Both the position numbers and the translations under genes were made by a program. The notes below the pieces were generated by a model. It saw nothing but the letters and a program-made list of their open reading frames with translations. It had not been told where the DNA came from and did not search any database. From positions 186,001-250,000 of the forward strand of contig NZ_QGTR01000001.1 in assembly GCF_003182275.1 (NCBI RefSeq): a DNA stretch of 64,000 nt, written 5' to 3'. The DNA is from Hoeflea marina. Lineage in GTDB: Bacteria; Pseudomonadota; Alphaproteobacteria; Rhizobiales; Rhizobiaceae. Shown in pieces: positions 1-64,000 of the stretch; within the stretch, counting starts at the first letter, position 1; each line of letters begins with the position of its first letter.

Positions 1-656
1 ACCCACAGATCCATGATGCCGTTGTCGTTGACGAGATCGTCCTCGACCGACTGGATGAAACAGGCATGCGGCTGCGGGTGCTCATAGGAGGAGAGCGACT
101 TGGTCAACTTGCCGGTGAACGGATCCATGTAGAAATGGCCCTGGCCGGGACCGTCGATGCCGTAGGCCCAGTGCAGGCCGGTGTTGAACCACTGCGGCGA
201 GTTCGGCGCCACGCGCTGGGTGGCCAGCATGTAGGCGAGCTCGTCCATGAAGGTGCGGGCGTCTTCCTCGGAATTGAAGTAGCCGCCCTTCCAGCCCCAG
301 TAGGTCCAGGTGCCGGCGAGCCGGTCGAAGACCTGGCGGGCATCGGTCTCGGGCCCGTAATGCTCCGCGGCGGGGAGGGCGGCGAGCGCCTCCTCGTCGG
401 CGACCGAGCGCCACAGCCAGGACGGGACCGAATTCTCCTCGACCTTCTTCAGCCGCGCCGGGATGCCGGCCTTGCGGAAATATTTCTGCGCCAGAATGTC
501 GGCAGCGACCTGGCTGAACTGCACCGGCACATCGATGTTCTCGAGCCGGAAGACCACGGAGCCGTCCGGGTTGCGGATTTCGCTGGTCGCCTTGCGGAAC
601 GCGATGTCCGCATAGGCTGAGTGTCCGACCTTGGTGAACCGGCGTTCAATGCGCAT
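1..656 (-). CDS. nrdJ: Vitamin B12-dependent (class II) ribonucleotide reductase, N-terminal part
   Basis: The gene runs off the left edge; 218 N-terminal residues are visible from the ATG at 656. The translation begins MRIERRFTKVGHSAYADIAF and contains RVAPNSPQWFNTGLHWAYGI and PHACFIQSVEDDL. These are typical of the long alphaproteobacterial NrdJ family, which reduces ribonucleotides to deoxyribonucleotides using adenosylcobalamin. The cysteine in PHACFIQ fits the first redox-active Cys of the active site. The purine-rich sequence gtcgagg lies just upstream of the start. A pair of NrdR-type boxes about 130 bp upstream suggests repression by NrdR. The family call is firm; activity cannot be judged because most of the protein lies outside the window. 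Confidence 0.93.
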   Translation of the reverse strand, partial: MRIERRFTKVGHSAYADIAFRKATSEIRNPDGSVVFRLENIDVPVQFSQVAADILAQKYFRKAGIPARLKKVEENSVPSWLWRSVADEEALAALPAAEHYGPETDARQVFDRLAGTWTYWGWKGGYFNSEEDARTFMDELAYMLATQRVAPNSPQWFNTGLHWAYGIDGPGQGHFYMDPFTGKLTKSLSSYEHPQPHACFIQSVEDDLVNDNGIMDLW

Positions 657-1333
657 AATATCCTCGACTTTTTGCCCCGGCCGCCTGCGGTCCTCGCATG
701 ACGGCACAAAATTTTCCGCAGGCGGCGCACTCATTGCGCAGCCAGTTGTTTACTCGGTCACTCTTGGTGATTCCCGTTTCGGGAAATCCTCTATCTTGTG
801 CTCAGGTTGGCTGCAAACACTAAATATAGTGTTAACAAGTTATTCATGCCAGCCCCGTTTTTGCCCCGCGGCCACTTTTTCAGCAAAATCCGTCCACGAT
901 CCAACCGATGGTTTTTGCCACCTGTTAGGCCTGAATTCGCCTGATTGTGAAGGTTTTGACTGGGAAACGAAACATTCCAGTCGCGCCGCCGCCGCAACGT
1001 GACCCTATTAGGGGCGACTCGGTCGCAAGCGTCAAGGGGTTGTTTGTGACACGAACATGAACACCATATCTTGTGCACGGCTCTGTGGAAATCGGGGACA
1101 AACCAATCCCCCGGTTTTCAAGGGGTTGTTGGCGCTACATGCCCGGGATTCCGCCGCTCCGGCGCGAATCCGCTGAAAACACCGGGTAATTTTCGGGGGT
1201 GGGGAAAATAATTTCCGCCGACGCGGCGAATTAAGCCTTGCAATCCGGGCTGGCAGGGATTCGGGATTCGCCGGTCCCGGGCCAGCCTCCTGCCGGAGCG
1301 CGGTGCCGCCGGAAGCACGCCCGCATGCGCGCT
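657..1333. other. Intergenic region between nrdJ and the NUDIX gene
   Basis: About 680 bases lie upstream of nrdJ and downstream of the NUDIX gene, both on the minus strand. Apart from the NrdR-type boxes I see no convincing coding region, tRNA or recognisable B12 riboswitch core. The open frames here show no plausible ribosome-binding sites. The nrdJ promoter must lie in its left half. Confidence 0.5.
786..832. promoter_or_regulatory. Pair of NrdR boxes upstream of nrdJ
   Basis: Positions 817-832 read ACACTAAATATAGTGT, nearly identical to the NrdR box consensus ACACWATATATWGTGT. A weaker match (11 of 16) lies at 786-801, ATCCTCTATCTTGTGC. The start-to-start distance is 31 bp, the helical spacing usual for paired NrdR boxes. 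NrdR is the ATP/dATP-sensing repressor of ribonucleotide reductase genes, so nrdJ is the expected target. The strong box is clear; the second is degenerate. Confidence 0.8.
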
Positions 1334-1846
1334 TCAGGCGGCCTTGTGGATCAGCACCGCCTGGCGCACCACCGGCCTGAGCCCGACGTCGCCGATCATA
1401 TCCAGGGCGATGGCGACGGGAAACCATCTGCGGATGCGCTGGTTCTTTTCCGGCCACTCCTTGTCGGTGCGCACCGAACTGATCAGATAGACGTCGACGG
1501 TACAGGTGACGTCGCCGCGCCGGGTGCGCTGCTTGACATAGGAGAACTGCCCGATCGGCCCGCCATAGGCGATGTCCCCCCGGATCCCGGCTTCCTCCCA
1601 GGCTTCCCGCAGCGCCGCCTTTGCGCCGTCCTCGCCCGGTTCGATCCAGCCCTTGGGCACGATCCAGCGCCCGGTGTCGCGGCTGGTCACCAGCAGGATC
1701 TCGCAGACACCTTTTTCGCTCCGGAGCGCGATCGCCGCGACCTGGCCAAGCCGTCTCTCGCCGTCGGCATCCGCGGCGCTGTCCGCGGCGCTCCCGGGGG
1801 CGCGAAAAAGGTCGAGAAGTCGCTTCAGGCTGTCAAATGGCGTCAT
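1334..1846 (-). CDS. NUDIX hydrolase
   Basis: A 170-residue protein with a complete Nudix box at about residues 66-88 (GWIEPGE, seven residues, then REAWEEAGI). This Mg-binding motif cleaves nucleoside diphosphates linked to another moiety. The preceding GRWIVPKGW is characteristic of the subgroup resembling diphosphoinositol-polyphosphate and Ap4A-type hydrolases. The N-terminal 30 residues look disordered. The substrate cannot be told from sequence. It lies downstream of the luxR-type gene on the same strand with a 69-bp gap, so co-transcription is possible. Confidence 0.88.
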   Translation of the reverse strand: MTPFDSLKRLLDLFRAPGSAADSAADADGERRLGQVAAIALRSEKGVCEILLVTSRDTGRWIVPKGWIEPGEDGAKAALREAWEEAGIRGDIAYGGPIGQFSYVKQRTRRGDVTCTVDVYLISSVRTDKEWPEKNQRIRRWFPVAIALDMIGDVGLRPVVRQAVLIHKAA

Positions 1847-1915
1847 GGGATGGAATCACCTCTCCCGCGCAGGGTGACACCTATCCCGCGGTTTTGCGAG
1901 ACGGAACCGGCATCG

Positions 1916-2659
1916 TCATTTGATCAGCCGCAGCCGGAACGCCTTGGCCACGGACTGGGTGCGCGAGACGCAGTCGAGCTTGCGCGATGCCTCGGCGATG
2001 TAGTGGTTCACCGTGTATTCCGACAGGTCGAGAATGGCGGCGATCTCGCTGGAGGTCTTTCCCGCCGCCGTCCAGTCGAGGCACTCGAGTTCGCGGTTGG
2101 TCAGCGAGGGCATCGAGCCCATCTCGGCGCTCATGATCGAGAACAGGCCGTTCACCGCGTGGACGGACATCAGGTGCAGGATGCCGACCTCATTGGTCGT
2201 CGCCGCGTCGCGCCTGCCGGCGATGGTGACCAGGTAGCGGTTGCCCAGCGGATCATGCACCGAGAAATCGACCCCGGTGGTGATGCCGAATTCCGCGCAG
2301 AGCGCGCGCAGGGCCGCATCATCCTCCGCGGATGCGACCAGATGCGGGTCATCCAGATGCCAGACAAAGGGCAGAGTCGATTGCTGCAGGTGAATGAGGT
2401 AGGGAATCGAGCTGGTGAGCTTGCCGTCATCAATGCGCTTGAGCGTCTCCGGCGACCAGGACGTGATCATCATGTGCGGGTGCAGCCGCGCCGTGCTCAC
2501 CGGCGGCATCGCATAGACGGCGCAGCCGCCGAAGCCCATGAGCTGGACGACACGCTTGAAACGATGCAACACCTCGTGGGCGCTGGCCGCCGCCGACAAC
2601 GCCTCGAGATTGGCGTTGAGCAGATCCTCGCCATCGACGATGTCTTTCGTGTCTCTCAT
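1916..2659 (-). CDS. LuxR-family transcriptional regulator with autoinducer-binding-like domain
   Basis: A 247-residue protein. Residues 20-165 resemble the autoinducer-binding domain of LuxR/TraR proteins, with conserved-looking W68 and W100 in the contexts ITSWSPETL and LPFVW. The C-terminal part (about 183-245) is a LuxR helix-turn-helix: SLTNRELECLDWTAAGKTSS followed by EIAAILDLSEYTVNHYI. The Asp-Pro pair that holds the AHL amide in true AHL receptors is not evident; SIPYL stands there instead. No luxI-like gene is in the window, so this is a LuxR solo, perhaps responding to another ligand or to none. An inverted repeat at 2767-2784 lies about 110 bp upstream. Confidence 0.87.
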   Translation of the reverse strand: MRDTKDIVDGEDLLNANLEALSAAASAHEVLHRFKRVVQLMGFGGCAVYAMPPVSTARLHPHMMITSWSPETLKRIDDGKLTSSIPYLIHLQQSTLPFVWHLDDPHLVASAEDDAALRALCAEFGITTGVDFSVHDPLGNRYLVTIAGRRDAATTNEVGILHLMSVHAVNGLFSIMSAEMGSMPSLTNRELECLDWTAAGKTSSEIAAILDLSEYTVNHYIAEASRKLDCVSRTQSVAKAFRLRLIK

Positions 2660-2766
2660 CGGTATCCAGCGCGAAATTCAAAACGAGAATACCCCGGCAG
2701 GGTGGCCGGGGCTTCGGAACATCCTTATGTCCAATCATCGACTTTCAGCAGGACTTTGTGTTGAAA

Positions 2767-2784
2767 ATGGGTGCGTTCACCCAT
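2767..2784. promoter_or_regulatory. Perfect inverted repeat upstream of the luxR-type gene
   Basis: ATGGGTG (2767-2773), loop CGTT, CACCCAT (2778-2784). It is followed at 2791-2804 by a second small hairpin, CCCCG-GAAA-CGGGG. Both lie 110-145 bp upstream of the regulator start on the divergent side. They could be an operator, a leader structure, or part of a terminator for an unseen transcript; no T-run follows. Confidence 0.35.
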
Positions 2785-2970
2785 GACGATCCCCGGAAAC
2801 GGGGGCCTATGGTCAATAAAAGGTAAACATTGACATATATCGTGAATTCTTTAGTTCGCCGCAGGAAGCAGCGCGGGTGAAGCTGCTGCTTGCCCATCTC
2901 GGATAGTGTCGCCGTCAAGTCTTGCGCTGGCGCCAGACTGCAGACGGCGGGGCGAAGGCGGTCAGCGTTC

Positions 2971-3066
2971 GAGCGCCTCCGCCTTTGACGGGATCGCAGA
3001 GGCGCTCTAAACGTCTGATTTGTCGCGTTCTCCCACGACGAAGTGAATTCACTTCGTCTGGAAATG
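2971..3066. repeat. Mosaic intergenic repeat unit, family 1, copy A
   Basis: The unit has two foldable parts: GAGCGCCTC (2971-2979) pairing with GAGGCGCTC (2999-3007), and a perfect 22-bp palindrome at 3037-3058 centred on GAATTC. The right half (3035-3066, ACGACGAAGTG to GGAAATG) is closely matched at 30284-30316 downstream of prfB. Short palindromic repeats of this kind are common between rhizobial genes. The rest of the gap 2660-3174 holds nothing I can support as a gene. Confidence 0.65.
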
Positions 3067-3174
3067 GTCCCGTGTCGGCCCGGGCGCCGCCATCAGCGTC
3101 AACTGTCCCGTCCTGTCACACTTCGGCGCTGGAACCGCTTTTCGGCCGCAGGGCAGGATGTGGCACGACGCGGC

Positions 3175-3465
3175 TCAGGGGGTCGTTGCAGCCGTCCGGC
3201 TGGCAGTGGAGACTTTCATCAACCGCTCGAACAGATCATGGTTCGGGCAATAGTCCGGTGCGGCAGGAGCTGTCTCGTTCTGATCCAGCCATTGCTGGCA
3301 CGGTCCGGTCTGATCACAGCCCAGGCAGCGATCGACAGCCCGATCCACCACGCCTGAACGGTCGGAAAGCCGCTCAAGCTCGTCGCCGACACCGAGCCTG
3401 ACCACCATGGCCTCGAACCGGTCGGCCCGGTGCATGAGCCGGGTGATGAAGTTGACAATCTGCAT
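3175..3465 (-). CDS. DUF6455 family small cysteine protein
   Basis: A 96-residue protein with the pattern CLGC, CQQWL, and PDYCPNHDLFERL. This four-cysteine arrangement matches the DUF6455 family found widely in Rhizobiales and Rhodobacterales. The function is unknown; the Cys spacing suggests metal binding. The start is supported by aggagag six bases upstream of the ATG. The N-terminus (MQIVNFITRLMHRADRFEAM) is family-like, with a conserved region describing paired helices. It stands alone, with no obvious operon partner. Confidence 0.75.
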   Translation of the reverse strand: MQIVNFITRLMHRADRFEAMVVRLGVGDELERLSDRSGVVDRAVDRCLGCDQTGPCQQWLDQNETAPAAPDYCPNHDLFERLMKVSTASRTAATTP

Positions 3466-3673
3466 GGCTCTCTCCTGACATTGTCACCCATCATTGGCGT
3501 CGGCGCAGGTCGGCGCCTTGATTTCGGTCAAGACGAATGCCCGCCGGTTGCCGGTCGGGGCGTCCGAAAGCGGTCAATCCGCGGTTGCCGAAGGCTGATC
3601 GGCTGCTAATATGCCGACTGCGAATGAACCGCGCGCGGCGGGATCCGCTTCCGGCAGCAGAAGGGCAACGGAG

Positions 3674-4330
3674 ATGAGAGCAAGAGCGGGGATCTTATGC
3701 GGCGCGATGGTCGCCGCAGTCGCTGCAGGCGTGCCGGCGGCGCGGGCGGATGCCTGCCTTGACGAGTTCAGGGCGCTGTTTGCCGGCGAGATGGATGGGT
3801 TCAGCCGCAAGCCCTATCGCAGCGTGAAGACCGTCTACGGCGAGGACGGCAAGCAGCAACTGGTCTTCGACAACATCGTCGAGACTCCGTTCGAGACCAT
3901 CTCCGGCAACCGCGGCGGCCCCTTCGGCCTGGTGGTCGACCGCGAGGTCTGGACCGGGCCGACGATGGAGGGCCCGTGGAGCCCGAGTCCGTATCCCTCG
4001 ACATTTCCGCCGGACCGAAAGGCGGCCTACGAGGAGAGCAAGGCGCGCCAGATTGCGGCGCTCGGCAACACGGTCTGTCTCGGCGAGGTCGAGCTCGAGG
4101 GCCGGACCTATCTGCACTACGAGTTTTCCCGGCTGCCGCCCGAAAACAAGGCGGCGGCGCCGATGTGGTTCGCCGAGAGCGACAAGGTCTGGCTCGACCC
4201 GGCAAGCAAACAGGTGGCGCGCTGGGAGATGACGGATTTCCAGACGTCCTTCCTGCCCGGCATCAGCAAGGAGCGCCATGTCGAGGTCTTCAGCTACGAC
4301 GACTCGATCCGGGTCGACCCGCCGGAATAG
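3674..4330 (+). CDS. Exported protein of unknown function
   Basis: The ATG at 3674 gives a 218-residue protein with a clear signal peptide (MRARAGILCGAMVAAVAAG, cleavage after an ARA-type site). A longer frame opens at 3611 but would bury the signal sequence behind 21 polar residues. The mature part contains two cysteines and many aromatic residues. A clustered region (WTGPTMEGPW...YPSTFPPD) resembles periplasmic proteins conserved in rhizobia, but I do not recognise a named domain. It precedes gatB by 104 bp on the same strand. Confidence 0.7.
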   Translation: MRARAGILCGAMVAAVAAGVPAARADACLDEFRALFAGEMDGFSRKPYRSVKTVYGEDGKQQLVFDNIVETPFETISGNRGGPFGLVVDREVWTGPTMEGPWSPSPYPSTFPPDRKAAYEESKARQIAALGNTVCLGEVELEGRTYLHYEFSRLPPENKAAAPMWFAESDKVWLDPASKQVARWEMTDFQTSFLPGISKERHVEVFSYDDSIRVDPPE

Positions 4331-4434
4331 AGGGGTCTGCGCCGCAACGGGCGTCCGCGTGGCGCATAAGCCTTGCAGTCGCGGGCGCTTTGTTTTACCG
4401 GACAGGGACGCCACTCCCATGAAAAGAGCCTGCC

Positions 4435-5940
4435 ATGACCCTCGTCGACACCCGCACGCCCGAACCCAAGCGCTTCATCGCCGGAGCCACCGGTGACTGG
4501 GAGGTGATCGTCGGGCTCGAGGTGCATGCGCAGGTGACGAGCAACTCGAAGCTGTTCTCCGGCGCCTCGACGACTTTCGGCAATTCGGCCAACACCAATG
4601 TCAGCCTTGTCGATGCGGCGATGCCGGGCATGCTCCCGGTCATCAATGAGGAATGCGTGGCGCAGGCGGTGCGCACCGGCCTGGGGCTCAACGCGCAGGT
4701 CAACAAGCGCTCGGTGTTCGACCGCAAGAACTATTTCTACCCCGATTTGCCGCAGGGCTACCAGATCTCGCAGTTCAAGGATCCGATCATCGGCGAGGGC
4801 AAGATCATCATCTCCGTCGGTCCCGACCGCCAGGGTCAGTTCGAGGACGTCGAGATCGGCATCGAGCGGCTGCATCTCGAGCAGGACGCCGGCAAGTCGA
4901 TGCACGACCAGCACCCGACCATGTCCTATGTCGATCTCAACCGTTCCGGCGTGGCGCTGATGGAGATCGTCTCCAAGCCCGACATGCGCTCGGCCGACGA
5001 GGCCAAGGCCTATGTCACCAAGCTCAGGTCGATCCTGCGCTACCTCGGCACCTGCGACGGCAACATGGACGAGGGTTCGATGCGCGCCGATGTCAACGTG
5101 TCGGTGCGCAAGCCCGGCGGCGAGTTCGGCACCCGCTGCGAGATCAAGAACGTCAACTCGATCCGCTTCGTCGGCCAGTCGATCGACTACGAGGCGCGGC
5201 GCCAGATCGCCATCCTCGAGGATGGCGGCACGATCGACCAGGAGACGCGGCTGTTCGACCCGGGCAAGGGCGAGACGCGCTCGATGCGCTCGAAGGAAGA
5301 CGCGCACGACTACCGCTATTTCCCCGATCCGGACCTGCTGCCGCTGGAATTCGACGACGCCTATGTGGAGAACCTGAGGAAGGACCTGCCGGAACTCCCC
5401 GACGCCAAGAAGGCGCGGCTGGTGGCCGAGATGGGGCTGTCGGTCTACGACGCCTCGATCCTGGTCTCGGAGAAGGCGATCGCCGACTATTACGAGGAGC
5501 TGGCCTCGGGCCGCGACGGCAAGCAGGCCGCCAACTGGGTCATCAACGACCTCCTGGGCGCCCTGAACAAAGCCGGCAAAGGCATTGAAGAGACTCCGGT
5601 TTCCCCCACCCAGCTCGGCGGAATTCTTGATCTCATCAAGGACGGCACCATCTCCGGCAAGATCGCCAAGGACCTCTTCGAGATCGTCTGGGCGGAGGGC
5701 GGCGACCCGGCTGAGATCGTCGAGGCCAGGGGCATGAAGCAGGTCACCGACACCGGCGCCATCGAGAAGGCGGTCGACGAGATCATCGCCGCCAATCCCG
5801 ACCAGGTCGAAAAGGTCAAGGCCAAGCCATCGCTCGCCGGCTGGTTCGTCGGCCAAGTGATGAAGTCCACCGGCGGCAAGGCCAACCCGCAGGCGGTGCA
5901 GGCGCTGGTCAAGGCCAAGCTCGGCATCGTGGACGAATAG
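4435..5940 (+). CDS. gatB: Asp-tRNA(Asn)/Glu-tRNA(Gln) amidotransferase subunit B
   Basis: A 501-residue protein of normal GatB length. The N-terminal kinase-like catalytic domain includes [45 protein letters not shown] and EIKNVNS. The C-terminal helical YqeY-like tail ends with [17 protein letters not shown]. GatB binds misacylated Glu-tRNA(Gln) or Asp-tRNA(Asn) and phosphorylates it; GatA (not in this window) supplies ammonia. An acetyltransferase gene follows after 3 bp, the usual rhizobial order. Confidence 0.97.
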
Positions 5941-5943
5941 GCG

Positions 5944-6462
5944 ATGTTCTTCGTCCGCTCCGCCTCCGTCCGTGATGTCGCCGCCGTTCGCGAGGTGCTG
6001 GTCGCCGGATGGCGGGCCACCTATGTCTCGCTCTACGGGCCGGACAAGGTGGAGGAGATGATTGCCGAGTGGCATTCGCCCGAGGCGATCGCCGCCAATA
6101 TGGGCCGTCCCGACGGCGAATACCTGGTGGCCGACGACGGCAAGCGCATCGGCGGCGTGGCATTCGCCACCATGTCGCGCGCCGCCGGCGAGGGGGCCGC
6201 CGCAGACACGACCGTCAAGCTGCACCAGCTCTATGTTCATCCCGACCTGACCGGCCAGGGCATCGGCCGCGACCTGTTCGCCGAGATCGAGACCTGTTTC
6301 CCCGATGCCTCGCGGCTGCGGCTCGAGGTCGACCCCTCCAATGCCCGGGCCATCGGCTTCTACACCGCCCACGGCATGGCGGAAGCGGGCCGTACCTCCG
6401 ATTGCGGCGGCGCCGGGAGCAATATCCCGGCCGTCGTCATGGAAAAGCTGCTCGGCGTCTGA
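5944..6462 (+). CDS. GNAT family N-acetyltransferase
   Basis: A 172-residue GNAT-fold protein. Motif A, which binds acetyl-CoA, is seen as LYVHPDLTGQGIGRDLFAEI; a motif-B-like LEVDPSNARAIGFYTAHGM follows. It starts 3 bp after the gatB stop and so is almost certainly co-transcribed with it. The substrate is unknown. The pairing with gatB is common in Rhizobiales, but no functional link is established by the sequence. Confidence 0.88.
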   Translation: MFFVRSASVRDVAAVREVLVAGWRATYVSLYGPDKVEEMIAEWHSPEAIAANMGRPDGEYLVADDGKRIGGVAFATMSRAAGEGAAADTTVKLHQLYVHPDLTGQGIGRDLFAEIETCFPDASRLRLEVDPSNARAIGFYTAHGMAEAGRTSDCGGAGSNIPAVVMEKLLGV

Positions 6463-6737
6463 GCGGCACGCATTCGCGACTGCATGACCGAGACTGACCC
6501 GTGCTTGCCTCCCGGCCGAGACTGACCCAGCCGGAAACCATGGCGTCTTTGCAAGTGCCGCTGCACAAGTTCGACGATTGTCTGGGCTTCTCTATGGACA
6601 TGCTGCACCGTCTTCGAACATGTATGCGTTGCCGTGTCTCAAGAGCCGTGCTTTTCGTCAGGCCAGGTGGAAACGATTGAGTGCGCGGTGACAGGCTGCG
6701 TTGCACGGCGCAGCCTGATGAAACCACGGGACGATTC

Positions 6738-7199
6738 ATGACCGACATCCACATCCGCACGGCCACGGCCGACGACATCCCGGCGATTGTCGCCATGTTC
6801 GCCTCCGATGAACTCGGCGGCCATGGCGACAGCACCGACCCGCAATATGCGGGGCGCTACCGTGATGCGTTCGACCGCATCCGGACGAGCCCGAATGACA
6901 CGCTCTATGTGGCGACGCGCGACGGGGAGGTGCTGGGCACCTTCCAGACGACGCTGGTGACCACCCTGACCGGGCAGGGGGCGTCGAGCCTGATGGTCGA
7001 GGCCGTGCATACGAGGTCCGACTGCCGCGGCCAGGGCGTGGGCGAGGCGATGATTCGCCACGCCATTGCGGACGGCCGCGCCCTGGGCGCGCGGCAGGTG
7101 AAGCTGACGTCGAACGCCGCCCGGCTGGACGCCCACCGCTTTTATGCGCGACTGGGTTTTTCGCCCAGCCATGTCGGCTTCAAGCTGATTTTGGGCTGA
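6738..7199 (+). CDS. GNAT family N-acetyltransferase
   Basis: The ATG at 6738 gives 153 residues (a longer frame from 6681 adds an unlikely, unconserved leader). The GNAT fold is indicated by MTDIHIRTATADDIPAIVAM at the start and the acetyl-CoA loop VHTRSDCRGQGVGEAMIRHA. The C-terminal HRFYARLGFSPSHVGFKL is typical of the family. It differs from the preceding GNAT and is separated from it by 275 bp. That spacer contains a near-repeated CCGAGACTGACCC (about 6487 and 6520) but no gene. The substrate is unknown. Confidence 0.87.
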   Translation: MTDIHIRTATADDIPAIVAMFASDELGGHGDSTDPQYAGRYRDAFDRIRTSPNDTLYVATRDGEVLGTFQTTLVTTLTGQGASSLMVEAVHTRSDCRGQGVGEAMIRHAIADGRALGARQVKLTSNAARLDAHRFYARLGFSPSHVGFKLILG

Positions 7200-7280
7200 C
7201 GGGCGGGCCGGGTGGCTGGACATCCGGCAATGCCCGGGCCATAAGGCGGTCATGACCAGACGCGGAAGAGAGATGACGCG

Positions 7281-7679
7281 ATGAAGACGTTTCTGCTTCA
7301 ATTCTTCACTTGGTGGAGCGGCCAGACGATCGGCACCCGGTTTCACACTTGGCGCCATGGCCAGCGCGTCGGCAGCGATGACAACGGCAATGTCTATTAT
7401 CAGGGCGGCAGCGACTCCGAGGGCCGCACGCGGCGCTGGGTGATCTATCCCGCGGCATCCGATCCCTCGACCATTTCGCCCGGCTGGCACGGCTGGATGC
7501 ATCATCGCACCGATGTCTCTCCGGCCAGCGAGACCTATGTGGCGCGCGAATGGGAAAAGCCGCATGTTCCCAACATGACGGGGACGGCGCTGGCCTACCG
7601 GCCGCCGGGCTCCATCCTCAACCAGGGCCACCGGCCGAAGGTCACGGGCGATTATGACGCCTGGACGCCCAAATCCTGA
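7281..7679 (+). CDS. NDUFA12-family subunit of NADH:ubiquinone oxidoreductase
   Basis: A 132-residue protein matching the NDUFA12 (17.2 kDa, B17.2) accessory subunit of complex I. Diagnostic stretches are VGSDDNGNVYYQ, RRWVIYPAASDPSTISPGWH and GWMHHRTD. In alphaproteobacteria this supernumerary subunit is encoded away from the nuo operon, and its mitochondrial homologue stabilises the peripheral arm. It acts at the cytoplasmic face of the inner membrane. A DUF2155 gene follows, as in other Rhizobiales. Confidence 0.93.
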   Translation: MKTFLLQFFTWWSGQTIGTRFHTWRHGQRVGSDDNGNVYYQGGSDSEGRTRRWVIYPAASDPSTISPGWHGWMHHRTDVSPASETYVAREWEKPHVPNMTGTALAYRPPGSILNQGHRPKVTGDYDAWTPKS

Positions 7680-7878
7680 TTGAAGCCTGCAACGGGCATC
7701 TGCCGGCCACATTTCGGCGCTATCGCAGCAGGGACATGCGGGTCCCGCTGCGCCGAATGTCGATTCGGCATGTGATTGCGGGGCCTCGATGTCGGAGCCG
7801 CCGAATGACGGGACACCGGGCCCGTCCGGCAAGAACCACTGCGCCCGGCTTTCCGCCGGCAACAAGACGGGTGAAACG

Positions 7879-8316
7879 ATGACTGCGATGAACGGCTTCA
7901 GCCTGCGGCGCTCCCTATGCCTGGCCGCCTCCGCCGCCCTGGTGCTGGCCATGGCCGCGCCGGTTCAGGCCGAGCGGATCTCCAACAAGGTCGCCGTCTT
8001 CTCCGGCATCGACAAGATCACCGGCCGCATCACCACCTTCGACGTCTATATCGGCGAGACCGTGCAGTTCGGAGCGCTGCAGGTGACGCCGCGCGTGTGC
8101 TATTCGCGAGACGATACGGAGGCGCCGAAGACCGACACATTTGTCGAGGTGGACGAGATCACGCTCAACCGCAAGATCCGTCGCCTCTTCACCGGCTGGA
8201 TGTTCGCCGATTCCCCCGGCCTCAACGCAGTCGACCATGCCGTCTACGACGTGTGGCTGAAGGACTGCAAGATGGAATCGGACGTCCCAGCGCCGGCCAC
8301 CGCAGCGGCCAACTGA
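7879..8316 (+). CDS. DUF2155 domain periplasmic protein
   Basis: From the ATG at 7879 the product is 145 residues: a signal peptide (FSLRRSLCLAASAALVLAMA, cleaved after VQA) and a DUF2155 domain. The domain shows FSGIDKITGRITTFDVYIGE, LQVTPRVCYSR and FTGWMFADSPGLNAVDHAVY. The domain is restricted to alphaproteobacteria and its function is unknown. The order NDUFA12-DUF2155-aat is conserved in rhizobia; here 6 kb of other genes separate DUF2155 from aat. Starts at 7789 or 7888 are also possible. Confidence 0.85.
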   Translation: MTAMNGFSLRRSLCLAASAALVLAMAAPVQAERISNKVAVFSGIDKITGRITTFDVYIGETVQFGALQVTPRVCYSRDDTEAPKTDTFVEVDEITLNRKIRRLFTGWMFADSPGLNAVDHAVYDVWLKDCKMESDVPAPATAAAN

Positions 8317-8511
8317 CGCAATTCATCGGCTTTTCCCATCCGCCCGCACGATAGCCAGCCCTCTTTCGGGCATGGTCTTCCGTTCTGCACCATGATGCAA
8401 CGCAATGGCGGTGAATTGCATTCGCGCATCTACTATATTACCAAATAGTGCGGGGATTTACCTTTCGCCGGCCGCGCGCCGGCAGTGCTGCCTTGCGGTC
8501 CGGAGGGCATC

Positions 8512-10062
8512 TTGGGCAATGACGACATGATGGTGGCGACAGCAACAGATCGGATTTTTCGGCGGGCTACCGACAGTGTCGAAAACGGGTTCCATCTGGT
8601 CATGGATGACGGTGACGGCGGTCGGGGTGACTGGCGCACCGCCTGCTGGATCGCGCCTTCGAGGGCGAAGGTCGAGGCGGCGCTGACGCGGAAACCCGAA
8701 GCCGACATCTGGATTGCCTGCGGACGCAGCGTGGCCGTGGTGATGGTCGCAGCCGACCGGCGCGCAGCGGTGGAGGCCGAGTTGGGGCGCACCGGGCTTT
8801 GCCGCCGCCAAGCCGATGGCAGGCTTGCCCTTGTCTATGCGGCCGCGGGACCGATTGTCTGCCACAGGTCGCCGGACATCGAAGTGTTCGGCCTGGCCTC
8901 GCGCGTCATAGCCTATCGCCGCGATGACGGCCACTCAGGCGACGGCGGCTGGCTTGAGGGCGGCCCCGACCGCATTCCGGTCTCGCGGCTGCCGGCCATA
9001 AGCAATGCCGAAATTCGCCGTCTCTTCGAGCGCCCGGACGATCTCGGGGCCGTGTCTGCTTCATCGGCCATGGCGCTCAGAATCGACCGCAGCTATCTCG
9101 TCGACTGGCTGTCGTCCCGATCCTGGCTCGCGTCGCAACTCGCGCTTCGGCTGCGCAAGGGACGCAGCCAAACCCGCGCGATTTCGATCGGGCGCCTTGC
9201 GCCAAGTATCCCCGCCACCTCGCGTGGACTTGTCACGGCGCCGGTGAGCACTTCCGAAGCCAATCCCGGTCCGGGATTGCCCTCCGGGCCGGCTCAAGCT
9301 GCGCCCGGCGCCGGCTTCTTTGCCGATCTTGCGCCGCAGGTGGCGGCAAACGGCTACAGCGTCGTGCCGGTCATCGCCCGCGGCAAGAAGCTGCTCGAAC
9401 GCAGCCACTGGCGGGCGGGCTGTTGCGACATCGCCAGTGCCGACGACGTGCAGCGCATCGCCGGAAGCCATCCCGGCGCGGGTGTCGGCCTCGGATGTGG
9501 CTCTTTTGTTGCGGCCGTCGACATCGATGCCCGCGTTCCTGAGCGAGCGGATGCGATGGAGGCGGTGGCCCGCGAAGCCCTTGGCGATACGCCGCTGCTG
9601 CGCATGGGCCGATGGCCGCGCCGGGTGCTGCTGTACAGATGCCGCGAGCCGGTCGTCACCGTCCGCTGGCAGGATCTTGAGGTCCTGGGTCTGGGCTGCC
9701 ATGTTCTGGCCTATGGTATCCACCCGCGTACCGGCAAGCCCTACACCTGGGGGGCTGCGGGCGAACCTGCGCGCACGCCGATTGCCGAGTTGCCATGCAT
9801 CGGCAATGAGGACGTCGAGCGCTTCATGCGCGGCGCCATAGCCCGGTTTGGCGGAAGCGACGAGCCAGTCTTTGGTCTTGACCCGCGCAATTTCACGCCG
9901 ATCGTGTCCTCGCTCGGCAGTCTCGCCCGTCTGCTGCTCGGCTCGCTGGTCCGCAACCGCGCGCAAAGACGCGCCGCTGCCGCGCGCCTGATAGCAGGGC
10001 GTTACTACAACACCGGCACCGGGCTGGCGATCGAATGGCTGCCCGCCGACAGCGCCGGCTGA
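8512..10062 (+). CDS. Tandem primase/polymerase (PrimPol)-like domain protein
   Basis: A roughly 516-residue protein. The TTG at 8512 is favoured by ggaggg just upstream; the first ATG is at 8527. The second half (about 270-445) resembles the bifunctional DNA primase/polymerase N-terminal domain: NGYSVVPVIARGKKLL, FVAAVDIDARVPE with a DxD pair, and HVLAYGIHPRTGKPYTW. The first half (about 25-175) looks like a decayed copy: VAVVMVAADRR where the DxD should be, then IEVFGLASRVIAYRRDDG. No helicase domain follows. It sits just upstream of a glycosyltransferase in what looks like an insertion in a conserved block. The family assignment is moderate and the role unknown. Confidence 0.65.
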   Translation: MGNDDMMVATATDRIFRRATDSVENGFHLVMDDGDGGRGDWRTACWIAPSRAKVEAALTRKPEADIWIACGRSVAVVMVAADRRAAVEAELGRTGLCRRQADGRLALVYAAAGPIVCHRSPDIEVFGLASRVIAYRRDDGHSGDGGWLEGGPDRIPVSRLPAISNAEIRRLFERPDDLGAVSASSAMALRIDRSYLVDWLSSRSWLASQLALRLRKGRSQTRAISIGRLAPSIPATSRGLVTAPVSTSEANPGPGLPSGPAQAAPGAGFFADLAPQVAANGYSVVPVIARGKKLLERSHWRAGCCDIASADDVQRIAGSHPGAGVGLGCGSFVAAVDIDARVPERADAMEAVAREALGDTPLLRMGRWPRRVLLYRCREPVVTVRWQDLEVLGLGCHVLAYGIHPRTGKPYTWGAAGEPARTPIAELPCIGNEDVERFMRGAIARFGGSDEPVFGLDPRNFTPIVSSLGSLARLLLGSLVRNRAQRRAAAARLIAGRYYNTGTGLAIEWLPADSAG

Positions 10063-10129
10063 CGACAATTTGCCGGCGTCGAGGTCCCCGGTGCTGCAAT
10101 CCAAATGCTCCAAACCAAGGTGAGCCGTC

Positions 10130-11056
10130 TTGCTGCCACGCATCTCCATCATCACCCCCACCTACAACCGTCGCGAAGCACTGCTGCGGGCCATCGACAG
10201 CGTGCGCTCCCAGAGCGTCGGGGTGCATGAGCACATCATCGCCGATGACGGCTCTACCGATGGCACCGAGGCGGCTGTGCGGGCGCTCGGCGACAGCCGG
10301 ATCGTCTATCACCGCCTGCCGGAGCGAAGCGGCGCCAATGCCGCCCGCAACGCCGCCATTGCGCTTGCGCGGGCGCCGCTGACCACGCTGCTGGATTCCG
10401 ACGACCTCTACCTGCCGCACCGGATCGAGACCACGCTTGCGATCTTCGAGGGCGATCCGGAAACGACCGTGTCGATCAGTTCCTTCCGCACAGAGGGCGC
10501 GGGCCGCGAGATCGTCAATGTCAATCCGGCAGGCTTTCTGGCGCCCGCGGATCTGGAACTCGCGGTGATGGCGCAGGTGATCTACATGGCCGGCACCTCG
10601 CTCACCATGCGCACCGAAGCGCTGCGGGCAGTGGGCGGGTTTGATGCAAGTCTTCCGCGCTACCAGGACGGCGATCTGCTGCTGCGGCTGGCGCGCAGCC
10701 ACGGCGCCCGTCTCTCAGGCACCATCGACTGGGTCAAGACCATCTCGGGCGACGCGATCACCGCGTTGCAACCCGCCGTCCCCGCCTATGCCGCCCTCTA
10801 CCGCAGCAATCCCGGCTATCCCGAGCGGTTTCCCGAGATATTCCGCTACATGATTGCCCGCGCCGTGCTGGCAGACCTGATGCGGCTGCGTCCTGACCTG
10901 GCCCTGCGTTCGGTGCGCGCCAGCCGGAAGCCGCCGCTCAATTGCTCGATCCGCGACCTGATTTGCGGATACAGATCGGGAAAGCGCGAGCGTCGGCGCG
11001 CCCGCGCCGAAATCAGGCGAAAACTCGCGGCTTCCGCGGCCAGACATGACGCGTAG
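10130..11056 (+). CDS. Family 2 glycosyltransferase
   Basis: A 308-residue GT-A fold enzyme. The TTG start at 10130 is supported by aaggtga six bases upstream. The nucleotide-sugar domain shows SIITPTYNRREALLRAIDSV, IIADDGSTDGT and the metal-binding LLDSDDLYLP. The second half includes GGFDASLPRYQDGDLLLRLA, the usual acceptor-side ED-like motif. The C-terminus is strongly basic (GKRERRRARAEIRRKL). It probably transfers a sugar to a surface polysaccharide or protein at the cytoplasmic membrane; donor and acceptor are unknown. It follows the PrimPol-like gene by 67 bp and may share its transcript. Confidence 0.88.
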   Translation: MLPRISIITPTYNRREALLRAIDSVRSQSVGVHEHIIADDGSTDGTEAAVRALGDSRIVYHRLPERSGANAARNAAIALARAPLTTLLDSDDLYLPHRIETTLAIFEGDPETTVSISSFRTEGAGREIVNVNPAGFLAPADLELAVMAQVIYMAGTSLTMRTEALRAVGGFDASLPRYQDGDLLLRLARSHGARLSGTIDWVKTISGDAITALQPAVPAYAALYRSNPGYPERFPEIFRYMIARAVLADLMRLRPDLALRSVRASRKPPLNCSIRDLICGYRSGKRERRRARAEIRRKLAASAARHDA

Positions 11057-11155
11057 GCGGCCGTGCCGGCGCCGCGGGTGACGTGTGGCGCCGCGTGTCG
11101 CTGAGAACTGCCCGGACCGGTTGGGGTTGACGGGTGCTCAGACCGCTGCCGCCGC

Positions 11156-11920
11156 TCACGCGGCGCGTTCGTCCGGACGCAGCGTCAGCACCGAAACGCC
11201 GGTCGCGGTGACCGCGACCGTGTGCTCGAACTGCGCCGACAGCGAGCCGTCCCTGGTGACCACGGTCCATCCGTCAGCCTCGGTCCGCACGCTCCTGCGA
11301 CCGCGGTTGAGCATCGGTTCGATGGTGAAGACCATGCCCTCGCGCAGGGCGAGACCGGTTCCAGGCCGTCCGAAATGGGTGATCTGCGGCTCCTCATGCA
11401 TGTCCCTGCCGATGCCGTGGCCGCAATATTCGCGCACCACGGAATAGCCGTTCTTCTTTGCGTGCCGTTCGATCGCCCAGCCGATGTCCCCGAGCCGCGC
11501 GCCGGGACGAACGGCCCTTATGCCCATCCACAGCGCCTCGTAGGTGGTCCGGACCAGCTTCCTGGCGGCGGGATGCACCTCTCCGACGAGATAGGTCTTG
11601 CTGGAATCGGCGATGTAGCCGTTCTTCTCGAGCGTGATGTCGAAATTGACGATGTCGCCGTCCGCAAGCACGCTCGACGGCGAAGGGACTCCGTGGCAGA
11701 CCACGTCGTTGACCGAGGAATTGAGCACGAAGCCGTAGCCGTACTGGCCCTTGCTGGCGGGGCGGGCCTGGAGCTCTTCGACGATGAACCGCTCGACCAT
11801 CTCATTGATCTGCAGCGTCGAGCGCCCCGCGAGAGGCGTACGATCCAGAAGTTCGAAGACGGAGGCGAGCAGCCGTCCGGATTCGGCGAGCAGGGCGAGC
11901 TCGCGCGGCTGTTTCGTCAT
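11156..11920 (-). CDS. map: Type I methionine aminopeptidase, coupled to a ParD-like gene
   Basis: From the ATG at 11920 this is a 254-residue type I MetAP removing N-terminal methionine. All metal and catalytic residues are visible: H76 (CHGVPS), D94 and D105 (NFDITLEKNGYIADSS), H168 (YCGHGIGRDMHEEP), E201 (FTIEPML) and E232 (AQFEHTVAVT). The start codon overlaps the stop of the upstream ParD-like gene as ATGA, so translation is probably coupled. Most rhizobia have another, housekeeping map elsewhere, so this is likely an accessory paralogue. I cannot see from sequence whether it acts as the toxin of a pair. Confidence 0.93.
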   Translation of the reverse strand: MTKQPRELALLAESGRLLASVFELLDRTPLAGRSTLQINEMVERFIVEELQARPASKGQYGYGFVLNSSVNDVVCHGVPSPSSVLADGDIVNFDITLEKNGYIADSSKTYLVGEVHPAARKLVRTTYEALWMGIRAVRPGARLGDIGWAIERHAKKNGYSVVREYCGHGIGRDMHEEPQITHFGRPGTGLALREGMVFTIEPMLNRGRRSVRTEADGWTVVTRDGSLSAQFEHTVAVTATGVSVLTLRPDERAA

Positions 11921-12129
11921 GCCGCGCTCGCCTCCGTCGCCTGGGCGCACACGCCGGCTGACGTGAGTTCGCGGTCCATGATCTCGATGAAGCTGAGCGT
12001 CGGATTGGTCTCGCAAAGCATCCCGAACTTGATCCAGTAGGCGGCCTGCGCATTGATCGAGCGGCATGACACCTTGCTCGCCCTCCGCAATTGGTCGTGC
12101 AGGTCGTCGTCTATGCTGACAATGCCCAT
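11917..12129 (-). CDS. ParD-like antitoxin-family DNA-binding protein
   Basis: A 70-residue protein starting MGIVSIDDDLHDQLRRASKV. The ATG at 12129 has GGAGAG six bases upstream; an ATG at 12141 lacks this. It belongs to the ParD-like family (ribbon-helix-helix related), small proteins often encoded beside methionine aminopeptidase or other enzymes. The N-terminal strand and following helices fit an RHH fold. It overlaps map by 4 bp and is preceded by nested inverted repeats that look like its own operator. The family call is fairly good; antitoxin activity is inference. Confidence 0.75.
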   Translation of the reverse strand: MGIVSIDDDLHDQLRRASKVSCRSINAQAAYWIKFGMLCETNPTLSFIEIMDRELTSAGVCAQATEASAA

Positions 12130-12136
12130 GATGCTC

Positions 12137-12164
12137 TCCATATGATTCGTATATGGAACATATA
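12137..12164. promoter_or_regulatory. Nested inverted repeats, likely operator of the ParD-like/map pair
   Basis: Two overlapping perfect inverted repeats: TCCATAT (12137-12143), 7-nt spacer, ATATGGA (12151-12157), and TATATG (12150-12155), GAA, CATATA (12159-12164). They lie immediately upstream of the preferred ParD-like start, where an autoregulatory RHH protein would be expected to bind. The local AT-richness also suits a promoter. Confidence 0.6.
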
Positions 12165-12236
12165 AAAGCGGCGCATGAATTCAAGGGCCGGCGCTTCATC
12201 CCGGCTCGGTGTCCCGGTCGCGCCCGCTCGGGCGCG

Positions 12237-12269
12237 AAAAACCCCGGGCCGCAAGAGCGGTCCGGGGTC
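12237..12269 (-). terminator. Rho-independent terminator of the OmpA-family gene
   Basis: Read on the minus strand, a strong GC stem (ACCCCGG-CCGC pairing with GCGG-CCGGGGT, 12241-12268) is followed by a run of five T. It lies 25 bp beyond the stop of the OmpA-family gene. Confidence 0.85.
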
Positions 12270-12292
12270 TGTGATCGTCGAAGAGCCTGGCG

Positions 12293-14296
12293 TCAGTTGG
12301 CGGCGATGGGCGTCACCAGTGGCGTGATGCGGCGGATGGCGACCCGTCGATTGAGCTTCTCGGGCTTCTCGGTCCGGACCTTGAGATACTGCTCGCCGTA
12401 GCCCTGGGCCACCAGGTTTTCCGGCGGGATCCCGAACACGCCGGTCAGCGCTTCCGCAATCGCTTCCGCACGCTTGTCGGACAGAAGCAGATTGGCCTGA
12501 TCCGTGCCGACCGCGTCGGTGTGGCCTTCAAGCAGGAAGGTCTCGGCGGGATTGCGGTCCAGAATCTCGGTCATGGCGCTGGCGACATTGCTCAGGCTCT
12601 CGATCTGGTCCTCGGCGATGGTCGCCTTGCCGAAGTCGAAGGTCAGCGTGTCCATGTCGACGCGGCGCACCTTGTCGCGGATGCGGGAGGACTGGCGCAC
12701 CTCCTCGACCGAGTAGAGCCGCTCGACCCGTTCGACCGGGGGCTCCATGAGGAAGTCGAGATAGTCGCTCTGGTCGGCGTCCGTGGCATCGAGGATGTAG
12801 TCCTCGATCGGAATCGTCAGCCGCAGCGGCGGCAGGTCGCGGCCCGGATCCTGATAGGCGACGCGTTCCTCGCGGTCGTAGCGCGGATTGTAGGACAGCA
12901 CGATCTCGCGACCGTCCGGCATGACGCGCGAACGCTGGATGACGTCGCCCCAGCGGTTGGTGATGGTCACCAGCTCGACGCCGTTCGGACGAACGATGAC
13001 TTCGCGGGTGCGGCCACGGGGAAGATCCTCGTAATAGACCTCGTCCCTGGCGCCGCGCATGCGCTGGTCGTCGCCTCCACGGACGATGATCCGGTTGTTG
13101 AACTGGAAGATCACGCGGTCGCCGTCCCGCTTGACGACTTCGCGGTCGTCGCGGCGGTCTTCCCGGTCAGGACGGTCGCGCCGACGCTCGCCGGTGCTCT
13201 CCTCGGCAAGCGGATTGGGCGCCTTCTCCTGGCGTACGTCGGCCGAGATGGCGGCCTGCGCTTCGGCGTCCGTGCTCGGCGGCGGAGCGGCGGGCTCTGC
13301 AGGGGCCGCAGCCTGGGCAGGGGCAGGGGCGGAGCCATCCGCGGCGGCCGGAGCGGGCTCTTCCTTGGCGCTGTCGAGAACCGGCGCGCCATTTTCCACC
13401 GGCAGCGTGGCTTCTGGCGTCACGGCGATGGTCGATTCAGTCTGTCCCCCGGCGGGCGCAGCTTCGGCGGCGGGCTCGGCGCCGGGCGCAGGTGCTTCGG
13501 CGGCGGGCTTGGCCTCAGGGGTCGGCGCATCGGCGGCGGGCTTGGCCTCAGGCGTGGGAGCCGTCTGCTCGGCTGCGGGCGCTCCATCGGCCGGCGCGGC
13601 TTCCCCGGCCGGTGCTTCGGCTGCGGGAGTCGGTGCGTCTGCTGCAGGCGCTTCCGCTTCCGGCACGGCTTCGGCGGCCGGAGCTTCAGGCTGCGGCGCT
13701 GCCGGCGCCTCTGCTGCAGGCGCCTCCGGCTGTGCTTCGGGAGCGGTCTCTACCGCAGGGGCCTCGGCGGGGGCTGCTTCCGGCGCGGGAGCTTCCGGAG
13801 CGGGTGCTTCGGCGGCAGGCGCTTCGGGCGCAGGCGGTGCTTCGACAGCAGGGGCCTCCGGCTGGACCTCGGGAGCAGGCGCTTCCGCCTGCGGCTCGGC
13901 GGCGGGCGCCTCGGGGGCGGGCGCCTCCGCCTGCGGCGCGGGAGCTTCCGGAGCGGGTGCTTCGGCGGCAGGCGCCTCAGGCGCAGGCGGTGCTTCGGCT
14001 GCAGGGGCGGAAACGGCGCTCTGCGCGGCCGCAAGTTCGGCCTGAGCCTGGGCGACTTCCGCCTGGGCTGCCCCGACGTCTCCACCGCTGGCCTGGGCCT
14101 CTGCGAGCTTCGCCTGGGCGGCGGCGAGGGCGGCTTCAGCCTCCGGCACGCTCACCTGCACGCGGTCGATCAGCCGGGCAAAGCCGGCGGACTCACTGCT
14201 GGAGACCTGCGGTCGGACGGGAAGGGCGATGGCAATGCTGGCGCTCGTCACCAGCGCGATGGCGCTGGAAGCAAGCAGTCGGGAAGAAATTCGCAT
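12293..14296 (-). CDS. OmpA-family outer membrane protein with long Ala/Pro/Glu-rich region
   Basis: A 667-residue exported protein. A signal peptide (SSRLLASSAIALVTSASIAI) is followed by a helical Ala-rich stretch (about 45-95). Then come nearly 300 residues of imperfect PEAPAAEAPAPEA repeats, an Arg/Asp-rich segment (RRRDRPDREDRRDDREV), a middle domain, and a C-terminal OmpA peptidoglycan-binding domain (about 545-660). The OmpA domain shows LTFDFGKATI, LEGHTDAVGTDQANLLLSDK and LVAQGYGEQYLKV. It should tether the outer membrane to peptidoglycan, with the Pro-rich part as a spacer. The order OmpA-aat is usual in rhizobia. Spacer length is likely variable between strains. Confidence 0.9.
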   Translation of the reverse strand: MRISSRLLASSAIALVTSASIAIALPVRPQVSSSESAGFARLIDRVQVSVPEAEAALAAAQAKLAEAQASGGDVGAAQAEVAQAQAELAAAQSAVSAPAAEAPPAPEAPAAEAPAPEAPAPQAEAPAPEAPAAEPQAEAPAPEVQPEAPAVEAPPAPEAPAAEAPAPEAPAPEAAPAEAPAVETAPEAQPEAPAAEAPAAPQPEAPAAEAVPEAEAPAADAPTPAAEAPAGEAAPADGAPAAEQTAPTPEAKPAADAPTPEAKPAAEAPAPGAEPAAEAAPAGGQTESTIAVTPEATLPVENGAPVLDSAKEEPAPAAADGSAPAPAQAAAPAEPAAPPPSTDAEAQAAISADVRQEKAPNPLAEESTGERRRDRPDREDRRDDREVVKRDGDRVIFQFNNRIIVRGGDDQRMRGARDEVYYEDLPRGRTREVIVRPNGVELVTITNRWGDVIQRSRVMPDGREIVLSYNPRYDREERVAYQDPGRDLPPLRLTIPIEDYILDATDADQSDYLDFLMEPPVERVERLYSVEEVRQSSRIRDKVRRVDMDTLTFDFGKATIAEDQIESLSNVASAMTEILDRNPAETFLLEGHTDAVGTDQANLLLSDKRAEAIAEALTGVFGIPPENLVAQGYGEQYLKVRTEKPEKLNRRVAIRRITPLVTPIAAN

Positions 14297-14528
14297 GGGG
14301 CGTCTCCAAGTGTTTCACGCTTCAAGCGCGACAGGCAGTTTCCTGGCGCGCCATCACGTCCATTCAATGGCAAGTTTCCGGCGTGGCGTTGCACGCGGAA
14401 GCATCCCGTCCACCTCCTGAACGTCCGCATCGCCGAATGGTTCCGGAATATGAGGGCCGCGAAGCCGCACGCCTGCCGATGAGTGCGCGGAAAGCGGGCG
14501 CCGGCGCGGGCGCGCAAGCGGCTTCTGT

Positions 14529-15143
14529 TCAGTCGAACGGCCGGTCGGGGCCGTCAAGAGCCGCGTCGAGCATCCGGTAATAGGCGTCCCGCGGCACGTC
14601 GATGGCACCGAAGCGCTTGAGGTGATCGGTGGTGAACTGGGTGTCGAGCAGCGTGAAGCCATTGCGCTTCATCCGCTCGACCAGATGCACCAGGCACACC
14701 TTCGAGGCGTCGGTGACGCGCGAGAACATGCTTTCGCCGAAGAAGGCCTGCCTGAGCGACACGCCATAGAGCCCGCCCACCAGCCTGCCGTCCTGCCAGG
14801 CCTCCACCGAATGGGCGTGGCCGAGCCGGTGCAGGCTCGTATAGAGGTCGGTGATGGTGGCGTTGATCCAGGTCGAGGGCCTGCCCTCGACGGATTCGGC
14901 GCAAGCCGCCATCACCGCCGGGAAGTCATGGTCGAACCGGATGTCGAAGGGCGCACGGCGCACCGTCCGGGCAAGGCTCCTGGGAATGTGGAATGCGTCG
15001 AGGGGAATGACGCCGCGGGTCTCGGGTTCGACCCAGAACAGCTCCGGATCATTCGCCGATTCGGCCATCGGAAACAGCCCCGCCGCATAGGCGCGGAGCA
15101 GGAGTTCCGGTGTGATCGGCGGAGGCGAGGATGTCCGCCCCAT
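14529..15143 (-). CDS. aat: Leucyl/phenylalanyl-tRNA-protein transferase
   Basis: A 204-residue protein of usual Aat length. Diagnostic stretches are [60 protein letters not shown] and FFGESMFSR. The enzyme adds Leu or Phe to N-terminal Arg/Lys of proteins, feeding the ClpS/ClpAP N-degron pathway in the cytoplasm. It follows accC by 42 bp on the same strand; a strong hairpin fills that gap and may reduce read-through. Confidence 0.96.
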
Positions 15144-15150
15144 GGTCAGG

Positions 15151-15176
15151 TCCCGGATCGGGCGAACGATCCGGGA
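15151..15176 (-). terminator. Strong hairpin between accC and aat
   Basis: Perfect 10-bp arms TCCCGGATCG (15151-15160) and CGATCCGGGA (15167-15176) with a 6-nt loop, inside the 42-bp accC-aat gap. No T-run follows on the minus strand, so it may attenuate or stabilise the accBC message rather than end it. Confidence 0.45.
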
Positions 15177-15185
15177 GCCATGGGT

Positions 15186-16535
15186 CTATTTCCCGGCTTT
15201 GTCGGCAAGGAATTTTTCCAGCCAGTGGATGTCGTAGTCTCCATTGGCGATGTCCGGGTTCGCCAGCAGATCGCGAAACAGCGGCAGCGTCGTGCTGATG
15301 CCGTCGACCACGAACTCGTCGAGCGCGCGGCGCAGGCGCATCATGCATTCCACCCGTGTGCGGCCGTGCACGATCAGCTTGCCGATGAGGCTGTCGTAGT
15401 AGGGCGGGATCTTGTAGCCCTGGTAGACACCGGAATCGACGCGCACGCCCAGTCCGCCGGGCGTGTGGTAGTGGGTGATGGTGCCGGGCGAGGGGACGAA
15501 GGTGCTCGGGTCCTCGGCATTGATGCGGCACTCGATGGCGTGGCCGGAGAACCGGATCTCGTCCTGCGTGACCGACAGGCCGCCGCCCGAGGCGATGCGG
15601 ATCTGCTCGTTGACCAGATCGATGCCGGTGATGGCCTCGGTGACGGGGTGTTCGACCTGCAGGCGGGTGTTCATCTCGATGAAGTAGAAATTGCCGTCCT
15701 CGTAGAGAAACTCCACCGTCCCGGCGCCGCGGTACTTAAGCTTGCGCATGGCGGCCGCGCAGATCTCGCCGATCTCCGAGCGCTGGCTGACATTGAGCGA
15801 GGGCGAATTGGCCTCTTCCCAGACCTTCTGGTGGCGTCGCTGCAAAGAGCAGTCGCGCTCGCCCAGATGCACCGCGTTGCCTTCACCGTCGCCCATGACC
15901 TGGACCTCGATGTGGCGCGGATGGGCGAGATATTTCTCGATATAGACGGCTTCGTTGCCGAAGGCAGCGCCCGCTTCGGAGCGCGCCGTGGAGAGGGCTA
16001 TCGACAGTTCGCCGACATTGTTGGCCACCTTCATGCCGCGGCCGCCGCCGCCGGCGGTGGCCTTGATGATGACCGGAAAGCCGATCTTGGTGGCGATCTC
16101 GACGGCTTCCTCGTCGGTGCGGATCTCACCCACAGAGCCGGGAACCACCGGAATGCCAAGGGCTTCCGCGGTTTTCTTCGCGGTGATCTTGTCGCCCATG
16201 ATGCGGATGTGATCGGCCGTGGGGCCGATGAAGGTGATGCCGTGGGCATCGAGAATATCGGCGAACTTGGCGTTCTCGGACAGGAAGCCGTAGCCCGGAT
16301 GAACCGCATCGGCGCCGGTGATCTCGCAGGCAGCCACGATCTGGTGGATGTTGAGATAGCTGTCGCGCGACGGCGGCGGACCGATGCAGACGCTCTCGTC
16401 GGCAAGCCGCACATGCATGGCATTGGCATCGGCGGTTGAGTGGACCGCCACGGTGGCGATGCCGAGCTCCTTGCAGGCGCGCAGCACCCGCAGGGCAATC
16501 TCGCCCCGGTTTGCAATGAGGATCTTGGAAATCAT
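15186..16535 (-). CDS. accC: Acetyl-CoA carboxylase, biotin carboxylase subunit
   Basis: Starting at the ATG at 16535 (MISKILIANRGEIALRVLRA) the product is 449 residues, the standard AccC length; a GTG at 16547 would add four residues. ATP-grasp features include the glycine-rich loop KATAGGGGRGM, the EMNTRLQVEHPVTE motif and GHAIECRINAEDP. It carboxylates the biotin on AccB using ATP and bicarbonate, the first step of fatty acid synthesis. The start lies 13 bp after the accB stop, so the two are one operon. Confidence 0.97.
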   Translation of the reverse strand: MISKILIANRGEIALRVLRACKELGIATVAVHSTADANAMHVRLADESVCIGPPPSRDSYLNIHQIVAACEITGADAVHPGYGFLSENAKFADILDAHGITFIGPTADHIRIMGDKITAKKTAEALGIPVVPGSVGEIRTDEEAVEIATKIGFPVIIKATAGGGGRGMKVANNVGELSIALSTARSEAGAAFGNEAVYIEKYLAHPRHIEVQVMGDGEGNAVHLGERDCSLQRRHQKVWEEANSPSLNVSQRSEIGEICAAAMRKLKYRGAGTVEFLYEDGNFYFIEMNTRLQVEHPVTEAITGIDLVNEQIRIASGGGLSVTQDEIRFSGHAIECRINAEDPSTFVPSPGTITHYHTPGGLGVRVDSGVYQGYKIPPYYDSLIGKLIVHGRTRVECMMRLRRALDEFVVDGISTTLPLFRDLLANPDIANGDYDIHWLEKFLADKAGK

Positions 16536-16548
16536 CACCTGTGCCACC

Positions 16549-17007
16549 TTATGAAATCACGATCATCGGCTCGCCGTATTCCACCGGGTGTCCGTCGCTG
16601 ACCATGATTTCGGTGACCTTCCCGGCGCGCGGCGAGGCGATCTGGTTCATCGTCTTCATGGCTTCGATGATCAGGATGGTCTGGCCTTCCGTCACCGACT
16701 GGCCGACCTCGATGAAGGGGCGGGCGCCCGGCGCCGGCGACATATAGACCGTGCCGACCATCGGCGCGGGCACGACATTTCCGGAGGGCGCGGCCGCCGG
16801 AGCGGCCTCTGCCGCAGCGGCGGGCGAAGGTGCCTGGGCCTGTGGCGAGGCCATCGGCGCCTGCACATATTGCGGCGTGCCGGCGCGCGAGACGCGGATG
16901 CGCAGATCGTCCTGCTGGACCTCGATTTCCGTCAGATCGGTCTCGTTGAGAATATTGGCCAAATCACGGATCAGGTCCTGATCGATCCCCGGTTTTCTTG
17001 TTGCCAT
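16549..17007 (-). CDS. accB: Biotin carboxyl carrier protein of acetyl-CoA carboxylase
   Basis: From the ATG at 17007 (MATRKPGIDQDLIRDLANIL) the product is 152 residues. The N-terminal helical region is followed by an Ala/Pro-rich linker (about 60-80). The C-terminal biotinyl domain has the biotin lysine in EAMKTMNQI and the family thumb region MVGTVYMSPAPGARPF. It carries carboxybiotin between AccC and the AccAD carboxyltransferase. In many rhizobia aroQ lies directly upstream of accB; it is absent here. Confidence 0.96.
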   Translation of the reverse strand: MATRKPGIDQDLIRDLANILNETDLTEIEVQQDDLRIRVSRAGTPQYVQAPMASPQAQAPSPAAAAEAAPAAAPSGNVVPAPMVGTVYMSPAPGARPFIEVGQSVTEGQTILIIEAMKTMNQIASPRAGKVTEIMVSDGHPVEYGEPMIVIS

Positions 17008-17326
17008 CGGACTTTGCCTTTGTGTTCGTTGATGAGGATGCCATCCCCTTGATGCGGCATCTCGCCCCGGCAATGGTTTGCCGGGTCTGACGTCGCCTAA
17101 CAAGGGGAAGGCTCCTATGATCTTCGCCTAGGGTCTTCGTTGTCCCGTTCGCGCTCTTGCCAATTCCGCCCGCTGCCGCCTGTGAGGACGCCTCAAAGGC
17201 GCCCCGCAGCCGTCTCTGACCGCAATGGAAAACGACATATACAAGCAGCAAGGCCCCGGCGAAAGGGTTTTGCTGCAATGGCTTCATTGTCCACAAGCGA
17301 TTGGCGTGCGGTTGACGGCATGCCGC
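17008..17326. other. Leader and promoter region of accB; no aroQ
   Basis: About 320 bp with no gene. It contains a perfect hairpin CCCGGCAA (17066-17073), loop TGGT, TTGCCGGG (17078-17085) in the accB leader. The dehydroquinase gene aroQ, about 440 bp and often found here in related genomes, is not present and no remnant is evident. Confidence 0.5.
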
Positions 17327-18088
17327 TCAGCAGGTTGCGCTGTTGCAGGCGCGCACATTGGCGATCTTGCTCAGCAGCACATCCGCGCCCATGGCTCCGA
17401 AAACCGCTTCATCGCCGACCACATAGGATGGGGTTCCCGAGATGCCCAGGTCATTGGCGAGCGTGTAGGCCTGCTTGATCGAGGCATCGACGGAGGGATC
17501 CTTCATGGCCTCGCGCAGCCTGGCCTCGTCGGCGCCGAGCGAGGTGGCGATGTCGATGGCATGGGCTTCCGTGGCATGCACGCTGCCGCCGAGCAGTTCA
17601 AGATGGAATTCGCCATATTTCTCCGGCATCAGCTTGCGAAATGCCATCGAGACGCGGTGGGCTGCGAGCGAGTCCGGCCCGAGGATGGGAAATTCCTTGA
17701 GCACGAAACGGACATTCGGGTCCTGCTCGACGATGCCGGTCATGTCGGCCATGGCGCGCTTGCAGTAGCCGCAGTTGTAGTCGAAGAATTCGACGATGGA
17801 GACGTCGCCATCCGGATTGCCGATGATCATGTCGTTGGCGTCGTGGAAGATCGCATCCCTGTTGGACGTGATCGCCGCCTGCGCCACCTGTGCCTGTTCG
17901 TCCTGCTTCCTGGCTTCGAGAGCGGTCTGCATCTCCTCGATGATTTCCGGATTGGCCAGGAGATATTCGCGGATGAAGGCGCCGAACTCCTGCTTCTGGG
18001 CGTCGTCAAGAGCGGAGGCCGTGGTGGGCAGAGCCATCAGGCCGATGAGGCCGATGGCTGCGAGCACCGATTTGCTGCGGAATGTCAT
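17327..18088 (-). CDS. DsbA/ScsC-like periplasmic thiol oxidoreductase
   Basis: A 253-residue exported protein. It has a signal peptide (SVLAAIGLIGLMALPTTASA) and an N-terminal helical segment of about 60 residues as in ScsC/BdbD-like proteins. The thioredoxin fold follows, with active site C106-G-Y-C109 in FFDYNCGYCKRAM and a cis-Pro loop GISGTPSYVVGD. Two more cysteines lie at the extreme C-terminus (ACNSATC). It probably makes or isomerises disulfides in the periplasm; the helical N-terminus suggests oligomerisation. It follows the M48 peptidase gene by 47 bp on the same strand, a usual pairing in rhizobia. Confidence 0.9.
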   Translation of the reverse strand: MTFRSKSVLAAIGLIGLMALPTTASALDDAQKQEFGAFIREYLLANPEIIEEMQTALEARKQDEQAQVAQAAITSNRDAIFHDANDMIIGNPDGDVSIVEFFDYNCGYCKRAMADMTGIVEQDPNVRFVLKEFPILGPDSLAAHRVSMAFRKLMPEKYGEFHLELLGGSVHATEAHAIDIATSLGADEARLREAMKDPSVDASIKQAYTLANDLGISGTPSYVVGDEAVFGAMGADVLLSKIANVRACNSATC

Positions 18089-18135
18089 GGTCGTGAACCT
18101 TTCTGCGACGCTGCCCGGCTTGGGGAGGGTCCTGT

Positions 18136-19497
18136 CTATTTTCCGATGGTTAAGATGTCGTTGGCGCGGCGCGCGCCGGGCGATTTCGGCGGCAGCTTGC
18201 CCGCGGCGCGGGCGGCAAAGATCTTGGCCTGCTTGACGTTGCCGGCACGGTAATTGCCTTCGGCCATGGCCAGTTCCGCATTGCCGATGTCGCCGCTGGC
18301 GCCATAGGCCTGGCTGAGGCTGAGATAGGCGGCGTAATTGTCGGGATCGCTCTGCAGGGCCCGGCCGAGTTCATCGACCGCCCGGTCGATCTGGTGCTTG
18401 TCGCCGGTGGCCAGCAGCGCGACGCCGAGACGGGCCCGGATCAGGCCGGACCTGCTGCGATCGAGCTTCAACGCCTTGTCGAAGGCCTTCGCCGCGTCAG
18501 CCGCCTTGTGCAGCTTGAGCAGCACCTCGCCGCGGAACTCGTGGATATAGGGGTTGGACGGACTGGCCGCGACCAGCGCGTCGAGCTTCTTCAGCGCCGC
18601 GGCCGAATTGCCGCCGAGATCCGTGGCGATGGCGTCGCCATATTTCGCGGCCAGCGAGCCGCGATCCTTGAACAGGCGGGAGACGGCTGCCTGGCCGCCG
18701 GAATAGGCGGCGATCTTGGCGCGCATCATCTGGTGGCGGGCAATCAGGCTGGCGGGATCGGCGGTGTCGAAATAGGGACTGGCCTCGGCCAGGCTCTCGA
18801 GCAGCGCGATGCGTTCGCGCGGCAGCGGGTGGCTGATCTGGTACTGGTCGACCTGCACGCCCGCCAGCGACAGGCTCTGCGAGAACCGCTGGAAAGTGGT
18901 CAGCATGCCCTTGGCGGACTGGCGGGTGGCTGACAGATACTTGGCCGCCGCCTGGTCGGCATTCATCTCTTCCGAGCGCCGGTAGGAGAGCAGCCCGCGC
19001 ATCGCCATGGAGGGGGCCGCCGAGGCGATGGCGGCGCCGCCGCTGGCTCCGCCGGAATTTCCCGACACGCTGCCGGCAACAACGGCACCCGCGCCCAGCA
19101 GGCCGCCGACAATGGCCATCGTTCGGGCGCGCGCCATCTGCTCGCGCAGACGATGCTGGTGGCCGCCGGCCAGGTGCCCGGCCTCGTGCGCGATGACGCC
19201 GATGATCTCGTTGGGCACTTCCGACGACATCAGCGCGCCGGTGTTGATGAAGATCCGGCGCCCGTCGACAAACGCGTTGAAGCTCGGATCGTTGACGATG
19301 ATCACCTCAACGCCGTTGCGGTTGAGACCGGCGGCCTTCAGCACCGGCGTCGCGTAATCGAGCAGCAGGGTTTCGATTTCCGCATCCCGCACCACCGAGA
19401 CGCGGCCCTGGGCCAGCGCCGGGGAAGTGGCGGTCATGGCCAGCATCATGGTGGCCGCAGCCATCCGTCGGAAAAATGTCGTTGTCGTCAGAGCCAA
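18136..19497 (-). CDS. M48-family metalloprotease with C-terminal TPR region (BepA-like)
   Basis: The best start is the TTG at 19497: ggagagg lies just upstream and a signal peptide follows (MAAATMMLAMTATSPALA inside the first 30 residues), giving 453 residues. The zinc site HEAGH (VIAHEAGHLAGGHQHRLREQ) and the downstream RRSEEMNADQAAAKYLSATR are M48 hallmarks. The C-terminal half carries TPR-like repeats (HEFRGEVLLKLHKAADAAKA). The family acts in the periplasm on misassembled outer membrane proteins. Longer upstream frames exist but have no ribosome-binding site. Confidence 0.88.
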   Translation of the reverse strand: MALTTTTFFRRMAAATMMLAMTATSPALAQGRVSVVRDAEIETLLLDYATPVLKAAGLNRNGVEVIIVNDPSFNAFVDGRRIFINTGALMSSEVPNEIIGVIAHEAGHLAGGHQHRLREQMARARTMAIVGGLLGAGAVVAGSVSGNSGGASGGAAIASAAPSMAMRGLLSYRRSEEMNADQAAAKYLSATRQSAKGMLTTFQRFSQSLSLAGVQVDQYQISHPLPRERIALLESLAEASPYFDTADPASLIARHQMMRAKIAAYSGGQAAVSRLFKDRGSLAAKYGDAIATDLGGNSAAALKKLDALVAASPSNPYIHEFRGEVLLKLHKAADAAKAFDKALKLDRSRSGLIRARLGVALLATGDKHQIDRAVDELGRALQSDPDNYAAYLSLSQAYGASGDIGNAELAMAEGNYRAGNVKQAKIFAARAAGKLPPKSPGARRANDILTIGK

Positions 19498-19734
19498 GAT
19501 AACCTCTCCGCTCGGGCCGAGCCCGAGCCCATGGTGTGCGGCAAACCTAACCTTCATGCGGGCAAAAGGAAATGCCGGAGGATGCGGCATTGTTCGCGCT
19601 CGCGCTCTTGTGAACGCCACGACAATCGGGCAATTGTGCGGCCATTCGGCAATCGGGCGCCATGCCGCGCGCCGATGGCCGGCATGTTCATCGGGGATGC
19701 GGCGGCTCCATGACCTGACAACAAGGAGATGCCC

Positions 19735-20901
19735 GTGGCCATCAAGCGCAAGCCGTCCGTCGAACCGTTCCACGCCATGGACGTGCTGGCCGCCGCCACC
19801 CGGCTGCGCGTGCAAGGCCACGACGTCGTGTCGATGGCGGTCGGCCAGCCGGCGCATCCGGCGCCCCGGCCGGCGCTCATGGCCGCCCGGAAGGCGCTTG
19901 AAGCCGGACGCATCGGCTACACGGATGCGCTCGGCACGGGCAGCCTGCGCGCGGCGATCGCCGATCACTACCAGCGCACCCACGGCATTCGGCCGGATCC
20001 GGCCCGCATCGCGGTGACCACCGGATCGTCGGCTGGCTTCAACCTGGCCTTCCTGCAATTGTTCAGCCCCGGCGACCATGTGGCGATCTCGCGGCCGGGC
20101 TATCCGGCCTACCGCAACATCCTTGCGGCCCTCGGCCTCAAGGTGGTCGAAATCCATGTCGGCCCCGACACCGGCAATGCGCTGACGCCGGATGCCATCG
20201 AGGCGGCCGAGCGGGAGGGCGGGTTCCGCATTTCCGGGGTGCTGATTGCCAGTCCCGCCAATCCGACCGGCGCCGTCACATCACGTGCCGCGCTGAGCGA
20301 ACTCGACGCCTGGTGCCACGCCCGCGACGTGGCCTTCATCTCCGACGAGATCTATCACGGCCTCACCTATGCCGGGGGCGAGACCACGGCGCTGGAGATC
20401 TCCGACCGGGCGGTGATCATCAATTCCTTCTCCAAGTATTTCTGCATGACCGGCTGGCGCATCGGCTGGATGGTGCTGCCGGAGGATCTGGTGCGGCCGA
20501 TCGAGTGCCTGGCCCAGAGCCTCTATATCAGCGCGCCGGAACTCTCGCAGGTCGCAGCCGAAGCGGCGCTGAGCGCCGAGGCCTACATGGAGATGGAGGC
20601 GGTGCGAGAAGGCTATGTCAAGAACCGCGAATTGCTCTCGAGGCGGCTGCCGGAACTGGGCCTGCCGCTGGCGGCCCCCATGGACGGGGCGTTCTATGCC
20701 TGGTGCGACGTCTCCCGCCACAGCAACGATTCGATGGCGTTCGCCCGCGAGATGCTCGGCGCCATCCATGTCGCTGCGACGCCGGGCAGGGATTTCGACC
20801 CGGTCGAAGGCTCGCGCTTCATGCGCTTTTCCTATGCCGGAAGCCATGCCGAGATGGAGACCGCGCTCGACCGCATGCAGGCCTGGCTCTGCGCCCGATA
20901 A
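19735..20901 (+). CDS. PLP-dependent class I/II aminotransferase
   Basis: The GTG at 19735 is preferred because aaggag ends six bases before it; the ATG at 19729 abuts that site. The 388-residue product has the aspartate-aminotransferase fold: GSSAGFNLAFLQLF, SPANPTGAV, ISDEIYHGLTY, and the PLP lysine in SFSKYFCMTGWRIGW. The substrate is unknown; similar proteins are annotated as aspartate or alanine-type transaminases. It is divergent from the M48 gene, with repeat sequence following it. Confidence 0.9.
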   Translation: MAIKRKPSVEPFHAMDVLAAATRLRVQGHDVVSMAVGQPAHPAPRPALMAARKALEAGRIGYTDALGTGSLRAAIADHYQRTHGIRPDPARIAVTTGSSAGFNLAFLQLFSPGDHVAISRPGYPAYRNILAALGLKVVEIHVGPDTGNALTPDAIEAAEREGGFRISGVLIASPANPTGAVTSRAALSELDAWCHARDVAFISDEIYHGLTYAGGETTALEISDRAVIINSFSKYFCMTGWRIGWMVLPEDLVRPIECLAQSLYISAPELSQVAAEAALSAEAYMEMEAVREGYVKNRELLSRRLPELGLPLAAPMDGAFYAWCDVSRHSNDSMAFAREMLGAIHVAATPGRDFDPVEGSRFMRFSYAGSHAEMETALDRMQAWLCAR

Positions 20902-20902
20902 A

Positions 20903-20998
20903 GCGCATCGCGGGAAATCAGATTCATGCGACGTGCTTTGGATCTTTCTAATTGCACATGTCGTGACCCGAAACCGCTGCACACTTCCGGGCGACATG
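20903..20998. repeat. Mosaic intergenic repeat unit, family 2, copy A
   Basis: About 96 bp directly after the aminotransferase stop. The landmarks GCGxxATCGCG, GAAATCxGATTC, GCGAxGTGC, GCACATGTC and GCGACATG recur in the same order at 28891-28990, downstream of mrcA. Both copies sit immediately 3' of genes and are partly self-complementary. Confidence 0.65.
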
Positions 20999-21048
20999 AA
21001 TTGGGACCTTGCGCGCCGCAACCCGCACTTCATTGGGAACTCTGAAGA

Positions 21049-21078
21049 CAAAAAAACCGGCGGGATGACCGCCGGTTC
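21049..21078 (-). terminator. Rho-independent terminator of rne
   Basis: Minus-strand stem ACCGGCGG/CCGCCGGT (21056-21063 with 21069-21076) is followed by seven T. It lies 28 bp past the rne stop. Confidence 0.85.
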
Positions 21079-21105
21079 TTGATTCTCAGGTCTGGAGTCG
21101 CGGGA

Positions 21106-24100
21106 TCAGAAGAACCCGCGCTTCTGCCACCAGCCACCCTTTTTCGGCTTGTCTGCCGCGGGCTCTTCGGCCGACGACGTGACCACCGGCTTCTGCGCGG
21201 CTGGCGCGGCTTCGGCAGGCTTGGAGGGCTCGGACGCCTTCTCCTCGACGTCGGCCTGGCTGGCGGCTTCCTTGTCGGCGGCGGGAGCCGCGTCCTCGGT
21301 GACTACCGGCGCCGCGGCCTCGGCCGCCAGATCGCCGGTCGATGCCAGGGCTGCCTCGGCTTCGGCCGCAGCAAGCGCCTCCGCCTCGGCGGCTTCGGCC
21401 GCGATCATCGCCTTGGTGCGGCGCTTGCGCGGCGCCGGCTTGGCCGGCTTGGTTACCACCTCCTCGATCACTTCGATCGCGATTTCGGGCGACTCCAGAT
21501 CGGCGGCGGCTTCCTGACGGGCATTCGAGCGGGTGTGGTCGACGCCTTCGATGGCGGCTTGCGCGTCGCCTCCCTCCACGGCTTCATCAGCCTCGGAAGA
21601 GCCCGCATCGGCCTCGTCGGATGCATCGCCCGAGGCCTGGGCCTCGTCGGATCCTTCCGTGCCGCGTTCGTCCTCGCGATTGCGGCGACCGCCACGCTTG
21701 CCGCGCCGGCGGCGCTTGGCCGGACGCTGGTCGTCACCCTCGGCCGCAGTGGCCGTGGCGTCGGTTGCCGTGTCCTCGTCATCGCCGTCGTCGTCGCCGG
21801 AGTCTGCGTCGTCACCCGACTGGGCTGTCTGGCCTTCCGGGCCCGATTCCATATCGCCTTCGGTGCGGCGTCCGCCGCGACGCCTGCGGCGCCTGCGCTT
21901 GCGGCCTTGGCCGTCCTCGCGGTCCTCGGCGGCGGGCGCCTCGGACCTGGACTCGGTGCGGGTCTCGGCGGCAGCCGCCTTGGCGGGCTCCACAGCCGCG
22001 ACGTCCTCGTCGTCCACTTCCTCGACGATGTCGAGATCATCGTCCTCTTCGACCACGTAGTTCATCGAGGCGGCGGTGATGTGTTCGATGCTGACCGGGT
22101 TTTCCACGGCCATGCCGCGGTCGATGGCAAAATGCTGCGCGGCCACACCGGCATCGGCGACGAAGCTGATCGCCAGTCCGAAACGGCGCTCGAGGTCCAT
22201 GATGGTCTCGCGCTTGTGGTTGAGCATGTAGAGCGCGGTATCGGCCGTGGTGCGCACGGTGATGTTGTGCGTGGTGTTCTTGAGCAGATACTCCTCGATG
22301 CCGCGGATGACGTGCAGCGCCACCGACGATTCCGAGCGGATCAGGCCGGTGCCCGCGCAATGCGGGCAGACCTGGGTCGTGCTTTCGAGCACCGAGGCGC
22401 GGATGCGCTGGCGCGACATTTCCAGAAGGCCGAAATGCGAGATGCGTCCGACCTGGATGCGGGCGCGGTCGCTCTTGAGGCAATCCTTGACCCGCTTCTC
22501 CACCGCACGGTTGTTGCGGTTTTCCTCCATGTCGATGAAATCGATCACGATCAGGCCGGCAAGGTCACGCAGGCGCAACTGGCGGGCGACCTCTTCTGCC
22601 GCCTCCAGGTTGGTCTGCAGCGCGGTGTCCTCGATCGAATGCTCGCGGGTCGAACGGCCGGAGTTGACGTCGATGGCCACCAGCGCTTCGGTCTGGTTGA
22701 TGATGATGTAGCCGCCCGACTTGAGCGTCACCTGCGGCTGCAGCATGCGATCGAGCTGCGCGTCGATGCCCGAGCGGGCAAAGATCGGCATCAGCTCGCG
22801 ATAGGGCTGAACCACCTTGGCGTGGCTCGGCATCAGCATCTTCATGAAGTCCTTGGCTTCGCGGTAGCCCTCCTCGCCGGAAACGACGATCTCGCTGATG
22901 TCCTTGTTGTAAAGGTCGCGGATCGAGCGCTTGATCAGGCTGCCTTCCTCATAGACGAGGCAGGGCGAGGTGGAGCGGAGCGTCAGGTTGCGCACGTTCT
23001 CCCACAGGCGCATCAGATATTCGAAGTCGCGCTTGATCTCGACGCGGGTGCGGTTGGCGCCTGCGGTGCGCAGGATCACGCCCATGCCCTTGGGCACTTC
23101 CAGTTCGCGGGCGATTTCCTTGAGGCGCTTGCGGTCGACCACATTGGTGATCTTGCGCGAGATGCCGCCGCCGCGCGCCGTGTTCGGCATCAGCACCGAA
23201 TAGCGACCGGCCAGCGACAGATAGGTGGTCAGCGCCGCGCCCTTGTTGCCGCGTTCTTCCTTGACGACCTGGACCAGGAGGATCTGGCGGCGCTTGATGA
23301 CTTCCTGGATGCGATACTGCTTGCGCGGCTTGCGGACCGGACGATCGGGGAGTTCTTCCTGGGCATCCTCGGCGCCGACGGATTCGACGTTGTCCTCCTC
23401 GGACGCATCGTCCCTGTCGTCGTTGCGCGAACGGCGGCCCTTGTTGCCGCGCTGCCTGACGGGCTCGGAGATTTCCTCGGCCTCGACATCGGCGGACATG
23501 GTGGTCGGCTTGTCGCCGCCATTGTCGTTGCCGGCGTCATCATCGCCGCTGGTCTCGGCACCAGTGCTGTCAGCGCCAGCAGCTCCGGACGTGTCGCCGG
23601 CGGCCGCGCTGTCGTCCGCGGATGCTTCGGCCGCGGCATCGTCTTCGCCCGACTCATCGGATGAAGTCGTGTCATCGGACTGCTTGCGCCCGCGGCGCGA
23701 GCGGCGGGCGCGCGGCTTGCCGTTCTTGTCGGCGGAGGCCTCGCTGCGGGCTTCAGCGGCGGCGGGCTTGCGCGCCGGCTTGGCCTCCGGCTCCTCGTCG
23801 GCACTTTCGAAATCGGGATCGTTGCGCGCATCCTCCGCCTCGGCGAGAAGCAGCGCCTGCCGGTCGGCCAGCGGGATCTGGTAATAGTCGGGGTGGATTT
23901 CAGCGAAGGCCAGGAAACCGTGGCGATTGCCGCCATAATCGACAAAGGCGGCCTGGAGCGACGGCTCCACGCGGGTGACTTTTGCCAAATAGATGTTGCC
24001 GCGAATCTGTTTCTTGTGCTGCGACTCGAAGTCGAATTCCTCTATCCGTGAACCACGAACGACAACGACGCGGGTCTCCTCGGGATGGGAGGCGTCGATA

Positions 24101-24117
24101 AGCATTTTCTCTGCCAT
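21106..24117 (-). CDS. rne: Ribonuclease E
   Basis: A 1003-residue RNase E/G family endoribonuclease. The S1 domain begins RIEEFDFESQHKKQIRGNIY and is split by a long charged insertion (about 95-270), as in other alphaproteobacteria. The catalytic part includes EALVAIDVNSGRSTRE and GLIVIDFIDMEENRNN; the zinc-link is CPHCAGTG. The C-terminal third is an acidic, Arg-rich, disordered scaffold ending GGWWQKRGFF, where degradosome partners would bind. It initiates mRNA decay and rRNA/tRNA processing in the cytoplasm. It is divergent from the amidase gene with a 750-bp spacer. Confidence 0.97.
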   Translation of the reverse strand: MAEKMLIDASHPEETRVVVVRGSRIEEFDFESQHKKQIRGNIYLAKVTRVEPSLQAAFVDYGGNRHGFLAFAEIHPDYYQIPLADRQALLLAEAEDARNDPDFESADEEPEAKPARKPAAAEARSEASADKNGKPRARRSRRGRKQSDDTTSSDESGEDDAAAEASADDSAAAGDTSGAAGADSTGAETSGDDDAGNDNGGDKPTTMSADVEAEEISEPVRQRGNKGRRSRNDDRDDASEEDNVESVGAEDAQEELPDRPVRKPRKQYRIQEVIKRRQILLVQVVKEERGNKGAALTTYLSLAGRYSVLMPNTARGGGISRKITNVVDRKRLKEIARELEVPKGMGVILRTAGANRTRVEIKRDFEYLMRLWENVRNLTLRSTSPCLVYEEGSLIKRSIRDLYNKDISEIVVSGEEGYREAKDFMKMLMPSHAKVVQPYRELMPIFARSGIDAQLDRMLQPQVTLKSGGYIIINQTEALVAIDVNSGRSTREHSIEDTALQTNLEAAEEVARQLRLRDLAGLIVIDFIDMEENRNNRAVEKRVKDCLKSDRARIQVGRISHFGLLEMSRQRIRASVLESTTQVCPHCAGTGLIRSESSVALHVIRGIEEYLLKNTTHNITVRTTADTALYMLNHKRETIMDLERRFGLAISFVADAGVAAQHFAIDRGMAVENPVSIEHITAASMNYVVEEDDDLDIVEEVDDEDVAAVEPAKAAAAETRTESRSEAPAAEDREDGQGRKRRRRRRRGGRRTEGDMESGPEGQTAQSGDDADSGDDDGDDEDTATDATATAAEGDDQRPAKRRRRGKRGGRRNREDERGTEGSDEAQASGDASDEADAGSSEADEAVEGGDAQAAIEGVDHTRSNARQEAAADLESPEIAIEVIEEVVTKPAKPAPRKRRTKAMIAAEAAEAEALAAAEAEAALASTGDLAAEAAAPVVTEDAAPAADKEAASQADVEEKASEPSKPAEAAPAAQKPVVTSSAEEPAADKPKKGGWWQKRGFF

Positions 24118-24865
24118 TTAATATGCGCTCCTCGGCGCGCCCGCGTCTGGTCCTGTCCATGTCCTGTCCAGCAGGGCAGTGGAGAGACGGCACGGGTCGT
24201 GCCGGATAAAAGATATTCCAACGTGCGGCTGGCGGTGGTGCGCGGGAAGGCCGAAGCCTGGGCAATCGCTGCCCTGGACCGGTTCACTCGTAACAATTTC
24301 CGCTTCTTCACCATCAATCGCGCCGACTGGAAATGCATTTCCGTGTAGTCCTTTCGGACCGATGAAACCCCTTGCGGGGTGCTGCGGCGAGGGGTCGCCG
24401 CGATGTTGTGGCAGATTTTCACTCTGCCGGGTTCAATCAATCTGGCGGCCATGATGCGTCCGGCGTAGCGCCGTGCCGCATGTCCGGCCTCCTGTGCGGG
24501 ACCGTATCAAGGCCGACCTGCCTCGCAAGGCCAGACGGTCCGGTGGTTCCCGGGGAGAGAGAGCGGCTGGACGACGGATGATCAGCACACCTGGCGCCGG
24601 TTTACCCCAGTCCGGGGTGGCGGCCGAAAGGGTGACAGTTCTATCCCGTCAAAACTCTTTCCCAACTATCGCTTTTATGGTCTGGCATCGAATCTTGCAA
24701 GCTGAAAACACTTTCCGGACCGGTGCCGAAACAACGGCTCGCATCAATTGGTCTGACCAGAGCAATCCTGGCTGTGCCATCGTGGTAAACGTCAGGTTAA
24801 CCATGTACTGCCACGGTCCTGACACGCGGGTCGGCTTGGATGATTCGACACGAGGCGGATCCCGG
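24118..24865. other. Divergent spacer between rne and the amidase gene
   Basis: About 750 bp holding the long untranslated leader of rne and the promoter of the amidase gene. Features seen: a perfect 14-bp palindrome GGAAATGCATTTCC (24329-24342) and a small hairpin ACCCC-TTGC-GGGGT near 24366. No credible gene was found in either direction. In other bacteria the rne leader mediates autoregulation; that is family knowledge, not shown here. Confidence 0.5.
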
Positions 24866-26200
24866 ATGAAAGGCAATGCAGCGAGAATGGGCATGACGGT
24901 GTCAGGCAGGGAGAAAGCGCGACGGGGCACCCGCACCTGGAATGCGCCGCGGCTGCCTTCCGCCGCGCGCGGCATCGTGCTGGCCGTTCTGGTGCTCGCC
25001 TCGGCGGCTTTCGTCTTCGTGCCGGGCGCCGACGCCCAGGTGCTGCAGCCGGCAATCGAGCCCGCGCCCACCGCCGCCGCGCCGCGACCCGGGCCGCTGG
25101 TGGCGTTTTCGGCACGCGTCGCCGGCGACGACCAGCGCACCCGTCTGGTCATGGAGTTCGAGGCCAAGCCGGATTTTCAGGTCCGGTATCTCGACGGGCC
25201 CGACCGCATCGTCATCGAGCTGCCGGAAACGGCTTTCGGCTTCCCGCCCGCCGAACTCGATCCGCGCGGCCTGTTCAAGCTCATCCGCTTCGGCTCGGCC
25301 GGGGAGGGGCGCTCGCGCCTCGTTCTGGGGCTTGCCCGTCCGGCGCAACTGGATCTGGCACAGTCCCAGCCCGCCGAGGGCGGCGCCGGCTTTCGCATGG
25401 TGCTGGATGCCGTTGCCGTCGCTCCGGACACGTTCGCGGGGCTGGTGGCGAAGACCGACTGGGTGCGCGGCGCGGCGAGGGGCGGCCGGCTGGCGCCGGC
25501 AACGGACAAGCAGTTCACGGTAGTCATCGACGCCGGTCACGGCGGCATCGACGGCGGCGCGGAGGGCATTGACGGCGTCCAGGAAAAGGACGTCACCCTG
25601 GCCTTCGCTGCGGCGCTCGATGAGAAGCTCAAGGCCATCGGCGGCATCCGGGTGCTGATGACCCGAAGCGACGACAGTTTTCTGTCATTGTCGGGGCGGG
25701 TGCAGTTCGCCCGCGACAGCCGCGCGGATCTGCTGATTTCGCTGCATGCCGATTCCATTGCCATGCGCAGCCTGCGCGGGGCCACCGTCTACACGCTCTC
25801 CGACAAGGCGTCGGACTCGGTGGCGGCGTCGCTGGTCGAGCAGGAAGACCGGCACGACGCCCTGGTCGGCGCCGATCTCGACGGCAAGACAGACCTGGTG
25901 GCCGGCATTCTCATCGATCTGGCCCGCAGCGAGACGCGCGTGTTTTCCAACGGTCTCGCCGGCAAGGTGGTCAGTTCCTTCGAGGGCCAGGTCAAGCTGA
26001 TCAACAATCCGCATCGGCAGGCCGGGTTCCGCGTGCTGCAGGCGCCCGATGTTCCCTCCGTGCTCATCGAGCTCGGATACCTGTCCAACCGCGACGACGA
26101 GAAACTGCTCACCGATCCGGAGTGGCGCGACCACACCGCCGGTCTGCTGGCGCAATCCGTGAAGGATTTCCGGGAGACAATTCTCGAGGCGGTGCGATGA
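24866..26200 (+). CDS. N-acetylmuramoyl-L-alanine amidase with AMIN domain
   Basis: The ATG at 24866 gives 444 residues; ATGs at 24887 and 24893 are also possible. A hydrophobic export segment (GIVLAVLVLASAAFVFVPGA) is followed by an AMIN domain (about 65-175, FSARVAGDDQRTRLVMEFEA). The zinc amidase_3 domain then shows VIDAGHGGIDGGAEG, LLISLHADS and VLIELGYLSN. It cleaves the stem peptide from murein during daughter-cell separation in the periplasm; the AMIN domain targets the septum. It precedes mrcA on the same strand, as in other Rhizobiales. Confidence 0.93.
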   Translation: MKGNAARMGMTVSGREKARRGTRTWNAPRLPSAARGIVLAVLVLASAAFVFVPGADAQVLQPAIEPAPTAAAPRPGPLVAFSARVAGDDQRTRLVMEFEAKPDFQVRYLDGPDRIVIELPETAFGFPPAELDPRGLFKLIRFGSAGEGRSRLVLGLARPAQLDLAQSQPAEGGAGFRMVLDAVAVAPDTFAGLVAKTDWVRGAARGGRLAPATDKQFTVVIDAGHGGIDGGAEGIDGVQEKDVTLAFAAALDEKLKAIGGIRVLMTRSDDSFLSLSGRVQFARDSRADLLISLHADSIAMRSLRGATVYTLSDKASDSVAASLVEQEDRHDALVGADLDGKTDLVAGILIDLARSETRVFSNGLAGKVVSSFEGQVKLINNPHRQAGFRVLQAPDVPSVLIELGYLSNRDDEKLLTDPEWRDHTAGLLAQSVKDFRETILEAVR

Positions 26201-26407
26201 ATCTCCGTGTGAGGCCGACCGGTTTCATGCTATGGAATCGCCGTGTTGTCATGGCCACACTGTCAGGGTTCGACCGATGCCGGACCTTTCAATCGGGCTT
26301 GCGGCCCTATTTTGCGCACATTGTCCGGGCTAAGCCGGATGGTAGGCCACAAGGCCATGCCGGTGTGAATTCGCCTGTTTGTGTAAACCGTCAACGGTAA
26401 GAGAATA

Positions 26408-28870
26408 ATGATACGACTGATTGGATATCTCTTCGGAATCGGCGCAGTGCTGTTCCTGATGGTGGCCGCCGGCGTGGCCTGGTACATCGGCGATGTGTCC
26501 AGGGACCTGCCCGACTATGAGGTGCTCAACAGCTACGAGCCGCCCGTGACGACGCGCGTTCACGCCGCCGACGGCGAGTTGATGGCCGAATACGCCCATG
26601 AACGGCGGCTGTTCCTGCCGATTCAGGCCATTCCGGACCGCGTCAAGGCCGCCTTCATTTCCGCCGAGGACAAGAATTTCTACACCCATCCGGGGGTCGA
26701 CATCACCGGCCTTGCGCGCGCGGTGATCGTCAACATCCAGAATCTCGGCTCCGGCCGCCGTCCGGTCGGCGCCTCGACCATCACCCAGCAGGTGGCCAAG
26801 AACTTCCTGCTGTCGGCCGACCAGACCATCGACCGCAAGGTCAAGGAAGCGATCCTGTCGTTCCGCATCGAGCAGGCCTATTCCAAGGACCGGATTCTCG
26901 AGCTCTATCTCAACGAGATCTTCTTCGGCCAGAACGCCTACGGCATCGCCGGCGCGGCGCTCACCTATTTCGGCAAGTCGGTCAACGAACTGACCATCGC
27001 CGAGACCGCCTATCTTGCCGCGCTGCCGAAAGCGCCGTCGAACTACCATCCCATCCGCCAGGCGGAGCGCGCCATCGAGCGCCGCAACTGGGTGATCGAC
27101 CGCATGGTCGAGAACGGCTATGTCTCGGCGGCTGACGGAGCGGACGCGCAGAAGCAGCCGCTCGGCGTCATTCCCCGCCGCAGCGGTTCCTATCTGTTCG
27201 CCTCGGAATACTTTTCCGAGGAGGTCCGGCGTGAACTGATCGACCGCTACGGCGTCGATGCGCTCTATGAGGGCGGGCTGTCGGTGCGCACGACGCTCGA
27301 TCCGCATTTGCAGGAACTGGCGCGCAAGGCGCTGCAAAAGGGACTGATCAGCTACGACGAGCGCCGCGGATTCCGCGGACCCGTCGCCCAGATCGCCATC
27401 ACCGGCGACTGGGCCAAGGCGCTGAGCGAAATCGAACCCCTGCGCGACGTGCCCGAGTGGAAGCTCGGCGTGGTGCTCGCCGCCACCGACACGGAACTCG
27501 AGATCGGCATTCGCCCCGAAACCGATGCGGCGGACGGAGCGGCTGTCGCCACTGAGACGGCCACCGTTCGCGCCGAGGACATGAAATGGGCCTTCCGGCT
27601 CGACCGCGACAAGCAGCGCAAGACCGTCAAGACGGCGTCCGAAGTGGCCGCCCCCGGCGACGTGATCTATTTCGAGCCCAGGAAGGGCGAGGACGGCGTC
27701 ACCCATTGGCGCATGCGGCAGCCGCCGAAGGTCCAGGGCGCACTGGTTGCGATGGATCCGCACACCGGTCGCGTGCTGGCGATGGTCGGCGGCTTTTCCT
27801 ACGCCCAGTCGGAATTCAACCGCGCCACCCAGGCGCAGCGCCAGCCGGGTTCCGCCTTCAAGCCCTTCGTCTATTCCGCCGCTCTCGACAACGGCTACAC
27901 GCCGGCCTCGGTGGTCCTCGACGCGCCGATCGAGGTTGTGTCGGGCGGAGAGGTCTGGAAGCCGAAGAACTATGGCGGAGATTCCGCCGGTCCGTCGACG
28001 CTTCGCCTCGGCATCGAGAAGTCGCGCAACCTGATGACGGTGCGGCTGGCGCAGGACATGGGCATGAACCTGGTTTCCGAATATGCTGAGCGCTTCGGCC
28101 TCTACGACAAGATGCTGCCGGTTCTGGCCATGTCGCTGGGGTCGGGCGAGACCACGGTCATGCGCATGGTGTCGGCCTATTCCGTGCTCGCCAACGGCGG
28201 CAAGCAGATCAAGCCGTCGCTGATCGACCGCATCCAGGACCGCTACGGCAAGACCATATTCCGGCATGAGGATCGCACCTGCGACGCCTGTGTCGCCACC
28301 GCCTGGCTCGACCAGGAGGAGCCGGAGATCATTGATGAGCGAGAACAGGTGCTCGACCCGATGACCTCCTACCAGATCACCTCGATGATGGAAGGCGTGG
28401 TCACCCGCGGCACCGCGGCGAGCAAGGTCAATCTCGGCCGCCCCACCGCCGGCAAGACCGGCACCACGAACGAGGAAAAGGACGCCTGGTTCGTCGGCTA
28501 CACGCCCGACCTGGTCACCGGCGTCTTCATCGGCTTTGACAATCCCACGCCGATGGGCCGCGGCTCCACCGGCGGCGCGCTGGCGGCTCCGGTCTTCAAT
28601 GACTTCATGCTGGGCGCGCTCGAGGGCACCCGGCCGGTGGATTTCCGCATCCCCAACGGCATGAAGCTGATCGCGATCAACCGCAAGACCGGCATGCAGG
28701 CCGAGCCTGGCGGGCCCGACGTGATCATGGAGGCCTTCAAGCCCGGCACCGGCCCGTCCGACATCTATTCGGTCATCGGCATGGAGGACGTCGCCACCGG
28801 CGCGGACATCACCAATGTCTCGCCGCAGGCCAACCGCGCGGTGGTTTCGGGCACGGGCGGGCTCTACTAA
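26408..28870 (+). CDS. mrcA: Penicillin-binding protein 1A (bifunctional transglycosylase/transpeptidase)
   Basis: An 820-residue class A PBP. One N-terminal membrane anchor (LIGYLFGIGAVLFLMVAAGV) is followed by the glycosyltransferase 51 domain with EDKNFYTHPGVD and GASTITQQVAKNF, then an OB-like insert. The transpeptidase domain has the serine motif GSAFKPF, SRN in KSRNLMTVRLA, and KTGTTNEEKDAWF. It polymerises and cross-links peptidoglycan at the outer face of the inner membrane. It follows the amidase gene and precedes prfB, a conserved rhizobial order. Confidence 0.97.
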   Translation: MIRLIGYLFGIGAVLFLMVAAGVAWYIGDVSRDLPDYEVLNSYEPPVTTRVHAADGELMAEYAHERRLFLPIQAIPDRVKAAFISAEDKNFYTHPGVDITGLARAVIVNIQNLGSGRRPVGASTITQQVAKNFLLSADQTIDRKVKEAILSFRIEQAYSKDRILELYLNEIFFGQNAYGIAGAALTYFGKSVNELTIAETAYLAALPKAPSNYHPIRQAERAIERRNWVIDRMVENGYVSAADGADAQKQPLGVIPRRSGSYLFASEYFSEEVRRELIDRYGVDALYEGGLSVRTTLDPHLQELARKALQKGLISYDERRGFRGPVAQIAITGDWAKALSEIEPLRDVPEWKLGVVLAATDTELEIGIRPETDAADGAAVATETATVRAEDMKWAFRLDRDKQRKTVKTASEVAAPGDVIYFEPRKGEDGVTHWRMRQPPKVQGALVAMDPHTGRVLAMVGGFSYAQSEFNRATQAQRQPGSAFKPFVYSAALDNGYTPASVVLDAPIEVVSGGEVWKPKNYGGDSAGPSTLRLGIEKSRNLMTVRLAQDMGMNLVSEYAERFGLYDKMLPVLAMSLGSGETTVMRMVSAYSVLANGGKQIKPSLIDRIQDRYGKTIFRHEDRTCDACVATAWLDQEEPEIIDEREQVLDPMTSYQITSMMEGVVTRGTAASKVNLGRPTAGKTGTTNEEKDAWFVGYTPDLVTGVFIGFDNPTPMGRGSTGGALAAPVFNDFMLGALEGTRPVDFRIPNGMKLIAINRKTGMQAEPGGPDVIMEAFKPGTGPSDIYSVIGMEDVATGADITNVSPQANRAVVSGTGGLY

Positions 28871-28890
28871 GGAGCGCGCGCAAAACGAAG

Positions 28891-28990
28891 ACACGTCGCG
28901 CGAAATCGGATTCGCGCGATGTGCCCTGGTTCTCTTCAGCAGTGCATGTCCTGGTCCGGACGCCGCGGCGCAGTTTCGCCGACATGCACA
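28891..28990. repeat. Mosaic intergenic repeat unit, family 2, copy B
   Basis: About 100 bp between mrcA and prfB with the same landmark order as 20903-20998. The left part folds on itself: ACGTCGCGCGAAATC against GATTCGCGCGATGT. The two copies are clearly diverged. Confidence 0.65.
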
Positions 28991-29099
28991 GGACCGGTTC
29001 GGAACCCTCGGTTCCTGCCCTTTACATCATGCGGAGCGGACCCTATGTTCCGCCCGCTTTCCCGATTTGCCGATTCAGTGATTACGGACACCAAGAACC

Positions 29100-30228
29100 A
29101 TGCGCTCAGAAACCCAGGTCGTTGTCGACGAAATCAAGCAGGCCATAAGCCTGCTGAGGAGGCATCTTTGACTGGGAACCGGCCCTCAAGCGTCTCGAAC
29201 AGCTGAACTTCAAGGCAGAGGATGCCTCGATCTGGAATGATCCGGTCGAGGCCCAGAAGCTGATGCGCGAGCGCCAGTCGCTCGATGACGGCATCAACGG
29301 CCTGATTCGCCTCGAGACGCAGCTCAACGACAATCTCGAGCTCATCGAAATGGGCGAGGAAGAGGGCGATGACGGCATCGTCCGCGAGGCAGAAGCCGCG
29401 CTCAAGGAATTGCGGACCGAGGTCACGCGCCAGCAGATCGAGTCGCTGCTGTCCGGCGAGGCTGACGGCAACGACACCTATGTCGAAGTCCATTCCGGCG
29501 CCGGCGGCACCGAGAGCCAGGACTGGGCCAACATGCTGTTGCGCATGTACACCCGCTGGGCCGAGCGCCACCGGATGAAGGTGGAGCTGATGGAAGTCCA
29601 TGACGGCGAGGAAGCCGGCATCAAGTCGGCGACGCTGCTGATCAAGGGCCACAACGCCTATGGCTGGATGAAGACCGAATCCGGTGTCCACCGGCTGGTG
29701 CGGATCTCGCCCTATGACAGCCAGGCGCGCCGCCACACCTCGTTCTCGTCGATCTGGGTCTATCCGGTGATCGATGATTCGATCGAGATCGACATCAAGG
29801 AAAGCGACTGCCGCATCGACACCTATCGGTCGTCGGGTGCCGGCGGCCAGCACGTCAACACCACCGATTCCGCCGTGCGCATCACCCACATTCCGACCAA
29901 TATCGTGGTCCAGTGCCAGCAGGAAAGATCGCAGCACAAGAACAAGGCCAAGGCCTGGGACATGTTGCGGGCGCGGCTCTACGAGGCCGAACTCAAGAAG
30001 CGCGAGGATGCGGCGAGCGAGACGGAAGCCACCAAGGCCGAGATCGGCTGGGGCCACCAGATCCGCTCCTACGTGCTGCAGCCCTACCAGCTGGTCAAGG
30101 ACCTGCGCACCGGCACCGAAAGCACCAATCCGACCGACGTGCTTGACGGCAAGCTCGATCCCTTCATGGAGGCAGCGCTCGCCCAGCGCGTCTATGGTGG
30201 CAAAGAGGCTGTCGAAGACATCGACTAG
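29100..30228 (+). CDS. prfB: Peptide chain release factor 2 (programmed +1 frameshift)
   Basis: The start ATG at 29100 opens a 23-codon frame ending in TGA at 29169. A +1 shift at CTT-TGA-C continues into the main frame (from 29170) to the stop at 30228, giving about 375 residues. The body has the GGQ motif ([18 protein letters not shown]), which triggers peptidyl-tRNA hydrolysis, and [15 protein letters not shown] at the stop-codon recognition tripeptide (SPF in E. coli). RF2 terminates at UGA and UAA, so the frameshift makes its synthesis self-limiting. It must be annotated as a joined CDS. Confidence 0.96.
29157..29172 (+). promoter_or_regulatory. RF2 programmed frameshift site
   Basis: AGGAGG (29157-29162) acts as an internal Shine-Dalgarno sequence three bases before the slippery CTT-TGA-C (29166-29172). 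This matches the classical prfB recoding site. Confidence 0.95.
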
Positions 30229-30746
30229 CTCGCTTTTGCCTCTGAGTGAATCTCCAAAGCACGCCCAGTTCTTGAATTCTCGAACGACGAAATGAAACTT
30301 CCGTCGTCCGGAAATGCTCTCTGGCGGTACGGCAGGCAAGGTTGCCAGAACGGCGGCGCATCGTGCGTCGTCGTTTTTGTCTGTGCGAGGCAGCCTGTTC
30401 GGCAGCCAGGGAGGCCAATGTGACCGCGTGCAGGTGTAGCAAGGTGACGCTGCAGGGGCGATCCCCACCAGCGTCGCGCACTCCACGGCGCCCGGACTGT
30501 TCGCCGCGCAGCGCGCACGCCATGGCGCTGATATCCGATATCGGCGGATTTGCGGGCGCCGCGCCGCCGGGCGATTTCAGCTTATTCGCCACCTTAATCC
30601 CGCCGCGCCCCTGAAAATTCAGCATTTTTCGGAAATCCGTAACAACACATTAACCTTTATCGGCGAAATTTCGCATGTGAAAAGGTGCTGCGTTGAGGCG
30701 GAAAATCTCAGGCATCTGATGTTTGTCGCAATCTTGGGGCGCATTC
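30229..30746. other. Spacer between prfB and the flagellin gene
   Basis: About 520 bp. The left part carries the family 1 repeat; the right 130 bp are AT-richer and should hold the flagellin promoter. No further gene or RNA is recognised. Confidence 0.45.
30284..30316. repeat. Mosaic intergenic repeat, family 1, copy B
   Basis: ACGACGAAATGAAACTTCC and the following GTCGTCCGGAAATG align with 3035-3066 with one gap and few mismatches. As in copy A, the outer bases pair (ACGACG with CGTCGT). Confidence 0.6.
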
Positions 30747-31719
30747 ATGGCCAGCATTTCGACAAATATTGCGGCGATGTCCGCTCTGCAGACGCTGCGG
30801 TCGATCAACGGTCAGATGGAGACCACGCAGTCGCGCATCTCCAGCGGCTACAGGGTCGAGACCGCCGCTGACAATGCCGCCTATTGGTCCATCGCCACCA
30901 CCATGCGCTCCGATGTCAAGGCACTGTCGTCCGTACAGGATGCCCTGGCGCTCGGCGCGGCCACGCTCGATACCGCCTATGCCGGCATGAATTCGGCCAT
31001 CGAAGTCGTGGATGAGGTCAAGAAGAAATTCATAGCCGCGCGCGAACCGGGCGTGGACAAGTCCAAGATCAACAAGGAGCTGACACAACTCAAGGAACAG
31101 CTCCGGTCGATCGTGGCGTCATCGAGTTTCAACGGCCAGAACTGGCTTTGAGTGGAATACCAGCGCCGATTCGGAGGACAAGACCCTCGTCGGTTCCTTC
31201 GTCCGCAACCAGGACGGCTCCGTGGATCTCGGCACCATCACCTATGACGTGACCACCGGCTACGGCATCACAGGCGTCAACTACCTCGTCGACAATGGCG
31301 GGGTGGGCGAATACGGCATCCTGACCAGCGACGCCTTTGCCACTTCGGTCGGGGCCAGCGCCGCCTATGTGCTTTTCAAGGGAGCCACCAATCCGGGCTC
31401 GACGGTTGAAATGGTGCTTTCGGCGGCGACGACCGACACCACACTCGATGAGATGATCAAGATCGTCGATGCCATGTCGCAACGGATGATCGATGTCGCA
31501 TCCAATATCGGTTCTCTTCAGTCGCGCGTCGCCATGCAGAGCGACTTCGTCAGCAACCTCCAGGACACTATGGAGACCGGCATCGGCAGGCTCGTGGATG
31601 CCGACATGAACAAGGAATCGACCCGCCTCAAGGCTTTGCAGACACAGAGCCAGCTCGGTATGCAGTCCCTGTCGATCGCCAACTCCAATTCCCAGAACAT
31701 CCTCTCGCTCTTCCGCTAG
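30747..31719 (+). pseudogene. Flagellin, interrupted by a +1 frameshift
   Basis: The N-terminal half starts MASISTNIAAMSALQTLRSI and continues through ISSGYRVETAADNAAYWSIA to SSFNGQNWL, then meets TGA at 31149. The C-terminal half is intact in the +1 frame: WNTSADSEDKTLVGSFV, a variable centre, then LGMQSLSIANSNSQNILSLF to the stop at 31719. Joined, the protein would be about 324 residues, with both conserved D0/D1 flagellin ends. The break is at CTT-TGA-G; dropping one T restores one frame as NWL-EWNTS. It may be a recent mutation, a read error, or recoding. It is isolated from other flagellar genes. Confidence 0.8.
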
Positions 31720-31779
31720 GATTCTGCGTCCGGTGCGTCCGGAATGACGATCCATGGTCCGACATGCGTCGAAAACGGC

Positions 31780-32409
31780 CTAGTTGTCGGCGCGGCTGAC
31801 CGTGATGTCGCCGAGATCGTCGATGAGCACGGACCATGTTTCGGGCTCCACCGTCTCGAGATCCGGTTTCATATGGACATAGGCGGCAAAGCCGGGCTGG
31901 CTTGCCGAACCGCTCGAATCCTCGGGGCGGATGTCGGTCACGTAGCCTTTGAGATCGCTGAGTTCGGCAATCTCCATGCTCATGACCACGTCCGGGCCGT
32001 CCTCGCCGAGCGCCACCTGCTGCAGGTAGAAGAGCGAATGGTTGTCCTGGGCGCGAACGGCGGCGATGCGGTAGTAACCCTTCTGCATGGTCAGCACCTC
32101 CGGCGCCGGCTCAGTGTCGGCAGCGGCCCCGGTGGCGGGCGCCGGTTCGGCCTGCGCGGCGCCCGCCGCTGGCACGCTGTCGGGAGCCGCGCCATCCGCC
32201 GGTGCCGCGCCGCCGTCCTGCTCGTTCGGAAGGCCTTCCCAGAAGCCGCCGGAGACGACGAACATGACCCGGTCCGACAGGGTTTCGATCTCCGTGCCCG
32301 GGGCAGCCTGGGCGAGGGCGGGCTGCAGCCACACCTGTCCCAGCAGCGCCAGCAGGGCGGCAAGCTTGAGGGCTGGACGGATCGTGAGATATGCGGGCTG
32401 GGTTGGCAT
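31780..32409 (-). CDS. Exported hypothetical protein with Ala/Pro-rich linker
   Basis: From the ATG at 32409 (aggtga seven bases upstream) the product is 209 residues. A signal peptide (LKLAALLALLGQVWLQPALA) is followed by a short domain with LSDRVMFVVSGGFWEGLP. An Ala/Pro-rich linker (about 70-105) leads to a C-terminal domain with GYYRIAAVRAQDNHSLFYLQ and WSVLIDDLGDITVSRADN. I do not recognise a family. It lies 35 bp downstream of nadK on the same strand and is probably co-transcribed. Confidence 0.7.
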   Translation of the reverse strand: MPTQPAYLTIRPALKLAALLALLGQVWLQPALAQAAPGTEIETLSDRVMFVVSGGFWEGLPNEQDGGAAPADGAAPDSVPAAGAAQAEPAPATGAAADTEPAPEVLTMQKGYYRIAAVRAQDNHSLFYLQQVALGEDGPDVVMSMEIAELSDLKGYVTDIRPEDSSGSASQPGFAAYVHMKPDLETVEPETWSVLIDDLGDITVSRADN

Positions 32410-32448
32410 GGACGTCACCTGTTGGACTGCGGAATGAAAGACAACGGT

Positions 32449-33213
32449 TTAATGCAGGAATTGTTCGGCGAGAATGCGGTCGTTCCAGGAGTGGCTGGAA
32501 TCGGTCAGGATCCGCGTGGTCGAACCGGCCGCCTCGGCCACCACCACCCGGATCACGGATTTGACTTCCATGTGGTCGGCGACCGCGTTGACCGGCCGCT
32601 TGTCGGCTTCCAGCACCTCGATGGTGACGGTGGACTTGCTGGGCAGCAGCGCGCCGCGCCAGCGCCGCGGGCGAAACGCGCTGACCGGGGTGAGGGCGAG
32701 CAGCTGCGCGTCGAGCGGCAGGATCGGCCCCTGCGCCGAGAGATTGTAGGCAGTCGAGCCGGCGGGCGTCGCCACCATCACCCCGTCGCAGATCAGTTCC
32801 TCGAGCCGCACCTTGTCGTCGATGGACAATCTCAGCTTGGCTGCCTGGTAGGATTGCCGGAACAGAGACACCTCGTTGATGGCAAGAGATCGGTGCTCGG
32901 CGCCGGCGGCGTCGGTGGCGCGCATTTCCAGCGGCCGGATGATGTTCTCCACCGCCGCGTCGATGCGGTCGTTGAGGCCCGCGTCGGAATAGTCGTTCAT
33001 CAGAAAGCCGACCGAGCCGCGGTTCATGCCATAGACCAGCCGGCCGGAATTCATCTGCTCGTGCAGCGTCTGCAGCATGAAGCCGTCACCGCCGAGCGCG
33101 ACGATGACCTCGGCGTCCTCCTGGCGCTCATTGCCGTAGAGGGCTGCCAGATGACGCGCCGCCAGCTGCGCCTCTGGCGAGGAGGAGGCAATGAAACTCA
33201 GTTTTCTCGGCAT
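32449..33213 (-). CDS. nadK: NAD kinase
   Basis: From the ATG at 33213 the product is 254 residues. The signature GGDGFMLQTLH contains the GGDG motif, and NEVSLFRQSYQAAKL and DGVMVATPAGSTAYNLSAQG are the conserved NAD-binding stretches. It phosphorylates NAD to NADP with ATP in the cytoplasm. A longer frame to 33312 has no family similarity. It is divergent from the sulfotransferase gene. Confidence 0.95.
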   Translation of the reverse strand: MPRKLSFIASSSPEAQLAARHLAALYGNERQEDAEVIVALGGDGFMLQTLHEQMNSGRLVYGMNRGSVGFLMNDYSDAGLNDRIDAAVENIIRPLEMRATDAAGAEHRSLAINEVSLFRQSYQAAKLRLSIDDKVRLEELICDGVMVATPAGSTAYNLSAQGPILPLDAQLLALTPVSAFRPRRWRGALLPSKSTVTIEVLEADKRPVNAVADHMEVKSVIRVVVAEAAGSTTRILTDSSHSWNDRILAEQFLH

Positions 33214-33444
33214 GGATCCGGCTTCTCCGCATTGGGCCGCAACATGGCGGCTCGGCGAGCCGGATGCAAGCGAGGGCCGGGCGGGAAACTCACTCAGACA
33301 TTGCTTTTGCATCGGGGAATGCTATCACGGCTGACGCTGAGCAACAGCATCGCCTCCCAGCCTCGCGATGGTCGGACGGTACAAAACAGTCTTGCGGGAC
33401 GGCGCCTGACGGGGTGCCCGCACCAATCCGGGACCATCAAGGAC

Positions 33445-34479
33445 ATGCAGGTCGTCATTCACGGTGGAATGCACAAGACGGGCACCACTGCCCTGCAACT
33501 GGTCCTCCACGTCAATCGTCAGCGCCTCGCGGAGAACGGCTACTACTGTCCGGCGACGGAACTTCGGCACAACGGACCGGTTCTGAACACCAGGAATCCG
33601 GATTGGTCCAGACAGGATCTGAGCGACATCATTGAAGCGGCCAGAAAATCCGGCGCGCACACTCTGCTGCTTTCCGGTGAGACCGTTTCCACGCTTTCGG
33701 GCGATCAGTTTCGTCAACTTCGCGAGGTTTTCGTCGATTGCGAGGTGCGCTTCATTTTTTGCGTGCGGCATTGGTCGAGCTATTTGCCCTCGCGATGGGC
33801 GCAATATTGCAAGCGCCGGGATTCCCAGACATTCGCCCGATACGTTGGCACCATCGCCAATCGCGACCCCGGGCACATCGACATCCACTTCGACAAGTTC
33901 ATCGACCGGGCGATGTCGGCGGGGAATAGCTCGGTCGCGGTGGTCTCCTACGATCATGCGGTTGGCTCGGGCCTGGGGGTGGTCGGCGAGGTCTTGCTTG
34001 CAGCAGGCCTGCCGGTGCATCTGGTCGGGCAGATGATCGAGTTCACAACTCGGGCAAACGCGACCGCCGACTGGGTGGGTATCGAATGCGCCCGCATGCT
34101 CAATGGATTGATCGCGCAACGCCTCGGATTGCCGCAAGACGATCTGAGTCACTCGGTCGGCGAGTTTCGCCGGTGCAATCGGTTCTTCGATCTCGTCGGG
34201 CGATTTTCACGGGTCGACCATTCCCTCATGGCCAGCCTGCGCAAGGGAATAGAAACCGCCGACGCAGGATGCGAATTGGATCTCGGCGACCTTGTCCACC
34301 GCACCGAAGCCCTATTGAACGTTCGATATCTCGAATTCTTCACCAATGCACGCAACGGCCGGGTCTTTCCCGAAGCCGGCAAGACCAGGATACCCGGTAC
34401 CGCGCTTGACTGGCAGGAGTTCATTGCCGATTTCGACCGGGAGGCGAGCGATGCTGCCGACCAGATGGGCTTCGCCTGA
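33445..34479 (+). CDS. Sulfotransferase-like protein
   Basis: A 344-residue protein starting at the ATG at 33445. The N-terminal loop HGGMHKTGTTALQ matches the 5'-phosphosulfate loop of PAPS-dependent sulfotransferases. CEVRFIFCVRHWSSYLPSRW fits the 3'-phosphate-binding strand and helix. The remaining helical region is poorly conserved. It may sulfate a surface saccharide or lipid; no PAPS-synthesis gene is nearby. The P-loop family call is reasonable, the reaction is inferred. It converges on the GST gene. Confidence 0.7.
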   Translation: MQVVIHGGMHKTGTTALQLVLHVNRQRLAENGYYCPATELRHNGPVLNTRNPDWSRQDLSDIIEAARKSGAHTLLLSGETVSTLSGDQFRQLREVFVDCEVRFIFCVRHWSSYLPSRWAQYCKRRDSQTFARYVGTIANRDPGHIDIHFDKFIDRAMSAGNSSVAVVSYDHAVGSGLGVVGEVLLAAGLPVHLVGQMIEFTTRANATADWVGIECARMLNGLIAQRLGLPQDDLSHSVGEFRRCNRFFDLVGRFSRVDHSLMASLRKGIETADAGCELDLGDLVHRTEALLNVRYLEFFTNARNGRVFPEAGKTRIPGTALDWQEFIADFDREASDAADQMGFA

Positions 34480-34491
34480 CCGCCTCCAGCC

Positions 34492-35106
34492 TCAGCCGTG
34501 CAATTCCATCACCTTCAGCACCGCCGGGCGCGCCTGCATGGCGGCGAAGTGGGCGGAAATGGCGGGGAAATCGTCCAGGTTGACGCCATCGACCTTCATC
34601 CAGCGGGTGATGACGAAGAGGTAGGGGTCGCACATCGAATAGGTTTCGCCCATCACCCAGGGACCCTTGAGATAGTGCTCCTCGATCATGCGGGCGCAGT
34701 CGGTCATGTTGGCGGGCACCTTCTCGCGCATCTTCGCCTGCGCCGCTTCGTCATCGGTCCAACGCATGCCGCGTTGCTTGTGGGCGTGGTTCACATGCAC
34801 CGTTGCGGCGAGATAGAGGTTGAAGGCCTGCGCCTCGGCGAAGCCGAACGGATCGGCCGGCGCCAGGTCGGCGCCAGGAAAGACCTGCGCGATATAGGCG
34901 AGGATCGCCGGCGTCTCGGTCAGCGCCCCCTTCGGCGTGATCAACGCCGGCACCCGGCCCTTCGGATTGATCGCCAGGTAGTCGGGTGACCGCTGCTCGG
35001 CCGCGGCGAAATCAACGAGCCGCGTGGCATAGTCTGCGCCTGCCTCCTCCAGCAGGATGTGCGGCGCCAGCGCGGCTGTGCCCTTGGCGTAGTAAAGCGT
35101 GATCAT
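34492..35106 (-). CDS. Glutathione S-transferase family protein
   Basis: A 204-residue protein with an N-terminal thioredoxin-like domain (MITLYYAKGTAALAPHILLE; LAINPKGRVPALIT with the cis-Pro; LTETPAILAYIAQ) and an all-helical C-terminal domain ending near FPAISAHFAAMQARPAV. It resembles the beta-class GSTs of proteobacteria. The substrate is unknown. It is divergent from the dehydrogenase operon; whether it belongs functionally to that cluster cannot be told. Confidence 0.9.
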   Translation of the reverse strand: MITLYYAKGTAALAPHILLEEAGADYATRLVDFAAAEQRSPDYLAINPKGRVPALITPKGALTETPAILAYIAQVFPGADLAPADPFGFAEAQAFNLYLAATVHVNHAHKQRGMRWTDDEAAQAKMREKVPANMTDCARMIEEHYLKGPWVMGETYSMCDPYLFVITRWMKVDGVNLDDFPAISAHFAAMQARPAVLKVMELHG

Positions 35107-35190
35107 GACTTGGCTCTCCGAATTGAATGGGACATGCAGCCGACACTAGCCAAAACCCGTGCCTTGCAAAGGGGTTTTTCAGATAGCGTT

Positions 35191-35213
35191 GTTTACACAA
35201 ATGATTAGCATTT
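35191..35213. promoter_or_regulatory. Candidate operator upstream of the dehydrogenase-hydratase operon
   Basis: GTTTACACAAATGATTAG precedes CATTT; AAATG (35199-35203), 5-nt spacer, CATTT (35209-35213) is a perfect inverted repeat. Its half-site ACAAATG and the preceding TTTACA also occur between the LysR gene and the transporter operon (45451-45472), suggesting one regulator for both. Confidence 0.45.
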
Positions 35214-35293
35214 ATTCCTTTTTGTTAGAAACGCTCACAGCTATAAATGCCGCTCCATCATTCACGGTCATCGAGGCGGTTTTGTCGGCAAGC

Positions 35294-36010
35294 ATGCAAG
35301 AAATGGACGTATCGGTCTGGCGCGGCGACGCGAGCGGCGGTGGGCTCGAGCATTTCAGGGTCCCGGCCGAGGAAAGCCAGACCATTCTGGATGTCGTGGC
35401 CTGGATCCAGCAATATGCCGATCCGACGCTGTCCTACCGCTACGCATGCCGGGTCGGCATGTGCGGCTCCTGCGCCATGATGGTCAACGGCGTGCCGCGC
35501 TGGACCTGCCGCACCCATGTCAAGAAGGTGCTCAAGGACAACGCCATCACCATCGAGCCGCTGCGAAACCTGCCGGTGATCAAGGATCTGGCCGCCGACA
35601 TGGATCCGTTCTTCGACAAATGGGTGGCGGCCGGCGGCGTCCATCACCCCACGAAGACGCGCAACGAGCCAATCGAGATCCTCGATCCGAAGACGCCGGA
35701 GCGCGTGGAGACCGATACCGGCATCGAATGCATCAACTGCTCGGTATGCTACGCGGCCTGCGACACGGTCTCCAGCAATGTCGATTTTCTCGGGCCTGCC
35801 GCATTGCAGCGGGCCTGGACCATCTATCTCGATCCCAAGGATGCCGATCCGAATGTCATTCTCGACGCCGTATCCGGCAAGGGCGGCTGCCACAACTGCC
35901 ACAGCCAGGGCAGTTGCACGCTGCACTGCCCCAACGGGCTCAACCCGATGAAGGCGATCGCCGGCCTCAAGCGCGCCACCGTTGCCTCCTTTTTCAAGGG
36001 CGGGCGCTAG
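35294..36010 (+). CDS. Succinate dehydrogenase/fumarate reductase-like iron-sulfur subunit
   Basis: From the ATG at 35294 the product is 238 residues; the ATG at 35303 is nearly as good. All three cluster motifs are present: C52/C57/C60/C72 for [2Fe-2S], C146/C149/C152 with C212 for [4Fe-4S], and C156/C202/C208 for [3Fe-4S]. The last motif, CHNCHSQGSCTLHCPNGLNP, carries one extra cysteine. It would pass electrons from the flavoprotein to the membrane quinone site. Being first in a B-C-D-A operon and next to a hydratase marks it as a paralogue distinct from housekeeping sdhCDAB. Confidence 0.92.
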   Translation: MQEMDVSVWRGDASGGGLEHFRVPAEESQTILDVVAWIQQYADPTLSYRYACRVGMCGSCAMMVNGVPRWTCRTHVKKVLKDNAITIEPLRNLPVIKDLAADMDPFFDKWVAAGGVHHPTKTRNEPIEILDPKTPERVETDTGIECINCSVCYAACDTVSSNVDFLGPAALQRAWTIYLDPKDADPNVILDAVSGKGGCHNCHSQGSCTLHCPNGLNPMKAIAGLKRATVASFFKGGR

Positions 36011-36011
36011 C

Positions 36012-36341
36012 ATGCTCGGCCTGAGGCTCTACATGGCGCAAAGGCTGAGCGCGATGGTGATGATCCCGCTGACGCTGGGCCATATCGCGGTGATGATCTA
36101 CGCCATCCAGGGTGGCCTCAGCGCCGCCGAAATCCTTGGTCGCACCAAGGGCAGCGTCGTCTGGTTCCTGTTCTACGGTCTGTTCGTGCTTGCCGTGTCG
36201 CTGCATGCCTCGATCGGCCTGCGCGTTATCGTCCACGAAACGCTCGGCCTCAAGGGCCGGGGGCTCGAGATCTTCATGTGGCTTTCGGGAATCCTGCTGC
36301 TGGCAACCGGCCTGCGCGCGCTGTTTGCGGTGACGCTATGA
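36012..36341 (+). CDS. Succinate dehydrogenase-like membrane anchor, first subunit
   Basis: 109 residues with three hydrophobic segments (about 14-32, 53-73, 85-105). Start MLGLRLYMAQRLSAMVMIPL resembles SdhC N-termini, and SLHASIGLRVIVHE supplies the likely haem-ligand histidine. It follows the iron-sulfur gene by 1 bp and overlaps the next gene by ATGA. It anchors the complex and helps form the quinone site. Confidence 0.85.
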   Translation: MLGLRLYMAQRLSAMVMIPLTLGHIAVMIYAIQGGLSAAEILGRTKGSVVWFLFYGLFVLAVSLHASIGLRVIVHETLGLKGRGLEIFMWLSGILLLATGLRALFAVTL

Positions 36342-36679
36342 TCCGGCCGCACCGCTCGCATCCGCTGTGGATCGCCTATCTCCTGCACCGGCTCTCCGGG
36401 CTTGGCCTGGCGCTGTTCCTGCCCGTGCATTTCTATGTGCTGGCCTTCGCGCTCAATGAGCCCGAGCGGCTCGACGGCTTCCTGCGCTTTGCCGACAACC
36501 CGCTGGTCAAGATCGCCGAGTTCGGCCTGGTCTTCCTGCTCGCCGTCCATGTCTTCGGCGGACTTCGGCTTCTGGCGCTGGAGTTCCTGCCCTGGTCACC
36601 GCGGCAGAAGACGCTGGCCGCCTCCGCGGTCGCTGCCGCCTTCCTGGTGGCCGGCACCTTTTTCCTGCAGGCGGTGTAA
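36338..36679 (+). CDS. Succinate dehydrogenase-like membrane anchor, second subunit
   Basis: 113 residues, three transmembrane segments. LLHRLSGLGLALFLPVHFYV carries the H-R-x-SG pattern of SdhC-type anchors and LAVHVFGGLRLLALEF a second haem/quinone-side histidine. It overlaps the preceding gene by 4 bp. Both anchors look SdhC-like rather than one SdhC and one SdhD. Confidence 0.85.
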   Translation: MIRPHRSHPLWIAYLLHRLSGLGLALFLPVHFYVLAFALNEPERLDGFLRFADNPLVKIAEFGLVFLLAVHVFGGLRLLALEFLPWSPRQKTLAASAVAAAFLVAGTFFLQAV

Positions 36680-36681
36680 AG

Positions 36682-38442
36682 ATGAGCATGACCAGCATTG
36701 AACGGCACGACACCGATATCCTGATCCTCGGCACCGGCGGCGCCGGCATGTTCGCGGCGCTGCACGCCATGCAGACGGCGCCTTCGGGCACCAAGGTGAC
36801 CATCGCGGTCAAGGGCCTGATCGGCAAATGCGGCTGCACCCGCATGGTGCAGGGCGGCTACAATGTGGCGCTCGGCGGCGGCGACACCGTCGAGCGGCAC
36901 TTCATGGACACGATCAATGGCGGCAAGTGGCTGCCCAACCAGGACATGGCCTGGAAGCTGTGCGAGCAGGCGGTGGTGCGGGTGCGCGAACTCGAAAACG
37001 AGATCGGCTGCTTCTTTGACCGCAACGCGGACGGCACGCTGCACCACAAGGCATTTGCGGGCCAGACCGCCGACCGCACCGTGCACAAGGGCGATCTCAC
37101 CGGCATCGAGATCATCAACCGGCTGATGGAGCAGGTGCTCTCGCGTCCGGTGGAAAAGCTGCAGGAACACCGCGCCATCGGCCTGATTCCGACCAAGGAC
37201 GGCTCGGCGCTGGCGGGCGTGCTGATGATCGACATGCGCACCGGAAAATTCCGCTTCGTGCGCGCCAAGACCGTGCTGATGGCGACCGGCGGCGGACCGA
37301 CCATGTACAAGTATCACACCCCATCGGGCGACAAGACCATGGATGGTCTGGCCATGGCGCTGCGCGCCGGCCTGCCGCTGCGCGACATGGAGATGGTGCA
37401 GTTCCACCCGACCGGCCTGCTGGCCGGCGACCACACCAAGATGACCGGCACGGTGCTGGAGGAGGGGTTGCGCGGAGCCGGCGGGCAGTTGCTCAACGGT
37501 GCGGAACGCCGCTTCATGTTCGACTATGACGATCGCGGCGAACGCGCCACCCGCGACGTGGTCTCGCGCGGCATCTACGCAGAAATGCAGAAGTCCAACA
37601 CCACCAGCAATGGCGGCGTCTACATCAAGATGAGTCATCTCGGCCCCGAGATGGTGCGGCAGAAATTCTCCGGCATGGTCAAGCGCTGCGCCGATTCCGG
37701 CTTCGATCTGGCCGGCGGCCTGGTCGAGGTGGTGCCGACAGCGCACTACTTCATGGGGGGCGTGGTGGTGGACACCGACACCCGCACCGAGATGGAAGGC
37801 CTCTATGTGGCTGGCGAGGACGCCGGCGGCGCCCACGGCTCCAACCGGCTCGGCGGCAACGGCGTTGCCAATTCCACCGTCTATGGCGGCGTGGCCGGCG
37901 ACGTCATGGGGATGGACATCCGCAAGATGGGCGCATTGCGCGACCCTGACGAGAGCGTGCTCGACGCCGAGATCGCGCGCGCCTGCCAGCCGCTCGCCCG
38001 GAAGCCCGCCAATATCCAGGATCTGCGCCACCGGCTGCAGGAGGCGATGTGGGAGGATGTCGGCGTCATCCGCACCCGCCGCGGCATGCAGCGCGGTATC
38101 GACCGGGTGGCGGAGATTTCCGACGAGCTGATGGAATCGGGTGTCGCCTCTACCAATCTGGCCTTCAACCTGACCTGGCACGACTGGCTCAATGTGCGGT
38201 CGCTGTGCGATGTCTCCGAAGTCATCGCCGAAGCCGGGCTGGCGCGGGAGAATTCCCGCGGCGCCCATTATCGCGAGGATTTCCCGGAGTCCGGCGACCT
38301 CGACAGTTCCTATTTCACCGTTGCCCGGCAGCGGGACGGCGACATCGATGTCAGCCGCGAGCCGGTGCAATTTTCCATCGTCCGGCCGGGTGAGACCATC
38401 CTGCCCGCCGGCGAACCCGAAACCCTGGTGGAGGCAAGCTGA
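36682..38442 (+). CDS. Succinate dehydrogenase/fumarate reductase-like flavoprotein subunit
   Basis: A 586-residue FAD protein. ILGTGGAGMFAALHAM is the dinucleotide fold. Dicarboxylate-site residues are kept: H242 (QFHPTG), R291 (ERATRDVVSR), H355 (PTAHYFMGG) and R389 (GSNRLGGNG). The histidine that covalently binds FAD in SdhA/FrdA is replaced: the aligned position is C52 in KCGCTRMVQGGYNVAL. Thus FAD is probably non-covalent (or Cys-linked, less likely), and the potential and substrate range may differ. The gene overlaps the hydratase alpha gene by one base (TGATG), arguing for a dehydrogenation-then-hydration pathway. Confidence 0.9.
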   Translation: MSMTSIERHDTDILILGTGGAGMFAALHAMQTAPSGTKVTIAVKGLIGKCGCTRMVQGGYNVALGGGDTVERHFMDTINGGKWLPNQDMAWKLCEQAVVRVRELENEIGCFFDRNADGTLHHKAFAGQTADRTVHKGDLTGIEIINRLMEQVLSRPVEKLQEHRAIGLIPTKDGSALAGVLMIDMRTGKFRFVRAKTVLMATGGGPTMYKYHTPSGDKTMDGLAMALRAGLPLRDMEMVQFHPTGLLAGDHTKMTGTVLEEGLRGAGGQLLNGAERRFMFDYDDRGERATRDVVSRGIYAEMQKSNTTSNGGVYIKMSHLGPEMVRQKFSGMVKRCADSGFDLAGGLVEVVPTAHYFMGGVVVDTDTRTEMEGLYVAGEDAGGAHGSNRLGGNGVANSTVYGGVAGDVMGMDIRKMGALRDPDESVLDAEIARACQPLARKPANIQDLRHRLQEAMWEDVGVIRTRRGMQRGIDRVAEISDELMESGVASTNLAFNLTWHDWLNVRSLCDVSEVIAEAGLARENSRGAHYREDFPESGDLDSSYFTVARQRDGDIDVSREPVQFSIVRPGETILPAGEPETLVEAS

Positions 38443-39404
38443 TGATCCCCATAGATCTCATTCAAAGGACCGCCGAGACCCTGATGGACAAGGCGGCGAT
38501 CGAAATCCCGCAGGACTATCTCGACGGGCTGCAGGCGGCCGCCAATGTCGAGGACGGGGACCTGTCGTCCTTCGTGCTCGAGGCGATGCTGGAAAACTAC
38601 AAGGCGGCCAAGGAAGACCGCCGCGCCATGTGCGGCGACACCGGCACGCCGCGCTGGTACGTCAAGATGGGCAACGAGACACGGATCGAGGGCGGCCCGA
38701 TCGCGCTCGAGGCGGCGCTCCGCCGCGCCACCGCCAACGCCACCAATGGCGTGCCGCTGAGGCCCAACCGGGTGCATCCGCTGTGGCGCACGGATCATGA
38801 CAACAATGTCGGCATCGGTGCTCCGGAAATCGAATATGGCTACGAGCCGGGCGGCGAGTGGATTGACCTGATCACCGTGCACAAGGGCGGGCTGTTCGGC
38901 ACCGACTACCGAATGCTGTTTCCCTCCGACGGCATCCAGGGCATCAAGCGCTTCTATCTCGATTGCCTGGTGGCCTTCGGCAAGCGCGGGCTTGCCTGCC
39001 AGCCGGCGATCATCGGCATCGGACTGGGCGGCTGCAAGGACACCTGCATGGTGCTCGGCAAGCGCGCCGCCTGCCTGCGCGTGGTGGGTTCGCGCAATTC
39101 CGATCCGCGCATTGCCGAGCTGGAGCTGGAACTCAAGGAACTGGGCAATTCCATCGGCATGGGCGCCATGGGATTTGTCGGCAAGTCGATGGTCATCGAC
39201 GCCAACATCGAGGTAGGCTATTGCCACACCGGCGGCATGCAGATGTCGGTGCACGCCTTCTGCCTCTCATCGCGCCGCGCCGTGGCGCGGGTCTTTGCCG
39301 ACGGACGGGTGGAATACCGCACCGATCCGGACTGGTTCACCGATTATCAACGCCGGGAGACAGTGGAATGGGAAATGCCTCAAAACCACGAAAAATCCGC
39401 CTGA
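38442..39404 (+). CDS. Class I fumarase/tartrate dehydratase-type hydratase, alpha subunit
   Basis: 320 residues. The three cysteines expected to bind the [4Fe-4S] cluster are C64 (MCGDTGTP), C198 (GLGGCKDT) and C274 (HAFCLSSRRA). IGIGLGGCKDTCMVLGKRA is typical of the family, which includes two-subunit fumarases, L-tartrate dehydratase and mesaconase. It would add water to, or remove it from, a C4-type dicarboxylate in the cytoplasm. The beta gene overlaps its end by 37 bp. Which dicarboxylate is used cannot be read from the sequence. Confidence 0.92.
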   Translation: MIPIDLIQRTAETLMDKAAIEIPQDYLDGLQAAANVEDGDLSSFVLEAMLENYKAAKEDRRAMCGDTGTPRWYVKMGNETRIEGGPIALEAALRRATANATNGVPLRPNRVHPLWRTDHDNNVGIGAPEIEYGYEPGGEWIDLITVHKGGLFGTDYRMLFPSDGIQGIKRFYLDCLVAFGKRGLACQPAIIGIGLGGCKDTCMVLGKRAACLRVVGSRNSDPRIAELELELKELGNSIGMGAMGFVGKSMVIDANIEVGYCHTGGMQMSVHAFCLSSRRAVARVFADGRVEYRTDPDWFTDYQRRETVEWEMPQNHEKSA

Positions 39405-40048
39405 GTACCACGCCGACGCCGGAAGCGCTGGCGGAGCTGCGATTGGGCGACGTCGTCTATCTCGACGGGCTGATCTACACGGCGCGGGAAGGCGTCTACA
39501 AGCGCGCGCTTGAAGAAAACGCCAACATTCCGATGGAGCTTCCGTCGGAGAGTGCCGCCAATTTCCATTGCTCGCCGGCCGCCGCCATCAACGAGGACGG
39601 CACGTTTCGACTGGGCGCCGTCACCGCCACCGCGTCGTTCCGCTTCACAAAGTGGATCGGCGACTGGATGGCGCGCTCAGGCGCCAAGCTGATCATCGGC
39701 AAGGGCGGCATGAGCGCCAAGGACTACAAGGAGCATTTCGTCCCCAACGGCGCCATTTACCTGACCACGGTCGGCTACGGCACCGGCGCGCTGCTCGGGC
39801 GCGGCGTCAAGCGGGTCAAGGCGGTGCACTGGAACAAGGAACTGGGCCTGGCCCAGGCCATGTGGGTGCTGGAGGCCGACAATATGGGGCCGTTCATCGT
39901 CGAAAGCGACCTGGCCGGCAACTCGCTGTTCGAGCGCGAAAACGCCAAGATTTCGGCCAACCTGGCCCGCGTCTATGAAGGCACAGTTCCCGCCGTGCTC
40001 AAGCGCTTCGGCGAGACCGACGACCGCTCGGACGAGATGATCGGCTAG
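39368..40048 (+). CDS. Class I fumarase/tartrate dehydratase-type hydratase, beta subunit
   Basis: 226 residues from the ATG at 39368. Family features are GDVVYLDGLIYTARE, LIIGKGGMS, NGAIYLTTVGYGTGALL and NKELGLAQAMWVLEADNMGP. In most class I enzymes the substrate loop reads like TTSxRM; here it is TATASFRF, a possible sign of altered specificity. It forms a heterodimeric catalytic unit with the alpha subunit. The next gene starts 3 bp later. Confidence 0.92.
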   Translation: MGNASKPRKIRLSTTPTPEALAELRLGDVVYLDGLIYTAREGVYKRALEENANIPMELPSESAANFHCSPAAAINEDGTFRLGAVTATASFRFTKWIGDWMARSGAKLIIGKGGMSAKDYKEHFVPNGAIYLTTVGYGTGALLGRGVKRVKAVHWNKELGLAQAMWVLEADNMGPFIVESDLAGNSLFERENAKISANLARVYEGTVPAVLKRFGETDDRSDEMIG

Positions 40049-40051
40049 GCC

Positions 40052-41158
40052 ATGACAACCAGCGACAATCCCTTTGCGGGCTATGGCGGCCGCATCGCCA
40101 CCGACGACGGTGTCTACAGCCAGTCCGAAGTGGGGCTTGCCAACCGCAATTCCGGCAATCTGCTCGAGACCCTGGCGCTGGATGTGACGCCGACGGGGCT
40201 GCATTATCTGCTCATCCATTTCGATGTCCCGCTCATCGATCCGGCGGCGCACCGGCTGACATTCTCGGGCGCCTTCGATGCGCCCTTCGAACTGGGGCTC
40301 GACGATATCAGGGCGCTGCCGCAGGTGACGCTGCCGGTGACGCTCGAATGCGCGGGCAACGGCCGCTCCGGATTGTCGCCGCGGTCGCACTCGATGCCGT
40401 GGATGTACGAGGCGGTCGGCACCTCGGAATGGACCGGGACGCCGCTCAGGCCGCTGATCGAGCGCGCCGGGCCGAAGGACGATGCGGTCGAGATCGCCTT
40501 CCTCGGCGAGGACTACGGCTTCGACAAGGGCGTCGGCCACCATTTCGGCCGGTCCCTGACCATGGCCCAGATCGCCGAACTCGACGTCATGCTGGTGCAT
40601 TCGATGAACGGCCAGCCGCTGCTGCCGCAGCACGGCGCGCCGCTGCGGCTGATCGTGCCGGGCTGGTACGGCATGGCAAGCGTCAAATGGCTGGGGAAGA
40701 TCGAGGCGCTGACCACGCCCTTCGACGGCTTCCAGCAGGTGCGCACCTACCGTTTTCGCGAGAATGACGAGGATCCGGGACGTCCGGTCACCGAGATGCG
40801 GGTCAAATCGCTGATGGTGCCGCCGGGCGTGCCCGACTGGAGCTCGCGCAAGCGCTGGCTCGAACCCGGTCCGGTCACGCTGGTCGGCCGCGCCTGGTCC
40901 GGTGGCGGCGTGTCGGTGAGCAAGGTCGAGGTCGAACTCGACGGCGAATGGCGCGAGGCCCGGCTCGACCGGCGCGCAGGCCCTTATGCCTGGACCCGGT
41001 GGAGCTGCGACTGGACCGCCACGCCCGGCGTCCATCTGCTGCGCTGCCGCGCCACCGATGCCAACGGCAATGTGCAGCCGCTCGACCCGCCCTGGGATGT
41101 TTCCGGCTTTGCCAACAATTCCGCCCAAAAGGTGTTTGTCTTCGTCGCCGACTCCTGA
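40052..41158 (+). CDS. Sulfite oxidase-family molybdopterin oxidoreductase, no export signal
   Basis: 368 residues. The molybdenum-cofactor domain contains the Mo-ligand cysteine C100 in LECAGNGRSG and SVKWLGKIEALTTPFDGF. The C-terminal Ig-like dimerisation domain (about 245-360) includes VGRAWSGGGVSVSKVEVELD. Members oxidise sulfite to sulfate or related substrates. No Tat signal precedes the domain, so it is probably cytoplasmic, unlike rhizobial periplasmic SorT. Its place directly after the hydratase genes, with TauE- and YeiH-type exporters nearby, suggests sulfite made by the pathway is oxidised. Enzyme activity is inference. Confidence 0.85.
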   Translation: MTTSDNPFAGYGGRIATDDGVYSQSEVGLANRNSGNLLETLALDVTPTGLHYLLIHFDVPLIDPAAHRLTFSGAFDAPFELGLDDIRALPQVTLPVTLECAGNGRSGLSPRSHSMPWMYEAVGTSEWTGTPLRPLIERAGPKDDAVEIAFLGEDYGFDKGVGHHFGRSLTMAQIAELDVMLVHSMNGQPLLPQHGAPLRLIVPGWYGMASVKWLGKIEALTTPFDGFQQVRTYRFRENDEDPGRPVTEMRVKSLMVPPGVPDWSSRKRWLEPGPVTLVGRAWSGGGVSVSKVEVELDGEWREARLDRRAGPYAWTRWSCDWTATPGVHLLRCRATDANGNVQPLDPPWDVSGFANNSAQKVFVFVADS

Positions 41159-41245
41159 CACTTGGTCCCTTCCGCCAGACGTTCCAAGCTTCCATGATCC
41201 GCGGCGTTCGCCGACCGGTCGATTTCTGAAATGTGAAATGTAAAA

Positions 41246-42259
41246 ATGAGTCAGTTTGCCGATCTCGTCTATGTCCGCAAAGCCCGGGTGCTGTTTCCCG
41301 GCGTTCTCACCTCGCTGACCGTGGCCTTTGCCGCCAAATTCATCTCCGAGCATTACGGCGCGCCGGTGATGCTGATGGCGCTGCTCATCGGCATGGCCTT
41401 CAACTTCCTGGTCGAGGACGGCGGCACATGCGTGGCCGGCATCGAGTTCTCCTCCAAGGTGCTGTTGCGCTTCGGCGTGGCGCTGCTCGGCCTCGGCATC
41501 ACGGTGCAGCAGATCGCCTCGACCGGCTCGGAGGTGCTGCTGATCACGCTGACAGGCGTGGCGCTGACCATTGCCATGGGACTGGCGCTGTCGCGCTTTC
41601 TCGGTCGCGGCGCCCGCTTTGGACTGCTGATCGGCGGCGCAGTGGCGATCTGCGGCGCCTCGGCGGCGCTGGCCATTTCCTCGGTGCTGCCCAAGAGCGA
41701 GACGCTGGAGCGCGACACCATCTTCACCGTCATCGGGGTGACGGCGCTCAGCACGCTGGCGATGATCGTCTATCCGATCATTGCCGACCTGATGCATCTG
41801 AGCGAAGTGGCGACGGGTGTGTTCTTCGGCGCCACCATTCATGACGTGGCGCAGGTGGTCGGCGCGGGATATTCGGTCTCGGAGCTTGCGGGTGACACTG
41901 CCACCTTCGTCAAGCTGCTCCGCGTGGCGCTGCTGGTGCCGATCGTCGTGGTGCTGTCGCTGGTCTTCTCGGGCTCGCGCGAGCCGGGCGCCAGGCGCTC
42001 GCTGCCGATTCCGTTCTTCGTCATCGGCTTTGCGGCACTGGTGATCGCCGGCTCCTATGATCTGGTGCCCGTCGAGGTCAAGGACGGGCTGCTGTCGTTC
42101 TCGCGCTGGTGCCTGGTCGTGGCGATCGCGGCGCTCGGCATGAAGACGTCGCTCAGGAAGCTCGGCGATGTCGGCGGCAGCGCCATCGTGCTGATCTGCG
42201 CGCTGACCGGCATTCTCGCCGTCTTTGCGCTCACCGCCATCAAGATCTACATGAATTGA
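41246..42259 (+). CDS. YeiH-family (UPF0324) putative sulfate exporter
   Basis: 337 residues with about ten hydrophobic segments. It begins MSQFADLVYVRKARVLFPGV and carries GVALLGLGITVQQIA, FGLLIGGAVAICGASAALAI and GATIHDVAQVVGAGYSVSEL, characteristic of the putative sulfate exporter family (YeiH and sulfonate-cluster relatives). It is an inner-membrane protein. In a pathway releasing sulfite or sulfate it would export the sulfur end-product. Confidence 0.88.
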   Translation: MSQFADLVYVRKARVLFPGVLTSLTVAFAAKFISEHYGAPVMLMALLIGMAFNFLVEDGGTCVAGIEFSSKVLLRFGVALLGLGITVQQIASTGSEVLLITLTGVALTIAMGLALSRFLGRGARFGLLIGGAVAICGASAALAISSVLPKSETLERDTIFTVIGVTALSTLAMIVYPIIADLMHLSEVATGVFFGATIHDVAQVVGAGYSVSELAGDTATFVKLLRVALLVPIVVVLSLVFSGSREPGARRSLPIPFFVIGFAALVIAGSYDLVPVEVKDGLLSFSRWCLVVAIAALGMKTSLRKLGDVGGSAIVLICALTGILAVFALTAIKIYMN

Positions 42260-42282
42260 GCGGCTTGCAGAGGAGAGTTCAC

Positions 42283-42603
42283 GTGAGCAGGTTTGTCGAC
42301 GAGCGCATCTACACGCTGAAAGCCGGGCAGGTTCCGGTGTTCCTGAAGCTCTACGAGGAGGAGGGGATGGAGGTGCAGGTCCGCATTCTCGGCCGGATGG
42401 TCGGCTATTACTTCACCGACATCGGTCCGCTCAACCAGATCGTCCACATGTGGGGCTATGACAGCCTCGACGATCGCTACGAGCGACGCAAGCTGCTGCA
42501 GGCGGCGCCCGAATGGCAGAGTTACGCCGCCAAGATGCGGCCGCTGGTCGCCCATGTGGAAAACAAGATCCTAGTGCCGGCGCCGTTCTTCAAGGCGGCG
42601 TGA
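42283..42603 (+). CDS. NIPSNAP family protein
   Basis: 106 residues from the GTG at 42283, supported by gaggagag. The start (VDERIYTLKAGQVPVFLKLY) and GRMVGYYFTDIGPLNQIVHM with WGYDSLDDRYERR define the NIPSNAP dimeric ferredoxin-like fold. Its function is unknown; such proteins often occur in catabolic operons. It ends 11 bp before the convergent enolase-superfamily gene. Confidence 0.88.
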   Translation: MSRFVDERIYTLKAGQVPVFLKLYEEEGMEVQVRILGRMVGYYFTDIGPLNQIVHMWGYDSLDDRYERRKLLQAAPEWQSYAAKMRPLVAHVENKILVPAPFFKAA

Positions 42604-42614
42604 TCGTCACGGGT

Positions 42615-43754
42615 TCAACTCCGGCTCAGTTCCAGCGTCCGGTATCGCGCGAGACTGTCCGGCAACGTCTCGAAGCCAAGTCCCGGAGCGTCCGCGATCG
42701 CGAAGACACCATCCCTGCACATGCCGCCATCGAAGAAGGCGTCGCGCAGCGGATTGGCGTTGATGTCCACCTCAAGCAGGCCATCGCCGCCGGCGGCGGC
42801 CAGCAGATGGCCCGAAGCAATGAGCCCTATGCCGCCGCCGAGAAAATGCGGGCAGTAGGTCTTTCCTCCGCCAACAATGGCCTGGCCGATCCGGTAGCAG
42901 CCTGTGACGCCGCCCCATTTGGCAACGTCCGGCTGGATGAAGCGAAAAGTCCCCGAGCCGATGGCCGCGTCGAAACTGTCAAAGCCGGTGATATTCTCGC
43001 CGGCGGCGAGCGGAATGCCGCTGGCTTTTGCCAACTCGGCCCACTGGTCCCCCGGCATGTCGGCGCGGATCGGCTCTTCGAGCCAGCCGAGATCGAAACC
43101 TTGGGCCGCGTCGACGAAGGCAAGTGCCTGGCCGAGATCCCAGGCCTGGTTGGCGTCTGTGAAGATGCGCTCGCCGTCGCGGCGATCGGCGCACAATGCG
43201 GCAAGCTGTGCGAGATCGGTTTCGGCGTCGAAGCCGATCTTCACCTTTTTGGCCAGATAGCCCAACTCGCGCACCTCAGGCACGATGGTCGCGGCCGCGG
43301 CGATGTGGATGCCGCTGGCATAGGCGGGCACGGATGCAGCCGCATCGCGATTGAGGTGGCGGGCGAGCGACACGCCTTGGCGGCGCGCGAAGAGATCGTG
43401 CATGGCGGTGTCGAGGCCGGCGATCACCTGCGCGAAGGGGCCCCATTCGCCGCATTGCAGGGCGCGGATATGGGTTCTCGCCATCAGGTGCCCGAACAGG
43501 TCGGAGGCGGCCTCTGCGCGGAAGCCGATAACCAGGTCGGCGATGTCCTCCATCAGCAGCCGCGCCCGGTGTTCGGCACCTGCGGCGGGCCAGTTGGCGA
43601 AGATCTCGCCCCAACCGAATGCGCCGTCCGCATCGGTCAGACGCACGAACACGGCCGGCCGGTTGGTCATGGCGCCGAACGAGGTCATGACCGGCGTGGA
43701 AATCGGAACCCGGTAGGCGGAAACCTCGATGCGGGCAATGTCGGAATGGGTCAC
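42615..43754 (-). CDS. Enolase-superfamily (mandelate racemase/muconate lactonizing) enzyme
   Basis: 379 residues. The capping domain starts ARIEVSAYRVPISTPV; the barrel holds K170-x-K172 (KKVKIGFD), metal ligands D200 (TDANQAWD), E226 (LEEPI) and E253 (AGENI), and H303 (CPHFLGGG). This set suits acid-sugar or hydroxy-acid dehydratases and racemases, among them D-tartrate dehydratase. It acts in the cytoplasm on an alpha-proton of a carboxylate. It overlaps the TauE-like gene by ATGA, so it is the last gene of the LysR unit. Confidence 0.9.
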   Translation of the reverse strand: MTHSDIARIEVSAYRVPISTPVMTSFGAMTNRPAVFVRLTDADGAFGWGEIFANWPAAGAEHRARLLMEDIADLVIGFRAEAASDLFGHLMARTHIRALQCGEWGPFAQVIAGLDTAMHDLFARRQGVSLARHLNRDAAASVPAYASGIHIAAAATIVPEVRELGYLAKKVKIGFDAETDLAQLAALCADRRDGERIFTDANQAWDLGQALAFVDAAQGFDLGWLEEPIRADMPGDQWAELAKASGIPLAAGENITGFDSFDAAIGSGTFRFIQPDVAKWGGVTGCYRIGQAIVGGGKTYCPHFLGGGIGLIASGHLLAAAGGDGLLEVDINANPLRDAFFDGGMCRDGVFAIADAPGLGFETLPDSLARYRTLELSRS

Positions 43755-44497
43755 CAGAATATCTCCCTTGCAAGCAGGACCGTGCCGGAGACGAACATCA
43801 GGGCGATGATCAGTCGGCGGAACTGGTCGTCATTCAGTCGTTTGAAGGTGACGATGCCGATCTGGGCAAAGATCAGCGTCACCGGCAGCGTCACCGCGAT
43901 CAGCTTCAGCGTGTGAAAGCCGTAGACGCCCTTGATCGCGAAGCCCGCGGCCGTCAGCCCGAGCACGATGACGTTGAAAGGCTGCAGAACGGCGCGGATC
44001 TCGGCCTTCGGCCATGGCCGCATCGAGCACCACATCGTGGGCAGCGCGCCCGACAGCGAGGCGGCGCCGCCCAGCACGCCACCGAGAAAGCCGATGACGC
44101 CGTCGACGACAGGCGTCGGTCGTTCGAAGCGGGGCAGGGCGGATCTCAGCGAGAAGAAGCCGCCATAGAGGATCATCATCGCCGCGATCACCAGCTTGAT
44201 GACAAGCGGTGGAAAGATCGACAGGGCTGCGATGCCGGCTGGGATGCCGACGATCGCCGGCACCAGAAAGCGCGCCAGCCGCCTCGGATTGTCGAGCACC
44301 GAGCGCCGCACCACCCAGACGCCCTGCAGCCCGCTGACGACGGACATCAGCGCGATCAGCGACACGGCTTCGAGCGGCGGCAGGATCTGCAGCCAGAAGC
44401 CGAGCGCGAACATGGCGGTGCCGAACCCCGCCAGGCCGTTGACGAAGCCGCCCAGCGCGGCTCCGGCGGCCAGGATGGCAATGAATTCAATGGTCAC
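43751..44497 (-). CDS. TauE/SafE family sulfite/organosulfonate exporter-like protein
   Basis: 248 residues with about eight transmembrane segments in two repeats; [20 protein letters not shown] and [20 protein letters not shown] are the paired family motifs. TauE/SafE proteins export sulfite, sulfoacetate and other small anions. It is sandwiched between the LysR gene (overlap 11 bp) and the enolase-superfamily gene (overlap 4 bp). Together with the sulfite-oxidase-family enzyme it supports a sulfur-anion by-product, but family members also carry other substrates. Confidence 0.88.
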
Positions 44498-45404
44498 TTC
44501 GGGGCGGTGTCCTCAATGTTGCGGGCGGAAAGGCGCCGAATGCGACGGCTTCGAGCAGCTTGCCGTGGATTTCCTCGATCACCCGCCCCTTGGTGGTGTC
44601 GGCGCGGCTGATCAGGCCGAGATGCCGCACCGGGCCGTCCGGCAGCGGCAGCCGCTTGAGCGGCAGCGGGTTGGCGCTCTGGAAGCAGCGGCGGGGGGCG
44701 ATGGAGACACCGAGATTGCACAGCACCATGGTGGAGATCGCCTCCAGCCCTTCCAGTTCCATGCTGTCGCGAACATCGATCTTCTGCTGCTGCAGCCAGG
44801 TCTCGATCAGGTCGCCCACCACGGCGTCGCGGGTGAAGCGGATGAAGGGGTTGGTCCTGAGCAGGTGCACGGGATCGTTGCTCTCGGTCTCGAGCGATGC
44901 CAGCAATTGCAGCGGCTCGATGGCGATTTCCAGCCAGCCGAGGCCGCGCGGGATCAGCTTCGGCCTGGAGATGACCGCGGCATCGAGATGGCCGCGCTCG
45001 ACCTGATGCAGCAACTGGTTGGTCAGCCCGGGCTGCACGGCGACATGCAGATCGGGAAAGGTGGTCTTGAGCAGCGAGATCGCCATCGGCGCCAGCCCTG
45101 CCAGCGTCGTCGGCACCGCGCCGAGAATCAGGTGACCCCTCAGACCGTCATCGCCGAGCACCGACGGCACCAGATTGTCATAGGCGCGCACCACCTCGCG
45201 CGCCTTCTCCACCAGGGTGCGGCCGATCGGGGTGAGTTCAGGCGTTCGCTTGGAGCGGTCGAAGATGGCGATCTTCCACTCTTCCTCCAAAGCCTTCATC
45301 TGCTGGCTGACGGCGGCGTGGGTCACGAACACCGCGTCGGCGGCGGCGCTGAATGTGCCATGTTCGGCGACTGCGAGCAGTGTCTTGAGCAACCGTATCG
45401 ACAT
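44487..45404 (-). CDS. LysR-family transcriptional regulator
   Basis: 305 residues from the ATG at 45404 ([20 protein letters not shown]). The winged helix-turn-helix covers residues 1-60 ([20 protein letters not shown]), the periplasmic-binding-like effector domain 90-290 ([20 protein letters not shown]). It is divergent from the TctCBA operon with 161 bp between starts, where several inverted repeats lie. It probably activates that operon in response to the transported acid, and may also act on the dehydrogenase-hydratase operon. Confidence 0.93.
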
Positions 45405-45422
45405 CAAAAGTCCGTCTTGAAA

Positions 45423-45472
45423 TGTAAGCAAATGTTACAAAACCTGTAACCATTTGTGGCTTTTTACAAATG
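45423..45472. promoter_or_regulatory. LysR-type operator region between lysR and tctC
   Basis: TGTAA (45423-45427), 7-nt spacer, TTACA (45435-45439) fits a LysR-type dyad. CATTTGT (45451-45457), 8-nt spacer, ACAAATG (45466-45472) is a second perfect dyad, and TGTAA/TTACA recurs at 45445-45449/45464-45468. Confidence 0.6.
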
Positions 45473-45565
45473 TGACTTACCAATATGGTTTTTGCAATGG
45501 CTTAGTTGTCCGGCGGGAGGAAAATGCTTCCGGATGATTTGAGGCCATCCAACCGGGAGGAAGTT

Positions 45566-46543
45566 ATGAATTTCACAAAAATCGGCATGGCGTGCGCGCT
45601 CACGCTCGGAATGACGGCGACGGCGGCACTGGCCGAATACCCCGAGCGCCCGATCAACATGATCATCCCCTACGGCGCCGGCGGCGCCACCGACATTTCC
45701 GCCCGCGCGATCGCAGAGGCGCTGACGGCGGCAGCCGGCACGCCGATGGTCATGTCGAATGTCACCGGCGCCGGCGGCGCCACCGGCTCGGTGGCGGTGC
45801 AGAATGCCAAGGGCGATGGCTATACCATGCTGTTTGCCCGTGTCGGATCGCACACGGTCAATCCGGCGATGAAGGCAACGCTGCCCTACACGCTCGCCGA
45901 CTTCCGCTTCGTCACCGTCTATGAGATCAACCCCGTCGTCTGCGCCGTCACCCCGGCGTCCGGCATCAATTCGATGGACGATCTGATTGCCAAGGCCAAG
46001 GAAGGCGGTGTGTCCTACTCGTCGTCCGGAGTGGGTTCGCTGCTGCAGCTGGCGGCCGTGATGGTGCTCAAGGAGTTCGGCATCGAGGATCCGCTCAACA
46101 CCACCGTCCACATCCCGCAGAAGGGCGGCGGCGAGGCGGCAACGGCCGTGCTCAACGGCACGGTGACCTTCATCTGCACCAACTCTTCTGCGCTCGCGGG
46201 CTTCGTCGCCAATGGCCAGCTCAAGCCGCTTCTGGTGACCACGCCCGAACGCCTGGGCGGCTTTGATGCACCGACGGCGACAGAACTGGGCAAGCCGTCA
46301 CTGGAGCAACTGGTGGGCTGGACCGGGATCGCAGGACCCGCCTCGCTGACCGACGAGGTTGCCGCCAAATGGGGCGAGTGGATGGCCACGGCCGTCAAGG
46401 ACGAGAAGTTTCTTGCCGTCATGGAGAAGGCCGGTTCGGTCATCGACCTGATGAGCCCCGATGAAGCCAAGGCCTTCATCGACGGTCAGTACGAAACCTT
46501 CCGCAAACTCGTTGACGAGCTCGGCATGCGCATCGAAGGCTAG
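45566..46543 (+). CDS. tctC: Tripartite tricarboxylate transporter substrate-binding protein (TctC/Bug family)
   Basis: 325 residues from the ATG at 45566, preceded by gggaggaag. A signal peptide (FTKIGMACALTLGMTATAA) leads to EYPERPINMIIPYGAGGATD, the hallmark Bug-protein N-terminus, and GAGGATGSVAVQNAKGDGY. It binds a carboxylate in the periplasm for the TctAB permease. Bug proteins bind many di- and tricarboxylates and some aromatic acids, so the ligand is open. It is the first gene of the divergent operon. Confidence 0.92.
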   Translation: MNFTKIGMACALTLGMTATAALAEYPERPINMIIPYGAGGATDISARAIAEALTAAAGTPMVMSNVTGAGGATGSVAVQNAKGDGYTMLFARVGSHTVNPAMKATLPYTLADFRFVTVYEINPVVCAVTPASGINSMDDLIAKAKEGGVSYSSSGVGSLLQLAAVMVLKEFGIEDPLNTTVHIPQKGGGEAATAVLNGTVTFICTNSSALAGFVANGQLKPLLVTTPERLGGFDAPTATELGKPSLEQLVGWTGIAGPASLTDEVAAKWGEWMATAVKDEKFLAVMEKAGSVIDLMSPDEAKAFIDGQYETFRKLVDELGMRIEG

Positions 46544-46622
46544 TCCGATCAACAACTGAGATTGAAGAATGCGCCGGATCACGTGAAAATCCGGCGCATT
46601 CTGCGAGCGGGAGGAGCTACGG

Positions 46623-47114
46623 GTGCACGATCGATCAATTCAACTTCAACTGGGCATCGGGGCTGTCATTGCCGCCGCTTTCCTGTTGCTGGTCGCCATT
46701 CCCACCTGGGTCTCTTCGCCCAGCAACGTCCCAAACATCATCCTCTCGCCGCTGTTCTGGCCCTGGGTGCTGTCGGGCCTCACCGGAATCACCGGTCTCG
46801 GCATGATCGTGACCGCGCTGCGCGATCCGGCATCCACCGAACCTGAAGCCAGCGATGTCGATGACAGGTCCCGGGCCTGGGGCCGCCTCGTAAGCGTCGC
46901 CGCACTGATGGGGCTGACCATGGTGCTCATGCCGCGCATCGGCATGGTCTGGACCTCGATGCTTGTGTTCGCCGCCACCGCGTTCCTCGTCCGCACCAGC
47001 CATCCGAAGACCGCGCTCGTCAGCGCGGTTCTGGTGCCGCTGGTGCTTTATGCATTCTTTGCCCATGTCGCCGGCGTTGCGATACCGCAAGGCGATTTTG
47101 TGAGGCTTCCATGA
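46623..47114 (+). CDS. tctB: Tripartite tricarboxylate transporter small subunit (TctB family)
   Basis: 163 residues from a GTG at 46623 (gggaggagct upstream). Four hydrophobic segments, with VPNIILSPLFWPWVLSGLTG near the start, fit the small four-TM TctB subunit. It overlaps tctA by ATGA. Confidence 0.85.
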   Translation: MHDRSIQLQLGIGAVIAAAFLLLVAIPTWVSSPSNVPNIILSPLFWPWVLSGLTGITGLGMIVTALRDPASTEPEASDVDDRSRAWGRLVSVAALMGLTMVLMPRIGMVWTSMLVFAATAFLVRTSHPKTALVSAVLVPLVLYAFFAHVAGVAIPQGDFVRLP

Positions 47115-48625
47115 GTTTTACCGATAATCTGATGCTCGGGCTTTCGCTGGTCGCCAACGTCGAGAGTTTCATCGCCCTTGGCCTGGGGGTCGCCGTGGGC
47201 GTCATCGCCGGGGCCATTCCCGGCATGTCCGCCACCATGGCCGTGGCGCTGACCTTGCCCTTCACCTTCGCGCTGCAGCCGATCACCGGCATCTTGCTGC
47301 TGCTTGGCGTCTACAAGGGCGGGATCTTCGGCGGCTCCATTCCCGCCATTCTGATCAAGACCCCGGGCACGCCGGCCTCCTCCGCCACCGTGCTTGACGG
47401 CTATCCGCTGGCCGAAAAGGGCCAGGCCGGCAAGGCGCTGGGCATGGCGCTGTGGGCCTCCTGCACGGCCGATCTGATCTCCAATCTGGCGCTGATCCTG
47501 TTTGCGGGCTTTCTCGCGTCCTTCGCTCTCAACTTCGGCCCGCCGGAGTTCTTCACGCTGATGCTGTTCTCGCTGACCATCATTGCCGGCGTCTCCGGCG
47601 ACAGCCTGCTGCGTGGCGCGCTGTCGGCGATGCTCGGCCTGCTGCTCGCCACCGTCGGCCTCGACCTCATCTACGGCACCAACCGCTTCACCTTCGGCGA
47701 CGCCAATCTGATGGGCGGGCTCAATTTCATCGCCGTCCTTATCGGGCTGTTCGCCATTCCCGAGATCATCGCCATGGTCTGGAACCCCAGGGCCTTCGAC
47801 GGCCAGAAGCGCTCGATGGGCAAGAGCTGGGTGACCTTCGCCGACTACCGACGCTGCTTCAAGTCGATCGTCCGCGGCAGCTTCATCGGCGTCTTTCTCG
47901 GCGCCATCCCGGGCATCGGCGCCGCCCCCTCGGCCTTCCTGTCCTATTCGGAGGCGCGCCGCACCTCGCCCAACAAGGCCAATTTCGGCAAGGGCGAACT
48001 GGAAGGCGTGGCCGCCGCGGAGGCCGGAAACAACGGCGTCGCCGGCGCGACCCTGATCCCGCTCCTGGCGCTCGGCATCCCGGGCGATGTCATCACCGCC
48101 ATCATCATCGGCGCCTTCATGATCCATGGCCTGCAGCCCGGACCGATGATGTTCGTGCTCAACGCCGACATCATCTATGCGCTGTTCATGGGCCTCATTG
48201 TCAGTTCGGTGTTCCTGTTCTTCATCGGCACCGTGGCGATCCACGGGTTCAAATACGTCGCCGACATTCCCCGCGGCGTGCTGTTTCCCGCGGTCCTGGT
48301 GCTCTGCATCTTCGGCGTCTTCGCGGTCAACAATTCGATCTTCGACGTCGGCGTGATGTTTGTCATGGGATGGGTCGGCTATTTCATGATGCGCTACAAG
48401 GTTCCCGCCGCGCCGTTTCTCATTGCCTTCATTCTCGGGCCGCTGCTGGAGGACAATTTCCGCCAGGCCATGCTGATGTCGGGGAGTTCGCCGGTGATCC
48501 TGTTCCGCGGCCCCATCACCTGGTTCTTCTGGACGCTGACGGCGATCACCGTCTTCGCCATCATCCGCGCCGGCATCAAGGCCACGCGCAGGCATGGTCC
48601 ATTGACGACGGCGAACCAGGAATAG
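47111..48625 (+). CDS. tctA: Tripartite tricarboxylate transporter large subunit (TctA family)
   Basis: 504 residues with about eleven transmembrane segments. The family signatures GAIPGMSATMAVALTLPFTF, GGSIPAILIKTPGTPAS and GAIPGIGAAPSAFLSYSEAR are present. It is the main permease, coupling uptake to the membrane ion gradient. It lies in the tctCBA order directly before a thiamine-diphosphate enzyme. Confidence 0.95.
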   Translation: MSFTDNLMLGLSLVANVESFIALGLGVAVGVIAGAIPGMSATMAVALTLPFTFALQPITGILLLLGVYKGGIFGGSIPAILIKTPGTPASSATVLDGYPLAEKGQAGKALGMALWASCTADLISNLALILFAGFLASFALNFGPPEFFTLMLFSLTIIAGVSGDSLLRGALSAMLGLLLATVGLDLIYGTNRFTFGDANLMGGLNFIAVLIGLFAIPEIIAMVWNPRAFDGQKRSMGKSWVTFADYRRCFKSIVRGSFIGVFLGAIPGIGAAPSAFLSYSEARRTSPNKANFGKGELEGVAAAEAGNNGVAGATLIPLLALGIPGDVITAIIIGAFMIHGLQPGPMMFVLNADIIYALFMGLIVSSVFLFFIGTVAIHGFKYVADIPRGVLFPAVLVLCIFGVFAVNNSIFDVGVMFVMGWVGYFMMRYKVPAAPFLIAFILGPLLEDNFRQAMLMSGSSPVILFRGPITWFFWTLTAITVFAIIRAGIKATRRHGPLTTANQE

Positions 48626-48687
48626 CCCGGCCAGCCACAACCCCATGATGCAACAGGCCCGACCCGTTCGGTCAGGGCCCGACAAGG

Positions 48688-50310
48688 ATGAACTCGATGC
48701 GCGGTGCAGATCTTCTGGTGCAGACACTGGCCATGGCCGGCGTGACGAAAATCTTCTCGCTCTCCGGCAACCAGATCATGCCGGTCTACGACGCCTGCCT
48801 CGACGCGGGCATCGAGATCATCCACACGCGACACGAAGGGGCCGCGGTGTTCATGGCCGACGCCTGGGCGCAGCTGACCGGCGAGATCGGCGTCGCCCTG
48901 GTGACGGCAGCTCCGGGTGCGGCCAATGCCGTCGGACCGCTGTTCTCGGCCCGCCAGTCGGAGAGCCCGGTTCTGCTGCTGACGGGCGATTCGCCGCTTG
49001 GTCAGGACGGGAGGGGCGCCTTCCAGGAATTCGACCAGGTGCCGATGACGGCGCCACTCACCAAGCTGTCGACGCGGGCGCAGTCTGCCGCGACGCTGGG
49101 ACAGACCGTGGCTCTGGCCATTCGCACCGCGCTGTCGGGACGGCCGGGACCGGTGCATGTCGCCCTGCCGTTCGACGTGGTCGAGGCCGATGCCGGTGAC
49201 TCCGCCGTGCCCGCCGCCGCCTCGATGGTGCGCGACCATTCGCCGGTCGACGGGGATGAGCTGAAGCGGGTTCTCGAGGCCGTGGCTGCCGCCAGCACGC
49301 CACTGGTGCTGTGTGGGCCGGCGATGAACACCACACGCCAGGGCACCGTTCTCACCGCCCTGCAGGATGCGCTTGATGTGCCGGTCGTGGCGATGGAAAG
49401 CCCGCGCGGCCTCAAGGATCCGTCGCTGGGCGATTTCGCCAAGGCCCTTGGCCAGGCCGATCTGGTGATCTCGCTCGGCAAGCCGGTCAATTTCACCCTT
49501 GGTTTCGGCGGAGCGGCGGTGACCGCTCCCGGCTGCCGCTGGATCGTCATCGACTCCGATGCGCCCGAGCGCAAGCGCGCGGCCCTCAATCTCGGCGACC
49601 GGCTGGCGCTGGCGATCGACGCCGATCCGCTCGATGCGGCGGGTCAGCTCATGGATTCGGGCGAGGGGGCAGGCGCCCGCCGCGCCTGGCGCAAGCAGGT
49701 GGCGACATTGATTGCCGCCCGTTCCTATGATGCCGCCGCACCCGGCGCCGAGGGCAAAATCAGTTCCGCGCAACTGGTGGCAGCCGTGCAACGCCGGATC
49801 GAGGCTGCCGACGAAGCGGTGCTGGTCTGCGATGGCGGCGAGTTCGGCCAATGGGCCCAGGCGGGCGCTCATGCCGCCGAGCGCGTCATCAACGGCCCGT
49901 CGGGCGCCATCGGCGGCGGGCTCTGCTACGCGCTTGCCGCCCGGGCGGCACGACCGGACGCCACCGTGTTCGCGCTGATGGGTGACGGCACCGTGGGCTT
50001 CCATTTCGCCGAGTTCGAGACGGCCGCGCGCGAAAACCTGCCGTTCGTCGTCGTCATCGGCAATGACGAGTGCTGGAACGCCGAGCATCAGATCCAGTTG
50101 CGCGAATATGGCAGGGACCGGCTGATCGGCTGCCAGCTGAGCGCTGCCCGCTACGACCTGGCGGTGGCGGCGCTCGGCGGCCACGGCGAGCATGTCACAG
50201 ACGCGGCCGAACTTGATGCGGCGCTCGGCCGCGCGGTCGCATCCGGCAAGGTGGCCTGCGTCAATGTCGCCATCGACGGGCAGCCGGCGCCGAGCGGATC
50301 GGCCCACTGA
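48688..50310 (+). CDS. Thiamine diphosphate-dependent enzyme (acetolactate synthase/decarboxylase-like)
   Basis: 540 residues (ATG at 48688; the ATG at 48697 has a better-spaced ribosome-binding site). The Pyr domain holds the catalytic glutamate E50 in HTRHEGAAVFMADAWAQL; a middle Rossmann domain follows. The PP domain has the cofactor motif MGDGTVGFHFAEFETAAREN with the closing asparagine in GNDECWNAEH. It belongs to the broad acetolactate synthase/benzoylformate decarboxylase group acting on 2-oxo acids. The substrate is unknown; it is probably the last catalytic gene of the transporter operon. Confidence 0.88.
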   Translation: MNSMRGADLLVQTLAMAGVTKIFSLSGNQIMPVYDACLDAGIEIIHTRHEGAAVFMADAWAQLTGEIGVALVTAAPGAANAVGPLFSARQSESPVLLLTGDSPLGQDGRGAFQEFDQVPMTAPLTKLSTRAQSAATLGQTVALAIRTALSGRPGPVHVALPFDVVEADAGDSAVPAAASMVRDHSPVDGDELKRVLEAVAAASTPLVLCGPAMNTTRQGTVLTALQDALDVPVVAMESPRGLKDPSLGDFAKALGQADLVISLGKPVNFTLGFGGAAVTAPGCRWIVIDSDAPERKRAALNLGDRLALAIDADPLDAAGQLMDSGEGAGARRAWRKQVATLIAARSYDAAAPGAEGKISSAQLVAAVQRRIEAADEAVLVCDGGEFGQWAQAGAHAAERVINGPSGAIGGGLCYALAARAARPDATVFALMGDGTVGFHFAEFETAARENLPFVVVIGNDECWNAEHQIQLREYGRDRLIGCQLSAARYDLAVAALGGHGEHVTDAAELDAALGRAVASGKVACVNVAIDGQPAPSGSAH

Positions 50311-50388
50311 ACCGGCGGCTCCCCGCGGCACACGCGTGGAACCCATGCGGCAATCAGGCGTTTCTTTCCCGGAATAGGAGAGAGAGCC

Positions 50389-50601
50389 ATGAACACCCGA
50401 ACCATGATTGCGGGAATCATTTCCCTGCCTGTCAACGCCGTCCTGTTCGGAACCGGCGCTGTTGCCGTGCTTGCAACTCCCCAGCTTGAGGAGCACGCCG
50501 CCTATCTGCTTCCGGCCGTCATTTTCGCTTCCTTCCTGCTGACACTGCCGGTGGCTTGGCTGCTGGCGCCCCGCATGCGTCTTGCCCGCCGAAGCCACTG
50601 A
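50389..50601 (+). CDS. Small hypothetical membrane protein
   Basis: 70 residues from the ATG at 50389 with ggagagaga just upstream. Two hydrophobic segments (about 7-30 and 39-60) and a basic C-terminus (RMRLARRSH). No family recognised. The ribosome-binding site and isolated frame make it credible. Confidence 0.65.
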   Translation: MNTRTMIAGIISLPVNAVLFGTGAVAVLATPQLEEHAAYLLPAVIFASFLLTLPVAWLLAPRMRLARRSH

Positions 50602-50700
50602 TCCGGCGTCGGCTCAAGGGTCGCCGCGTCAACCTGCATCGTGCGGAAGGAACCCTTGCATCGGTCCGGCGTTTGAGTCGGAACCCGCAAGGAGTACCCG

Positions 50701-51612
50701 ATGGCCACACGACCGATCTGGAAGGGACAGCTGAGGCTTTCCCTGGTTTCAATTCCGGTGGAGATGTTCTCCGCCACCAAGAGCGGCGCGAGCATCAGCT
50801 TCCGCCAGATTCATGAACCCAGCGGCAAGCCGGTTCACTATCAGAAGGTTGTGACGGGAGTTGGTCCGGTCGATGCCGACGACATCATGAAGGGCTTCGA
50901 GTACGAGAAGGGGCAGTACCTGCTGCTCGATCCCGACGAGATCGATGCCATCAAGCTCGAAACCAAGAAGACGCTCGAGCTTGTGCAGTTCGTCGATGCC
51001 TGCGAGATCTCGCCGCTGTATTACGACAAGCCGTATTATCTCACGCCCGCCGACGATCTGGCCGAAGAGGCCTATTGCGTCGTCCGCGACGCGCTGCGGC
51101 AGGCCAAGATGGTCGGCATCGGCCAGGTGACGATGCGCGGCAAGGAGTATCTCGCCGCCATCAAGCCGTGCGGGGACGGATTGCTGCTCGAGACGCTGCA
51201 CTATGCCGACGAGATCCGCAAGGCCGATCCGCTGTTCTCCAGCATCGACGCAAAGGCCTCCGACGATGACCTGCTGGAGGTCGCCAAGTCGCTGATCAAG
51301 CGCAAGTCCGGCCCCTTTCGCGCGGAGGCCTACAAGGACCATTTCAGCGACGCCATGCGCGACCTGATCGACAGGAAGACGAAGAACAAGACGACCAAGC
51401 GCGTCAACACCGACGATCACGAGGAGAGCAACAGCGGCGACAATGTCATCGACCTGATGGCCGCACTCAAGCAGAGCCTGCAGAAGGCGGAGAAGGGCGG
51501 GTCCGGCGACAAGAAGGAGAGTACCTCCAAGTCGGCCAAGGCGTCGTCGTCCGCCAAATCCTCGTCGTCGGCGGCCAAGAAGCCCGCCGCCCGCGCCAAG
51601 AAGTCGGCCTGA
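50701..51612 (+). CDS. ku: Non-homologous end joining protein Ku
   Basis: 303 residues, start supported by caaggag. The Ku core begins RPIWKGQLRLSLVSIPVEMF and includes GFEYEKGQYLLLDPDEIDAI and FVDACEISPLYYDKPYYLTP. The C-terminal tail is Lys/Ser/Ala-rich (SSAKSSSSAAKKPAARAKKS), typical for DNA binding. The homodimer rings DNA ends and recruits LigD. Its stop overlaps the ligD start by one base, so they form one operon. Confidence 0.96.
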   Translation: MATRPIWKGQLRLSLVSIPVEMFSATKSGASISFRQIHEPSGKPVHYQKVVTGVGPVDADDIMKGFEYEKGQYLLLDPDEIDAIKLETKKTLELVQFVDACEISPLYYDKPYYLTPADDLAEEAYCVVRDALRQAKMVGIGQVTMRGKEYLAAIKPCGDGLLLETLHYADEIRKADPLFSSIDAKASDDDLLEVAKSLIKRKSGPFRAEAYKDHFSDAMRDLIDRKTKNKTTKRVNTDDHEESNSGDNVIDLMAALKQSLQKAEKGGSGDKKESTSKSAKASSSAKSSSSAAKKPAARAKKSA

Positions 51613-54194
51613 TGTCGGCGGCCTCGGAAAAACTCGCCGAATACGAGCGCAAGCGGGATTTCTCCAAGACCGCCGAGCCCCGCGGTGCGGCCGCAAATGC
51701 CAAATCCTCAAAGCCGGTCTTCGTGGTGCAGAAGCATGACGCGACCAGGCTGCATTTCGATTTCCGGCTGGAATGGGACGGGGTGCTGCTGAGTTGGGCC
51801 GTCACCCGCGGTCCGAGCGACGTGACCTCGGTCAGGCGGCTCGCCGTGCGCACCGAGGACCACCCGCTCGACTATGGCGGCTTCGAGGGCACGATTGCCA
51901 AAAAGCAGTATGGCGCCGGCACCGTGATGCTCTGGGACCACGGCTGGTGGCAGCCCAAGACGGATTTCGACAAGGGCCTGGCCGACGGCCAGCTCAAGTT
52001 CATCCTGCACGGCGATCGGATGAAGGGCGGCTGGACGCTGGTCCGGCTCAAGCCCAAGCCCGGCGAGAAGCGCGAGAACTGGCTCCTGATCAAGGAACGC
52101 GACGACCATGCCGGCGAGGACGAGGATGCGCTGGTGGAGAAGAACCTCACCAGCGTGGCCACCGGCCGCAAGATGGAGGAGATCGCCGCCGGCAAGCAGG
52201 CGCCGCTCAAGACCAGGCCGAAAGGCAGCGACTCCGACGCGCCGAAAAAGCCGCTGAAGCTGCCGCCGAGCAAGCTCAAGGCCGACGCGGGGGAGAAGAC
52301 GCGCTTCACGCTGGCGACGCCGAAATTCACCGAGCCGCAGCTCGCCAAGCTCACCGACGAAGTGCCTGAGGGCGAGGGCTGGCTGCACGAGACCAAGTTC
52401 GACGGCTATCGCTGCCTGGCCGCACTCGGCAAGGACGGCGTCCGACTCTACACCCGGTCGGGTCTCGACTGGGCGGAGCGCTATCTCGGCCTGCCCGAGG
52501 CCTTCGAGGCCATCGACTGCCGCAGCGCGCTGATCGACGGCGAGGTGGTCACCGCGCACACGTCGAAGGGATCTGCCTTCTCGGCGCTGCAGGACGATCT
52601 GGAGAAGGGCCTGCCGGTCCGCTTCATGGCCTTCGACCTGATCGAACTGGACGGCAAGTCGCTGCGCAAATCGCGGCTCGCCGAACGCAAGGAACTGCTC
52701 GAAAAACTCCTCGCAAACCTGCCCAAGGACTCGCCAATCCGCTATTCGGAGCATGTCGAGGGCCATGGCGACAAGGTCTTTGCCGCGGTCGAGAAGGGAG
52801 GCGGCGAAGGCATCATCTCGAAATCCGCCGACAGTCTCTATGCCGGCACGCGCAACGGTTCGTGGCTCAAGATCAAGACCCGCAAGCGGCAGGAATTCGT
52901 GGTCGGCGGCTATTCACCGTCCAGCGCACGCCACCGCCCCTTCGCCTCGCTGCTCGTCGGTACCCTCGATGGCGGGGTGCTCAGATATCGCGGCCGGGTC
53001 GGCGGCGGATTCGACGAGGGCGCTCTCGACAAGCTGATGGGACTGATGAAGACGCGCGAGCGCAAGACCAGCCCGTTTGACGAGGTGCCCGGCGCGATTG
53101 CCCGTGGCGCCCGCTGGATGACGCCGGACCTTGTCGTGGAAGTTGATTATGCCGAACTGACCGATCAGGATCAGCTGCGCCACGCGGTCTATCTCGGCGT
53201 GCGCGAAGACAAGGAGGCAGGCATGGTGCATCTCGAAAAGCCAGGCTCCACCAGCGGCGACGGTGATGGCCGCGGCGCCGATGGTGACGCTCCGGCCAGC
53301 GTGCTCGGCGTCCGTGTCACCCATCCCGGCCGCATCATGATGCCGGAAGCGGATATGACCAAGGGCGACCTGGCGCGCTACTACGCCCGGGCCGGCGAAC
53401 GCATGACCGTGCTGGCGGGCGATCGCCCCGTGTCGCTGCTCAGATGTCCCTCGGGCCGGGACGGCGACACGTTCTTCCAGAAGCATGCAGGCAAGGGGTT
53501 TCCCGACGAGATCGATGAAGTCGAGATCACGGAAAGCTCGGGCACCCCGGCGCAGTACATGGTCATCCGCAGTCCGCAAGGGTTTGTGGCGGCCGCCCAG
53601 ATGGGAACGGTCGAGTTCCACATCTGGGGCGCGCGCACCGATGATCTCGAAAAACCCGACCGGCTGGTGTTTGATCTTGATCCGGACGAGGGGCTCGATT
53701 TCGGCGACGTCAAGGCCGCCGCCAAGGATATCCGCGATATGCTCAAGCGTGTCGGCCTCGACAGCGTGGCCATGGTCACCGGCGGCAAGGGGGTCCATGT
53801 CATCGTTCCGCTGCGCCGCGTTTCGGACTGGGAGACAGTGACCGGCTTTGCCCGGACATTCGCCCATCTGCTCGCCCATCGCCGGCCCGAGCGTTATGTC
53901 GCCACCATGTCGAAGGCCAAGCGCAAGGGAAAGATCTTCATCGACTGGCTGCGCAACGACCGGGGGTCCACCGCGGTTGCCCCCTATTCGGTGCGGGCCC
54001 GGGCCAATGCGCCCGTCGCGGTGCCGGTGACCTGGCAGGAACTGGCGCGACTCAAATCGGCCAACAGCTTCGACACGCGCCAGGCGCTGAAGCGTCTGGG
54101 CAAGCCATGTCCGCTGCTCGAGGCATCGACCAGTCCAGGTCAGTCCATTTCCAGACCGGTGGTCGAGGCACTCGAGAAGCTGATCGGCGACTGA
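51612..54194 (+). CDS. ligD: DNA ligase D (phosphoesterase-ligase-polymerase)
   Basis: 860 residues. Domain order is the N-terminal phosphoesterase (about 15-185; HFDFRLEWDGVLLSWAV, EDHPLDYGGFEGTI), then the ATP-dependent ligase (about 230-540; the lysine of ETKFDGYRCLAAL is adenylated; EGIISKSADSLYAG). The C-terminal primase-polymerase follows (about 565-850; DLDPDEGLDFGDVKAAAKDI, TGGKGVHVIVPL). It trims, fills and seals double-strand breaks with Ku. The two genes are one-base overlapped. Confidence 0.96.
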   Translation: MSAASEKLAEYERKRDFSKTAEPRGAAANAKSSKPVFVVQKHDATRLHFDFRLEWDGVLLSWAVTRGPSDVTSVRRLAVRTEDHPLDYGGFEGTIAKKQYGAGTVMLWDHGWWQPKTDFDKGLADGQLKFILHGDRMKGGWTLVRLKPKPGEKRENWLLIKERDDHAGEDEDALVEKNLTSVATGRKMEEIAAGKQAPLKTRPKGSDSDAPKKPLKLPPSKLKADAGEKTRFTLATPKFTEPQLAKLTDEVPEGEGWLHETKFDGYRCLAALGKDGVRLYTRSGLDWAERYLGLPEAFEAIDCRSALIDGEVVTAHTSKGSAFSALQDDLEKGLPVRFMAFDLIELDGKSLRKSRLAERKELLEKLLANLPKDSPIRYSEHVEGHGDKVFAAVEKGGGEGIISKSADSLYAGTRNGSWLKIKTRKRQEFVVGGYSPSSARHRPFASLLVGTLDGGVLRYRGRVGGGFDEGALDKLMGLMKTRERKTSPFDEVPGAIARGARWMTPDLVVEVDYAELTDQDQLRHAVYLGVREDKEAGMVHLEKPGSTSGDGDGRGADGDAPASVLGVRVTHPGRIMMPEADMTKGDLARYYARAGERMTVLAGDRPVSLLRCPSGRDGDTFFQKHAGKGFPDEIDEVEITESSGTPAQYMVIRSPQGFVAAAQMGTVEFHIWGARTDDLEKPDRLVFDLDPDEGLDFGDVKAAAKDIRDMLKRVGLDSVAMVTGGKGVHVIVPLRRVSDWETVTGFARTFAHLLAHRRPERYVATMSKAKRKGKIFIDWLRNDRGSTAVAPYSVRARANAPVAVPVTWQELARLKSANSFDTRQALKRLGKPCPLLEASTSPGQSISRPVVEALEKLIGD

Positions 54195-54676
54195 CGCAAG
54201 CTGCGCCGGGCTCGAGGTCCGGTCTGGACCCAGGCCGAAGATCCGCAGCCCCTGCCGGGCGCGAGGCGCTAAGAGCGGTCGTGAGTCATCGCCGAGGTTC
54301 CCGTTGCGCGAACAGACGGTCACTTGGTGGCCGGCTGCGATCGAGCATCCGCGCCTGCCGAAGGGCGCGGCATCGCGCATCCCCGGTCAGCACACAGAAA
54401 CCGAACTATACATTGGCGGATCAGCAATAAGGAATGGACATCCTGGGGCTAGATCAGGCGGAGCGATCCAATTGGAGACGTTGTATATTGGCAACGGATG
54501 CCGACTGTACCGAATGAGGTTGAAATCGGCTTCTGTATATTTGGCTTCGAATCAACTACAGATCTGATTCGGTCGTGCCTCTTGAGAGGTATTGGCCAGA
54601 TGCAGCAATGGCATGAGCAGCAGGCCCGTTCCGTAGGATGCGATTGCGAGGCGGGGAGTGTTCGGAACGGGGACCG
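54195..54676. other. Spacer between ligD and the autotransporter gene
   Basis: About 480 bp. A weak hairpin GGTCC-ggtct-GGACC (54216-54230) lies past ligD. The right half is clearly less GC-rich than its neighbours (repeated TATACATTGGC/TATATTGGC near 54406 and 54483), fitting an imported promoter region. No gene is supported. Confidence 0.4.
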
Positions 54677-57600
54677 ATGAAACATAACCGCTTTGCCCAG
54701 CTTCTTGCGTGCCTGTCCGCCTCCGTATGCTTGCCGGTTGCTGGCACGGCGGGAGAATACTCCATCAACAGCGCGCAGACCTTCGAGATCGTCGCCGTTG
54801 TGCCGACCGCGACCGGAAATATCGTGTATGCCAACGCGTCTTCCGGTCTCGCCATGACCGACAGCGATGCCGGTTGGCCGGCCTCGTTCTCCGCTACCTC
54901 CACCAGCAGTGTCGACGCAAGCAACCTCGTGGGTGGAGTGGCCTATTCGATCTCGTCCGGCTTCGGCGTCGCGGCGGCCAACGGCGCATGGGGCCTGGCC
55001 TTCGCCGCGGCCTACGGCCACAGCGCCGCCGGATTCATCGCCGACGGGGTTGTTTCCAGTGTCAGTCTGGATTCAGGCAATGCCGCCGCCAGCGTGGTGA
55101 GCGGCGATCCGGTCGTGGCCGCGGCCGAATATGCCGCATCCGGTCAGATTGACCATACGGTCAACGCGGTGCCGGCGGTGTCGCTTTCGACCGAGCAGTT
55201 CTTCAAGGCGGCCCTGTCGGTGCCGGCCGGCGTCGGCCCGACCATCAGCGGTTTCGAACTGGTGCCCGGTACGCCCGCCGGCGTCTATCGCCTGCGTCCG
55301 CCGATCTCCCCCTTCGCCGCCGCCGCGGACGCCGATACGCCCGCCATCATAGCCGAGATCTTCGACACCGGTTCGTTCAGCGTCGATCTCGCATCCGGCT
55401 CGGTGCCGGTGGCCGCCTCCAGCGCCTTCGAAGGACGAGCCGCGCTGGAACTTGTGGCGCTTTCAACGGGCGGCGGAGTCGTCTCCGACATCGGTCTTGG
55501 CGGCCCCGCCCTGTCGATATCCACGACGGCCGACAATGCCGGCGGCCTCATCAGCCTGGTCTCGGCCCTGACCGCTGCCAGCAGCAGGATATCCATCGGC
55601 ACCGATGGCGCATCGCTGACCACCGGCGGCAATGGGTCCCATGCCATTGTTGCCGGCCTGGTGAGCCAGCAGCAGGCAGCAGAGCTGGCCATTGTGTTGG
55701 CAGGCGATGCCGTCGATGTCGTCACTTCGGGCGACGGCAGCTGGGGCGTGGTGGGTTTTTCCCTCAGTGGCCAGGACACGGCTTCGGCCATCGTGGACAT
55801 CTCCGGTTCCGATGCATCCATCGCCACCTCCGGCGAAGGGTCCGGCGGGGTGACGATCAGTGCCGATGGCAACCAGGGCGCCGTTGCGCAGCTGGTGCTG
55901 TCGGGTGCCGGCGCGTCGATCGCTACCGGCAATACCGGTTCGCCTGGCGCCAGCGTGGTGGCGACGAGCCCGCTTGACGGGCGGGCGGCGGTCTCGCTTG
56001 CCGGCAGCGGTGCCTCGCTCGCCACGACGGGCGACCAGTCGACGGCGCTGCTGCTGTCGGCCAATGGCGCCACTGCCGGGGCGACGCTGCAGCTGTCGGG
56101 CGCCGGAAGCCTGGTCTCGACCCTTGGTGCGCAATCGGATGCCGTCCACGCGATCGCCCACGGCACCGAGATTGCGGAGGTCAATGTCGAACTCGGGGGG
56201 ACGGGCAGCGGAATGTCCGCCGGGGGAGACAATTCCAGCGCCCTGGTTGCCGCCGCCTTTGCCGACCAGGCCACTGTCGGCCTGGCTTTGTCCGGGCAGG
56301 GCGCGGCGATCTCCGCTTCCGGACTGCAATCCGCCGGGTTCATCGGCAGCGCCAACGGCGCCAGTCGGGCGGTGGCCAGCGCGACCTTGAGTGGTCGCAT
56401 GGCGAGCATCCGGACGTCGCAGGACAATTCCGTCGGCGTCGCCCTGACCGCGATTGCCGCCGAGGTCGATGGCCTGGCGCAGGTGCAACTCGAACTCACC
56501 GGTGCCGGCAGTTTGATCGAGACGCTGGGGGACAATTCCACTGCCGCCACTCTGGCCGGCTCCCAGGCGCGACTGGTCGTCGGCGGCGAAACCGGCCTGT
56601 TCACATCCGGAGCCGCTTCGCACGGCGCCCTGATCCTTGCGGAGGCCAGCCTTGTCGACATCGGCAGCAGGGGGACCGTTGCGACCGGGGCGGCGGATGC
56701 GGTGGGCCTGTACTTTCTCAATCCGCTGGGCGCCAACACGGTGGTCAACGCTGGCGCCGTCGTGGCCGGCGGCGGCGGCATCTTCTCAGCCGGCGGACTT
56801 GATCTTCGCAACGCCGGAGTGGTGAGTTCAGCAAATGCTGCTGCGGTCGAACTTGCCGCGGGTCGGGTCTGGAACGCGGGGCTCATCTCGGGTGAGGCGG
56901 GAATTGTTCGAGGCGGCGGCAGCGGCCCGGTCGGCATCGAGAACCACGGGCGCATTCTTGCCAATGCCGGCCCGGGCAATGTCGCCATCGAACTGCTCGG
57001 CGGTTTCGAAGACGAACTGGCGGTTGCTGCAAACGGGATCATAGTCGGCACCATCGAGCTCGGCGCGGGCGATGATCGCTTCGTCGCCCTGCCTGGGACG
57101 AACCTGGATTTCCTGTTCGAAACGGCTCCGCCGGAGAGCGTGGAAGCCATGACCGGCGTGCAGGTCGTGCGGCCGGACCCCAACAATGTTGTCATCGTCG
57201 ATCCCGGCTATCTGACCGGGGCAGCTTCGCAGTCCGGTCTTCTCGCTGCCCGGCTGGCGTCAGGCGGCACTGGCGGGGACAGCGGCGAACCGGCGCAGGG
57301 CGATTGCGGCGAGGCCGTGCTGTCGGGGAGGGCGAGCGGCTCCTACGGCGATTTTGACGGTGATGGCGACCGCGCTCCCGCGCTCACCCGTTCCTACGGC
57401 CTCATCACCGAATTTGCGCCCGACAGCTGTGCCGGTGGGGCGGCGAGCTTCTTCATCGGTGTAGAGCAGGTGCGGATCGAAGGCGGCGGGTCGCGGTCGC
57501 TGACCTCATCGGTCTTTGCCGGCGCGCGCTATGCAGGCGAAACTGACACCGGAATGGAATATGAGTTTCTTGGCGGCATCGGCTATCTCTCGGGTGACAG

Positions 57601-58138
57601 CGACCGCCATGTGCTCAACAACCGCGTCGTATCCGGCGTCGAGGCGGCCGAGGCGGACTATTCCGGGTGGATGACTTTTGCCGGCTTGAGGCTGACCGGG
57701 CCGGTGATGATCGCGGAAACGGAGATCAGCCCGTTCCTGCAGGCGCATGCCGCCTATGGCGGCGCCTTCGATGCGCAGGAACAGGGTGTGCAGACGCCGG
57801 CTCTGTTCGAGGTCGGCGGCAGTTACGCCTATGACGTCAGTGCCGGCCTGTCGGTGGCACTGCAGCCGGAAGCATTCGATGCCGGCAGCCTGCTGGTCTC
57901 GTTTTCCGGCGCGCTCGTGATCGCGGGACATGACGCGAGCGCGTTGGTCGGAATGGATGGAAGTAAATCCGTTCTATACAGTCGAAATAGCTTCGGATCG
58001 GGAATTTCCCTGGGCAGCGGTCTGGATGTGACCTTCGATTCGATGCCGGCGAGGCTCCAACTCGAGGGGGTCGCGACCGCGTGGAGCGGGGGCGATTTCA
58101 GCCTCGAAATCAGTTCAAATTTTAAATACTTATTCTAA
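54677..58138 (+). CDS. Autotransporter-type surface protein with repeat-rich passenger
   Basis: From the ATG at 54677 the product is 1153 residues. A signal peptide (RFAQLLACLSASVCLPVAG, cleaved near TAG) is followed by a passenger built of loosely repeated 40-50-residue units with LSGxGAxIxTSGDNSxG patterns, suggesting a beta-helix. A linker with EGNHGR-type turns and the only two mature-part cysteines follows. The last ~270 residues form the autotransporter barrel, ending SLEISSNFKYLF with terminal Phe. It should be displayed on the cell surface, probably for adhesion or biofilm formation; the ligand is unknown. The passenger contains a FDGDGD calcium-like loop. Confidence 0.82.
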   Translation: MKHNRFAQLLACLSASVCLPVAGTAGEYSINSAQTFEIVAVVPTATGNIVYANASSGLAMTDSDAGWPASFSATSTSSVDASNLVGGVAYSISSGFGVAAANGAWGLAFAAAYGHSAAGFIADGVVSSVSLDSGNAAASVVSGDPVVAAAEYAASGQIDHTVNAVPAVSLSTEQFFKAALSVPAGVGPTISGFELVPGTPAGVYRLRPPISPFAAAADADTPAIIAEIFDTGSFSVDLASGSVPVAASSAFEGRAALELVALSTGGGVVSDIGLGGPALSISTTADNAGGLISLVSALTAASSRISIGTDGASLTTGGNGSHAIVAGLVSQQQAAELAIVLAGDAVDVVTSGDGSWGVVGFSLSGQDTASAIVDISGSDASIATSGEGSGGVTISADGNQGAVAQLVLSGAGASIATGNTGSPGASVVATSPLDGRAAVSLAGSGASLATTGDQSTALLLSANGATAGATLQLSGAGSLVSTLGAQSDAVHAIAHGTEIAEVNVELGGTGSGMSAGGDNSSALVAAAFADQATVGLALSGQGAAISASGLQSAGFIGSANGASRAVASATLSGRMASIRTSQDNSVGVALTAIAAEVDGLAQVQLELTGAGSLIETLGDNSTAATLAGSQARLVVGGETGLFTSGAASHGALILAEASLVDIGSRGTVATGAADAVGLYFLNPLGANTVVNAGAVVAGGGGIFSAGGLDLRNAGVVSSANAAAVELAAGRVWNAGLISGEAGIVRGGGSGPVGIENHGRILANAGPGNVAIELLGGFEDELAVAANGIIVGTIELGAGDDRFVALPGTNLDFLFETAPPESVEAMTGVQVVRPDPNNVVIVDPGYLTGAASQSGLLAARLASGGTGGDSGEPAQGDCGEAVLSGRASGSYGDFDGDGDRAPALTRSYGLITEFAPDSCAGGAASFFIGVEQVRIEGGGSRSLTSSVFAGARYAGETDTGMEYEFLGGIGYLSGDSDRHVLNNRVVSGVEAAEADYSGWMTFAGLRLTGPVMIAETEISPFLQAHAAYGGAFDAQEQGVQTPALFEVGGSYAYDVSAGLSVALQPEAFDAGSLLVSFSGALVIAGHDASALVGMDGSKSVLYSRNSFGSGISLGSGLDVTFDSMPARLQLEGVATAWSGGDFSLEISSNFKYLF

Positions 58139-58178
58139 ATCGTTGAATATCAATAGTTAATAAACTGTTAACTCTTGC

Positions 58179-58207
58179 TTGACAGGTATTGACAAGTAGA
58201 GAATAAT
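58179..58207 (+). promoter_or_regulatory. Near-consensus sigma-70 promoter
   Basis: TTGACA (58179-58184), 17-bp spacer, AATAAT (58202-58207), in an AT-rich stretch after the autotransporter stop. It lies about 30 bp before the ATG at 58238 and looks unusually strong for this genome. A second TTGACA overlaps at 58189. Confidence 0.65.
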
Positions 58208-58237
58208 TATTTCGTGTTCAGCGTAAGGAGTTGCATC

Positions 58238-58636
58238 ATGTTCAAGAAGCTTGCATTTGCCATTGGCCTGCTGGTGGTCATCCCTGCAGCACAGGCGGCG
58301 GCCGCATCCAAGACGTATCATCACCCCACAATAACAATGAAGGCAGGAAACCGGGCGGGACTTCAGAATGTCTTCGCCTGGGATGCGAAGTGCCGATCTG
58401 TACAGGTCTCGGTGCAGGCCTCGAAGCCGAAGATGGGGCAGGTCTATCTCTACAAGTCAAGTTTCAAGATTCCGGCGAGTCAAAGCCGGGAATGCGCAGG
58501 ACGTACTGTCCGCGGCTACAAGGTTGTCTTCAAGGCTGACAAGAAAGCCAAGGGATCAACCTTGGTGAAGTACCAGATTCAGTCGAAGAACGTGGATGGG
58601 ACCTTCAAGTTCCGCCGGACTTTGCGCATCAAATAA
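58238..58636 (+). CDS. Small basic exported protein
   Basis: 132 residues, start supported by taaggag. A signal peptide (FKKLAFAIGLLVVIPAAQAA) is followed by a Lys-rich domain with two cysteines (WDAKCRSVQVSV and SRECAGRTVRGYKVVFK) and repeated basic/aromatic beta-strand patterns. No family recognised. It sits behind a near-consensus promoter between the autotransporter and Gly-rich genes, so an abundant envelope or secreted role is likely, by inference. Confidence 0.7.
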   Translation: MFKKLAFAIGLLVVIPAAQAAAASKTYHHPTITMKAGNRAGLQNVFAWDAKCRSVQVSVQASKPKMGQVYLYKSSFKIPASQSRECAGRTVRGYKVVFKADKKAKGSTLVKYQIQSKNVDGTFKFRRTLRIK

Positions 58637-58664
58637 GAAAATGACTGTCTGGGAGTGAACTCCG

Positions 58665-58766
58665 CGGCAGCCGGCTGGCTGCCGGGACAGGACAACTGTG
58701 ACCGCAATTGAAGAGCTTACAGCGCACGGCAATACGGGTTGCCGTGACGGGGACCTGTGTGCGCTG
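58665..58766 (+). promoter_or_regulatory. Leader with three hairpins, two mutually exclusive
   Basis: Hairpin 1 has arms CGGCAGCC (58665-58672) and GGCTGCCG (58677-58684). Hairpin 2 pairs CACGGCAA (58725-58732) with TTGCCGTG (58739-58746). Hairpin 3 pairs CAGCGCAC (58720-58727) with GTGCGCTG (58759-58766) and shares bases with hairpin 2, so only one can form fully. This lies just ahead of the Gly-rich protein gene. Confidence 0.5.
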
Positions 58767-58831
58767 CAAGAAGGCAAGTCGTAATGCGAGTAAACAGCGA
58801 ACAGGTGTTCGCATCATAAAGGAGAGTTCAA

Positions 58832-59380
58832 ATGCGTATCAAGACTGTTGCAATGACATTCGGTGTGTTGCTTGCCGGAGCCAGCATGGCCGGTGCCGCG
58901 ACACTGTCCATCGGCGGTGGCATCGGCGGGGGCCTGGCTTTTGTCGCGGCCGGAGCCGGGACCGCGGTGGCTGACTCCACCAATCTCGCCACCGGAACTG
59001 CCGCAGCCTCGACCGTCGGTGTTCCGTCCTCGGCTGCCACGGCGACGTCCAGCAACACTTCCAATGCCGGCACGGCCGGTACCGCAGTTGCAGTCGGCGT
59101 GGGCGGCTCGCTCGGTGCCGGCCTCGGCATCGCCAACGGTGTCGGTTCGGTCGCAGGCGCCGGCGGCATCTCCGGTGCCGGGAGCGCTTCGGTGGGCAAC
59201 GCGGCAGGCGCTGCGACCGGTACCTCCGGCGGCGTCGGCGGCGCGGCCAATTCCGGCGCCGGCGGCACCTCGGTCGGTGGCGGCTACGGCGGCGGCACGG
59301 CTTCGGCCGCAGCCGGCCCCGGCGGTGCTGCCGGTTCGGCCGCCGGCGGTGTCGGTGGCGGTGTCGGTGCAACGAACTGA
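58832..59380 (+). CDS. Gly/Ala-rich exported protein
   Basis: 182 residues, start supported by aaaggagag. After a signal peptide (TVAMTFGVLLAGASMAGA) nearly the whole mature part is Gly, Ala, Ser, Thr and Val, with short GGVGGAANSGAGGTSVGGGY-like stretches and no Cys. Such composition suits a structural, fibre-like or matrix protein. A strong 10-bp hairpin follows the gene. No named family can be assigned. Confidence 0.7.
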   Translation: MRIKTVAMTFGVLLAGASMAGAATLSIGGGIGGGLAFVAAGAGTAVADSTNLATGTAAASTVGVPSSAATATSSNTSNAGTAGTAVAVGVGGSLGAGLGIANGVGSVAGAGGISGAGSASVGNAAGAATGTSGGVGGAANSGAGGTSVGGGYGGGTASAAAGPGGAAGSAAGGVGGGVGATN

Positions 59381-59396
59381 TTGCACCGCTTGCTAT

Positions 59397-59420
59397 CCGG
59401 TCGCCGCTTGCGGCGACCGG
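59397..59420 (+). terminator. Strong hairpin after the Gly-rich gene
   Basis: CCGGTCGCCG (59397-59406), loop CTTG, CGGCGACCGG (59411-59420); perfect, 17 bp past the stop. There is no T-run, so it may protect the 3' end or partly terminate. Confidence 0.5.
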
Positions 59421-59480
59421 AATCCCCGCAGTTCTTAACAAGGCCGAACCTGTTGGTTATGCGTGCTTATGGAGTTTGAC

Positions 59481-60353
59481 ATGACTGTTCCCTTCTCGCC
59501 CCGTATCGACAAGAAATCAGGCAGGGGTGCCCGGACGGTGCCCCTCATGGCCGTCGCCCTCTCGGCACTGCTGTTTGCGCCAAATGCCGGTGTGCTGGAT
59601 CCGCAGCAGGCCGGAGCCGCATCCTGCGGCAAGGCCTGCGCGCTGAAGAAGGCGGAGACCAAGGCGCGCGCTGCGCGCATTCACACAGAAAGCTCGGTCA
59701 ACGGCGGAATGGTCTTCGCGCCCGTGGCCGGTGGCACCGTCTTCGTCAAGGCTCAGGCCAAGGCACCGGCCGCCCGTGTCGGGACGGCGCCGCCCAGGGT
59801 CGCCGCGTCGGTCGGCGCCAAATCCAGGACAGCCGCTTCGACAGGCGGGCCGGTCATCGTCCGGCGGGCCGGATGCACGACCCTCGGCGCCAGCATGCGC
59901 ATGAGCGCATATGACGAGTGCAGCGCCTATGCCGCGACCACCGCCTCCCGGACACCGTCGGGACCCGGCAATCCGAACAATCCGGGCAACCCGACGCCGC
60001 AGGGGATTCCCGGCAGCCATGTCAGCCTGTCCGGCTCCGTCGCGCTCAGCGGCACGATTTCGGCGGGTGGCCATACCGTCAGCGTCAACCAGGGGGTGTC
60101 GGTCAATCAGGGCGTCGGCGTCGCCGCCACCACGGCACCCGGAACCTCGTCCGGCATCGGCTTCGGCAACGGCATGAGTTCGGCCAGTTCCGTGGGAACC
60201 GGTACCGCCGGCGGCTTCGGCCACGGCTTTGGCGACAGCCTTTCGGAGACCGCCAATTCCATGGCAGGCGCGGTTTCCAATGCCGCCAACGGCTCCATCG
60301 GCGGCGGGGTCGGCATCGGTGCCGGCATGGGCGCCAGCGGAAGCGTTGACTGA
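59481..60353 (+). CDS. Exported Gly-rich hypothetical protein
   Basis: 290 residues from the ATG at 59481 (GGAG seven bases upstream). The N-terminus has a basic region and a hydrophobic segment (TVPLMAVALSALLFAPNAGV), then a cysteine pair (CGKAC), a Pro/Asn-rich hinge (PGNPNNPGNPTPQGIPG) and a Gly/Ser C-terminal half. The C-terminal half contains a doubled VSVNQG. No family recognised. Its composition resembles the preceding Gly/Ala-rich protein, suggesting a joint envelope or matrix function. Confidence 0.65.
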   Translation: MTVPFSPRIDKKSGRGARTVPLMAVALSALLFAPNAGVLDPQQAGAASCGKACALKKAETKARAARIHTESSVNGGMVFAPVAGGTVFVKAQAKAPAARVGTAPPRVAASVGAKSRTAASTGGPVIVRRAGCTTLGASMRMSAYDECSAYAATTASRTPSGPGNPNNPGNPTPQGIPGSHVSLSGSVALSGTISAGGHTVSVNQGVSVNQGVGVAATTAPGTSSGIGFGNGMSSASSVGTGTAGGFGHGFGDSLSETANSMAGAVSNAANGSIGGGVGIGAGMGASGSVD

Positions 60354-60603
60354 CAGGAGATCACGGCAGCCGCAGGGCGGCGACCATGATCTTCCAGGTG
60401 TCGGCGCCGGCCCTCGGAACAGGGCTGCGCTCGGCGCTCGACGGACCTTGCCGCATCGGCCGGCGCCGCCCTGGCGCCGGCCTGCTCATTCGGGACGACG
60501 CGCCGAGAGCCGTCTCGATGACCGCCGGATGGCGGTTCTGCGCGCTGGACGCGCGAGGGCCTGATATGTCACCCTGCGGCCGTCCATTCATCGGGGGAGT
60601 TTC

Positions 60604-61455
60604 ATGCACCAGGCTTTGAAGACCGGCGGCGTCGCCGTTGTCACCGGCGGCGCGTCCGGCATCGGACTGGCGGCCGCCCGCCACCTGATCGGCCTTGGCT
60701 TGCGCGTCTGCATCGCCGATCTTGCGGGAGACGGCATCGAGGCCGCCCGGAAGGTGCTGATCGATGATGGCGCCGCGGCCGGCGAAGTGATGGCGGTTGT
60801 TGCCGATGTCGGTGAGCGCGCCCAGTTGCGGGCGCTTGCCGATCAGGTGGCGGAGCGTTTCGGACCGGTCAACGTGCTGATGAACAATGCCGGCATGCAA
60901 CCGGGCAGCTCGATCTTCGACGAGGAGGGGACCTGGGACCGGATTCTCGACGTGAATATGGGCGGCGTCATCCGCTCCAGCCAGATCTTCGCGCCGCTGA
61001 TGACTGCCGGCGGCCAGCCCGGCCTGATCGTCAACACCGGCTCCAAGCAGGGCATCACCACGCCGCCGGGCGATCCGGCCTACAATGTCTCCAAGGCTGG
61101 CGTCAGGGTCTTCACCGAGGCGCTGCAACATGCGCTTCGCAATCTCCCCGGTTGCCGGGTAGAGGCCCGGCTGTTCATCCCCGGATTCGTCTTCACGCCG
61201 CTGACGGCGCGCGGACGCACGGAAAAGCCGGCGGGTGCCTGGACGCCGGAACAGACGGTGGAGTTCCTGTTCAGATCTCTGGAGACCGATGACTTCTACA
61301 TTCTCTGCCCGGACAACGAGGTCGACAGGGCCACGGACGCCAGACGGATCATCTGGGCTGCCGGCGACATCGCCGAAAACCGGCCGCCGCTGTCGCGCTG
61401 GCACCCCGATTATGCCGAGGCGTTCCGGCAATGGCTGCGCGAGGAACGGTCTTGA
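60604..61455 (+). CDS. Short-chain dehydrogenase/reductase
   Basis: 283 residues, start supported by gggggag. NAD(P) motif VTGGASGIGLAAA, NNAG (LMNNAGMQ) and the catalytic YNVSK of SDR enzymes are all present; the catalytic Ser lies in NTGSKQG. Substrate unknown; no neighbours point to a pathway. Confidence 0.92.
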   Translation: MHQALKTGGVAVVTGGASGIGLAAARHLIGLGLRVCIADLAGDGIEAARKVLIDDGAAAGEVMAVVADVGERAQLRALADQVAERFGPVNVLMNNAGMQPGSSIFDEEGTWDRILDVNMGGVIRSSQIFAPLMTAGGQPGLIVNTGSKQGITTPPGDPAYNVSKAGVRVFTEALQHALRNLPGCRVEARLFIPGFVFTPLTARGRTEKPAGAWTPEQTVEFLFRSLETDDFYILCPDNEVDRATDARRIIWAAGDIAENRPPLSRWHPDYAEAFRQWLREERS

Positions 61456-61793
61456 CCGGACGGCGCGCCGATGCCGACTGATGGGACGCCGGTCCTGCGC
61501 GTTGGTTCAGGCGAGGGCCATCGAGGAAACGCGAGGCGTTCCGTGTGCCGCCCGATGACGTCGGACGAAGGCCCGAATCGCCCGGGGCGGACCGGCGCCG
61601 GGCGGCGCGCCGCGGAACGGCCCGTCTGGTCGGACCAAGATTACCCTCGCAATATCGGGGGCGGATTCGGTGATTTCGGGTGGTCCGGTCATGTATTTCC
61701 ATGTGAAACAGTAAAAGCCTGGCATTGCGCGAACAGCAAGTTTAAGGCACTTTAAATGACGGCAAACACCAAGACACGCTGATGGAGGATTGC
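61456..61793. other. Spacer before the XRE regulator
   Basis: About 340 bp without a gene. Near its right end TTTAA (61741-61745), 6-nt spacer, TTAAA (61752-61756) is a small dyad about 40 bp upstream of the regulator start, possibly its own operator. Confidence 0.4.
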
Positions 61794-62252
61794 ATGAAGA
61801 GCTCTGGCCCGGACCCTATCGACGTGGCAGTGGGCGGGCGTGTCAAGCTCCAGCGGCGGCTGAGGAAGGTCAGCCAGACCCAGCTTGCCGAACACCTTGG
61901 CGTGACATTCCAGCAGGTTCAGAAATACGAAAGAGGCACCAACCGGATCAGCGCCAGCCGGCTGATGATGATCTCGGACTATTTTGGTGTCACGCCGGCA
62001 TTCTTCTTCGAGGCGATTCCTGGCCAGGACGCAAGGGGACTTGAGCCGGAGCGGGATTCGGAAACCGACATGGTCACGCAGTTCATATCTTCCCCGGAGG
62101 GGATGGCGCTCAACCGCGCCTTCGTCAAGATCAAGAGCGCCCGCACGCGCCAGCAGATTGTGGCTCTGGCCAAAGCTGTGGCCGAGCCGGAAGTCAGGGA
62201 ATTCGCAATGGAGACGGCTGGAGACGCCGTCGGCACGCTGCACAGCTTGTAA
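61794..62252 (+). CDS. XRE-family helix-turn-helix regulator (PraR-like)
   Basis: 152 residues from the ATG at 61794, with ggagg five bases upstream. The Cro/C1 HTH covers about residues 12-66 (VSQTQLAEHLGVTFQQVQKY, then ERGTNRISASRLMMISDYFG). Residues 67-152 form a helical tail. The arrangement resembles rhizobial PraR, reported to control adhesin and biofilm genes. The nearby autotransporter and secreted proteins make such a role plausible here, by inference. Confidence 0.85.
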   Translation: MKSSGPDPIDVAVGGRVKLQRRLRKVSQTQLAEHLGVTFQQVQKYERGTNRISASRLMMISDYFGVTPAFFFEAIPGQDARGLEPERDSETDMVTQFISSPEGMALNRAFVKIKSARTRQQIVALAKAVAEPEVREFAMETAGDAVGTLHSL

Positions 62253-62306
62253 CAGGCCGGCAGCCAGCGATCCGCTGCGCTCGTCACTCGATCAGCCGGA
62301 GGTTGG

Positions 62307-64000
62307 ATGACCTTGATACTCCAGACATTCGGTCGATTGCGTCTGGAAGATGCGACGGGCGAGGAGATCGCCTTCCCGGAAAAGGCCTTGCTGGCGGCAT
62401 GCTTTCTGCTCGCCAGCAGGCAGCGCAGCGAGACAAGGCAGGCGATGGCCTGCTTCCTGTGGGGAGACAACGACAAGGCGGGAGCGCTGGTCAACCTGCG
62501 CAAACTGATCTCCCGCATCCGCGAGCGCCAGCAACAGATCGGCATCGAGATCTTCCGGTTCACCGCAACCGAGGTCAAGCTCGCCGGAGAGCATCTGGCG
62601 GTCGATTTCAGGCTGTTTGATGACAGGCCCGACGGCCAGTCGATTGCACGGCTGCGCGAGATGGCTCAGAAGATCGGCGTCGAGTTCCTCGGCTGGCTGC
62701 AGGTTGACAGCGGCCTCTTCGACACATGGCTGCTGGAGCGGCGCGAGTATTTTCTCGATCGGCTGCGCGAAGTGTTTGCCGAGGTGGCGCCGCGGGCGAA
62801 ATCGCCCACCGACTTCGGGACCATCAAGCATGTCGCCCTGCTGCTGCTCGAGCGACGGCCGCTGGATGCCTTCGTCCGCAATGCCCTGGAAGGCGCACGC
62901 GCCGCCAAGGGTCAGTCCGTATCCGCTCCGGCTGTGGCGGGCGCCGGTGCGCCTGCCACGAGGTCGGCGGACATTGTGGTTGCCGGCGCGCCCCTTGTCT
63001 TTGCGGGGGGCGCCGCGCGGGGGTCTGCCTTGCAAGCCGATGGCAATCCGTCCCCCGAGGGCGCCGGCCTTCCCAGGCTGGTGCTCCTGCCGCCGCCGCC
63101 CTCAGGGTCGGGAGAGTGCAATGCGGTCGGCGGTGCGCTGATCGAGGACATCACCATCGCATTCTGTTCGTCCAGGGCTGTCTCGGTGGTGGCTCCCTAC
63201 ACCTCCCAGCAGATCAGCCTGCAGTCGGACAAGGCCGCCACCTTCAACAAGCACGCAATCAACTACATCCTCGATACGAGGCTGACGTCGGAAGCCGGAG
63301 GGCATTCGATTTTCGCGCAGCTTGTCTATTTCGGCAGCGACGAGGTCATTTGGGCCGACCGGTTTGACCTGCGGAAGGCGGGCCTGCTCAGTTGCCGCAT
63401 GGAGATTGCAAATGCCATCTCCCGCGCGGTGGGCCGTGAGGTCAGCCGCAACGAGACTGTGCGGTGGAACATGGAAGGTGACCCGAAGGCCTACCGAACC
63501 TATCTTCTCGGGACGCGCTTTTCGAAATTCATCAGTCTTCCGGAGGTTCGCCGGTCCCGGAAGCTGTTCCGGGAAGCGCTCAGCATCAACGGCCAGATGG
63601 CAGCGGCCATGAGCAGCCTGGCGCGCACCTATTTCATGGAATGGCTCCTGACAGCGCGCGGCGACAGCGAGTTGCTCAGGATTGCCGAGCAGCGCGCCTG
63701 CCAGGCGATCGAGATCGACGAGACCTCGGCTGCAGGTCATCGCGAACTGGGCGTCATCCGTCTCTACCGGCGGGACTTTGACGGCAGCCTCGAGGCGCTG
63801 GACAAGGCGGAGGCACTCAGTCCGCAGTTCGCCAATGTGATCGCCAGCTATGCCGATACGCTGGTCCAGGCCTCGAGGCCCGAGGAAGGCCTGGCAAAGA
63901 TCATGCGCGGCATGGAGCTCAATCCGCTGTGTCCCGACGACTATTTCTGGACAGCGGCTGGAGCGAGCTATTCGATCGGCGACTACGAGCAGGCCCTATC
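62307..64000 (+). CDS. Winged-helix/TPR transcriptional regulator, N-terminal part
   Basis: The gene starts at the ATG at 62307 (ggaggttgg upstream) and runs off the right edge with 564 residues visible. The N-terminal ~90 residues look like an OmpR/SARP-type winged helix (ALVNLRKLISRIRERQQQIG). The next 100 resemble a bacterial transcriptional activator (BTAD)-like helical region. A central domain follows (INYILDTRLTSEAGG, EVIWADRFDL), as in CadC/adenylate-cyclase-linked regulators, and then TPR repeats (HRELGVIRLYRRDFDGSLEA). Such proteins integrate metabolic signals in rhizobia; targets unknown. Confidence 0.75.
   Translation, partial: MTLILQTFGRLRLEDATGEEIAFPEKALLAACFLLASRQRSETRQAMACFLWGDNDKAGALVNLRKLISRIRERQQQIGIEIFRFTATEVKLAGEHLAVDFRLFDDRPDGQSIARLREMAQKIGVEFLGWLQVDSGLFDTWLLERREYFLDRLREVFAEVAPRAKSPTDFGTIKHVALLLLERRPLDAFVRNALEGARAAKGQSVSAPAVAGAGAPATRSADIVVAGAPLVFAGGAARGSALQADGNPSPEGAGLPRLVLLPPPPSGSGECNAVGGALIEDITIAFCSSRAVSVVAPYTSQQISLQSDKAATFNKHAINYILDTRLTSEAGGHSIFAQLVYFGSDEVIWADRFDLRKAGLLSCRMEIANAISRAVGREVSRNETVRWNMEGDPKAYRTYLLGTRFSKFISLPEVRRSRKLFREALSINGQMAAAMSSLARTYFMEWLLTARGDSELLRIAEQRACQAIEIDETSAAGHRELGVIRLYRRDFDGSLEALDKAEALSPQFANVIASYADTLVQASRPEEGLAKIMRGMELNPLCPDDYFWTAAGASYSIGDYEQAL

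Follow-up and report, generated by a model that had tools for sequence, protein, structure and literature searches.

A recurrent set of succinate dehydrogenase- and fumarase-like genes in Hoeflea marina that probably degrades small sulfonated acids

Gene content of the locus

The window analysed is a 64,000-nucleotide stretch of the Hoeflea marina genome (assembly GCF_003182275.1, contig NZ_QGTR01000001.1, positions 186,001 to 250,000), to which all coordinates refer. It contains the following genes, in which "core" and "accessory" denote the roles assigned below.

34492..35106, minus strand: GST (glutathione S-transferase), accessory, divergent from the core (PF02798)
35303..36010, plus strand: sdhB-like iron-sulfur subunit, core (PF13085, Fer2_3/Fer4)
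36012..36341, plus strand: sdhC-like membrane anchor C, core (PF01127, Sdh_cyt)
36338..36679, plus strand: sdhD-like membrane anchor D, core (PF01127, Sdh_cyt)
36682..38442, plus strand: SdhA-like flavoprotein, core (PF00890, FAD_binding_2; PF02910, Succ_DH_flav_C)
38442..39404, plus strand: FumA-like class I fumarase alpha subunit, core (PF05681, Fumerase)
39368..40048, plus strand: FumB-like class I fumarase beta subunit, core (PF05683, Fumerase_C)
40052..41158, plus strand: sulfite-oxidase-family molybdoenzyme, accessory (PF00174, Oxidored_molyb; PF03404, Mo-co_dimer)
41246..42259, plus strand: YeiH-family anion (sulfate/sulfite) exporter (PF03601)
42283..42603, plus strand: NIPSNAP-family small protein (PF07978, 96 bits)
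42615..43754, minus strand: enolase-superfamily enzyme of the mandelate racemase type, MR_MLE (PF13378, PF02746)
43751..44497, minus strand: TauE/SafE-family exporter (PF01925)
44487..45431, minus strand: LysR-type regulator (PF03466, PF00126)
45566..46543, plus strand: TctC solute-binding protein (PF03401)
46623..47114, plus strand: TctB (PF07331)
47111..48625, plus strand: TctA (PF01970)
48688..50310, plus strand: ThDP enzyme of the acetolactate synthase / 2-hydroxyacyl-CoA lyase type, accessory (PF02776, PF02775)

All families named in an earlier sequence-only reading of this DNA are present at their positions and exceed their Pfam cut-offs, except for the middle domain of the ThDP enzyme (TPP_enzyme_M, 28.4 versus a cut-off of 30.4). 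That reading had placed the start of sdhB at 35191, and the likely start is instead the ATG at 35303; fumB starts at the ATG at 39368 and overlaps fumA. From their order and strands, the genes appear to form three transcription units: sdhB through the NIPSNAP gene (plus), lysR-tauE-enolase (minus) and tctCBA-ThDP (plus). The nearest solved chain to the enolase-superfamily enzyme, 3ddm, carries no stated function. Elsewhere the genome has another Succ_DH_flav_C gene (163 bits, contig C5) and, on contig C1, a 550-aa frame for a class I fumarase in a single chain, indicating that the genes in the window are an extra set.

The molybdoenzyme at 40052-41158 scores below the curated cut-offs of its family (score/cut-off: SorA 179/600, SorT 139/570, SoxC 177/420 bits). 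Its C100, invariant in a four-sequence alignment, is presumably the molybdenum-binding Cys, as in sulfite oxidases, and visual inspection of the sequence revealed no signal peptide.

Active-site signatures of the two enzymes

The membrane complex has the B-C-D-A subunit set of succinate dehydrogenase (SDH). Compared with SDH and fumarate reductase (E. coli SdhA, FrdA) and L-aspartate oxidase, it keeps the four-subunit plan, the two anchors and the catalytic His, Glu and Arg, the last of these as judged by a computed alignment of the SdhA-like protein to FrdA. Pocket positions are altered across homologues, and all 101 carry the signature C52/E260. E260 replaces a Thr of the substrate site, and Cys52 stands where SDH has the conserved His that links FAD covalently, so that the SdhA-like protein departs from canonical SDH in lacking this His; it also shares ~30% identity with the other copies in the host. 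It scores below every NCBIfam cut-off shown, including the curated SDH models (TIGR01812 410/567 bits, TIGR01816 330/727 bits).

The two-subunit hydratase shares with class I fumarase / L(+)-tartrate dehydratase (M. jannaschii 7xky) the three iron-sulfur Cys and the Asp, Arg, Thr, Arg and Lys of the active site, D66 and R107 being those of the FumA-like subunit. It reaches the broad domain model TIGR00722 (202 versus a cut-off of 101 bits) and not the fumarase and tartrate dehydratase equivalog cut-offs (PRK06246 190/276, PRK08230 143/365 bits). The substrate-contact residues Gln134 and Gly216 of Leishmania fumarase, located like the other active-site residues by computed alignments, are replaced by G/A65 and L151 in 96 of 96 FumA-like homologues. 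Relative to class I fumarases and tartrate dehydratases the core enzyme thus has G/A for Gln, L for Gly/Ala/Glu and four or five extra Arg/Lys. The extra residues R71, R110, R157 and K199 (96/96) and R61 (95/96) are absent from eight other class I alpha subunits, apart from a Lys at 157 in one of them (L127), which favours a more anionic substrate. FumB-like homologues (at least 45% identity) invariably contain R38, T86, R90 and K110 (93/93), and F91 replaces a Met seen in three of four others. We propose that FumA-like/FumB-like may be a sulfonated-alkene hydratase.

Recurrence of the core and its neighbours

The SDH-like complex and the two-subunit hydratase together form a six-gene core that is complete in 77 of 80 loci; the remaining three (L058, L073, L100) are short locus records with fumA near an end. 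The 80 are the best-scoring of at least 540 related stretches, are weighted to close relatives and include some near-duplicate records. The same six-gene order was found again in distantly related Rhizobiales and Rhodobacterales as well as in Cupriavidus and Pseudomonas, arguing that it is not due to chance. The family, which is widespread in marine and soil Alphaproteobacteria and reaches the latter two genera, is frequent in Roseovarius, and flavoprotein homologues with the same signature are also present in Rhodococcus and haloarchaea. At six loci (L064, L065, L070, L074, L115, L124) a CaiB-type CoA-transferase gene lies between fumA and fumB, an arrangement that fits poorly with a sulfonate module.

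We counted neighbours that match a panel protein at 40% identity or more at the 58 loci with adequate flanks, leaving out 22 whose flanks fall short of 6 kb on the upstream or 7 kb on the downstream side. A LysR gene is present at 53 of these, uptake genes adjoin the core at 35 or more, TctA is found at 27 and the ThDP enzyme at 18; GST counterparts occur at 4, and lie beside the core in L024, L032 and L036. Of 39 genomes (L061 being omitted from 40), 34 have TauE beside the core, where 1.3 would be expected, and 7 have YeiH, versus 0.14 expected (10/80 loci overall); since the genomes are related, P values serve as a guide only. Sulfite export and oxidation genes are therefore co-located with the core beyond chance, as in organosulfonate clusters. 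Sulfite-oxidase-type genes are found at 7/80 loci, and some exceed curated cut-offs: both SoxC (607/420 bits) and SorA (696/600 bits) lie within 7 kb of the core on a plasmid of M. nodulans, as does SorT (667/570 bits) on a plasmid of Pseudomonas MPC6. Counting against a sulfonate module, at 8 of the 58 well-flanked loci no match of 40% identity or more to TauE, YeiH or a sulfite oxidase is present. A further reservation is that TauE is proposed for organosulfonate export too, one such protein being called a probable 3-sulfopropionate exporter in PMC11489063.

On 6 of 18 plasmids a SuyB-like gene lies ~22 kb or less from the flavoprotein gene. SuyB or an over-cut-off CuyA is encoded by 35 of 40 core genomes, and at least one of SuyB, CuyA and Xsc by 39 of 40, so that another desulfonase is usually at hand. 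Most of these genomes are Rhodobacterales, an order in which CuyA and Xsc may be frequent in any case. SuyB-like genes of 71% identity or more occur in just 12 of the 40, which weakens the notion of a core that always feeds SuyAB. The core has in common with sulfolactate degradation (SlcC, ComC, SuyAB; or CuyA / Xsc) the islands, TauE/YeiH export and TctCBA-type transport, the type to which the sulfolactate uptake system SlcHFG belongs according to PMC5812351. However, it is unrelated to SuyAB, CuyA and Xsc, and would act by desaturation and hydration rather than by lyase, PLP or ThDP chemistry.

The core has very probably been encountered before. As described in PMC12421959, cluster 3 of P. 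wurundjeri strain Merri comprises 11 locus tags, MDP0926751-0926761, the seventh a TauE homologue, nine of whose proteins were up on sulfofucose versus glucose; it was labelled 'fumarate and tartrate metabolism' and tentatively tied to the Krebs cycle. In strain Merri we find sdhB-C-D-A-fumA-fumB-tauE-lysR plus an ABC transporter (L085), 11 genes of which tauE is the seventh, and just one PF05681 gene in the genome. That this block is cluster 3 is very probable from the number of genes, the place of TauE among them and the lone fumarase gene, rather than from locus tags. It differs from the Hoeflea locus in its SsuA-like ABC transporter and in lacking YeiH or a sulfite-oxidase gene at the core. 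The published study thus appears to have recorded the same gene set, unrecognised, as induced by a sulfonated sugar. The remark in the sequence-only reading that it knew of no described operon with this set holds for function, of which we found no description in the openly licensed literature, but not for the block itself, which has very probably been reported under a Krebs-cycle label.

Proposed pathway and choice of substrate

The TauE/YeiH enrichment and the SoxC/SorA/SorT and SuyB-like neighbours make a sulfonate role for the core well supported, and the sulfofucose induction of a very probably orthologous block agrees with the sulfonate class put forward in the sequence-only reading. We conclude that the gene set probably degrades small sulfonated acids, sulfosuccinate and sulfopropionate being the most likely candidates. 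From the gene content, core, signatures and sulfite-gene enrichment observed, we infer both reactions, the site of hydration and the substrate as follows. TctCBA would take up a small carboxylated sulfonate, and the SDH-like membrane complex would remove two hydrogens from its succinate-like backbone, passing electrons to the respiratory quinone pool as the SDH-type anchors suggest. The hydratase would then add water to the resulting sulfonated alkene; a hydroxyl on the sulfonated carbon would give the bisulfite adduct of a carbonyl compound, which would fall apart to the carbonyl compound and sulfite. Sulfite would leave through TauE and YeiH or be oxidised by the sulfite-oxidase-type enzyme. 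This oxidise-then-hydrate logic, and the assignment of sulfite to exporters and an oxidase, were already part of the sequence-only reading, and the comparisons above lend support to both.

That the module combines uptake, desaturation, hydration and sulfite disposal with sulfosuccinate as leading substrate, yielding oxaloacetate and sulfite, we consider an even bet. Somewhat more tentatively, desulfonation may proceed without a dedicated carbon-sulfur lyase, an SDH paralogue desaturating a sulfonated dicarboxylate, whose sulfonated carbon a fumarase paralogue would then hydrate to give a bisulfite adduct that would decay to oxaloacetate and sulfite. A Pseudomonas has reportedly been grown on sulphosuccinate with direct desulphonation; in the openly licensed literature we found no gene cluster for this compound.

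The sequence-only reading had favoured sulfosuccinate; its sulfonate part stands, but four carbons are not singled out, since 3-sulfopropionate obeys the same chemistry. On three carbons, the SDH-like complex would produce 3-sulfoacrylate and the hydratase 3-sulfolactate for SuyAB, CuyA or Xsc, or malonate semialdehyde and sulfite if water enters at the sulfonated carbon. We judge this route rather unlikely, and it fits the adjoining sulfolactate genes and a thesis which is cited in PMC11489063 for homotaurine carbon passing via 3-sulfopropionate, sulfoacrylate and sulfolactate in Roseovarius nubinhibens, in a genus that often has the core; the two reaction types coincide. SuyB-like genes near the flavoprotein gene speak for it, as do a PLP enzyme between sdhB and sdhC (L027) whose best model is CuyA, below cut-off (340/450 bits), and, beside the NT-26 core, an SSADH that exceeds its cut-off together with a protein whose best match is sulfolactaldehyde reductase (324/348 bits). 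MmsA follows fumB in Pseudomonas MPC6, but SSADH-like genes and MmsA occur at only 7 and 2 of the 58 well-flanked loci. Outside the genus of the Hoeflea window SuyB goes with the core (5/8 genomes versus 4/35 without it), whereas inside that genus there is no link (5/7 with, 8/11 without). Sulfofucose induction does not indicate a C4 acid, as sulfolactate, not sulfosuccinate, is the sulfofucose-pathway intermediate, and it would be natural if the regulator senses sulfolactate. Sulfosuccinate, for its part, fits the added Arg/Lys, which are better matched to a trianion, although E260 brings a negative charge into the flavoprotein site, which counts against this reading. It also fits genomes without other known desulfonases. 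Alone among the 40 core genomes, G082 lacks a SuyB-like match as well as any CuyA or Xsc above cut-off, yet carries SoxC-like, SorA-like (cut by the contig end), YeiH and TauE genes at its core locus, which favours sulfite release by the core itself. In G017 (99% complete) neither SuyB nor an over-cut-off CuyA is present, although its core is accompanied by genes of the sulfite-oxidase, YeiH and TauE types.

Readings that need no sulfonate as food fare worse. Branched C5 acids, with methylsuccinate passing through mesaconate to citramalate before CoA transfer and cleavage, are very unlikely: such a route leaves the YeiH, SoxC, SorA, SorT and SuyB neighbours and the sulfofucose induction unaccounted for. 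We rejected methylsuccinate or itaconate as the main reading because the sulfite genes would have no place, and retain C5 acids as a rival for the sake of the CaiB-type CoA-transferase, clustered with the core at 8/80 loci (including the six with the gene between fumA and fumB), whose next models are succinate-glutarate (214/750 bits) and mesaconate (197/700 bits) CoA-transferases, far below cut-off; L111 adds a CitE-type lyase (RipC 156/375 bits) and a CoA-transferase in an adjacent convergent unit. Sulfite adds to fumarate, giving sulfosuccinate, and clearance of this intracellular damage product would account for induction in sulfite-releasing cells and for siting beside sulfite genes. We nevertheless find such repair highly improbable, because the dedicated uptake genes beside the core point to a food source rather than to damage. 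A routine duplicate of TCA or tartrate genes, in keeping with the family names and with the possible Krebs-cycle link suggested by the Merri authors in PMC12421959, is scarcely credible: C52/E260 and G/A65, L151, R71 and R110 are unlike canonical enzymes and led us to reject it as the main reading, the hydratase scores lie under the tartrate and fumarase equivalog cut-offs, and canonical copies exist elsewhere in the Hoeflea marina genome.

If the sulfonate reading is true, many Roseobacters, Paracoccus, Hoeflea-like and other bacteria would have recruited paralogues of TCA-cycle enzymes to desaturate and hydrate sulfonates. The core would provide genes for the fate, so far poorly known, of sulfosuccinate, on which docusate-type surfactants are built, or of 3-sulfopropionate, would explain an induced but unassigned cluster in the published Merri proteome, deposited as PXD043488, and would correct annotations of fumarase and succinate dehydrogenase.

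The gene block and its conserved core

The gene content that the sequence-only reading had claimed for this block holds up, with the families present as follows:

Plus strand, in this order: SDH-like sdhB-C-D-A, two-subunit class I fumarase-like enzyme (fumA, fumB), sulfite-oxidase-family gene, YeiH, NIPSNAP
Minus strand: enolase-superfamily gene, TauE, LysR
Plus strand, right of the minus-strand genes: tctC, tctB, tctA, ThDP gene

From sdhB through the sulfite-oxidase-type gene, adjacent genes overlap or are separated by 1–3 bases. Outside the block, the 5.26-Mb alphaproteobacterial host genome encodes a second SDH flavoprotein and also a class I fumarase of the single-chain type. Ordinary core genes lie to the left (window 18136–28870: a TPR-containing M48 peptidase, RNase E/G, AMIN/Amidase_3, class A penicillin-binding protein), and Ku and LigD, for two-gene bacterial end-joining, lie immediately downstream (window 50701–54194).

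An alpha-subunit alignment scan found at least 540 relatives; among the best 80 of these, which we analysed, the six-gene core (sdhB-C-D-A, fumA-fumB) is complete at 77, and it is complete at all 58 well-flanked loci (at least 6 kb upstream and 7 kb downstream). Neighbours of the core were counted at these 58 loci, presence being at least 40% identity to a panel protein: LysR (53), TauE (48), TctA (27), nitroreductase (20), ThDP (18), enolase (12), YeiH, SsuA-like ABC and NIPSNAP (8 each), SSADH-like (7), GST and sulfite-oxidase type (4 each) and MmsA-like (2). By these counts, ThDP, enolase, NIPSNAP and GST are optional additions to a central two-enzyme core. A CaiB/BaiF-type CoA-transferase gene lies between fumA and fumB at six loci, mainly Roseovarius, and elsewhere near the core at two more.

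CaiB/BaiF-type inserts between fumA and fumB
L064: 5692–6864
L065: 10891–12099
L070: 10891–11424 (shorter ORF)
L074: 10954–12108
L115: 10860–12170
L124: 5345–6517

Near the core of a SAR116 genome, a unit that encodes a CoA-transferase, a PrpD-like protein and a CitE-type lyase, for which RipC scores best but under its cut-off, converges on the core's LysR (L111:1530–5756). On a Sulfitobacter THAF37 plasmid, a gene annotated by name as 3-sulfinopropanoyl-CoA desulfinase lies ~9 kb past fumB (L036:22745–23917).

Active-site signatures

Aligned with FrdA, the SDH-like flavoprotein retains the residues corresponding to His232, Glu245, Arg287, His355 and Arg390, but in 101 of 101 homologues, including those of Rhodococcus and haloarchaea, Cys52 takes the place of the FAD-linking His and Glu260 that of Thr244. 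The host's other SDH flavoprotein has Thr at the Glu260 position. The fumarase-like alpha subunit retains the iron-sulfur Cys, D66 and R107. All 96 sequences of the family have Gly or Ala at the position of Gln134 and Leu at that of Gly216, all 96 carry R71, R110, R157 and K199, and 95 carry R61; of these Arg/Lys residues, eight further class I alpha subunits compared have none, apart from a Lys at 157 in one (L127). In the beta subunit the Arg, Thr, Arg and Lys aligned with R421, T467, R471 and K491 are retained (Gln134, Gly216 and these four follow Leishmania fumarase numbering). Judged by these residues, the core pair is different from an ordinary SDH/fumarase pair.

Two haloarchaeal plasmids (L125, Haloarcula GH36; L126, Natribaculum) encode a flavoprotein with C52/E260 together with an iron-sulfur subunit, but neither membrane anchors nor a class I hydratase is annotated there; next to them are TauE, a gene of the ArgH family and a pair of the UxaA family, and L125 has an Ldh-type gene (best model L-sulfolactate dehydrogenase, 339 of 500 bits).

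Association with sulfonate genes

Several observations indicate that the core quite probably acts on some sulfonate. TauE occurs at 34 of 39 core loci against 1.3 expected (296 copies in 39 genomes of 184.8 Mb; 0.80 Mb of locus sequence) and YeiH at 7 of 39 against 0.14 (32 copies in the same genomes); the Poisson values are tiny but, because the genomes are related, no more than a rough guide. Three of the 39 loci have a sulfite-oxidase-type gene (at least 40% identity). In other lineages, sulfite dehydrogenases over their curated cut-offs sit beside the core: SoxC and SorA in Methylobacterium nodulans and SorT in Pseudomonas MPC6. A SuyB-like gene (at least 61% identity) is present on 6 of 18 plasmids carrying a core-type flavoprotein gene, 4–5 kb from it in Methylobacterium and ~19–21 kb in Paracoccus and Rhodococcus. 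The SuyB assignment is based on a 67% match to a gene beside hpsN/hpsO in Cupriavidus pinatubonensis and a 94% match in Paracoccus strain Merri, the latter named SuyB in PMC12421959; NCBIfam models give no SuyB match for this protein, offering galactarate dehydratase far below cut-off. An island in Paracoccus versutus consists, in this order, of the core, YeiH, NIPSNAP, TauE, LysR, Ldh-type and hydroxyacid dehydrogenases (ComC-/SlcC-like), TctCBA-type genes, a HisD-type gene, SuyA-/SuyB-like genes, a second PF03601-type exporter and a sulfite oxidase. For the ABC binding protein encoded next to Paracoccus cores, the top-scoring model is that of the aliphatic-sulfonate SsuA family, though under the cut-off (100 of 163.5 bits).

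Strain Merri was grown on sulfofucose in PMC12421959, which describes a cluster (cluster 3) of 11 locus tags with nine proteins higher on sulfofucose than on glucose. Its core locus comprises 11 consecutive genes (sdhB, C, D, A, fumA, fumB, tauE, lysR and three ABC genes), in an order that places TauE seventh, as in the published cluster, and the genome's single PF05681 gene is the core's alpha subunit. By gene count, TauE position and this single gene, the block is very probably the sulfofucose-induced cluster.

Against the scheme, eight of the 58 loci (L072, L074, L075, L111, L113, L116, L118, L120) are without a TauE, YeiH or sulfite-oxidase match at 40% identity, it has no place for the CaiB-type CoA-transferase and gives no role to the ThDP, enolase, GST, nitroreductase or NIPSNAP genes, and Glu260 places a negative charge at the expected carboxylate-binding position. 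TauE-family proteins are also proposed to export organosulfonates (PMC11489063).

Sulfosuccinate or 3-sulfopropionate

Two substrates are compatible with the reactions proposed for the core. Starting from sulfosuccinate, the route would pass through sulfofumarate to oxaloacetate and sulfite, with no further gene needed; starting from 3-sulfopropionate, it would pass through sulfoacrylate and end either in sulfolactate or in malonate semialdehyde and sulfite. The chemistry put forward in the sequence-only reading is a good idea that has partial support: its sulfonate element is now likely from the neighbour genes and the Merri block, and sulfosuccinate itself is a tentative choice, somewhat short of probable, beside 3-sulfopropionate, which we consider rather unlikely. 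Direct release of sulfite would imply either sulfosuccinate or the malonate semialdehyde branch, and is favoured by the sulfite genes inside the core unit itself in the Hoeflea marina window and by SuyB-like genes in just 12 of 40 core genomes. Bradyrhizobium Ec3.3 has SoxC-like, SorA-like, YeiH and TauE genes alongside its core, and its genome has no SuyB-like match and no CuyA or Xsc over cut-off (two CuyA-like proteins reach 351 and 337 bits); a second, 99% complete genome (G017), whose core locus includes YeiH, TauE and a gene of the sulfite-oxidase type, is without SuyB and without CuyA over cut-off. The family-specific Arg/Lys set in the alpha subunit would favour a trianionic substrate.

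The route through 3-sulfopropionate, sulfoacrylate and sulfolactate is the subject of a thesis on Roseovarius nubinhibens cited in PMC11489063. Also in its favour, SuyB-like genes neighbour the core and, outside the window's genus, SuyB tracks it (5 of 8 with the core vs 4 of 35 without; Fisher P 0.006). SSADH and a sulfolactaldehyde-reductase-like gene lie by the NT-26 core, MmsA follows fumB in Pseudomonas MPC6, and a distant core has a CuyA/D-cysteine-desulfhydrase-type PLP gene (340 of 450 bits) between sdhB and sdhC (L027:8126–9214). In Methylobacterium radiotolerans, M. oryzae and Rhodococcus RHA1 the C52/E260 flavoprotein is paired with another kind of class I hydratase, in which Gln134 is retained and the Arg/Lys set is absent, and SuyB-like genes share the plasmid with the flavoprotein. 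We infer that this pairing may be the 3-sulfopropionate version and the Hoeflea marina type the sulfosuccinate version. We propose, from gene content and residues, that the core would be a novel variation on organosulfonate catabolism, assembled from paralogues of TCA enzymes.
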